NCBI GenBank assembly: GCA_017458085.1
Contig: JAFTGE010000060.1
Span: forward strand, 1 to 33,419
Length of the DNA stretch: 33,419 nt
Source: Oscillospiraceae bacterium
GTDB taxonomy: Bacteria > Bacillota > Clostridia > Oscillospirales > Oscillospiraceae
Direction of reading: 5' to 3'
Positions 1 through 33,419 of the stretch are shown here, piece by piece. The position numbers and the translations under genes were made by a program. Positions within the stretch are counted from its first letter, which is position 1; each line of letters opens with the position of its first letter. The notes under the pieces are model-generated. The model was given only the letters and a program-made list of their open reading frames with translations, was not told the origin of the DNA and searched no databases.

Positions 1-16
1 ACGCTTTTTACACGAT

Positions 17-586
17 TCAGCAGAAGGTGATGCCGTGCTCGTCCATGGAGGCAATTTTTGCCAGGGACTCGACCCGCATGCCCGCGGCCCGCATCTGATC
101 GCCGCCGCCCTGGAACACCTTCTCCACGGCGATGCCCGCGCCGACAACCGCCGCGCCAGCCTGCCGCGCCAGCGCGCGCAGGCCCACAAGGGCCGCGCCG
201 GTGGCGAGAAAGTCGTCAATGATGAGCACGCGGTCATCCGCGTTCAGATAGTCCTTGGAGACAACGACGGTATTGGTGTTGCCGTGGGTGAAGGACGGCA
301 CCTCGGCCGCATAGACGGAGTCGGAGATGTTTTTGCTCTTGCTCTTTTTGGCGAAAACCACCGGACAATCAAATTCCAGGCCCACCAGAATGGCAATGGC
401 AATGCCGCTGGCCTCAATGGTCAGCACCTTGTTGACCCCTTCGCCGTCGAACAGGCGCTTAAATTCCCGCGCCATGGCCTGGATCAGCCCGGGATCGAGC
501 TGGTGATTGAGAAAATTGTCGATCTTCAAAATGCCGCCGGGCAGCAGCTTGCCGTCGGTCAGGATACGCTGTTCGAGAAGTTCCAT
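17..586 (-). CDS. xpt: xanthine phosphoribosyltransferase
   Basis: Purine salvage enzyme that joins xanthine (and more weakly guanine) to PRPP, giving XMP in the cytoplasm. The 189-residue product matches the usual Xpt length. The type I PRTase PRPP-binding loop is at residues 120-132 (VLIIDDFLATGAA), and the N-terminus (MELLEQRI..DGK) is typical of Xpt. An upstream in-frame extension exists, but ATG at 586 is preceded by AAGGAGA and starts where the family starts; the extension would be translated from repeat sequence. It lies 147 bp downstream of asnS on the same strand with repeat copy A between them, so co-transcription is likely. I see no purine riboswitch in the gap. The assignment is secure; preference for xanthine over guanine is inferred from the family. 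Confidence 0.93.
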   Translation of the reverse strand: MELLEQRILTDGKLLPGGILKIDNFLNHQLDPGLIQAMAREFKRLFDGEGVNKVLTIEASGIAIAILVGLEFDCPVVFAKKSKSKNISDSVYAAEVPSFTHGNTNTVVVSKDYLNADDRVLIIDDFLATGAALVGLRALARQAGAAVVGAGIAVEKVFQGGGDQMRAAGMRVESLAKIASMDEHGITFC

Positions 587-620
587 AGTTTCTCCTTTTC
601 TACCGGGATCGGAAGGGATA

Positions 621-736
621 GGTTTGGAGTTTGGAGAGTGGAGTTTGGAGTTAAGGTGCGCCCGGAGGGCGCGATTCAAATCATCCGCGAAGTGGATTCC
701 ACAACTCCACACTCCACACTCTACACTCCAAACTCA
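621..736. repeat. Heptad-armed intergenic repeat, copy A (short form)
   Basis: The left arm (about 621-651) is a run of 7-bp units of GGAGTTT/GGAGAGT type. The right arm (about 704-736) is the complementary type (ACTCCAC, ACTCCAA). The core holds two hairpins: GTGCGCCC-gga-GGGCGCG at 656-673, and ATCCGC-gaa-GTGGAT at 682-696, which contains a G-T wobble pair. The asnS stop codon lies inside the right arm. The core runs in the same sense as copies G and H and opposite to B-F. Confidence 0.85.
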
Positions 737-2128
737 GAAGTCTGCGTTGCCGGTGGTTCTCGGGTGCAGCTCCACGTCGCGGATGTTGCTGACGCCGGTC
801 AGGTACATGACCAGGCGCTCAAAGCCCAGACCATAGCCCGCGTGACGGCAGCTGCCGTAGCGACGCAGGTCGAGATACCACCAGTAGTCCTCCTTCTTGA
901 GGCCCAGCTCGTCCATGCGCGCTTCGAGCACATCCAGGCGCTCCTCACGCTGGCTGCCGCCGATGATCTCGCCAATGCCGGGGACCAGGCAGTCCGCCGC
1001 CGCGACGGTTTTGCCGTCGTCGTTCAGGCGCATATAAAACGCCTTGATCTCCTTGGGGTAGTCGGTGACAAAGATGGGCTTTTTGAAGACCTCCTCGGTC
1101 AGGTAGCGCTCATGCTCGGTCTGCAGATCGATGCCCCACTGGACGGGGAAGTCGAACTTTTTCCCGCTCTTTTGCAGGATGTCCACAGCCTCGGTGTAGC
1201 TGACGCGGCCAAACTCGTTGTTGACCACGTTATGCAGCCGGTCGATCAGGCCCTTGTCCACAAAGGAATTGAAGAACTCCATCTCCTGCGGGCAGCGCTC
1301 AAAGGTGCGGTTGATGATATACTTGACCATGGCCTCGGCGGTGTCCATATAATCGTCCAGATCGGCAAAGGCCATCTCCGGCTCGATCATCCAGAACTCG
1401 GCGGCGTGGCGCTGGGTATAGCTGACCTCGGCGCGGAAGGTGGGGCCGAAGGTGTACACATCGCCAAAGGCCAGGGCGAAGTTTTCGGCGTTGAGCTGGC
1501 CGGAGACGGTCAGATTCGTGGCCTTGCCGAAGAAGTCCTTGCTGTCGTCGACCGTGCCGTCCTCCTTGCGGGGGAGGTTATTGAGGTCCAGCGTGGTCAC
1601 GCGGAACATCTGGCCCGCGCCCTCGGCGTCGGAGCCGGTGATGATGGGCGTGTTGACATAGACAAAGCCCCGCTGCTGGAAGAACTCATGCACCGCCTGG
1701 GCCGCCACGGAGCGAACGCGGAAGGTGGCGGAAAAGAGATTGGTGCGGGGTCTGAGGTGCTGGATCGTGCGCAGAAACTCCACGCTGTGGCGCTTCTTTT
1801 GCAGGGGGTAGTCCGGCGTGGAGGCGCCCTCGACCGCGATCTCGTCGGCCTTGAGCTCGAAGGGCTGCTTGGCGCCGGGCGTGAGCACCAGGATACCGTG
1901 GACGATCAGCGCCGCGCCGACGTTCTGATGGGCGATCTCCTCATAGTTTGCGAGGGCGGCCCGCTCAAACACCACCTGCAGCGACTTGAAGCAGCTGCCG
2001 TCGTTGAGCTCGATAAAGCCGAAGTTTTTCATATCGCGTACGGTTCTGACCCAGCCGCAGACGGTCACCGTCTGATCGGCAAAGGCGGAAGGCTCGGCAA
2101 AAATGCCGGAAATTTTCTGACGCTTCAT
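734..2128 (-). CDS. asnS: asparagine-tRNA ligase (AsnRS)
   Basis: Class IIb aminoacyl-tRNA synthetase that charges tRNA-Asn with asparagine. The 464-residue product has an N-terminal OB-fold anticodon-binding domain ([18 protein letters not shown], about residues 24-41). Class II motif 2 is near [21 protein letters not shown], and motif 3 near the C-terminus is [13 protein letters not shown]. The N-terminal sequence and the ending in [10 protein letters not shown] favour AsnRS over AspRS. ATG at 2128 has AAAGGA about 12 bases upstream. A good promoter (TTGCAA, 17 bp, TATAAT) lies just upstream and gives a leader of about 30 bases, so there is no room for a T-box. The stop codon falls in the arm of repeat copy A. 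Likely expressed with xpt. Confidence 0.96.
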
Positions 2129-2165
2129 GGGACACGGTTCCTTTCGTGTACGTTATAACTTAAAT

Positions 2166-2194
2166 ATTATATATGCTTCCCCGGCGGATTGCAA
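2166..2194 (-). promoter_or_regulatory. sigma-A-type promoter for asnS(-xpt)
   Basis: On the minus strand, TTGCAA (2189-2194), a 17-bp spacer, and a perfect TATAAT (2166-2171), about 38 bp from the asnS start codon. It abuts the stop codon of the lipid kinase gene, so asnS can be transcribed independently of it. Confidence 0.7.
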
Positions 2195-3082
2195 TTAAAA
2201 AATCAGCTGCACCGGGCAGGGATAGTTGCGCAGCGTGATGTCTGCATACGATCCGCCGGCCTCGCCGTCACGGGTCCAGGCCACGGGCTTTTCAAATTCA
2301 AAATGCGCCTGGGTGGTATGCAGGATGAGCAGGTTCTCGCTGTCAAAGCGCTGGCTTAAAACGCTGTCGAGCACTTCGGTGAAGCCCGCCACGTTGACGG
2401 GGTCCTTCACCAGCACCAGCTCCGACACGCCGTCGCCCAGGCTGACCATCTTGTCGGACAGATGGATGATGCCGGCCACACTGGTGGAGTTGGACATGCT
2501 GCCGTAGAGCAGCTTGCCCTCAAAGACGCCGCCGTCATAGGTGACACGGGTCTGCACGGTCTCGATTTTCCCCAGGGTCTGCATGCCCTGGAGCACATAG
2601 GCCAGGTGGCCCAGGAGCTTTTTCTGGTCCTGGGGCGTGGTATAGCTGACCTCGGTAAAGGCGCCGAAGGCGGCCACATACGCAAAGTACTCCTTGTCCC
2701 CAAAGCCGCCCACATCGTAGGGGTGGGGCGTACCGTCCAGCATGCGCCAGGCGGCAGAGAGCGCGTCGTTCTTCGGCAGGCCCAGGGTGGTGGCCACGTC
2801 GTTGGCCGTGCCCATGGGCATGTAGCCCACCGGCGGGGGAGAGGGCAGGGTCATCAGGCCTGCCAGCACCTCGCTGAGCGTACCGTCGCCGCCGATGCAG
2901 GCAACCGTATCATACTCCCCGGCGGCTGCGGCAAAGCGCGTCGCATCGCCGCGGCCGGCGGTGAAGGCCAGCGTCGTGCGGAAGCCGCCCTTGGAGAGCA
3001 CATGCATGGCCTCGGCAAAATTGTATTTGTAGGCGCCCCGCCCGGCGGCGGGATTGACGATCAGCAACAGGCGTTTTTCCAT
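2195..3082 (-). CDS. diacylglycerol kinase family lipid kinase (YegS/DgkB/BmrU-like)
   Basis: A 295-residue member of the DAGK catalytic superfamily, which uses ATP to phosphorylate a lipid such as diacylglycerol at the membrane surface. Visible signatures are the N-terminal strand and turn RLLLIVNPAAGRG (residues 4-16), the nucleotide-binding motif GGDGTLSE (64-71), and PMGTANDVATTLGLP, the conserved GT-NDfA segment of this family. ATG at 3082 is preceded by GAGGTGA. It lies between rpsT (with a stem-loop and a repeat in the gap) and asnS. The family is clear. The exact lipid substrate, and whether it equals the essential DgkB of Bacillus, cannot be read from the sequence. Confidence 0.9.
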   Translation of the reverse strand: MEKRLLLIVNPAAGRGAYKYNFAEAMHVLSKGGFRTTLAFTAGRGDATRFAAAAGEYDTVACIGGDGTLSEVLAGLMTLPSPPPVGYMPMGTANDVATTLGLPKNDALSAAWRMLDGTPHPYDVGGFGDKEYFAYVAAFGAFTEVSYTTPQDQKKLLGHLAYVLQGMQTLGKIETVQTRVTYDGGVFEGKLLYGSMSNSTSVAGIIHLSDKMVSLGDGVSELVLVKDPVNVAGFTEVLDSVLSQRFDSENLLILHTTQAHFEFEKPVAWTRDGEAGGSYADITLRNYPCPVQLIF

Positions 3083-3111
3083 GGTATCACCTCAGTGGTT
3101 CGATTTGTTGG

Positions 3112-3180
3112 CCCTCATCAGTCACGGCTTCGCCGTGCCAGCTTCGACCCGCAGGGCCCGCGGCCCCAGAGGGGGAAGCA
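3112..3180. repeat. Palindromic intergenic repeat (CCCTCATC...GAGGGGGAAGC type)
   Basis: GC-rich block between rpsT and the lipid kinase. It begins CCCTCATCAGTCACGG, holds the perfect hairpin CACGGC-ttc-GCCGTG (3123-3137) and ends in CCAGAGGGGGAAGC. From memory it resembles a dispersed repeat common in gut Clostridia (CCCTCATCCGTC...AGAGGGGGAAGG), with a divergent GC-rich middle. Only one copy is in this window, so repeat status rests on that recollection. Confidence 0.5.
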
Positions 3181-3207
3181 CTTTTTAGAAACCCTTCCAA
3201 TAAGCCA

Positions 3208-3235
3208 AAACCGGAAAGCGGACGCTTTCCGGTTT
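3208..3235 (-). terminator. Stem-loop terminator after rpsT
   Basis: AAACCGGAAAGC and GCTTTCCGGTTT form a perfect 12-bp stem with a 4-base loop, about 18 bp after the rpsT stop codon. The T-run on the minus strand is short (GGTTTTGG), so termination may be partial. A run of A precedes the stem. Confidence 0.7.
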
Positions 3236-3252
3236 AAAAAACCAGTTTGAAA

Positions 3253-3516
3253 TTATGCCAGCTCGTTGAGCTTGGTCGCCATCGCGGACTTCTTGTGCGC
3301 CGCGTTGTTCTTGTGCAGCAGACCCTTCGCGGCCGCGCGGTCGACTGTCTTAACAGCAACTTTATAGGCACTGACGGCATTGTCGCGGTTACCTTCGGCA
3401 ACGGCTGCGTCAAATTTCTTCACCATGGTCTTGAGCTCGGTCTTATCGGCACGGTTCTTGGCTCTGAGTTCCTTGGACTTCAGATCTCTCTTTGCAGAAG
3501 ATTTAATGTTGGCCAT
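3253..3516 (-). CDS. rpsT: 30S ribosomal protein S20
   Basis: Primary 16S rRNA-binding protein of the small subunit. The 87-residue, lysine/alanine-rich product begins MANIKSSAKRDLKSKELRAKNRA and is helical throughout, as expected for S20. ATG at 3516 has a very strong Shine-Dalgarno (GGAGGAGGTGG). A TATAAT on the minus strand at 3545-3550 could be the -10 box, but I see no convincing -35; that position falls in the hairpin array. In Bacillus rpsT also neighbours gpr, although here the two are divergent. Confidence 0.96.
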   Translation of the reverse strand: MANIKSSAKRDLKSKELRAKNRADKTELKTMVKKFDAAVAEGNRDNAVSAYKVAVKTVDRAAAKGLLHKNNAAHKKSAMATKLNELA

Positions 3517-3537
3517 GTTTCAATCGCCACCTCCTCC

Positions 3538-3740
3538 TATAATGATTATATGATGGCGAAACGCCGCAAAGCGTTTCGCCGAGCTGCGAAGCCGCTCAGC
3601 AAAACAGCAGGCTGTTTTGCCATATATTCATTGCAATGAACATCGCGCAAATGATTGAAACAATCATTTGCAGCCAAACTTATTGTTTGGCAGTGAGAAC
3701 AATCATCGCTTTGATTGTTCTCACTATGCGATGATCATTA
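3538..3740. repeat. Array of consecutive perfect hairpins between rpsT and gpr
   Basis: At least six inverted repeats stand nearly end to end: GGCGAAACGC/GCGTTTCGCC (3555-3580), GAGCTGC/GCCGCTC (3581-3597, one mismatch), GCAAAACAGC/GCTGTTTTGC (3599-3620), TTCATTGCAATGAA (3627-3640), GCAAATGATTG/CAATCATTTGC (3647-3671), GCCAAAC/GTTTGGC (3673-3691), and a 14-bp stem at 3692-3705/3712-3725. TATAATGAT near 3539 is the reverse complement of ATCATTATA near 3734, so the whole array may be bounded by an outer inverted repeat. No coding potential is apparent. The rest of the gap (3741-3902) is AT-rich and would hold the gpr promoter. Confidence 0.8.
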
Positions 3741-3902
3741 TAAAATTGAGTCATCACAACTCGCGTTTAGTGATTATAGCAAATAGAGGTTTGAAAATCA
3801 AGGGTTTTTTCAAAAAAAGTTATTATTTTTTCCGTTTGCTTATCTATTGTGGCAATATTGGGAAAACTATACCATATCTTGATGTGAAAGGTTGCTGAAT
3901 CC

Positions 3903-4829
3903 ATGGCTTTATCCATTCGTACCGATCTGGCCGAGGAAGCACGGCGGCTGTGGCAGCGTGACGCGGAGAAGACCGCGGCGCTGCCCGGCGTGCTCGCGCG
4001 TGAGGAAACGCTGCGCGGTCTGCCGGTGTTTGCGGTTAATATTATAAAGGAAGAAGGCGCCCATGCGCTCGGCAAGGCCATGGGCAAATATTACAGCCTT
4101 CGCCTGCCCGCACACGCCCAGCGCGGCGGAGCAGAGTTTCAGGCCGCGGCGGAGGCCCTGGCCGCGCTGATCCGCCGGTGCATGAAGGAGCCGCCGCAGT
4201 CGGTGCTCGTGGCCGCGCTCGGTAACCCCGATATCACACCCGACGCGCTCGGCTCCCTGGCGGCGGACAGCATTTTGGTCACCCGCCATCTCAAGCAGGC
4301 GCAGCCCCGGGATTTTTCCGGCTTTTGCTCCCTGGCCCTGTGCAGGCCCGGCGTGCTGGGCACGACGGGTATGGAATCCGCCGCGCAGATCGGCATGCTT
4401 GTCCGGGCGCTGCGGCCGGAGCTGGTCATCGTCATCGACGCGCTGGCCGGGGCCGAGGCGGAACAGCTGTGTCGGACGGTGCAGGTGTCCGACGCGGGCA
4501 TCTGCCCCGGCTCCGGCGTCGGCAATGACCGGCAGGAGCTCAGCCGCCGCAGTCTCGGTGTACCGGTGATCTCGCTTGGCATGCCCACGGTGATCGACGC
4601 CGCGGTCTTTGGCGGGGAAGCGATCGGCGGCATGTTCGTCACGCCGCGCGACATCGACAGCCGGGTCCGCGAGGGTGCGCGGATCATCGGCTACGCGGTG
4701 AATCTGGCGGTGCACAGCGGGATCGGCTTTGCGGACATCGACGCGCTGGTGGGAGAGTTTGGAGTGACGAGTGTGGAGTGTGGAGTGTGGAGTGAAGGTT
4801 CCGTCCCTATAGGGACTAGGCACGTCTAA
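3903..4829 (+). CDS. gpr: GPR endopeptidase (germination protease), C-terminus extended by a repeat
   Basis: Spore-specific protease that starts degradation of small acid-soluble DNA-binding proteins during germination; in Bacillus it is made in the forespore as a zymogen. Family marks: RTDLAEEA near the N-terminus (residues 6-13), ALGNPDITPDALG (105-117), VIVIDALAG (175-183) and PGSGVGN (202-208). Total 308 residues. GPR homology ends near residue 286 (DIDALVGEF). The last 22 residues and the stop codon are encoded by the arm and core of repeat copy B. ATG at 3903 has a weak AAAGG 11 bases upstream. I found no clean sigma-G promoter: GCAATA/CATATCT at 3852/3873 has only a 15-bp spacer. Function is secure; the tail is odd. 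Confidence 0.93.
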   Translation: MALSIRTDLAEEARRLWQRDAEKTAALPGVLAREETLRGLPVFAVNIIKEEGAHALGKAMGKYYSLRLPAHAQRGGAEFQAAAEALAALIRRCMKEPPQSVLVAALGNPDITPDALGSLAADSILVTRHLKQAQPRDFSGFCSLALCRPGVLGTTGMESAAQIGMLVRALRPELVIVIDALAGAEAEQLCRTVQVSDAGICPGSGVGNDRQELSRRSLGVPVISLGMPTVIDAAVFGGEAIGGMFVTPRDIDSRVREGARIIGYAVNLAVHSGIGFADIDALVGEFGVTSVECGVWSEGSVPIGTRHV

Positions 4830-4942
4830 AGAAAGGCTTTGCCTTTTTTATGTGCCGTCGCTTCGCGGACTTATTTGATTTGTGCCGCAGGCACACCATA
4901 ACTCCAAACTCAAAACTCCAAACTCCACTCTGCCTTCACTCT
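4752..4942. repeat. Heptad-armed intergenic repeat, copy B (long form)
   Basis: Left arm 4752-4797 (AGTGTGG units, period 7), right arm about 4909-4942 (AACTCCA units). The core contains GTCCCTATAGGGAC, a nested stem GGCAC...GTGCC enclosing AAAGGC-ttt-GCCTTT followed by T residues (4832-4849, terminator-like), then GTCGC-ttc-GCGGAC and GTGCC-gca-GGCAC. The left arm overlaps the 3' end of gpr. By eye the long core differs from copy C at about two positions. Confidence 0.9.
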
Positions 4943-4948
4943 CGTCTC

Positions 4949-4964
4949 TGTTTCACGTGAAACA
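4949..4964. promoter_or_regulatory. parS site 1 (perfect)
   Basis: TGTTTCACGTGAAACA, a perfect 16-bp palindrome matching the Bacillus parS consensus. It is the nucleation site for the ParB clamp. It stands 96 bp upstream of the soj start codon. Confidence 0.93.
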
Positions 4965-4986
4965 GTCGGCGGGACAATTTTAAAAA

Positions 4987-5002
4987 TGTTTCATGTGAAA
5001 CA
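4987..5002. promoter_or_regulatory. parS site 2 (one-base variant)
   Basis: TGTTTCATGTGAAACA differs from the palindrome by one central base. It is 38 bp from site 1 and directly abuts the -35 box of the proposed soj promoter, so bound ParB could block RNA polymerase. Confidence 0.88.
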
Positions 5003-5031
5003 TTGCATTACGCGTCCACAGCTGTTATAAT
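5003..5031 (+). promoter_or_regulatory. Promoter for soj(-parB)
   Basis: TTGCAT (5003-5008), a 17-bp spacer, and a perfect TATAAT (5026-5031) preceded by TGT (extended -10). The -35 match is weak (3 of 6). The predicted start near 5038 leaves a short leader before the soj Shine-Dalgarno. Confidence 0.6.
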
Positions 5032-5059
5032 GACCTCGCAAAAGAGAAAGGATACCGCT

Positions 5060-5818
5060 ATGGCCAAAATAATTGCTGTCGCCAACCAGAAGGGCGGCGT
5101 GGGGAAAACCACCACCGCCGTCAACCTCTGCGCGGCGCTGACGCTGATGGGAAAGAAAATACTGCTGGTCGACTGCGACCCCCAGGGAAACGCCAGCTCC
5201 GGCATGGGCGTGCCGAAAACCAGCCGCCCCAACACCTATGAGCTGCTGATCAGCGACGTGACCGCCGCCGACTGCGTGGTGGAAACCGAATACGGCGACG
5301 TGATCCCCACCTCCAAGGAGCTGGCCGCCGCCTCGGTGGAGCTGATCCAATCCCAGCGCCGGGAGTATGTTCTCAAGGACAAGCTGGCCGCGCTGTACAG
5401 TGAGTACGACTACATATTCATCGATTGTCCGCCGTCGCTGGAGCTGCTGACGGTCAACGCCCTGGTAGCCGCCGACAGCGTGCTGATCCCGATGCAGTGC
5501 GAATACTACGCGCTGGAGGGCATCGCAGACCTGATGACCAGCATTAAAATGTGTTCCCGCCGCCTCAACCGCAGGCTCAGCATCGAGGGGATCGTCCTGA
5601 CCATGTACGACTCCCGCGCCAACCTGACCCAGCAGGTGGCCAATGAGCTGCGCAAATATCTGGCAAACAAGGTATATGACACCGTGGTGCCGCGCTCTGT
5701 GCGTCTGTCCGAGGCGCCCAGCCACGGTCTTCCCGGCGTGGTGTACGACCGCGTCAACCGGGGCAGTAAGGCGTATATGGCCCTCGCCGCGGAATTTATT
5801 GCCCGAAACGAACGATAA
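5060..5818 (+). CDS. soj: ParA-type chromosome partition ATPase (Soj)
   Basis: ATPase that works with ParB-parS to segregate the origin and, in Bacillus, also controls DnaA. The 252-residue product has the deviant Walker A KGGVGKTT (residues 11-18), switch I region VDCDPQGNASSG (37-48) and Walker B YIFIDCPPSL (118-127). A longer reading from TTG at 5003 is possible, but that sequence is the promoter and parS; ATG at 5060 has GAAAGGA about 9 bases upstream and the canonical MAKIIAVANQKGG start. The partner parB follows after repeat copy C. Chromosomal rather than plasmid type is inferred from length and the oriC setting. Confidence 0.95.
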   Translation: MAKIIAVANQKGGVGKTTTAVNLCAALTLMGKKILLVDCDPQGNASSGMGVPKTSRPNTYELLISDVTAADCVVETEYGDVIPTSKELAAASVELIQSQRREYVLKDKLAALYSEYDYIFIDCPPSLELLTVNALVAADSVLIPMQCEYYALEGIADLMTSIKMCSRRLNRRLSIEGIVLTMYDSRANLTQQVANELRKYLANKVYDTVVPRSVRLSEAPSHGLPGVVYDRVNRGSKAYMALAAEFIARNER

Positions 5819-5824
5819 AACTTT

Positions 5825-5996
5825 AGTGTGGAGAGTGGAGTGTGGAGTGTGGAGTGAAGGTTCCGTCCCTAAAGGGACTAGGCACGTCTAAAGAAAGGCT
5901 TTGCCTCTTTTATGTGCCGTCGCTTCGCGGACTTATTTGATTTGTGCCGCAGGCACACCATAACTCCAAACTCAAAACTCCAAACTTCAAACTCAC
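5825..5996. repeat. Heptad-armed intergenic repeat, copy C (long form)
   Basis: Fills the soj-parB gap. The left arm (5825-5857) is AGTGTGG-type heptads. The core has GTCCCTAAAGGGAC, a nested terminator-like hairpin, GTCGC-ttc-GCGGAC and GTGCC-gca-GGCAC. The right arm (about 5961-5996) is AACTCCA-type. By eye the core differs from copy D at two positions. The parB Shine-Dalgarno lies immediately after it. Confidence 0.9.
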
Positions 5997-6009
5997 AGGA
6001 AGGGATTCT

Positions 6010-6873
6010 ATGGCAAAGGAAAAAAAGGGACTCGGGACGGGACTCGGCGTTCTCTTTGGTGAGGATCGCTTTGACGAGGAAGAAAGCGAGCTGCAAACTC
6101 TGCCCATCGCCAAGGTGGAACCCCGGCAGGATCAGCCCCGCGTCAGCTTTGACGACGAGGCTTTGCAGGAGCTGGCCGAGTCGATCGCGCAGTATGGCCT
6201 GATCCAGCCCATCACCGTGCGCAGGCTTTCAAGCGGCTATTATCAGATCATCGCCGGCGAACGGCGCTGGCGTGCCTCCCGGCTGGCCGGTCTGTCCGAG
6301 GTGCCGGTGCGCGTCATCGAGGCCGACGACCGCCGCGCCGCAGAGCTGGCGCTGGTGGAGAATTTACAGCGCGAGGATTTGAGCCCGCTGGAGGAGGCCC
6401 GGGGCTACAAGGCCCTGATGGAGGAATACGGCCTGACCCAGGAGGACGCCGCCCGCGCGGTGGGCAAGTCGCGCCCCACGGTGGCAAACGCTCTGCGGCT
6501 GTTAAATCTCAGCGCGGCAGTGCTGGACATGCTGGAAAAAGGGCAGCTCACCGCCGGTCACGCCCGGGCGCTGGTATCCATTTCCGATGAAACGCTCCAG
6601 CTGGCCGCGGCGAAGGAGGTCGCGGAAAAGGGTCTGTCCGTCCGGCAGACGGAGCAGCTGGCCGCAAAGCTCTCTCGCGAGGTCAAGGCGCCAAAGAAGG
6701 ATGACGGCGCCATTCACGTGGACTACGCCGCCGAGGTTGCCGCACGGCTCAGTCAGCGTCTGGGGCGCAAGGTGCGCCTTGTCGACGGCAGGAAGACCGG
6801 CCGGATCGAAATCGAATTTTACGGCGCCGACGACCGGGAGGCCCTGATCTCAGCGCTGGAAAAGCTGAAATGA
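6010..6873 (+). CDS. parB: ParB/Spo0J chromosome partition protein
   Basis: CTP-dependent DNA clamp that loads at parS, spreads along origin DNA and works with Soj and SMC. In 287 residues the order is: N-terminal Soj-interacting leader KKGLGTGLGVLFGED (5-19), ParB/Srx CTPase motif GERRWRAS (83-90), ENLQREDLSPLEEA (117-130), helix-turn-helix LTQEDAARAVGKSRPTVANA (142-161), and a C-terminal dimerisation segment. ATG at 6010 has AGGAAGGG upstream; a longer in-frame reading from 5944 would be translated repeat sequence. The two parS sites ahead of soj are its probable targets. Co-transcription with soj is likely unless copy C attenuates. Confidence 0.95.
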   Translation: MAKEKKGLGTGLGVLFGEDRFDEEESELQTLPIAKVEPRQDQPRVSFDDEALQELAESIAQYGLIQPITVRRLSSGYYQIIAGERRWRASRLAGLSEVPVRVIEADDRRAAELALVENLQREDLSPLEEARGYKALMEEYGLTQEDAARAVGKSRPTVANALRLLNLSAAVLDMLEKGQLTAGHARALVSISDETLQLAAAKEVAEKGLSVRQTEQLAAKLSREVKAPKKDDGAIHVDYAAEVAARLSQRLGRKVRLVDGRKTGRIEIEFYGADDREALISALEKLK

Positions 6874-7042
6874 AGTGTGGAGTGTGAAGAGTGGAGTGTG
6901 GAGTGAAGGTTCCGTCCCTAAAGGGACTAGGCACGTCTAAAGAAAGGCTTTGCCTCTTTTATGTGCCGTCGCTTCGCGGACATTTTTGATTTGTGCCGCA
7001 GGCACACCATAACTCCAAACTCCAAACTCAAAACTCCACTCT
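6874..7042. repeat. Heptad-armed intergenic repeat, copy D (long form)
   Basis: Between parB and serS. The left arm (6874-6907) has AGTGTGG/AGTGTGAAG heptads, the core is nearly identical to copy C, and the right arm (about 7011-7042) is CTCCAAACTCC-type. It starts directly at the parB stop codon. The 46 bp from 7043 to the serS start hold only an AT-rich leader and ribosome binding site. Confidence 0.9.
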
Positions 7043-7088
7043 ATAACGTGAGACCGAAAAATAACATAAACAGAAGGAAGATACGACT

Positions 7089-8408
7089 ATGCTTGACATC
7101 AGATTTGTCCGTGAGAATCCGGAATTGGTCAAGGAGAACATCAAGAAGAAATTTCAGGATCAGAAGCTCGGTATGGTCGACGAGGTCATCGAGCTTGACG
7201 CCAAAAACCGCGCCGCCATCACCGAGGCCAGCGACCTGCGCGCCAAAAAGAACCAGCTGTCCAAGGCCAACGGCCCCCTGTTCGGCAAGCTGAAAAAGGC
7301 CAATGACGAGGAGAAGGCCGCTATCCAGGCGCAGATCGACGCGAACATGGCCGCCGTCAAAGCCAACGACGAGCGCCTGGCCGAGCTGGAAAAGCTGGAA
7401 GGGGAGTACGCCGCGCGTATCCGTGAGCTGATGCTGAACATCCCCAACATCATCGACCCCTCCGTTCCCATCGGCCCGGACGACAGCGCCAACGTCGAGG
7501 TCGAGCGCTTCGGCGAGCCCGTGGTGCCCGACTTTGAGATCCCCTATCACACGGAGATCATGGAGCGCTTCAACGGCATTGACATGGACGCCGCCGGCCG
7601 CGTCTCCGGCAACGGCTTCTACTACCTCATGGGCGATGTCGCCCGGCTGCACTCGGCGGTGCTGGCCTATGCCCGCGATTTCATGATCGGCAAGGGCTTT
7701 ATCTACTGCATTCCCCCCTTCATGATCCACGGCAACGTGGTCGAGGGTGTCATGAGCCAGACCGATATGGACGCCATGATGTACAAGATCGAGGGCGAGG
7801 ACCTCTATCTCATCGGCACCAGCGAGCACTCCATGATCGGCAAGTTCATCGATCAGATCATCCCCGAATCCAGCCTGCCCCAGACCCTCACCAGCTACAG
7901 CCCGTGCTTCCGCAAGGAGAAGGGCGCCCACGGCATCGAGGAGCGCGGCGTCTACCGCATCCACCAGTTTGAAAAGCAGGAAATGATCGTGGTCTGCAAG
8001 CCTGAGGACTCCATGGCCTGGTACGAAAAAATGTGGCGCTTCTCGGTGGAGCTGTTCCGCTCGATGGAGATCCCCGTGCGGCAGCTGGAGTGCTGCTCCG
8101 GCGACCTGGCCGACCTGAAGGTCAAGTCCTGCGACATCGAAGCCTGGAGCCCGCGACAGCAGAAGTACTTTGAGGTCTGCTCCTGCTCCAACCTGGGCGA
8201 CGCCCAGGCCCGCCGCCTCAAGATGCGCGTCAAGGGCGAGGACGGCAAGATGTATCTGCCCCACACCCTCAACAACACCGTCGTGGCGCCCCCGCGCATG
8301 CTCATCGCCTTTTTGGAGAACCATCTCCAGGCCGACGGCAGCGTCACCATCCCCGAGGTGCTCTGGCCCTATATGGGCGGCATCCAAAAGCTGGAACCCA
8401 AAAAGTAA
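7089..8408 (+). CDS. serS: serine-tRNA ligase (SerRS)
   Basis: Class II synthetase that charges tRNA-Ser (and tRNA-Sec where present). The 439-residue product begins MLDIRFVRENPELVKENI and continues into the helical coiled-coil arm (about residues 30-105) that binds the long variable arm of tRNA-Ser. Motif 2 is FRKEKGAHGIEERGVYRIHQ (starting near 277), and motif 3 carries APPRMLIAFLEN (near 398). Both differ from the common bacterial forms (FR.EAG..G.DTRG and GSG.AVGR), although the motif 3 Arg is kept. The C-terminus IPEVLWPYMGG is typical. Shine-Dalgarno GAAGGAAG precedes ATG 7089. mscL follows after 28 bp. Confidence 0.95.
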   Translation: MLDIRFVRENPELVKENIKKKFQDQKLGMVDEVIELDAKNRAAITEASDLRAKKNQLSKANGPLFGKLKKANDEEKAAIQAQIDANMAAVKANDERLAELEKLEGEYAARIRELMLNIPNIIDPSVPIGPDDSANVEVERFGEPVVPDFEIPYHTEIMERFNGIDMDAAGRVSGNGFYYLMGDVARLHSAVLAYARDFMIGKGFIYCIPPFMIHGNVVEGVMSQTDMDAMMYKIEGEDLYLIGTSEHSMIGKFIDQIIPESSLPQTLTSYSPCFRKEKGAHGIEERGVYRIHQFEKQEMIVVCKPEDSMAWYEKMWRFSVELFRSMEIPVRQLECCSGDLADLKVKSCDIEAWSPRQQKYFEVCSCSNLGDAQARRLKMRVKGEDGKMYLPHTLNNTVVAPPRMLIAFLENHLQADGSVTIPEVLWPYMGGIQKLEPKK

Positions 8409-8436
8409 AATTTTTACAATAAAGGAGTAGAAACCA

Positions 8437-8880
8437 ATGAAAAAATTCATGGAAGAGTTCAAAGCCTTCGTCATGCGCGGCAATGTCATGGACATGGCCA
8501 TCGGCGTGATCATCGGCGGCGCCTTCGGCGCCATCACCACCGCGCTGGTCAACAACGTGGTCACCCCCCTGCTGGCTGTCCTGTTCAATTCCCCCAACAC
8601 CGACGCGCTCAACTTTACCCTCCGCGCCGCCGATGAAGCCGCCGGCACCGAAGCCATCGTGCTCGGTCTCGGCACCTTCCTTGGCGCCATCATCAACTTC
8701 CTGGTCATCGCCCTGGTGCTGTTCTCTGTCATTAAGGCCATGAACAAGGCCCACGAATTGGCCGAGAAGCTCAAGAAGAAGGAAGAGGAAGAGGCCGCCG
8801 TCGAAGAAGCGGAGGACCCCAAGCCCACCACCGAGGAACTGCTCACCGCGATCCTTGAGGAGCTCAAGAAGGATAAATAA
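8437..8880 (+). CDS. mscL: large-conductance mechanosensitive channel
   Basis: Pentameric membrane channel that opens under extreme tension to release solutes on osmotic downshock. The 147-residue product begins MKKFMEEFKAFVMRGNVMDMAIGV, the amphipathic N-terminal helix running into TM1 (about 16-44, GVIIGGAFGAITTALVNNVV). After a periplasm-side loop comes TM2 (about 77-102, LGTFLGAIINFLVIALVLFS) and a charged cytoplasmic helix (KLKKKEEEE). ATG 8437 has AAAGGAG. It is 28 bp after serS with a strong terminator behind it, so it probably ends the serS transcript. Confidence 0.95.
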   Translation: MKKFMEEFKAFVMRGNVMDMAIGVIIGGAFGAITTALVNNVVTPLLAVLFNSPNTDALNFTLRAADEAAGTEAIVLGLGTFLGAIINFLVIALVLFSVIKAMNKAHELAEKLKKKEEEEAAVEEAEDPKPTTEELLTAILEELKKDK

Positions 8881-8895
8881 ACGTTCTTCCCTTGC

Positions 8896-8941
8896 AAAAC
8901 CGATGGCATAGATACGCTGTATCTATGCCATCGGTTTTTTT
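8896..8941 (+). terminator. Strong Rho-independent terminator after mscL
   Basis: A perfect 20-bp stem (8896-8915 with 8919-8938), loop GCT, ending in seven T residues, 16 bp after the mscL stop. It separates the parB-serS-mscL side from the hydrolase gene. Confidence 0.93.
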
Positions 8942-8967
8942 ACGCAAGGTTTTCTAATAAAAATAGA

Positions 8968-8996
8968 TAGACCTTTTGCGCAAAGAATGCTATACT
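8968..8996 (+). promoter_or_regulatory. Promoter for the alpha/beta hydrolase gene
   Basis: TAGACC (8968-8973), a 17-bp spacer, and TATACT (8991-8996); 4/6 and 5/6 matches to sigma-A consensus. Right after it is an inverted repeat GTTAG-aatatg-CTAAC (9000-9015), covering the predicted transcription start, which could be an operator. Confidence 0.6.
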
Positions 8997-9054
8997 CAGG
9001 TTAGAATATGCTAACTTATGAAAGAACACCGCCGTTTGAGAGGAAGGAAACAAT

Positions 9055-9819
9055 ATGATCGCACAGGAATTTGGAGAACAGAACCGCAGAAAGCTTTTGC
9101 TGATCCCGGGCAACATGATGAGCTGGCGGCAGTTCGAGCATGTGATCCCGCTTCTGGAGACGGATTTTCATGTGATCGCCATCAGCACGGACGGCTACGA
9201 TGAAAGCACGACCTTTACCACGGCGGAGGCCTCCGCCGAAACCGTGGAAGCGTATATCCGCGAGCGGTTGGACGGCGAGATCGACCTGGTGTTCGGGGAG
9301 TCCTTCGGCTGCGCTACGGCGGGAATGCTGTTTCACCGGCAAAAGGTGAAGATCGGCTCCATGATCATGAGCGGGCCGCAATACATGAACATCGGAATCT
9401 TCAACGGACTGCTCAAGGCAATCATCCCCCGCAATCAGTACAGGCTGCTGGGAAAAATTCAGGGGCAGACAAAGCTGCCCTGGCTGTTAAAGCTCTATAC
9501 CCGGACGGACGATGAAAAGCTGTTGCAGCAATTTTCCGCCGTGCCGAAGAATATCAGTCTGGAGACGCTTCAAAACTGCACCGACGAGGCGCTGAGGCTG
9601 TATGACGCGATCGATCGCTTCACGCCGGACCCGGCGGCCCGCGTTGCGATCTGGCACGGGGCAAAGGAACCGAACATGAAGACGGCGGTGCGGAAGCTGA
9701 AAAGGGCTTTCCCGAACGCGGAGGATCATCCGTTTGAAGGCTACGGCCACGGAGAGATCATCGCAAATCCGGAAACGATGGCGGCGGAGATCCGGCAGTT
9801 TATCGGAAACAGCAGGTAA
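9055..9819 (+). CDS. alpha/beta hydrolase, substrate unknown
   Basis: A 254-residue alpha/beta-hydrolase fold protein. The nucleophile elbow is GESFG (Ser83), the oxyanion region is LLLIPGNMMSW (14-24), and the likely catalytic His is His232 in GYGHGE. An acidic residue after AIWHG probably completes the triad. There is no signal peptide, so it should be cytoplasmic. ATG 9055 has GGAAGGA. It has its own promoter and is isolated by a terminator before and a repeat after, so it is a single-gene unit, probably an accessory insertion next to dnaA. It could be an esterase, lipase or C-C hydrolase; I do not recognise the subfamily. Confidence 0.85.
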   Translation: MIAQEFGEQNRRKLLLIPGNMMSWRQFEHVIPLLETDFHVIAISTDGYDESTTFTTAEASAETVEAYIRERLDGEIDLVFGESFGCATAGMLFHRQKVKIGSMIMSGPQYMNIGIFNGLLKAIIPRNQYRLLGKIQGQTKLPWLLKLYTRTDDEKLLQQFSAVPKNISLETLQNCTDEALRLYDAIDRFTPDPAARVAIWHGAKEPNMKTAVRKLKRAFPNAEDHPFEGYGHGEIIANPETMAAEIRQFIGNSR

Positions 9820-9874
9820 TAAGCCAAGCTTTCTCCGAAATTGGATTTACGGAATACAGGATACAAAGGCAAGA

Positions 9875-10050
9875 GGCTGTCTCAAAATGCAAATCAGCCT
9901 GTCATTCCGAACAAAAATGGCCGCTTATGCGGCCATTTTTGTGTGGGAATCCGTCTCTCACAGATGGAATACGGATTGCGCCCGCAGGGTGTACACCACA
10001 GCCCCTTGCGGGGCTTCGCAATGACGAGTTTGGACGTTTTGAGACAGTGG
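9875..10050. mobile_element. MITE-like repeat with terminal inverted repeats
   Basis: Ends are the perfect 11-bp inverted repeat CTGTCTCAAAA (9877-9887) and TTTTGAGACAG (10037-10047). Inside are a perfect 14-bp hairpin (9911-9924/9929-9942, loop TTAT), an inverted pair AATCCGT/ACGGATT near 9948 and 9971, and AGCCCC-ttgc-GGGGCT (10000-10015) followed by TTCGCAATGACG. The TCATTCCGAAC and TTCGCAATGAC ends recall dispersed repeats of gut Clostridia. There is no transposase, so it would be non-autonomous. Positions 9820-9874 show nothing recognisable. Confidence 0.65.
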
Positions 10051-10113
10051 CTTGCCTTTTTGCATGCTGATAGAAAATTCTTTACTTTATTTATATTTAG
10101 TTCTTCCGAAACC

Positions 10114-10142
10114 TTGAAATCACGATGGAAATTTGATATAGT
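10114..10142 (+). promoter_or_regulatory. dnaA promoter
   Basis: TTGAAA (10114-10119), a 17-bp spacer, and TATAGT (10137-10142). The predicted start near 10149 gives a short leader. No DnaA boxes are seen around it, unlike the autoregulated Bacillus dnaA promoter. Confidence 0.7.
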
Positions 10143-10184
10143 AATTAAGTTAGGAAAAATATGCTTTGGGGAGTGTGGCCCGGT

Positions 10185-11489
10185 ATGAATTCCGTAAACG
10201 ATATATGGCAGAAAATATTGGAAATTCTCTCCCGGCAGCTGTCGCAGACCGCTATGGAAACCTGGTTTCAGGATTGTAAGCCCGTGGAGCTGGACGACAG
10301 CCGTCTGGTCCTGTGCACCAGCTCGGAGTTTAAGCAGAACATCATTGCCTCCCGCTTTGCCGACCGCATCCGCGCCGCGCTGGAGGATCTGTTCGCCAGC
10401 GACTTTGACGTGGTGGTCGTCACGGAAAATGAGTTGAGTTCCCTGCCACAGAAAAAGGCGGAAAACAACCTGCCGGATATGGTGGGCTACACCTTCGACC
10501 GCTTTATTGTCGGCTCCTCCAACCGCTTTGCGCACGCGGCGGCTGTCGCCGTGGCCGACAATCCCGGCAAGACCTACAACCCGCTGTTTATCTACGGCAA
10601 CTCCGGCCTCGGCAAAACCCACCTGCTGCTGGCCATCGGCAACGCCATCCATGAGCGGGAGCCGCAGCGACAGATCGCCTATATCAAGGGCGATGAGTTT
10701 ACCAATCAGCTGGTGCACTCCATCAAGAAGGGCACGGCGGAGGAGTTTCGCAACAAGTACCGCAACGTGGATTTGTTCCTGGTGGACGATATCCAGTTCA
10801 TCGCCGGCAAGCAGTCCACCCAGGACGAGTTTTTCCACACCTTCAACAGCATCTACGAGGCCGGACACCAGATTGTCATTACCTCCGACCGGCCGCCGCT
10901 GGAGATGGCCACGCTGGATGACCGCCTTCGCACCCGCTTTGAGTGGGGCCTCATGGCCGATATCGCGCCCCCCGATCTGGAGACGCGCATGGCCATCACC
11001 CGCAACAAGGCCGCACAGCTGGGTCTGATTCTCTCGGACGAGGCCGTGGAGCATATCTCCACGAAGATCACCTCCAACATCCGGCAGCTCGAGGGCGTGA
11101 TCAAAAAGCTCACCGCCTACCGCGAGATCCTCAATGAGGTCATCACCCCCGCTTCCATCGACCGCGCCATCCACGACGTGATCATCGACGGCATCTATAT
11201 CCCAACGCCCGAGACCATTATCCGCGAGACCGCCCGGTATTTCCAGCTGAGCGAGGAGGATCTGCGGGGACAGAGCCGCGCCAAGACCACCGCCATGGCC
11301 CGCCAAATCTCCATGCATCTGATGCGCTCGCTGACCAATCTGTCCTTAAAGGACATCGGCGCGCAGTACGAGGACCGCAATCACGCCACCGTGCTCAGTT
11401 CGATCCGCAAGGTGGAGGACATGCTCAAGACCGACGCCAAAATGCAGGCCGTCGTCAGAGACATCACCTCCAATATCAATTCCACCTGA
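10185..11489 (+). CDS. dnaA: chromosomal replication initiator DnaA
   Basis: AAA+ ATPase that binds DnaA boxes and melts oriC. In 434 residues: domain I begins NDIWQKILEILSRQLS and includes TAMETWF (22-28); domain II is very short (about 85-100); the AAA+ core has Walker A GNSGLGKT (138-145), Walker B LFLVDDIQF (197-205) and DRLRTRFEWG; domain IV ends with the DnaA-box-binding helix DRNHATVLSSIRKVE. Start choice: ATG 10161 would add eight residues with weak AGGA close to the predicted transcript start. ATG 10185 (MNSVNDIW) fits the family N-terminus, with GGGGAG 12 bases upstream. I prefer 10185 at about 65 percent. Confidence 0.96.
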   Translation: MNSVNDIWQKILEILSRQLSQTAMETWFQDCKPVELDDSRLVLCTSSEFKQNIIASRFADRIRAALEDLFASDFDVVVVTENELSSLPQKKAENNLPDMVGYTFDRFIVGSSNRFAHAAAVAVADNPGKTYNPLFIYGNSGLGKTHLLLAIGNAIHEREPQRQIAYIKGDEFTNQLVHSIKKGTAEEFRNKYRNVDLFLVDDIQFIAGKQSTQDEFFHTFNSIYEAGHQIVITSDRPPLEMATLDDRLRTRFEWGLMADIAPPDLETRMAITRNKAAQLGLILSDEAVEHISTKITSNIRQLEGVIKKLTAYREILNEVITPASIDRAIHDVIIDGIYIPTPETIIRETARYFQLSEEDLRGQSRAKTTAMARQISMHLMRSLTNLSLKDIGAQYEDRNHATVLSSIRKVEDMLKTDAKMQAVVRDITSNINST

Positions 11490-11670
11490 CTTTTCCACAT
11501 TTGGATGAGGAAAAGTGGAAAGTGAAATGTGGTTAAAAAATTGCTAAAGTCAGGTGTGGAAAAAGGCAAATTTGTCCACAAATTTTTTAACGGAACAAAG
11601 TCCCGCACGGTAAGACTTTGAGGCGGTTTTCCACAAAAAATTTGCCTACTACTATGGCTACTAAAAAAGA
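11490..11670. other. oriC: DnaA-box cluster, AT-rich segment and DnaA-trios
   Basis: Non-coding dnaA-dnaN gap with five 9-mers, each one mismatch from TTATCCACA: TTTTCCACA at 11491-11499, TGTGGTTAA at 11528-11536 (reverse), TGTGGAAAA at 11555-11563 (reverse), TTGTCCACA at 11572-11580, TTTTCCACA at 11627-11635. Eleven bases after the last box comes CTACTACTATGGCTACTA (11646-11663), matching the DnaA-trio element at which Bacillus DnaA opens the duplex, followed by an A-rich run. Order and orientation (box, short spacer, trios) match the Bacillus basal unwinding system. The remainder to 11700 leads into the dnaN ribosome binding site. Confidence 0.88.
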
Positions 11671-11715
11671 AAGATTGATTGATAGACAGAAAACGTTTTT
11701 TGAAGGAGCTACGAT

Positions 11716-12822
11716 ATGAAATTCAGCTGTGAAAAATATTTGCTGCAAACAGCCTGCGCGGTCGCGTCCCGTGCCGCCGCCTCCAAGAGCCCGATCCCCG
11801 CGCTGGAGGGTCTGCTCATTTCCGCCGACGACCGCGTGCGCGTCAAGGGCTATGACCTGAAAAAGGGTATCGTCACCGCCGTCGACGCCGACATTTCCGA
11901 GCGCGGCGCCGTCGTCGTGGGTGCGCGCCTGTTCGGGGAAATGATCCGCCGCCTGCCTGACGGCATCGTCACCATCACCGCCGACGAGAAGGACAATATC
12001 TTTGTAAAATGCGGCAAGAGCCAGTTTAATTTCATCGGCATCAGCACCCAGGATTATCCGGAACTGCCCAGCTTCGACGCGGTCAATTCCATCGCCCTGC
12101 CGCAGAACATCCTCAAGGACATGATCAACAAGACGCTCTTTGCTGTCTCCACCGACGAGGTGCGGCCCATCTACACCGGCACGCTGTTTGAGATCGACGG
12201 CGACGAGCTGACGCTGGTCTCCGTGGACGGCTATCGCCTGGCCAAGCGCACCGAGAAGCTCGAGAGCGCCGAGATGGAAAACTGCAGCTTTGTCGTGCCG
12301 GGCAACGCCCTCAGTGACGTGGAGAAAATCTGCACCGACGAGGAGGAGCCCGTGCGCATCTCCGTCGGCGCCAAGCACATCTCTTTTGCCATCGGCGACG
12401 CGGTGGTGGTCTCCCGCCGGCTGGAGGGTGAGTTCCTAAACTATCGCCGCTCCATTCCCGAGACGTTTCGGTATGAGCTGAAGGTTGACCGCGGCGAGCT
12501 GATGAATTCCATCGACCGCGTCTCCCTCATCGTCAGCGAGAAAAATTCCAGCCCCGTGCGCATGACCTTAAACGACGGCACCATCGACTGCCTCTGCGTC
12601 ACGCCCATCGGCCGGGCTGAGGACGTCTGCACCTGCGAGGGCAGCGGCGAGGGGCTGCTGATCGGCTTTAATGACCGGTATATGAAGGACGCCTTGAAGG
12701 CGGCCGGCGTCGATGAGCTCAAGCTCTGCATCAATACCGCCTCCTCCCCCTGCATCATCAAGGCCGCCGACGGCAGCGAGAGCTTTACCTACATGGTGCT
12801 GCCGGTGAGACTGCACGCATAA
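11716..12822 (+). CDS. dnaN: DNA polymerase III beta subunit (sliding clamp)
   Basis: Ring-shaped processivity clamp that tethers DNA polymerase III and repair enzymes to DNA. The 368-residue product begins MKFSCEKYLLQTACAVASRAA. It includes SADDRVRVKGYDLKKGI and ISTQDYPELP typical of clamp domain I-II, LVSVDGYRLAKR in domain II, and the C-terminal MVLPVRL that forms part of the partner-binding pocket. ATG 11716 has GAAGGAG. It sits directly downstream of oriC in the standard place. Repeat copy E separates it from the S4-protein gene, so the usual dnaN-recF transcription passes through a hairpin element here. Confidence 0.97.
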   Translation: MKFSCEKYLLQTACAVASRAAASKSPIPALEGLLISADDRVRVKGYDLKKGIVTAVDADISERGAVVVGARLFGEMIRRLPDGIVTITADEKDNIFVKCGKSQFNFIGISTQDYPELPSFDAVNSIALPQNILKDMINKTLFAVSTDEVRPIYTGTLFEIDGDELTLVSVDGYRLAKRTEKLESAEMENCSFVVPGNALSDVEKICTDEEEPVRISVGAKHISFAIGDAVVVSRRLEGEFLNYRRSIPETFRYELKVDRGELMNSIDRVSLIVSEKNSSPVRMTLNDGTIDCLCVTPIGRAEDVCTCEGSGEGLLIGFNDRYMKDALKAAGVDELKLCINTASSPCIIKAADGSESFTYMVLPVRLHA

Positions 12823-12824
12823 TA

Positions 12825-12960
12825 GAGTGGAAAGTTTAGAGTGGAGTGTGGAGTTAAGGAGCGTCTTCAGCTCAATTTATGTGACGTCGCGCAGCGGACG
12901 ATTATAATTGCGCCGCAGGCACACCATAACTCCAAACTCCACTCTCCACACTCCAAACTA
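12825..12960. repeat. Heptad-armed intergenic repeat, copy E (intermediate form)
   Basis: Fills the dnaN to S4-gene gap. Left arm 12825-12855 (GAGTGG, GTTTAGA, GTGGAGT units), right arm about 12929-12960 (ACTCCAAACTCC type). The core has GTCGC-gca-GCGGAC and a degenerate TGCGCC-gca-GGCACA hairpin. It lacks the GTCCCTAAAGGGAC segment of the long form. Confidence 0.85.
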
Positions 12961-12975
12961 TAAGGAATTAATTCT

Positions 12976-13188
12976 ATGGAAAAGATTGAGATTTCTACAG
13001 ATTTTATCAAGCTCGACGCCATGCTGAAATTCGCCGCGGCGGTGGGCACCGGCGGCGAGGCCAAGACGGTCATCGCCGACGGGCTTGTCGGCGTCAACGG
13101 CGAGACCTGCACCCAGCGGGGAAAAAAGCTCCGCCATGGGGATCGGGTGGATTTTCAGGGCATGGAGTTTGAGATCGTACAGGTATGA
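12976..13188 (+). CDS. S4-domain RNA-binding protein (YaaA/RlbA type)
   Basis: A 70-residue single S4 domain: KLDAMLKFAAAVGTGGEAKTVIADG, then VGVNGETCTQRGKKLRHGD, the L-shaped RNA-binding motif also found in S4 and pseudouridine synthases. It corresponds by sequence and position to YaaA (RlbA), encoded between dnaN and recF in Bacillus, where a role linked to ribosome or RNA binding has been proposed. ATG 12976 has AAGGAA eight bases upstream. Its stop overlaps the recF start by four bases (ATGA), indicating translational coupling. Family is clear; function is inferred. Confidence 0.92.
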   Translation: MEKIEISTDFIKLDAMLKFAAAVGTGGEAKTVIADGLVGVNGETCTQRGKKLRHGDRVDFQGMEFEIVQV

Positions 13189-14285
13189 TTATCCGAAAAA
13201 TTGCCCTCAACGGCTTTCGCAATTACGACTTTGAAACCGCCGACTTCGACAGCGGCACCAACGTCATCTGCGGCCCCAACGCCCAGGGGAAGACCAATCT
13301 GCTGGAGGCGGTGTACATGCTCTCCGGCGCACGCAGCTTCCGCACGCGCTTTGATAAGGAGCTGATCGGCTTCGACTGCGACGGGGCGGATATCCTGGCC
13401 GAGGTGCACAGCCACGAGAGGGAGCAGACCGTGAACATCCGCATGATGCACGGTCGGCCCAAGCGCATTCTGGTCAACGGCGTCAAGAAAACCGCCGGGG
13501 AGCTGGGCGATGTGGTCAACGCGGTGCTCTTTTGTCCGGATGATTTAAACCTCATCAAGGAGGGCGCGGCGGTGCGGCGGCGGCTGATGGACAACGCCAT
13601 CTCCCAGATCCGGCCCAAGTACGCCGAAATCCTTTCCGACTTTAACCGCCTCTATGAGCACAAGACCCGTATCCTGCGCGACTGGCGCGACAAGCCCGCG
13701 CTGCTGGATACGCTCGACGAATTTTCCGACGGCATGGCCCGTGCCTCCGCCCAGCTGATCCGCTATCGCGCGGCCTTTGCGCTGCGCCTTGGCGAGGCGG
13801 CCGCGCCCATCCACCGGGAGTTTTCCAACGCCGTGGAGGAGCTGACCATGCAGTATAAGACCGTCAGCTCCGTGCGCGATCCCTTCGCCTCGGCGCGGGA
13901 TATCTACTACGATATCTGCGACCATCAGGAGCGGCACCGCCAGGCGGAGCTGGATAGCGCCCAGTGTCTCACCGGCGCGCACAAGGACGATCTGGAGATC
14001 CAGATCAACGGCTCGGCCGCCCGTGCCTTTGCCTCCCAGGGCCAGACGAGAACCGCGGCATTGTCCATCAAGCTGGCCGAGCGGGAAATCTTCCTCGCGG
14101 AAACCGGGGAATACCCCGTGCTGCTGCTGGACGATGTGCTGTCGGAGCTGGACAGTAAGCGGCAGGAATTTGTGCTCAACCGCATCGGCGGCGGCCAGAC
14201 CCTGATCACCTGCTGCGAGGACGAGGGCATCTCAGCGCGCACCGGCGGGCGGGTGCTCTTTGTCGAGAAGGGGAGGATACGCTGA
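13185..14285 (+). CDS. recF: DNA replication and repair protein RecF
   Basis: SMC-like ATPase that helps load RecA on gapped DNA together with RecO and RecR. The 366-residue product begins MIIRKIALNGFRNYD and has Walker A GPNAQGKTN (30-38), the ABC-type signature FASQGQTRTAALSIKLAE and Walker B PVLLLDDVLSELD. All three ATPase motifs are intact. It overlaps the S4 gene by four bases and shares one base with remB, so the three form a compact coupled unit as in Bacillus. No strong Shine-Dalgarno of its own is visible, consistent with coupling. Confidence 0.97.
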   Translation: MIIRKIALNGFRNYDFETADFDSGTNVICGPNAQGKTNLLEAVYMLSGARSFRTRFDKELIGFDCDGADILAEVHSHEREQTVNIRMMHGRPKRILVNGVKKTAGELGDVVNAVLFCPDDLNLIKEGAAVRRRLMDNAISQIRPKYAEILSDFNRLYEHKTRILRDWRDKPALLDTLDEFSDGMARASAQLIRYRAAFALRLGEAAAPIHREFSNAVEELTMQYKTVSSVRDPFASARDIYYDICDHQERHRQAELDSAQCLTGAHKDDLEIQINGSAARAFASQGQTRTAALSIKLAEREIFLAETGEYPVLLLDDVLSELDSKRQEFVLNRIGGGQTLITCCEDEGISARTGGRVLFVEKGRIR

Positions 14286-14542
14286 TGTATCTGCATCTGG
14301 GCAAGGGCGCCATGGTCAATACCGACGACATCGTGGGGATCTTCGACCTGGACATCACCAGCCAGAGCCATCTGACGCGCGCGTATCTGGCCGCTGCGGA
14401 AAAGGCCGGCGAGGTGGTCAGCGCCTGCGACGATATCCCCAAGTCCTTCGTGGTCTGCAAGCGCGCAAATCAGCGCACGCTGTATCTGAGCCAGATGGCC
14501 GCCGCGACGTTATTGAAGCGCGCCGAGAACGGAGGACTGTGA
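14285..14542 (+). CDS. remB: DUF370 protein, extracellular matrix regulator RemB-like
   Basis: An 85-residue DUF370 protein beginning MYLHLGKGAMVNTDDIVGIFDLD, with KSFVVCKRANQRTLYLSQMAAATLLKR. It matches Bacillus RemB (YaaB), encoded between recF and gyrB; the paralogue RemA activates biofilm genes, and RemB's own role is less clear. The start codon shares its A with the recF stop (TGATG), and GGGGAGG lies upstream within recF. Repeat copy F follows immediately. Family and position are clear; whether it regulates a matrix in this organism is unknown. Confidence 0.92.
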   Translation: MYLHLGKGAMVNTDDIVGIFDLDITSQSHLTRAYLAAAEKAGEVVSACDDIPKSFVVCKRANQRTLYLSQMAAATLLKRAENGGL

Positions 14543-14543
14543 C

Positions 14544-14715
14544 GAGAGTGGAGAGTGGAGAGTGAAGAGTGGAGTTATGGTGTCCGCCCCTAAAGGGACT
14601 AGGCACGTCTAAAGAAAGGCTTTGCCTCTTTTATGTGCCGTCGCGAAGCGGACGATTTGAATCGTGCCCTTCGGGCGCACGATAACTTCACTCTCCACAC
14701 TTCAAACTCCACACT
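14544..14715. repeat. Heptad-armed intergenic repeat, copy F (long form)
   Basis: Between remB and gyrB. Left arm 14544-14576 (GAGAGTG, GAAGAGT, GGAGTT), right arm about 14684-14715 (AACTTCACTCTCC, ACTTCAAACTCC). The long core matches B-D from CCTAAAGGGAC to ATGTGCCGTCG. After that the hairpins have changed sequence but kept stems: GTCGC-gaa-GCGGAC (loop inverted from TTC), then ATCGTGCCC-ttc-GGGCGCACGAT in place of GTGCC-gca-GGCAC. Confidence 0.9.
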
Positions 14716-14735
14716 GAAAAAGAATGGAGAATTAT

Positions 14736-16673
<1,938 letters not shown>

Positions 16674-16675
16674 AC

Positions 16676-16790
16676 GAGAGTGTGGAGTTTGGAGTTTTGA
16701 GTTTGGAGTTATGGTGTGCCTGCGGCACAAATCAAATAAATCCGCGAAGCGGAACATTCACTCCACACTTCACCCTCCACACTCCACACT
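16676..16790. repeat. Heptad-armed intergenic repeat, copy G (short form, inverted)
   Basis: After gyrB. Left arm 16676-16709 (AGTGTGGAGTTTGG type), core 16710-16755, right arm about 16759-16790 (ACTCCACACTTCACC type). The core is the reverse complement of the end of the B-D core: GTGCC-tgc-GGCAC, ATTTGATTTA in reverse, and TCCGC-gaa-GCGGA. It therefore has opposite orientation relative to transcription. Confidence 0.87.
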
Positions 16791-16807
16791 GAAAAAAGGA
16801 GAACGCC

Positions 16808-17821
16808 ATGAAAATACTCATCACCGGCGCGGCGGGCTTCATCGGCTCCCAGCTGGCTTACCGCTTCTGGAAACGGGGCGAGGAGGTCGTCATCCTCGAC
16901 AACTTCTCCTACGGCCATATGGATAACCTCGAATTTCCCGACAAGTCCTTTGCCGACGAGATTCTGCGCATGGATATCCGCGACAAGGCGGGTATCGAGT
17001 CGCTGCTCAAAAACGGCGACGTGGACTACGTGTACAACATCGCGGGCGTGGCCCCGCTGCCCGACTGCCAGATCGACCCGGCCGAGGCCGTCGACAACAA
17101 TGTCACCGGCTTTGTCAACGTTCTGGAAATGTCCCGGCGCTACGGCGTGAAAAAGGTCATTCAGGCCAGCACCAACGCCATGTACGAAAACGAGACGGTG
17201 TTCCCCACCGTGGAAACAAGCTTTCGCCAGCCGACGCTTATCTACCCCAACACCAAGTACTGCGCCGAGCGCTTTGCCCAGTCCTTCTGCGACACCTACG
17301 GCATGAACGTGACGTGCATGCGCTTTGCCAACGTCTACGGCCCGCATATCGACTGCCTCAGAAAGCAGCCGCCCTTCGTAGCCTACATGATCCGCGAGCT
17401 CTACTACGGCCGAACGCCCATCTTCCACAGCGACGGCAACCAGCGCCGGGATTATATCTATGTTGACGATCTCATTGACCTGGCCATTAAGGTGCGCGAG
17501 GGGCAGGGCTTTGACGCGGTCAACTGCTCGTCCAACGTCAACTATTCCGTCAACGAAATGTACGACATCGCCCAGGAGCTGATGGGCAAGCAGATCCCGC
17601 AGCAGTACGCCAGCGACGCGCACTACTGGGAGAAGTACCCCGGATTGTACGAGGGCGCCTATCCCATCCGGGAGGAAATCCTGAGCCACGAGATCAACAA
17701 GTATTCCCTCTGCGACAACAGCCACGCCAAAGAAGCCTACGGCTGGGAGCCGAAGGTGTCCATGCGCGACGGCCTGCAGGCCGTCATCGAGCACGAATGC
17801 GCGCTGCTGAGCAGACTTTGA
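16808..17821 (+). CDS. NAD-dependent epimerase/dehydratase (extended SDR), between gyrB and gyrA
   Basis: A 337-residue extended short-chain dehydrogenase/reductase, probably acting on a nucleotide sugar. It has the NAD-binding motif GAAGFIG (7-13), the post-strand acidic residue in ILDNFS (29-34), Ser121/Thr122 in ASTNAMYEN, catalytic YPNTK (Tyr146, Lys150), and RRDYIYVDDLIDLAI, the conserved sugar-binding region. ATG 16808 follows AAAGGAG. UDP-glucose 4-epimerase, dTDP-glucose dehydratase or a related activity are all possible. gyrB-gyrA are usually adjacent in Firmicutes, so this gene looks inserted, although its base composition and codon use look like its neighbours. The next gene starts 32 bp later. 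Confidence 0.88.
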   Translation: MKILITGAAGFIGSQLAYRFWKRGEEVVILDNFSYGHMDNLEFPDKSFADEILRMDIRDKAGIESLLKNGDVDYVYNIAGVAPLPDCQIDPAEAVDNNVTGFVNVLEMSRRYGVKKVIQASTNAMYENETVFPTVETSFRQPTLIYPNTKYCAERFAQSFCDTYGMNVTCMRFANVYGPHIDCLRKQPPFVAYMIRELYYGRTPIFHSDGNQRRDYIYVDDLIDLAIKVREGQGFDAVNCSSNVNYSVNEMYDIAQELMGKQIPQQYASDAHYWEKYPGLYEGAYPIREEILSHEINKYSLCDNSHAKEAYGWEPKVSMRDGLQAVIEHECALLSRL

Positions 17822-17853
17822 TAAATTTAACCTCTCCCTAGGAGGACACAACA

Positions 17854-20373
17854 TTGGCACATAAAAGAGATTACAAACCCGAGGATATCGCGTTTCCCAA
17901 TCAGGTGATCACCGAATCCGAGCTGGTCAGCGAAATGCAGACCAGCTATATCGACTACGCCATGTCCGTCATCGTCGGCCGCGCCCTGCCCGATGTGCGC
18001 GACGGTCTCAAGCCCGTGCACCGGCGCATTCTCTACACGCTCTACGAGGACGGTCTGACCAGCGACAAGCCCTTTAAAAAGTCCGCCACCTGCGTCGGTG
18101 ACGTGCTGGGCCGCTACCATCCCCATGGCGACGCCTCCGTCTACGACGCGATGGTGCGCCTGGCGCAGAGCTTTTCCATGCGCATGATGCTCATCGACGG
18201 CCACGGCAACTTCGGCTCCGTCGACGGCGATCCCCCCGCGGCCTACCGTTACACCGAGGCAAGGCTCTCCAAGCTCTCCAACGAGATGCTGCGCGACATC
18301 GACAAGGAGACCGTGGACTGGGACCCCAACTTCGACGAGACGCGCAGGGAGCCGCGCGTGCTGCCCTCGCGCTTTCCGAACCTGCTGGTCAACGGCTCTT
18401 CCGGCATCGCCGTCGGCATGGCCACCAATATCCCGCCCCACAACCTCACCGAGGTCATCAACGCCTGCGTCTGCGTGCTGGATAACCCCGACGCCCAGCT
18501 CAGCGACCTGATGCAGCATATCACCGGGCCGGACTTTCCCACGAAGGGCATCATCATGGGCCGCAGCGGTATCCGCCAGGCCTACGCCACCGGCCGCGGC
18601 CGCGTCATCGTGCGCGCGCGGACGGAGTTTGAGGAGCACGGCCAGGGCCGCACCCGCATCATCGTCACCGAGCTGCCCTATCAGGTCAACAAGCGGCAGC
18701 TGATCCGCAACATCGCAGACCAGGTGCACGACAAGCGGCTGGAGGGTATCTCCGACCTCAGAGACGAGACCGACCGCAACGGCATGCGCATCGTCATCGA
18801 ACTCAAACGGGACGCCAATCCCCAGGTGGTGCTCAACCGGCTCTTTGCCCAGACCGCCATGCAGTCGAGCTTTTCCATCAACATGCTGGCCCTGGTGAAT
18901 AACCAGACCCAGCCGAAGATCCTCTCCCTGCGCCACATTCTGGACGAGTACCTGAGCTTCCAGGAGGAGATCATCGTCCGGCGCACGAAATACGATCTCA
19001 AGAAGGCGCAGGAGCGCGCCCATCTGCTGGAGGGCCTGCTGATCGCCCAGGACAACATCGACGAGGTCATCCGCATCATCCGCAGCAGCTACGACGACGC
19101 GAAGGCCCGCCTCATGGAGCGCTTCGGTCTCGACGACGTGCAGGCCCAGGCCATCTGCGACATGCGCCTGATCGCCCTGCAGGGTCTCAACCGCGAGAAG
19201 CTGGAGAACGAGTACAAGGAGCCTGAGGCGAAGATCGCCTATTATAACGAGCTGCTCAACAGCCCTGAGATGATCAAGGGCGTCTTAAAGGACGAGCTGA
19301 TCGCCCTGCGCGACAAGTACGGCGACCAGCGCATGACCGAGATCCAGGATGTGGCCGACGAGATCGACATCGAGGACCTCATCGAGGAGGAGCAGTGCGT
19401 CTACACCCTGACCCACGGCGGCTATATCAAGCGCATGCCCGTCAGCGAGTACCGCGCCCAGGGCCGCGGCGGGAAGGGAATCCGCGCCATGGCCACCAAG
19501 GAGGAGGATTACGTCCAGACGGTCTTCACCGCCTCGACCCACGACTTTATCCTGTTCTTTACCTCCAAGGGCCGCGTCTTCGTCAAGAAGGGCTACAACA
19601 TCCCCGAGGCCGGCCGCAGCGCCCGCGGCACCAACATCGTCAACATCATCCCTGTGGAAAACGGCGAGACGCCCGAAAAGGTCAGCGCCATGATCCGCGG
19701 CCGCGGCATGGATCACGAGAGCTATCTGCTCTTTGTCACCCGTAACGGCACCGTCAAGCGCATGGCCCAGTCCGCCCTGCGCAATATCCGCTCCAACGGC
19801 CTGCGGGCCATCACCCTCGACGAGGGGGACGAGCTCATCTCCGTGCTGCCCACCACCGGGGAGGAGAATATTTTGATCGCCACGCGCAACGGCATGGCCG
19901 TCTGCTTCAACGAAGCCGAGCTGCGCTCCCTGGGCCGGCAGGCCATGGGTGTGCGCGGTATCCGCCTGAGAGCGGGGGACTACGTCGTCGGCGCCGGCAG
20001 CAGCGGCAGCGGCAGCGCCGTGCTCACCATCACCGAAAAGGGCTACGGCAAGCGCACCTCGCTGGAGGAATACGCCGTGCACGGCCGCGGCGGTATCGGC
20101 ATCAAGAACTATAACTGCACCGAAAAGACCGGCCTGGTCGCTGACATGAAGATCGTCACCGGCGAGGAGGACCTGCTGGTCATCTCCGACGACGCCACCA
20201 TCATCCGCATGGCGGTGGACCACATCTCCCTGCTGGGCCGCGCGACTCAGGGCGTGCGCATCATGCGCCTGACCCCGGGCAGCCGGGTGATCTCCATCGA
20301 GTGCACCGAGAAAAATCCCGCCGCCGACACGGTCGAGCCGGAGAACGCGGCGGAGGAGACCGAGACCGAATAA
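17854..20373 (+). CDS. gyrA: DNA gyrase subunit A (TTG start)
   Basis: DNA-cleaving subunit of gyrase. In 839 residues: the winged-helix domain with [20 protein letters not shown] (29-48), quinolone region [13 protein letters not shown] (88-100), catalytic Tyr133 in RYTEAR, a coiled-coil gate, then the C-terminal beta-pinwheel with the GyrA box QGRGGKG that marks gyrase rather than topoisomerase IV. It ends in an acidic tail rich in Glu. The start is TTG at 17854, eight bases after a perfect AGGAGG; the next in-frame Met is inside the conserved core. Residue 94 (E. coli 83) is Ala and residue 95 (E. coli 84) is Ser, the reverse of E. coli. Confidence 0.96.
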
Positions 20374-20394
20374 ACCGAAGCGGGAGGGACAGCC

Positions 20395-20664
20395 ATGAAC
20401 AATAACGACAGACAGACAAATGCCCATTTCATCATCAGCGTTGTGCTGCTGGCCGGCTTTCTCATCCTCGGCACGCTCAGCCAGCGGGAGGGCTTCCTGG
20501 AATCCACGGGCTTTCGCGTCGGGGCCACAGCCTTTATCATTTTTCTGGGCGTGAGCCTGATGCTCTATCGGGGCGGCGCGCTGGGCACCTTTGCCAAGCG
20601 CTGGAAGAAGGAGCCGGAACAGCCCGCCGCCGAGGAAAAGAACGAGGAAACAAGCAACGAATAA
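20395..20664 (+). CDS. small two-helix membrane protein, function unknown
   Basis: An 89-residue protein I do not recognise. Polar N-terminus (MNNNDRQTNA), TM helix 1 at about 13-29 (FIISVVLLAGFLILGTL), a short loop, TM helix 2 at about 42-58 (VGATAFIIFLGVSLMLY), then a charged tail with KRWKKEP and many Glu residues. The positive segment after TM2 suggests both ends face the cytoplasm. ATG 20395 has GGGAGGG. It lies 21 bp after gyrA and 15 bp before the next small gene, probably in one transcript. Confidence 0.8.
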   Translation: MNNNDRQTNAHFIISVVLLAGFLILGTLSQREGFLESTGFRVGATAFIIFLGVSLMLYRGGALGTFAKRWKKEPEQPAAEEKNEETSNE

Positions 20665-20679
20665 ACGGGAGGTCTGACC

Positions 20680-21126
20680 GTGAACGGCGACAAAAAGAAC
20701 CGGAAAAAGAACGGCTCCAGCTTTGTGATGGGGCTTGCTCTGCTGATCATATTCGGCGTGGTCAGCAACCTTGCCGAGGGCGGCGGCAGCGCCGAATCCA
20801 TCGCGATGCTTGTTGTGATCGCCGCAATTTTGATCATCGCCGCGGCGTTTGCGGCGCTGTTTAAAAAGGCGGCCGCGGGCACAGCCAAGACGCAGACACA
20901 GCGCCCGACGCCTGCCCGTCACGCAGAGAACCGACGCGCTGTCCGTCCGACAACTCACGCCCACACCGAGAGCGAGGAGGCCGTTCGCTGCGCCCACAGC
21001 CGCGGCAAGCAGAAGTATCTCGAACAGCTGGACAGCTTTCTCGCCAACGGCATCATCGACCGCGCCGAGTACAAGCTCATGCGCGAGCGCTATGAGCAGC
21101 TGGATATCCCGGATGATTTCCATTGA
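20680..21126 (+). CDS. membrane protein with SHOCT-like C-terminus (GTG start)
   Basis: A 148-residue protein starting at GTG 20680 behind GGGAGGT. After a basic N-terminus (DKKNRKKN) come two probable TM helices (about 14-30 and 41-61, the latter IAMLVVIAAILIIAAAFAAL), an Arg/Thr-rich linker (about 68-105), and a C-terminal helical segment KYLEQLDSFLANGIIDRAEY that resembles the SHOCT (short C-terminal) domain, a roughly 30-residue module often attached to membrane or phospholipid-interacting proteins. No enzymatic motif. It follows the other small membrane protein by 15 bp; the two may act together, but that is a guess. The 38 bp to rnhA are featureless. Confidence 0.75.
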   Translation: MNGDKKNRKKNGSSFVMGLALLIIFGVVSNLAEGGGSAESIAMLVVIAAILIIAAAFAALFKKAAAGTAKTQTQRPTPARHAENRRAVRPTTHAHTESEEAVRCAHSRGKQKYLEQLDSFLANGIIDRAEYKLMRERYEQLDIPDDFH

Positions 21127-21164
21127 GCTGACGTCAGGCGGGTTGCGAGATTAACATTGTACCT

Positions 21165-21608
21165 ATGAAATCAGTTGAAATCTATACCGACGGCGCTTGC
21201 AGCGGCAATCCGGGTCCCGGAGGCTGGGGCGCGATTTTGCGCTATAACGGCGCGGAAAAGACCCTCTCCGGCGGCGAAAGGCAGACCACCAACAACCGCA
21301 TGGAGCTGACGGGCGTGATCATGGCCCTCGCCGCGCTCAAGGAGCCCTGCGTCGTCGAGCTCTACTCCGACTCCAAGTACGTCATCGACGCGCTGGACAA
21401 GGGCTGGGCCTGGGGCTGGCGCAAAAAGGGCTGGATCAAGTCCGACAAGAAGCCCGCGCTGAATCCCGATCTGTGGGAACAGCTTTTGAATCTGACGGCA
21501 AAGCACGAGATGCATTATCACTGGGTCAAGGGCCACGCCGACAACGAATACAACAACCGCTGCGACGCCCTGGCCGTGGCCGAGCGGGAGAAATACGCCG
21601 CGTTATGA
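21165..21608 (+). CDS. rnhA: ribonuclease HI
   Basis: Cleaves RNA in RNA-DNA hybrids (R-loops, Okazaki primers). The 147-residue product has all catalytic residues: Asp9 (YTDGACSGNPGPGG), Glu47 (NNRMEL), Asp69 (YSDSKYV) and Asp134 (NNRCD), plus His124 (KGHADNEYNN). It also has the basic protrusion WAWGWRKKGW (81-90) typical of E. coli-type RNase HI. I see no Shine-Dalgarno before ATG 21165, which is unusual here. Its stop overlaps the ABC transporter start (ATGA), so that gene may depend on rnhA translation. Confidence 0.95.
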   Translation: MKSVEIYTDGACSGNPGPGGWGAILRYNGAEKTLSGGERQTTNNRMELTGVIMALAALKEPCVVELYSDSKYVIDALDKGWAWGWRKKGWIKSDKKPALNPDLWEQLLNLTAKHEMHYHWVKGHADNEYNNRCDALAVAEREKYAAL

Positions 21609-23377
21609 ACAAAAAAACCGTAAACTTCCACGACAAACCCTTAAAAATATTTGCCCACTACATCGCCGGACACAAGGACCTGTTTTTCATCGACATGGTC
21701 TGCGCGGTGCTGGTGGCGGTGATCGACCTGCTCTTTCCCTATGTGTCGCGCCTGACTATGTACCGGCTGCTGCCGAATCGCCTGTACCGCACCTTCTTCG
21801 CGGTGATGGCGATTCTGGTGGCGGCCTATGTGCTCAAGGGCGTGCTGTACTATATCATCACGGTGCTGGGCCACCGCATGGGTGTGCTGACCGAGTTTGA
21901 TATGCGGCGCGACGTGTTCACCCATATGCAGGATCTGAGCTTCTCCTTCTACGACAAAAACCGCACGGGCGTGCTGATGAGCCGTATCACCAGCGACCTG
22001 TTCGACGTGACGGAGCTTGCGCACCACGGGCCGGAGAACATCCTGATCTGTACGCTGACGCTGGGCGGCGCGCTGGTGATGATGCTGCTCCTCAATTGGC
22101 GGCTGGGACTGGTAATGACGCTGGTGCTGCCGCTGTGCTTGTGGTTCACGCTGTCCCAGCGGGTGCGTATGAAGACGGCCAACGTCGAGGTCAAGCGCAA
22201 AACCGCCGAGATCTACGCCGCCATCGAGTCGAGCATCTCCGGTGTGCGCACGGCCAAGGCCTTTGCCAACGAAGCGCAGGAAGCCGCGAAATTCGACCGC
22301 GCCAACGACGTCTTCCGCGGCGCCAAGGTGGAGTACTACAACGCCATGGGCCTGTTCATGAGCGGGATGGAATTTACGATGGGCGTGGCGCAGGTGGTGG
22401 TCATCGCCGTGGGCGGATGGCTCATCATGCGCGGGAAGATGGACTATGTGGACCTGATCACCTTCTCGCTCTACGTTTCCACCTTTGTCAGCCCCATCCG
22501 GAAGCTGGCCCAGTTTTCGGAGCAGTATATACAGGGCATGGCGGGCTTTGGCCGCTTCATTGAAATCATGAACACCGAGCCGACCATCACCGACCGGCCC
22601 GACGCCGAAGCGCTTTCCGCCGTGCGCGGTGAAATCGAGTACCGCGACGTCAGCTTCAACTACGACAACGGCGTTCCGGTCCTGTCGCATATCGATCTGC
22701 ACATTCAGCCGGGGCGGAGCCTTGCCATAGTGGGGCCCTCCGGCGGCGGCAAAACCACCCTGTGCCAGCTGCTGCCGCGCTTTTACGATGTGACCGGCGG
22801 CGCGGTGCTGGTCGACGGCGTCGACGTGCACGACGTGACGCAGGCGAGCCTGCGGAAAAACATCGGCATCATCCAGCAGGATGTGTTCATGTTCGCCGGC
22901 ACCGTGCGGGAGAATATCCGCTACGGCCGGCCCGACGCCACCGACGCCGAGATCGTCGAGGCCGCCGTGCGCGCCCAGATTCACGAGGAGATCCTGCAGA
23001 TGCCCGACGGCTACGACACCTATATCGGCGAGCGGGGCGTCATGCTCTCCGGCGGGCAGAAGCAGCGGCTTTCCATCGCCCGCGTTTTCCTGAAAAACCC
23101 GAAAATTCTGGTGCTGGACGAGGCAACCTCGGCCCTCGATACTGTGACCGAGCAGCGCATTCAGGCGTCTCTCGACGCGCTGAGCCAGGGCCGCACCAGC
23201 ATCATCATCGCCCACCGTCTTTCCACCGTCAAGAATGCCGACTGCATCGCCGTGGTGGAGGACGAACACATTGTGGAGCTGGGCACCCACGAGGAGCTTA
23301 TGGCGAAAGACGGCGTTTACGCCGCGCTGTGCCGGGCGCAGGCGCTCGGCGGGACAAAGGAGGAACATCTATGCTGA
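21605..23377 (+). CDS. ABC exporter, fused membrane and ATPase domains
   Basis: A 590-residue half-transporter of the lipid/multidrug exporter (MsbA/LmrA/BmrA-like) type, expected to dimerise in the membrane. The N-terminal half has about six TM helices (for example FFIDMVCAVLVAVIDLLF, about 27-44). The ATPase has Walker A GPSGGGKTT (near 378), Q-loop IIQQDVFMFAGT, signature LSGGQKQRLSIARV (near 481), Walker B ILVLDEATSALD (near 501) and switch His in IIAHRLSTVK. Start at 21605 overlaps rnhA by four bases; a longer in-frame reading runs through rnhA and is not credible. It overlaps the acetyltransferase start by seven bases. Substrate unknown. Confidence 0.92.
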   Translation: MNKKTVNFHDKPLKIFAHYIAGHKDLFFIDMVCAVLVAVIDLLFPYVSRLTMYRLLPNRLYRTFFAVMAILVAAYVLKGVLYYIITVLGHRMGVLTEFDMRRDVFTHMQDLSFSFYDKNRTGVLMSRITSDLFDVTELAHHGPENILICTLTLGGALVMMLLLNWRLGLVMTLVLPLCLWFTLSQRVRMKTANVEVKRKTAEIYAAIESSISGVRTAKAFANEAQEAAKFDRANDVFRGAKVEYYNAMGLFMSGMEFTMGVAQVVVIAVGGWLIMRGKMDYVDLITFSLYVSTFVSPIRKLAQFSEQYIQGMAGFGRFIEIMNTEPTITDRPDAEALSAVRGEIEYRDVSFNYDNGVPVLSHIDLHIQPGRSLAIVGPSGGGKTTLCQLLPRFYDVTGGAVLVDGVDVHDVTQASLRKNIGIIQQDVFMFAGTVRENIRYGRPDATDAEIVEAAVRAQIHEEILQMPDGYDTYIGERGVMLSGGQKQRLSIARVFLKNPKILVLDEATSALDTVTEQRIQASLDALSQGRTSIIIAHRLSTVKNADCIAVVEDEHIVELGTHEELMAKDGVYAALCRAQALGGTKEEHLC

Positions 23378-23940
23378 ACATTCGCAAGGGCGGCCACCGG
23401 GAGCTGGAGCGCTACTACCCGCTGATGGAGATCGACTTTGACAGCGAGGAGCTGGTCGGCAAGCTCGCCATCCACCGCGGCATGATGAACGGCAGCGTGG
23501 AGCTGCTGATCGTCACCGACGACGAAACGGGCATGGACGCGGCCTACGCGCTCATGCTGACCAAGAGTCTGTACGGCTATGTGGATATGAAGTACATGGG
23601 GGTCATGCCCTGGTTTCGGGGCAAGGGCCTCGGCATCCAGACCATGCGCCTGATCAACAAGTACTACGCCGACACGCAGGGCATCCTCGCGGAGATCACG
23701 GAGTTTGACGACCCCGATCCGGATCGGCTCCGCAAGCTGAAAAAGTTCTTTCATCGCTTTGGGTATGAGGAGATCCCCTGCGACTGCACCATCCGCGGCG
23801 TGAGGGACAACGTCTATCTCAAGCCCATCAAGGGCACGGCGGACATCGCGCCGATCATCCACCGCGTGCTCCCCGATTTCTACACCCGCTTTCTGCCCGA
23901 CGCCGCCGTCTGGCGCATGCTGGAGATCAAACGAGAGTGA
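23371..23940 (+). CDS. GNAT-family N-acetyltransferase
   Basis: A 189-residue GNAT-fold protein that should transfer an acetyl group from acetyl-CoA. Motif A is visible as YMGVMPWFRGKGLGIQTMRL (about 74-93), where RGKGLG is the pyrophosphate-binding R-x-x-G-x-G/A loop. ATG 23371 has a near-perfect AAAGGAGG and overlaps the exporter's end by seven bases, so the two are co-expressed; a modify-and-export pair is possible but unproven. The last codons and stop (GAG TGA) run straight into repeat copy H, so the original C-terminus may have been altered. Substrate unknown. Confidence 0.85.
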   Translation: MLNIRKGGHRELERYYPLMEIDFDSEELVGKLAIHRGMMNGSVELLIVTDDETGMDAAYALMLTKSLYGYVDMKYMGVMPWFRGKGLGIQTMRLINKYYADTQGILAEITEFDDPDPDRLRKLKKFFHRFGYEEIPCDCTIRGVRDNVYLKPIKGTADIAPIIHRVLPDFYTRFLPDAAVWRMLEIKRE

Positions 23941-24054
23941 AGAGTGGAGAGTGAAGAGTGGAGTTATTGTGCGCCTTCGGCGCAATTCAAATTGTCCGCG
24001 AGACTCCATAACTCTACACTCCACACTCCAAACTCCACACTCCAAACTCCACCC
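23941..24054. repeat. Heptad-armed intergenic repeat, copy H (short form)
   Basis: Between the acetyltransferase and mfd. Left arm 23941-23966 (AGAGTGG, AGAGTGAAG units), core hairpin TTGTGCGCC-ttc-GGCGCAATT (about 23967-23987), a degraded second hairpin (GTCCGCGAGAC), then the longest right arm (about 24003-24054), seven AACTCCA/CACTCCA units. Orientation as in copies A and G. The 18 bp to mfd carry only its ribosome binding site. Confidence 0.88.
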
Positions 24055-24072
24055 TGAATCTGTAAGGTAAAC

Positions 24073-27000
24073 ATGGACATCCTCATTAATCAAATATTAT
24101 CCCACAAGGAAGCGGCCGCCCTCCCCGGTCTGATGGAGAGCGGAGAGCTTCCTGCGCTCATTTCCGGGCTTTCCCCGGTGCACCGCGCCAACCTCGCCGC
24201 GGCGCTGAAGAATCAATTGCAAATGCCGCTGTTCGTCCTCTGCCCGGACGACACCGCCGCCGAGAGCTTTGCCCGCGACCTTGCCGCCATGCTGGGCCGC
24301 GAGGTGGAGACGCTTTTGATGCGCGACTATGTCTTTTATCCCGCCGAGGCCGTCTCCCGTCAGGCCGAGCAGCGGCGCATCGCCGCGCTCTACCGGCTGG
24401 CCAGGGGGGAGAGCGACATTACCGTGGCCTCCGTCTCCGGCCTGATGCAGCGCACGCTGCCGCCTCAAACGCTGCTGGGCGCGGCCTATACCGTGGACGA
24501 CGGGGCCAGCTGCCCGCCTGAGGAGGTGGAGGCGGCGCTGCTGCGCTGCGGCTATACCCGCACCGAGCAGGTGGAAGGCCCGGGCCAGTTTGCCCGGCGC
24601 GGCGGCATCCTGGACTTTTTCTCCCCGGCCGATACGGAGCCCGTGCGCATCGAGTTCTGGGGCGACGACATCGACTCTATGTCCCGCTTCGAGGTGCAGA
24701 GCCAGCGGCGCACCGAGCCGCTGACAAGCTGCACGATCCTCCCGGCGGTGGAGGCGCTGCCCGCGCTGTCCGCCGGAGGCGCCGCCGCCCTCAGCCGCGA
24801 GATCGAGCGCTTTGCCGACGCCTATGCCAAGCGCCGCCGCGGGGAAAACGCGGCCACGCTGGTGGCGACCCTGCGCGCCGACGCCGAAAAGCTCTCCGCG
24901 TCTATCACGCTCTCCGATCTCGACCGCTACCTGCCGATTTTGTACCCGGAGGCCAGCGGCCTGGACTATATCCCGCCCGAGGCGCTGGTCTTTCTGGATC
25001 AGCCGGGCCGCTGTAATGAGCGGGCCAAGGCCTTTGAAAAGCAGCTTTCCGAGGACGTGACGGAATTAAACCGCCGCGGCATGATCGCCATGAGCGCCGA
25101 CGGCTATCGCCTCTCGGCCGACAAGCTCTTCAAGGCCCTGCCGGACTATGCCCTCTACATGGCCGACGCCTTCACCGTGGGGCGCAGCCCCGTGCCGCCG
25201 AAGACGCTCACCAGCATCTCCGCCAAGCAGCTGCCCTCCTACGCGGGCTCGGCACAGACGGCACTGGAGGACGTGGCCGCCTACTGCAGGCAGGACTACC
25301 GCGTGGTCGTCCTGGCCGCGGACGAGCGCCGCGCCAAGGTCCTGCAGGAATTCTTCCACGACAAGGGCGTGGACGCGCTCATCGACCAGAAGCTTACCAA
25401 GCTGCCCGAGCCGGGCCGCTGCGCCATCGCCATCGGCGCGGTGTCCGCGGGCTTTGAATATCCGGCGCTGCGCCTGGCGGTGCTGACCGACTCGCAGATC
25501 ATGCGCGGCCGTGGCAAGCGCGCCCAGGCGGGCAAAAAGCTCCCGCCCAACCGCCAGCGCATCGACTCCTGCGCCGACCTGTCGGTGGGGGATTTCGTGG
25601 TGCACGAAAACCACGGCATCGGCAAATTTGCCGGGATCGTCCGCATGCAGGTGGACGGCTTCGACAAGGATTATATCAAGATCAATTACGCCGGCACCGA
25701 CACCCTCTATGTCCCGGCCACCCAGCTGGACATGGTGTCCAAGTACACCGGCGCGGGCGAGGAAAAGCCCGTGCGCCTGTCCAAAATGGGCGGGGCCGAG
25801 TGGGCCAGGACCCGCAGCCGCGCCAAGGCCTCGGCCAAGGACATGGCCGACCGGCTCATCAAAATCTACGCCCAGCGCCAGCGTCTGCCGGGCTACGCCT
25901 TTTCCCCCGACAGCGAGTGGCAGCGGGAATTCGAGGAGAATTTCGGCTACACCGAGACGGACGACCAGCTCAAATGCATCGCGGAGATCAAGGCCGACAT
26001 GGAATCGAGCGTGCCGATGGACCGCCTGCTCTGCGGCGATGTGGGCTTCGGCAAGACCGAGGTCGCTCTGCGCGCGGTGATGAAGTGCGTGCTGGACGGG
26101 AAACAGGCCGCCATCCTCGTGCCCACCACCGTGCTGGCGCAGCAGCATTACCAGACCGCGCTGCAGCGCTTTTTCGGCTTCCCGGTGAACATCGGGGTGC
26201 TCTCGCGCTTTCGCACGGGGAGCCAGTCCAGCCAGCTGCTCTCCGACCTTGCAAGCGGCAAGTGCGACCTCGTGATCGGCACGCACCGGCTTTTAAGCAA
26301 GGACGTGAAGTTTAAAAATCTCGGCCTTCTGGTCGTGGACGAGGAGCAGCGCTTCGGCGTGACGCACAAGGAGCATATCAAGGAGCTGTCCAAGGGCGTC
26401 GACGTGCTGACCCTCTCGGCCACGCCCATCCCGCGCACGCTGAACATGGCCATGTCCGGCATCCGCGACATGTCCACCATCGAGGAGCCGCCCGAGGATC
26501 GCCAGCCGGTGCAGACCTTCGTCATGGAGCATGACTGGGGCGTCCTGGCCGACGCCGTCCGGCGCGAGCTGCAGCGCGGCGGGCAGGTCTATTACCTGCA
26601 CAACCGCATCGAGGACATCGAGCGCACGGCAATCCGGCTGCGCCAATACCTGGACGAGGACGTGACCGTCGCGGTGGCCCACGGCCAGATGGATAAGGCG
26701 ATGCTGGCCTCGGTCATGGACTCGGTGGTCTCCGGGGAAACCCAGGTGCTGGTCTGCACCACCATCATCGAGACCGGCATCGACATCCCCAACGTCAACA
26801 CCCTCATCATCGAGGACGCCGACCGCCTGGGGCTTGCCCAGCTGCACCAGATCCGCGGCCGCGTGGGGCGTTCCACGCGCCGCGCCAGCGCCTACCTCAC
26901 CTTCCGGCGCGACAAGGTGCTGACCGAGGACGCGGAAAAGCGCCTCAACGCCATCCGGGACTTTGCCGCCTTCGGCTCCGGCTTCAAGATCGCCATGCGC

Positions 27001-27576
27001 GACCTGGAGATCCGCGGCGCGGGCAATCTGCTGGGCGCGGAGCAGTCGGGCCATATGATCGACGTGGGCTATGACATGTACATGAAGCTTTTAAACGAGG
27101 CGGTGCTGGAGGCCCGCGGCATCGAGGTGCCCCAGCGGGCGGAGTGCGCGGCGGATCTGGCGGTGGCGGCCAACATTCCCGACCGCTATATCCCCTCGGC
27201 CGAGCAGCGCATGGATATCTACCGGCGCATCGCCCTCATCCGCACCGAGGAGGAAGCCGACGACCTCACCGACGAGCTGATCGACCGCTTCGGGGACACG
27301 CCGTCCGGCGTCAACGCCCTGATCCACGTGGCCCTGCTGCGGGGTGAGGCGGGCCGCGCCGGGATCACCGATATCGCGCAGAAAAACGGCTGCCTGCGCT
27401 ACACGGTTTCCGACTTCGACATGGAAAAGGTCTCGGCCCTTTACGCGCGGCCGGAGTACAAAAACCGCCTGCGGGTCGAGGCCGGGTCCAAGCCGTGCCT
27501 GAGCGTGAAGATCCAGAACAAAAACCGCGTCATCGACGAGGCCCGGCGCTTTGCCGCTGACTGGGGCGGAAAATAG
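24073..27576 (+). CDS. mfd: transcription-repair coupling factor Mfd
   Basis: DNA translocase that removes RNA polymerase stalled at lesions and recruits UvrA. In 1167 residues: a UvrB-homology module (GQFARRGGILDFF near 176); the RNA-polymerase-interacting CarD-like domain (about 500-560, VGDFVVHENHGIGKF); RecG-like helicase motifs with Walker A CGDVGFGKTE (about 653-662) and DEEQRFG (near 757); SATPIPRTLNMA; QIRGRVGRS; and a C-terminal TRCF domain (EQRMDIYRR). Length matches the family. ATG 24073 has TAAGGT. I see no terminator after it; the next promoter starts nine bases beyond the stop codon. Confidence 0.97.
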   Translation: MDILINQILSHKEAAALPGLMESGELPALISGLSPVHRANLAAALKNQLQMPLFVLCPDDTAAESFARDLAAMLGREVETLLMRDYVFYPAEAVSRQAEQRRIAALYRLARGESDITVASVSGLMQRTLPPQTLLGAAYTVDDGASCPPEEVEAALLRCGYTRTEQVEGPGQFARRGGILDFFSPADTEPVRIEFWGDDIDSMSRFEVQSQRRTEPLTSCTILPAVEALPALSAGGAAALSREIERFADAYAKRRRGENAATLVATLRADAEKLSASITLSDLDRYLPILYPEASGLDYIPPEALVFLDQPGRCNERAKAFEKQLSEDVTELNRRGMIAMSADGYRLSADKLFKALPDYALYMADAFTVGRSPVPPKTLTSISAKQLPSYAGSAQTALEDVAAYCRQDYRVVVLAADERRAKVLQEFFHDKGVDALIDQKLTKLPEPGRCAIAIGAVSAGFEYPALRLAVLTDSQIMRGRGKRAQAGKKLPPNRQRIDSCADLSVGDFVVHENHGIGKFAGIVRMQVDGFDKDYIKINYAGTDTLYVPATQLDMVSKYTGAGEEKPVRLSKMGGAEWARTRSRAKASAKDMADRLIKIYAQRQRLPGYAFSPDSEWQREFEENFGYTETDDQLKCIAEIKADMESSVPMDRLLCGDVGFGKTEVALRAVMKCVLDGKQAAILVPTTVLAQQHYQTALQRFFGFPVNIGVLSRFRTGSQSSQLLSDLASGKCDLVIGTHRLLSKDVKFKNLGLLVVDEEQRFGVTHKEHIKELSKGVDVLTLSATPIPRTLNMAMSGIRDMSTIEEPPEDRQPVQTFVMEHDWGVLADAVRRELQRGGQVYYLHNRIEDIERTAIRLRQYLDEDVTVAVAHGQMDKAMLASVMDSVVSGETQVLVCTTIIETGIDIPNVNTLIIEDADRLGLAQLHQIRGRVGRSTRRASAYLTFRRDKVLTEDAEKRLNAIRDFAAFGSGFKIAMRDLEIRGAGNLLGAEQSGHMIDVGYDMYMKLLNEAVLEARGIEVPQRAECAADLAVAANIPDRYIPSAEQRMDIYRRIALIRTEEEADDLTDELIDRFGDTPSGVNALIHVALLRGEAGRAGITDIAQKNGCLRYTVSDFDMEKVSALYARPEYKNRLRVEAGSKPCLSVKIQNKNRVIDEARRFAADWGGK

Positions 27577-27584
27577 AAAAAGCC

Positions 27585-27613
27585 TTGTTTCGTTCACATT
27601 TGCATGCTATAGT
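27585..27613 (+). promoter_or_regulatory. Promoter upstream of the palindromic element and prsA-like gene
   Basis: TTGTTT (27585-27590), a 17-bp spacer, and TATAGT (27608-27613) preceded by TGC (extended -10). The predicted start near 27620 lies just before the palindromic element, which would therefore be transcribed from near its first base. Confidence 0.68.
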
Positions 27614-27626
27614 AGCAGATACGATA

Positions 27627-27902
27627 TTAGCCAGACGGCGCGGATTTGAACTCGGTTTTGGCGGGCCAATTTCCGCCAATTCTGCGTCAACCGGCTTGAC
27701 AATACACAAAGTATTCTCTGCGCCAGTTTCCTTGCCTTGACGAAAATTGGCTCCGTCAAAACTCTGCGACGCAAATGAGCTGATTTTTGAGGAAGTTTTG
27801 GCACGGAGGACGCAGGCTTACTTGCGTAAGTCAAGGACGACAAGGCAAAAATTACCAAAAATCAGCCATTTGCGCGGGTTCAAATCCGCGTCGTCTGGCT
27901 AA
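27627..27902. repeat. 276-bp imperfect palindrome (candidate structured RNA or MITE)
   Basis: Terminal arms 27627-27654 and 27875-27902 are 28-base inverted repeats with 26 matches; on the plus-strand RNA both mismatches become G-U pairs. A second nested pair lies at 27771-27789 and 27856-27873 (one-base bulge). Smaller hairpins include GTCAA-ccggc-TTGAC, AATAC-acaaa-GTATT and CTTAC-ttgc-GTAAG. The right arm contains GGTTCAAATCC, like a tRNA T-arm, but no tRNA can be folded. The element is flanked by TA on both sides (TA|GCCAGACG ... CGTCTGGC|TA), as a Tc1/mariner-type insertion would be. No credible ORF. The prsA-like ribosome binding site starts two bases after it. Confidence 0.82.
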
Positions 27903-27917
27903 CCGGGAGGGATTCCA

Positions 27918-29138
27918 ATGAAAAAATTATTGGCAGCGCTGGTGGGCGTTCTGGTCCTGTTCGGGGGCTTCATGACCTGGCAGCAGCTGAAAAATAACGA
28001 CGCGCCGATCGGCTCCAATCCGGACGCGCTGGTCGACGTGCCCGCGGCGGAGAATGCAGAGGAAGGCGTCCCCACGGTGGAGGAAGCGCCCCGCGGCCTG
28101 GACTACGACGCCATCCGCGCGCTGCACGACGCGGACGAGACCGTCATCCGTCTGGCCGACGAGGAGCTGAGCTGGAGCGAATACAGCGAATGGCTGTGCA
28201 TGACCGGCCGCCAGATCGAGGACTTCTTCAACCAGATGTACCTCTACTACGGCCTGGCCGCCGACTGGACCGGCTCCGTGGGCGATGAGACCGGCCGCAC
28301 CTACGCCCAGTACGCCGTCAGCGATACGAACAACTATCTCACCCGGATCCTGGCGATCCGCGCCATGGCCGATGAAATGGGCCTGGCGCTGGACGAGGGG
28401 GATCTGGCTGCGCTTGACCCGGAGCAGCTGGCCGCGGAGCTCTTTGGCGAGGGCGCCACGGTCGACGACCTCGCCGCTGTTCTGGAGCAGGAGAACCACA
28501 TGACGGTTTCCGCCTATCGCAGCATGAGCGCGGCCAACATCCTGTATTCCAAGATTGCCGAAGCGCTCTACGGGGAAAACGGCGCGAAGGTCGATGAGGC
28601 CGATGCCGTGGCCTGGATGGAGGAGCAGGGCTATGTCTCCGCCGGGCACATCCTGTTTATGACCATTGACCCCGACACGGGCGACGCGCTGGACGCGGCC
28701 GTCATCGCCGAAAAGAAGGCGACGGCGGACGCCATCTATGCCGAGCTTTCCGCCATCGAAGATCGTGAAGAGCTGCTGCGCCGCTTTGCCGAGCTCAAGG
28801 CGCAGTACTGTGAGGACGGCGGCAAGCTCGTCTACCCCGACGGCTACACCTACACCCCCGGCACCATGGTCGCGGAGTTTGAGGACACGGTCAACGCGCT
28901 GGACGAGTACGCCGTGGCCGAGCCGGTGCAGACCGCCTACGGCTACCATGTGATCCTGCGTCTGCCGCTGCGCGGGGACAGTCTGCTCTACAGCGCCCAG
29001 GGCACGCCCTACACCGCCCGTGAGCAGCTGGCAAGCGCCGGCGCTGCCGAGGCGCTGACCGCCTTCGAGGCCGAGCACCCCGCCGAATTTGCCGACGGGC
29101 TGGAGGAGTTGGACCTGACGCCGTTCATCCTGGGATGA
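27918..29138 (+). CDS. membrane-anchored PrsA/SurA-like peptidyl-prolyl isomerase (foldase)
   Basis: A 406-residue exported foldase. The N-terminus MKKLLAALVGVLVLFGGFMTW is a signal anchor with no lipobox Cys, so unlike Bacillus PrsA it is probably held by a TM helix. An acidic linker (about 30-60) is followed by a SurA-like helical region (about 70-230). The parvulin-type PPIC domain then begins at YVSAGHILFMTIDPDTGD (about 237-254) and continues through YAVAEPVQTAYGYHVILRL. ATG 27918 has GGGAGG. It follows mfd but has its own promoter and a long structured leader, and ends at a strong terminator. PPIase activity is inferred from the family. Confidence 0.85.
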   Translation: MKKLLAALVGVLVLFGGFMTWQQLKNNDAPIGSNPDALVDVPAAENAEEGVPTVEEAPRGLDYDAIRALHDADETVIRLADEELSWSEYSEWLCMTGRQIEDFFNQMYLYYGLAADWTGSVGDETGRTYAQYAVSDTNNYLTRILAIRAMADEMGLALDEGDLAALDPEQLAAELFGEGATVDDLAAVLEQENHMTVSAYRSMSAANILYSKIAEALYGENGAKVDEADAVAWMEEQGYVSAGHILFMTIDPDTGDALDAAVIAEKKATADAIYAELSAIEDREELLRRFAELKAQYCEDGGKLVYPDGYTYTPGTMVAEFEDTVNALDEYAVAEPVQTAYGYHVILRLPLRGDSLLYSAQGTPYTAREQLASAGAAEALTAFEAEHPAEFADGLEELDLTPFILG

Positions 29139-29156
29139 TCACCGGACGATAAACTG

Positions 29157-29189
29157 ACCACCCCGGAGCGAAAGCTCCGGGGTGGTTTT
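29157..29189 (+). terminator. Terminator after the prsA-like gene
   Basis: ACCACCCCGGAGC-gaaa-GCTCCGGGGTGGT, a perfect 13-bp stem with a GAAA loop followed by TTTTG. It sits between convergent genes, one base before the end of gerAB. The minus strand lacks a T-run after the stem, so it mainly serves the plus strand. Confidence 0.92.
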
Positions 29190-29190
29190 G

Positions 29191-30312
29191 TCATGTCTGC
29201 TTTTTTCTTCCTACTATATATAATACAGGCACCAGCGTAAAGCACAGTGCCAGGTTGATTGCCGGGATCAGCTGGCGCGACCAACGCTCCAGCTGCTGCG
29301 GCTGCGGCGCAAGCAGGATGGCAAGTCCCGTCACCGCCACGGCGCAGAGGGGAATGAGCCACCGTCCGCCGCCGAGGTCGAGACTGTCCCGGTGCGGCGC
29401 CCGGGGATTTTGTCCCAGCAGCAGGCGCAGGCAGTATTGCCCCGCCCAAAGAAACAGCGACGCGCACAGAAAATCCGGGAAGATCCACAGTGTCACCACC
29501 AGCGCCTCCACGCGCTCCACCGTGCGGAAAAACACCAGCGTGCGCACCAGGGCAAAGAAGGGCCGGGCCAGCGTCGCGGCCAGCTCCGCGCCGAAGCTGC
29601 CCGTCACCGCGAGACTGAGGGCTGTCAGGATCACGCAGATCCCCAGCACCCAGGCGGCCAGGGCGCGAAAGCCGCCGGGCGTCTCCTTGGTGCCGCCCAC
29701 GAGAAAGCACAGCGCAAGGGCCGCGCCGCTGTAGATATCCAGCGCGGGCAGCGTGCCCTTGAGCGCCGGGAGCAGATCGCCCACCGTTATCGGCCAGAGG
29801 TTGTCCAGCCGAAGCCCCGGCAGCGCAAACACGAACAGCACGCCCAGAATCCCCAGCAGCAGCGGCCGCAGCAGCCGCGCCATCCGCACCAGACTCCGCG
29901 GTCTTGCCAGCGCTCCGGCCAGGGCCAGCGCGCCCATCACCAGCGCGAACACCCACGGCGATGAGTGGGGATAGACCGTGCCCACCAGCCGGTCGGCGCC
30001 GGCGCGCAGCACGAAGGCCGCATACAGAAGTGCCCACAGCCCCAGACCGGCCACCACCGCTTTGCCTGCCGCCTTTCCCAGCAGCCGCAGCGCCAGCTCC
30101 GGCAGGTTCTCCCCCGCCTGCCGCAGGCGCAGCAGCCTCGATAACAGAAACAGCCAGGCCAGACCCAGCGGCAGCGCACCCACCGCGGTCAGCCAGGCGG
30201 CGCGTCCGGCCAGGGCCGCCGTCTGGCCCGGAAACAGCCGCAGCGCGGGCGTCAGCGCGATGATCGTCCCCAGCGTCAGAAGCTGCGTGCGCGAATAGCT
30301 CTCTTCACCCAT
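29191..30312 (-). CDS. gerAB: spore germinant receptor permease subunit (GerAB family)
   Basis: Inner-membrane subunit of a Ger-type germinant receptor, related to amino-acid/polyamine permeases and thought to bind the germinant. The 373-residue product has about ten hydrophobic segments, starting with SRTQLLTLGTIIALTPALRL. Family-like features include LRAGADRLVGTVYPHSSPWVF and LPALDIYSGAALALCFLV. Length matches GerAB. ATG 30312 has AGGAAGGA within the end of gerAC and starts three bases after it. It is the last gene of the operon (order A-C-B). Family assignment is good; the germinant cannot be predicted. Confidence 0.88.
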   Translation of the reverse strand: MGEESYSRTQLLTLGTIIALTPALRLFPGQTAALAGRAAWLTAVGALPLGLAWLFLLSRLLRLRQAGENLPELALRLLGKAAGKAVVAGLGLWALLYAAFVLRAGADRLVGTVYPHSSPWVFALVMGALALAGALARPRSLVRMARLLRPLLLGILGVLFVFALPGLRLDNLWPITVGDLLPALKGTLPALDIYSGAALALCFLVGGTKETPGGFRALAAWVLGICVILTALSLAVTGSFGAELAATLARPFFALVRTLVFFRTVERVEALVVTLWIFPDFLCASLFLWAGQYCLRLLLGQNPRAPHRDSLDLGGGRWLIPLCAVAVTGLAILLAPQPQQLERWSRQLIPAINLALCFTLVPVLYIVGRKKQT

Positions 30313-30315
30313 GGC

Positions 30316-31470
30316 TCAAACGTCCTTCCTGTCATTGGCGTGGTTCAGGCGGGCGCTGACCGTCAGCTCCAGCTCCAGCCCGGGCAGCTGCGCCGAAAAG
30401 GGCTGGGGCAGCGCCTGATAAGCCGCGGGGTCAGAGCGCTCCACGATCGCAGCCAGGCCCAGAAAATCCGCCTCCAGCGCCTTGGAGGCCTCCACCGTGC
30501 TTGTCACAAAGCGTGCCACCTGCTCCTCTAGCGCCGCGGTGAGCGCGTCGAGATAGGCCTCATCCTGTATGCCGCTGCCCCGCGTTTCCACCAGTGCGGC
30601 CCGGACATCGCACTGGATCTTCAGGCCCGCCAGCACGCCCTCGGTCCAAACCGGCTCTATGCGGCTGCCGCCGCCGGTGAGCTCCAGCACCGCCATCCCG
30701 CCATATTTGTCGCGCAGCTGCACCTCGGCCACGCCTACCCGGTTTTTGAGAAAGCCTACGGCGATGCTCTGCTCCTTTGTTAAATAGCGGCAGAGCTTCC
30801 CGTCTCGCAGCACCGCATAGCCCTCCGGCGCGGCGGCCAGGGGCTTGGTGGCGTCCTCGCCTGAACCGTCGGCGCTCTGCTCGGTCTCGCTGGCGTCGCG
30901 GCAGACCAGCGCGCAGATCAGCGCCGCGCCGTAGCGCTCATTGTCGCGGATGACCTGGGAGGCGGGCGTCTCGCCACTGTCGCCCCGGCGGGCGAGGCTG
31001 AGGTGCACGGCCTCCATCACCTCGCAGATGCCCTGGCCGCCACCGCCGACGTTCATCACCGCGTCTGTGGCCGTGCCGCCCTTAATAATATACAGCGGCA
31101 GATCCAGCCGCAGCTCCGGTGAGCGCTCAATGTAGGCCAGGGCCGCGTCCAGCCCCGCCTCGGCCTCCTTCTCCCCGATGAGCAGCTGCTCAATATGGGC
31201 ACAGAACAGATCCTCCTCATAGGAAAAGCTGCTCAGCCGGTCCATGGCCGCCGTAACCGAGGTGCCGCTGGCCTGCAGGCGCTTCGGCCCGCGCTCGCTG
31301 CTGCCCGAGGAGGCCAGTGACAGCTGTACGCCGCCGCGAAACTCGTCCAAACCCATGGTGCGAATGACCAGCAATTGCTCCAACTCGCGAAAATTGGCGT
31401 GTGCGCCGCGCTGTCCCGCCAGCGGCAGGATCAGCAGCAGGCACAGCAGCAATGTGAAAACCGTCCTCAT
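30316..31470 (-). CDS. gerAC: spore germinant receptor GerAC-family protein lacking the lipobox cysteine
   Basis: Third receptor subunit, normally a lipoprotein on the outer face of the spore inner membrane. The 384-residue product has the family signature RELEQLLVIRTMGLD (28-42), QLLIGEKEAEAGLDAALAYI, and the C-terminal domain region EEQVARFVTSTVEASKALEAD. GerC proteins usually read LxGC(W/D)..RE at the signal end, but here it is LPLAGQRGAHANFREL with no Cys. The only nearby Cys (residue 10) is inside the hydrophobic core and lacks a small residue before it. The N-terminus therefore looks like a signal peptidase I substrate (after AHA) or an uncleaved anchor. The start overlaps the gerAA stop by four bases (ATGA). 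Confidence 0.88.
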   Translation of the reverse strand: MRTVFTLLLCLLLILPLAGQRGAHANFRELEQLLVIRTMGLDEFRGGVQLSLASSGSSERGPKRLQASGTSVTAAMDRLSSFSYEEDLFCAHIEQLLIGEKEAEAGLDAALAYIERSPELRLDLPLYIIKGGTATDAVMNVGGGGQGICEVMEAVHLSLARRGDSGETPASQVIRDNERYGAALICALVCRDASETEQSADGSGEDATKPLAAAPEGYAVLRDGKLCRYLTKEQSIAVGFLKNRVGVAEVQLRDKYGGMAVLELTGGGSRIEPVWTEGVLAGLKIQCDVRAALVETRGSGIQDEAYLDALTAALEEQVARFVTSTVEASKALEADFLGLAAIVERSDPAAYQALPQPFSAQLPGLELELTVSARLNHANDRKDV

Positions 31471-32984
31471 GCCTGCCTCCTTTTGTCCGGGGTGTGCAGC
31501 GCCGGATCACGGAAGCGGTTTTCCCGTTTCGGCACGCGCAGCAGCAGCCGCGTAAGGCCCAGCGGCTGGTCGTCACTGAGCGGCGCGGTGTAGTTTATGC
31601 CGAAGCTGTCCATCCCCGCCAGGTGCAGCAGCACCAGGCACAGCGCCGCCCCCACGCCGAAAAGTCCGCCCACGATCGCGGCCAGCACCAAGCCAAACCG
31701 CAGCAGCCGCATGGCCGAGCCCAGATCCTGGCTGGGCAGCGTGTAGCCGGCGATGCCGGAGAAGGCCACCACGATGATCGCAATGGGGGAAACCACCCGC
31801 GCCTCCACCGCCGACTGGCCCACGATCAGCGCGCCGATGATGGACACCGTGTCGCCGATGGGATTGGGCAGGTACAGCCCCGCCTCCTGCAGCAGCTCAA
31901 AGGAGATCAGCATGCCCAGCACCTCCAGCGCGGTGGAAAAGGGCACGTCCTGCTTGGCCTCGATCACGCTCAGCAGCAGACGCGTCGGCAGCATCTCCTG
32001 GTGGTACAGCGCGATCGCCACATAGATCGCCGGCAGCAGCATACTCAGCAGCAGCGCCCCGTAGCGCAGCACCGTCAGGGCGCTGGAAACCAGATAGTTG
32101 CTGCTTAAATCGCCGGAGACCTTCATAAACTCCGCCAGCGTTACCGGCAGCACCAGGCCGATGGGCAGCCCGTCAATCAACAGCCCCACACGGCCGTCCG
32201 CCAGATATTGGGCAAAGCGGTCGGGCCGCTCGGTGTGCAGCAGCTGGGGAAAGGGCGAGCGCGGCGCGTCCACGACCGCTTCCTCCAAAATCCCCGTGGC
32301 CAGCAGCGCATCAATATCCAGCGCATCCAGCCGATTGGCCAGCTCCTGCACGGTCTCCGGCGCGGCCACGTCCTCCAGAAACAGCATGGCCACCGCCGTG
32401 TGCGACTTGCGGCCGATCTGGTTCTCCACCACCTTCAGCTTCGGCGTGCACAGCCGCCTCCGCACCAGCGCGGTGTTGACCCGCAGCATCTCCACGAAGG
32501 AATCCCGCGCGCCCTTGAGGGATTTTTCCAGCGTCGGCTCGGACACCGCGCGGCCCGACTCGCTGCGCACCTCAAAGCTGACCGCGCGGCACAGACTGTC
32601 AAAAACCAGCACGCAGCCGCCGTGGGTCAGATCCTGCACCACGTCGTCCACGGTGTCGCGGGCCTTGGCCGCGCAGCTGTAGACCCCGCCGGAGAGTACC
32701 AGGGCCAGACTCTGCTGGGCTGTGTCCGCGGGCAGCATCCGCAGCGCGTCCGTCAGCGGGCGGATGACCTCCTCGGCTACCAGCTTGCCGGAGACAAGGC
32801 CGTCCAGCCAGAAGACCGTGATCACCTTCTCCGGGTTCAGCCCGAAGCGCACCTGCCGCCGCTGGAAATCGGTGCAGGAGGCAAAGATTTCTTCCAGCGC
32901 CTGAGCGTTCAGCAGGCGCGGGTACTCCGGGAGGTGCTGCACATGCAGCGCCGTTTCGTGAAATTGTTCCTCATTCTTATACAT
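31467..32984 (-). CDS. gerAA: spore germinant receptor GerAA-family protein
   Basis: Large receptor subunit with an N-terminal soluble domain (about 1-275) and a C-terminal membrane domain. In 505 residues, signatures include VFWLDGLVS, GVYSCAAKARDTVDDVVQDL, VRSESGRAVSEPTLEKSLKG (about 139-158), GPRD-like GARDSFVEML, NTALVRRR and DGRVGLLIDGLPIGLVLPV, then about five TM segments (for example LTVLRYGALLLSMLLPAIYV). ATG 32984 has no Shine-Dalgarno, and the proposed sigma-G -10 box ends only six bases upstream, so the mRNA may be nearly leaderless. First gene of the A-C-B operon, which runs toward the prsA-like gene. Confidence 0.92.
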   Translation of the reverse strand: MYKNEEQFHETALHVQHLPEYPRLLNAQALEEIFASCTDFQRRQVRFGLNPEKVITVFWLDGLVSGKLVAEEVIRPLTDALRMLPADTAQQSLALVLSGGVYSCAAKARDTVDDVVQDLTHGGCVLVFDSLCRAVSFEVRSESGRAVSEPTLEKSLKGARDSFVEMLRVNTALVRRRLCTPKLKVVENQIGRKSHTAVAMLFLEDVAAPETVQELANRLDALDIDALLATGILEEAVVDAPRSPFPQLLHTERPDRFAQYLADGRVGLLIDGLPIGLVLPVTLAEFMKVSGDLSSNYLVSSALTVLRYGALLLSMLLPAIYVAIALYHQEMLPTRLLLSVIEAKQDVPFSTALEVLGMLISFELLQEAGLYLPNPIGDTVSIIGALIVGQSAVEARVVSPIAIIVVAFSGIAGYTLPSQDLGSAMRLLRFGLVLAAIVGGLFGVGAALCLVLLHLAGMDSFGINYTAPLSDDQPLGLTRLLLRVPKRENRFRDPALHTPDKRRQA

Positions 32985-32990
32985 GTGGTA

Positions 32991-33020
32991 TAGTATATCC
33001 CATAAAAACTACAATATTTA
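32991..33020 (-). promoter_or_regulatory. Sigma-G-like forespore promoter for the gerA operon
   Basis: Minus strand: TAAATA (33015-33020), a 17-bp spacer, and TATACTA (32991-32997). Against the Bacillus sigma-G consensus (TGAATA, 17-18 bp, CATACTA) this is 5/6 and 6/7. Expected start near the ATG of gerAA. Forespore expression is what a germinant receptor operon needs. Confidence 0.65.
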
Positions 33021-33028
33021 GAACCTCT

Positions 33029-33088
33029 AAAAAAACTTGAAAAAATCTGGAAAAAAGTGTTGACTTTTGCCTTCAGCGGTGCTATATT
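33029..33088 (+). promoter_or_regulatory. rRNA promoter P1 with phased A-tracts
   Basis: TTGACT (33060-33065), a 17-bp spacer, and TATATT (33083-33088) preceded by TGC. Three A-tracts start at 33029, 33040 and 33051, exactly 11 bp apart, directly upstream of the -35 box, as in UP-element or curved-DNA rRNA promoters. A hairpin AGCGCCC/GGGCGCT (33094-33114) follows in the transcript. Confidence 0.82.
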
Positions 33089-33133
33089 AACCGAGCGCCC
33101 GAAAGAGGGGCGCTGCGAATCCCAAGCAGGAAC

Positions 33134-33192
33134 AAAAAATTCAAAAGAATTTGAAAAAAGTTCTTGACAAAGCGGTTTACCTGTGCTATATT
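33134..33192 (+). promoter_or_regulatory. rRNA promoter P2
   Basis: Perfect TTGACA (33164-33169), a 17-bp spacer, and TATATT (33187-33192) preceded by TGC, 104 bp downstream of P1. A-tracts at 33134-33139 and 33154-33159, with a shorter one between, precede it. Probably the stronger promoter. Confidence 0.87.
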
Positions 33193-33380
33193 AATCAGGC
33201 TGACACCCAAGAGGGAGTCGCAAGTGAGTACCTTGAAAATTGAACAATGTAAGAAAAGCTTATGCTAAATAAGCACCAAGAAAAGGGTTCTTTAAAAGTC
33301 AGAGATGACTATAAAAATTCTTTTGAGAGCTGGAAAGCATCAATAAGATTTGAGCAAGCGAAAGCTTGTTTAGATACCAT
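33193..33380 (+). promoter_or_regulatory. 16S rRNA leader with boxA-like antitermination site
   Basis: Non-coding leader between P2 and 16S. GGTTCTTTAAAA (33286-33297) resembles boxA. Hairpins GCTTAT/ATAAGC (33258-33274) and GCAAGC-gaaa-GCTTGT (33354-33369) are likely processing or folding signals. No gene is present. Confidence 0.65.

Positions 33381-33419
<39 letters not shown>

What the first reader, a model, noticed from the sequence alone, without database searches (positions are those of the whole stretch)
621..24054. Eight copies of a heptad-armed hairpin repeat placed between core genes around oriC
The elements at 621-736, 4752-4942, 5825-5996, 6874-7042, 12825-12960, 14544-14715, 16676-16790 and 23941-24054 share one plan: a left arm of 7-bp units (GGAGTGT, GGAGTTT, GAAGAGT), a GC-rich hairpin core, and a right arm of complementary 7-bp units (AACTCCA, CACTCCA). 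Unit number varies from copy to copy. Every copy lies between two genes on the same strand, where it would be transcribed, and none is between divergent or convergent genes here. Tandem heptads acting as terminal inverted repeats are unlike the usual IS-derived MITE or REP plan. That the family is mobile or acts in mRNA processing or attenuation is inference.
Basis: partly seen in the sequence, partly recalled or inferred. Interest (0 to 1): 0.82.

Follow-up and report, generated by a model that had tools for sequence, protein, structure and literature searches.

The report
Heptad-armed elements of four-helix protein
Small repeats scattered between bacterial genes look like gene-less copies of a little-known kind of jumping element that carries the gene for a five-part ring protein and is bounded by rows of 7-letter repeats, which would give several unexplained repeat families in other bacteria one common origin.

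Summary
All eight elements are real: two inverted arms of about 4-5 tandem 7-bp units (GGAGTKT) around a GC-hairpin core. The draft genome holds 21 more places (29 in all). One carries, between its arms, the draft's only match to the 23S-rRNA-IVS four-helix-bundle protein (IVP; PF05635), so the window copies look like gene-less versions of that element. In two of three orthologous gaps tested most congeners are empty; some hold other heptads, so the family moves. The link is general: flanks of IVP genes carry 7-nt-period arrays in 156 of 337 cases, against 1 of 316 control stretches. Arrays peak at 5 units, fitting an IVP fold of five subunits; heptads share an AG[T/G] core and follow the IVP tree. 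Best reading: the IVP ring binds the heptads and the element spreads by an unknown route without its own transposase. Against: 47 of 90 less-selected IVP loci lack heptads; GGAG-type IVP was seen in only three of the seven genomes richest in arms; no target duplication; arm-to-arm pairing is not conserved within elements.

The parts
621..736 (-). Element 1: heptad arm, GC-hairpin core, inverted heptad arm; between two minus-strand genes (17-586 and asnS-like 734-2128); abuts the stop codon of the latter
4754..4933 (+). Element 2 (long subtype): overlaps the called 3' end of the gpr-like ORF (3903-4829), upstream of soj
5823..5996 (+). Element 3 (long subtype) in the soj-parB gap
   Evidence: gap of at most 70 nt in 26 of 30 loci (own plus 29 congeners; loci were returned for 30 of 61 genomes)
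6872..7044 (+). Element 4 (long subtype) in the parB-serS gap
   Evidence: gap of at most 70 nt in 24 of 30 loci
12822..12961 (+). Element 5 between dnaN and the S4-domain gene
14543..14717 (+). Element 6 (long subtype) between DUF370 gene and gyrB, starting directly after the TGA stop
   Evidence: gap of at most 70 nt in 11 of 30 loci
16676..16792 (+). Element 7 (compact subtype) between gyrB and an NAD-epimerase-like gene; two core hairpins, GTGCCTGCGGCAC-like and TCCGCGAAGCGGA
23932..24057 (+). Element 8 (compact subtype), left arm contains the stop codon of the upstream gene
4818..4844 (+). Part of an internal module (AGGCACGTCTAAAGAAAGGC...) of the long subtype; also at 5880-5906, 6929-6955, 14601-14627
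   Evidence: 8 of 8 genome matches of the module pattern (up to 3 mismatches) lie inside heptad elements (against coordinates)

Best explanation
The eight elements are gene-less members of a mobile-element family whose full-length member carries one gene, a four-helix-bundle protein of the 23S-rRNA intervening-sequence family (IVP/S23; PF05635, TIGR02436), between inverted arms of about five tandem heptads. Shown here: a gene-bearing copy in the same genome and related ones in congeners; the same left and right hairpin modules with or without the gene; presence/absence between congeners; 7-nt arms beside IVP genes in many phyla; and heptad sequence following IVP phylogeny. Inferred: the IVP ring (five four-helix bundles) binds the arm as a row of about five AG[T/G]NNNN sites, one per subunit, probably on single-stranded RNA or DNA; it thereby marks its own element and, in trans, gene-less copies for copying to gaps beside stop codons. 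In two copies the IVP start codon lies at the arm's inner end, so binding may also repress its own translation. The step that cuts and joins DNA is unknown; the element encodes no transposase.
For: Own genome: 29 places with arms, 26 two-armed. One carries a 123-aa IVP ORF (TIGR02436 3.8e-33; PF05635 7.6e-31; PDB 2rld 8.4e-35), and it is the only PF05635 match of this 93.5%-complete draft. Five GGAG-type IVP loci in three genomes (own, G037, G060) all have both arms and are neighbours in the leaf order of the IVP tree. In L080 and L131 the gene lies between the same two hairpin modules that follow each other directly in gene-less copies.

Mobility: of 30 loci each, the soj-parB gap is at most 70 nt in 26 and parB-serS in 24. 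GGAG-type arms also in G022 (soj-parB) and G037 (parB-serS, duf370-gyrB); related heptads in G027, G045 and G054. Named pairs: the Nostoc edaphicum plasmid carries a GGGAGTA-armed IVP element between two ribonucleotide-reductase genes where Calothrix NIES-4105 (85% identical in the aligned part) has none; Anabaena sp. 90 cas6-cas4 has one, Dolichospermum UHCC 0315A does not.

Generality: 156 of 337 flanks of 170 IVP loci carry a 7-nt array against 1 of 316 control stretches 700-900 nt away; units per arm peak at 5 (74), then 4 (40), 6 (15), 3 (8). Shared AG core: information 4.15 against 3.31 (sd 0.08, 12 permutations). Heptad distance follows the IVP tree: Mantel r 0.209, maximum of 500 permutations 0.070. 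Eight of 8 plasmid records examined (of 56 hits; five distinct contexts) have period-7 arrays on both sides. GGGAATC repeats: the single PF05635 match of genome G475, with a broken reading frame, lies between GGGAATC arms.
Against: In the less selected set (90 of the 108 PF05635 matches listed), 47 of 90 loci lack a period-7 array on either side; some of those still have inverted repeats. Of the seven genomes with most arms, two (G022 with 53, G049 with 18; both 79% complete) show no PF05635 match, and in two more (G058, G027) the IVP loci read have other heptads or none; so a GGAG-type IVP was seen in only 3 of 7. No target-site duplication stands out. Arm-to-arm complementarity within elements is slightly lower than between elements (20.56 against 21.47 of 28; 25 elements, 1 dropped). 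No binding, expression or movement data exist. The Mantel correlation is modest and could reflect common descent without recognition. The 80 named loci were found with an alignment of IVPs that I took mostly from heptad-bearing loci. In one of the 8 plasmid loci the 'far' control stretch also scores 19 of 21.
Confidence: 0.7

Rival explanations
1. Classical MITE: the elements are non-autonomous derivatives of a DD(E/D) or Y1 transposon, mobilised in trans by a transposase that binds the heptads; the IVP gene is a passenger.
For: Short, dispersed, inverted ends, high copy number, empty sites. Heptads would serve as repeated binding sites. A GGAG-type IVP gene was not seen in 4 of the 7 genomes richest in arms.
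Against: No target duplication. The gene-bearing form encodes only IVP. No GGAG heptads near the four PF01797 loci of the genome. The IVP-heptad link recurs in many phyla with different heptads. Other transposase families were not searched.
Confidence: 0.13
2. Conserved RNA element acting on operon mRNA (RNase III processing, attenuation or terminator-like function) rather than a mobile element.
For: Strong predicted hairpins in the four copies folded; 26 of 28 classifiable places between co-directional genes and 25 of 29 edges within 10 nt of an adjoining gene's stop codon (read); the known 23S IVS is cut by RNase III (PMC4990558, passages).
Against: Absent from two of the three gaps examined in most congeners; no compensatory pairing within elements; high same-strand baseline in the window (25 of 27 pairs).
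Confidence: 0.1
3. Simple-sequence expansion: heptads arise by polymerase slippage and spread by gene conversion; the association with IVP genes is incidental.
For: Very long arrays exist (24-33 units in five arms; Anabaena sp. 90). Slippage was suggested for heptamers by authors cited in PMC4692102 (section 16).
Against: Arrays almost absent 500-900 nt from the same IVP genes; opposite arms share the heptad (distance 0.179 against 0.481, 64 loci); peak at five units; heptads follow the IVP tree.
Confidence: 0.04
4. REP/REPIN-type element mobilised by a RAYT (Y1) protein.
For: GGAG next to GC hairpins resembles the REP tetranucleotide plan (recalled); PF01797 genes exist in the genome.
Against: The four Y1 loci are not flanked by the element, and the gene between the arms is IVP, not Y1.
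Confidence: 0.03

Closest known systems
23S rRNA intervening sequences (IVS) encoding S23/IVP, e.g. Coxiella burnetii (PMC4990558, passages seen)
   Same: Same protein family, terminal inverted repeats, short element with one ORF; mobility through the ORF proposed there but unproved. Gene-less IVS forms exist (recalled)
   Different: Here the elements sit between protein genes, arms are tandem heptads, gene-less copies are dispersed in tens; excision from RNA not shown
GGGAATC repeats of Xanthomonas and GGGGA(C/T)T repeats of Nostoc/Anabaena (PMC4692102, passages and section 16 seen)
   Same: Tandem heptamers, mostly four units, intergenic; in Xanthomonas often as convergent pairs (70 in X. 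campestris); intergenic ones mostly nearer the 5' neighbouring ORF
   Different: That paper considered G-quadruplexes and found no role; the parts I saw name no binding protein. Here such heptads are seen beside IVP matches
Tandem heptanucleotides of Calothrix (mentioned in PMC4692102) and TAACTGA repeats of Beggiatoaceae (PMC4679880, passages seen)
   Same: Tandem intergenic heptads of two to several units
   Different: TAACTGA sets are nearly all direct repeats (one inverted); 'four helix' does not occur in that text. Whether these families belong here was not tested
Avd protein of diversity-generating retroelements (PMC10053308, passages seen)
   Same: That paper reports homology of PF05635 and Avd; Avd works with a reverse transcriptase
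   Different: No reverse transcriptase or template/variable repeat was noticed in the elements read; no search for them was made
MITEs and eukaryotic foldback elements (recalled)
   Same: Short non-autonomous units; foldback elements have terminal inverted repeats built of short tandem units
   Different: No transposase in the gene-bearing member and no target duplication found

Membership tests
IVS (23S rRNA intervening sequence, IVP-encoding) | ORF of the IVP/S23 four-helix-bundle family | tested here: met
   1 of 29 places in the genome; 5 GGAG-type loci in three genomes; the window copies themselves are gene-less
IVS (23S rRNA intervening sequence, IVP-encoding) | Terminal inverted repeats | tested here: met
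IVS (23S rRNA intervening sequence, IVP-encoding) | Inserted in a 23S rRNA helix | tested here: not met
   no Rfam match in the window; the eight window copies and 20 other classed places lie next to called protein genes on both sides
IVS (23S rRNA intervening sequence, IVP-encoding) | Excised from RNA by RNase III | not testable with these tools
   no RNA data; predicted folds only
MITE of a DNA transposon | Inverted ends, short, multicopy, non-autonomous | tested here: met
MITE of a DNA transposon | Target-site duplication | tested here: inconclusive
   offset scan of 26 elements shows no enriched duplication; edges of heptad arms are fuzzy
MITE of a DNA transposon | Full-length relative encoding a transposase | tested here: not met
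   the gene-bearing member encodes IVP only; transposase families other than PF01797 were not searched in the genome
REP/REPIN with RAYT | Y1 transposase gene flanked by the repeats | tested here: not met
   four PF01797 loci (one a fragment at a contig edge), no arms
DGR accessory system (Avd) | Reverse transcriptase with template and variable repeats next to the gene | not tested
   no reverse-transcriptase search was made

The most novel reading that the evidence does not exclude
Free-standing IVP/S23 genes throughout bacteria are the core of one class of small mobile elements that lack a transposase: a pentameric protein and arms of about five heptads form a matched pair. Each IVP lineage reads its own AG-cored heptad and spreads gene-less copies carrying it. 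Orphan heptamer repeat families (Xanthomonas GGGAATC, Nostoc GGGGAYT, perhaps STRR and TAACTGA) are such copies, and the 23S rRNA IVS is the branch that settled in rRNA.
Probability: 0.55. Interest if true: 0.93.

Novelty: new variant of a known kind. Interest (0 to 1): 0.86.

Why it matters
The function and origin of IVS elements are called unclear (PMC4990558, passages), and the heptamer repeats of Xanthomonas and Nostoc were left without a role (PMC4692102, section 16). If the IVP ring reads heptads, both puzzles become one question that a binding assay can answer, and a widely annotated protein ('four helix bundle protein', 'S23 ribosomal protein') gains a job. It would also give a mobile element that spreads by tens of copies without encoding a recombinase, and a simple experimental handle on how it is copied.

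Tried and rejected
Rfam at gathering scores: no match in the window. tRNA scan of the window: none. PF01797 (Y1/RAYT) as partner: present at four loci but not near heptads. Target-duplication scan: nothing. Compensatory pairing between arms: absent, in fact slightly negative, so I dropped the hairpin as the conserved feature. A first ORF heuristic for flanking gene strands was wrong in this GC-rich DNA (12 co-directional, 9 divergent, 7 convergent) and was replaced by a codon-usage caller, trained on 12 ORFs of the window, whose gene list is coherent. In some searches, 15 of the loci stood in the wrong orientation, so 'up' and 'down' were exchanged for them; one search mends this. In one search the gyrB query was read one base out of frame; one search repeats it in frame. 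The internal module of long copies was tested as an independent element: 8 of 8 matches lie inside heptad elements, so it is a subtype. Phage records: no IVP match with one query. Eighteen of 108 PF05635 matches were not fetched (mostly weak, cut or with a stop). Literature: searches listed no paper linking IVP genes to heptad repeats; I saw only the rows listed (some searches matched hundreds or thousands of papers), and the library holds only open-licence PMC papers.
Full report
OBSERVATION. The eight elements exist as described. Each has a left arm of tandem GGAGTKT-like heptads, a GC-hairpin core and a right arm that is the inverted version. Reverse-complemented right arms align with left arms without gaps over 44 nt: about four heptads and an inner GGAGTKA-like unit (15 of 16 arms given, the right arm of element 1 left out). 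The four copies folded have z-scores of -4.6 to -7.8. Names of ordinary genes below are recalled from their look, unless a call is cited for them.

GENOME-WIDE. A profile of the arm (model R1, sequence only) finds 54 arm matches at E up to 0.1 in the 2.67-Mb draft genome (135 contigs, 93.5% complete), that is 29 places: 8 in the window and 21 elsewhere. Reading those 21 with flanks shows 18 two-armed and 3 one-armed places, so 26 two-armed in all. Eight of 29 in 33 kb is far from uniform (2e-9), but three of the eight are about 94% alike and lie in successive gaps, so local copying may explain much of it.

THE GENE-BEARING MEMBER. One place, between mutL-like and miaA-like genes (L052), spans 461 bp arms included and has a 123-aa ORF inside. 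The protein is TIGR02436 'four helix bundle protein' (3.8e-33) and PF05635 23S_rRNA_IVP (7.6e-31). It matches PDB 2rld (8.4e-35, one entry with five chains); 2gsc, Xcc0516 (five chains), comes only at E 0.22. [quoted passage not shown] It is the only PF05635 match of the draft. In congeners G037 and G060, IVP genes L081, L080, L128 and L131 also have GGAG-type arms. In L080 and L131 the order is left heptads, hairpin, gene, hairpin, right heptads; in gene-less copies the two hairpin modules follow each other. In L081 and L128 an in-frame ATG sits at the inner end of the left arm (GGAGTTATGG), a motif that several gene-less copies keep. Against a simple picture: of the seven genomes with most arms, G022 and G049 (both 79% complete) have no PF05635 match, and the IVP loci read from G058 and G027 have other heptads or none.

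MOBILITY. Loci were returned for 30 of the 61 genomes searched with each protein: own plus 29 congeners. The soj-parB gap is at most 70 nt in 26, GGAG-armed in 2 (own, G022) and long without heptads in 2. The parB-serS gap is at most 70 nt in 24, GGAG-armed in own and G037, has an AGTGAAA-like array in G027 (counted as GGAG-type by the loose threshold), and is long without heptads in 3. The duf370-gyrB gap is at most 70 nt in 11, GGAG-armed in own and G037, has related heptads in G045 and G054 (same loose threshold), and is long without heptads in 15. In G058 an IVP gene with AATTAGG heptads (clear on one side only) lies directly after gyrB. Named plasmids give clearer pairs. In Nostoc edaphicum pNe_5 an IVP gene with GGGAGTA arms lies between the two ribonucleotide-reductase genes, where Calothrix sp. 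NIES-4105 (85% identical in the 59% aligned) has a short AT-rich gap. In Anabaena sp. 90 an IVP gene with GGTGACA/GGGAACA heptads lies between cas6 and cas4; it is absent from Dolichospermum sp. UHCC 0315A (99.4% identical in the 60% aligned), where another repeat sits. Pseudanabaena galeata has an IVP gene in the same gap, and Pseudanabaena ABRG5-3 has only about four ATTACGA-like heptads there. No target duplication was found in 26 own elements. From, 25 of 29 own places have an edge within 10 nt of an adjoining gene's stop codon. That may be insertion preference or selection, since operon gaps leave little other room. All 8 window copies and 26 of 28 classifiable own places lie between co-directional genes, but the window baseline is 25 of 27.

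GENERALITY. PF05635 occurs in 49 of 99 genomes searched. Of the 108 matches listed I took 90 (30 loci returned and 60 fetched), not chosen by their arms. Within 200 nt on one side, a 21-nt window with at least 17 self-matches at its best lag occurs in 41 of 90, 39 of them at lag 7 or 14; on the other side in 28 of 88, 27 at lag 7 or 14. Control stretches 500 nt farther give 1 of 83 and 0 of 86 (sides exchanged for 15 loci). With orientation mended and a threshold of 15, both arms are period-7 in 31 of 90 and at least one in 43 of 90, so 47 of 90 lack them. Record titles include Clostridia, Selenomonadales, Proteobacteria, Acidobacteria, Bacteroidota, Cyanobacteria, Planctomycetota, Verrucomicrobia, Kiritimatiellae, Nitrospirae, Treponema, Armatimonadetes and candidate phyla. 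There the upstream flank has lag 7 in 37 and lag 14 in 6 of 80, lag 8 in 5; downstream 36 and 8 of 78, lag 8 in 7; controls 1 of 74 and 0 of 74 at lag 7. That scan was seeded with IVPs mostly from heptad-bearing loci, so its fraction is inflated. Over both sets, 156 of 337 flanks carry an array against 1 of 316 control stretches. Array length peaks at 5 units (74), then 4 (40), 6 (15), 3 (8) (detection floor 3 units). In ten genomes reached through named loci, 28 of 29 IVP loci read (of 33 matches) have an array at lag 7, 8 or 14 on at least one side, copies in one genome mostly with different heptads; one (L349) shows none. Eight of 8 plasmid records read, of 56 hits and in five distinct contexts, have arrays on both sides.

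A MATCHED PAIR. Heptads of 85 upstream arms align, by rotation and strand, to AG[T/G]NNNN; the information of 4.15 bits exceeds permuted heptads (3.31, sd 0.08, 12 permutations), and 77 of 85 carry AG on the same strand relative to the gene. The two arms of one locus agree far better than arms of different loci (0.179 against 0.481, 64 loci; partner nearest in 39 of 64). Heptad distance follows the IVP tree (95 proteins, r 0.209, maximum of 500 permutations 0.070), and the five GGAG-type IVPs are neighbours in its leaf order; support values were not looked at. Related sequences are not independent, so these numbers show association, not recognition. IVPs are mildly basic (median pI 8.4 of 86).

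A PREDICTION TESTED. Xanthomonas GGGAATC and Nostoc GGGGA(C/T)T heptamers are published without a role (PMC4692102; passages and discussion seen). A draw of 369 genomes from the class of Thiohalocapsa found three GGGAATC in tandem (up to one mismatch) in one genome, G475, 19 times with overlapping matches counted. Its only PF05635 match, residues 1-64 of the model in a gene with a broken reading frame, lies between genes that read like accB and accC, with GGGAATC-type arms on both sides. G475 is unnamed, so I cannot say that it is a Xanthomonas. In Anabaena sp. UHCC 0204 a partial IVP match (L355) is followed by GGGGATT/GGGGACT heptads; no array was seen on its other side. Planktothrix plasmid IVPs stand beside rows of AATCCCC, the same motif on the other strand.

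MECHANISM. The data point to rows of protein sites rather than to a hairpin. The two arms of an element are not more complementary to each other than to other elements' arms (20.56 against 21.47 of 28 positions, 25 elements, 1 dropped). A ring of five four-helix bundles and a peak at five heptads suggest one heptad per subunit. The 7-nt step does not match the pitch of double helices, so single-stranded RNA or DNA is my guess; this is inference. Avd, the DGR protein said to be homologous to PF05635 (PMC10053308, passages), works with a reverse transcriptase; an RNA route using an enzyme in trans is possible but untested. The start codon at the arm end in some copies suggests autoregulation, also untested.

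KNOWN KIND. It works like the IVS of 23S rRNA in protein and inverted ends, but is not in rRNA (a defining feature not met). It resembles a MITE but its gene-bearing relative encodes no transposase and no target duplication was found. Mobility of IVS through its ORF was proposed before (Ralph and McClelland 1993, as cited in PMC4990558, passage seen). Eight literature searches listed no paper linking IVP genes to heptad repeats among the rows shown, in a library of open-licence papers only.

Noticed in passing
L268, L307, L312, L278 (gaps near parB, serS, gyrB in congeners): Another repeat with long arms such as CTTCCCCTTGAGGGGAAGG or CCTCCCTCTTTGAGGGAGG fills the same gaps in several congeners; the gaps show no heptads, apart from the separate GGAG-type copy of L268 in its soj-parB gap.
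   Followed up: no
L300 (G022 duf370-gyrB gap): A small ORF resembling GIY-YIG endonucleases (recalled), flanked by inverted GGATTGCCAC...CACTGG-like repeats, sits in the same gap: perhaps another small element type.
   Followed up: no
L318 (G027 duf370-gyrB gap): An ORF that reads like a Y1/RAYT transposase (recalled motif) lies in the same gap in another congener.
   Followed up: no
window 3541-3760: The divergent gap between the rpsT-like and gpr-like genes holds what looks like a run of short imperfect hairpins without heptads.
   Followed up: no
window 4818-4844, 5880-5906, 6929-6955, 14601-14627: A module of about 58 nt sits within core hairpins of long copies, at different hairpins in different copies; all 8 genome matches of its pattern lie inside heptad elements.
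   Followed up: partly
L052, L081, L128: GGAG-type IVP genes lie next to mutL-like genes in three genomes (own: after it; G037 and G060: before it).
   Followed up: partly
L130, L142, L153, L174, L175: Some IVP genes lack heptads yet have strong flanking inverted repeats (alignment score 46-57), so heptads are not the only arm type.
   Followed up: no
L208, L244, L340, L354; L197, L201: Some IVP arms have period 8 (first four) or 15 (7+8; last two, downstream arm) instead of 7.
   Followed up: no
L384 977-1014: The cas6-cas4 gap of Pseudanabaena ABRG5-3 is little more than a row of ATTACGA-like heptads without a gene.
   Followed up: partly
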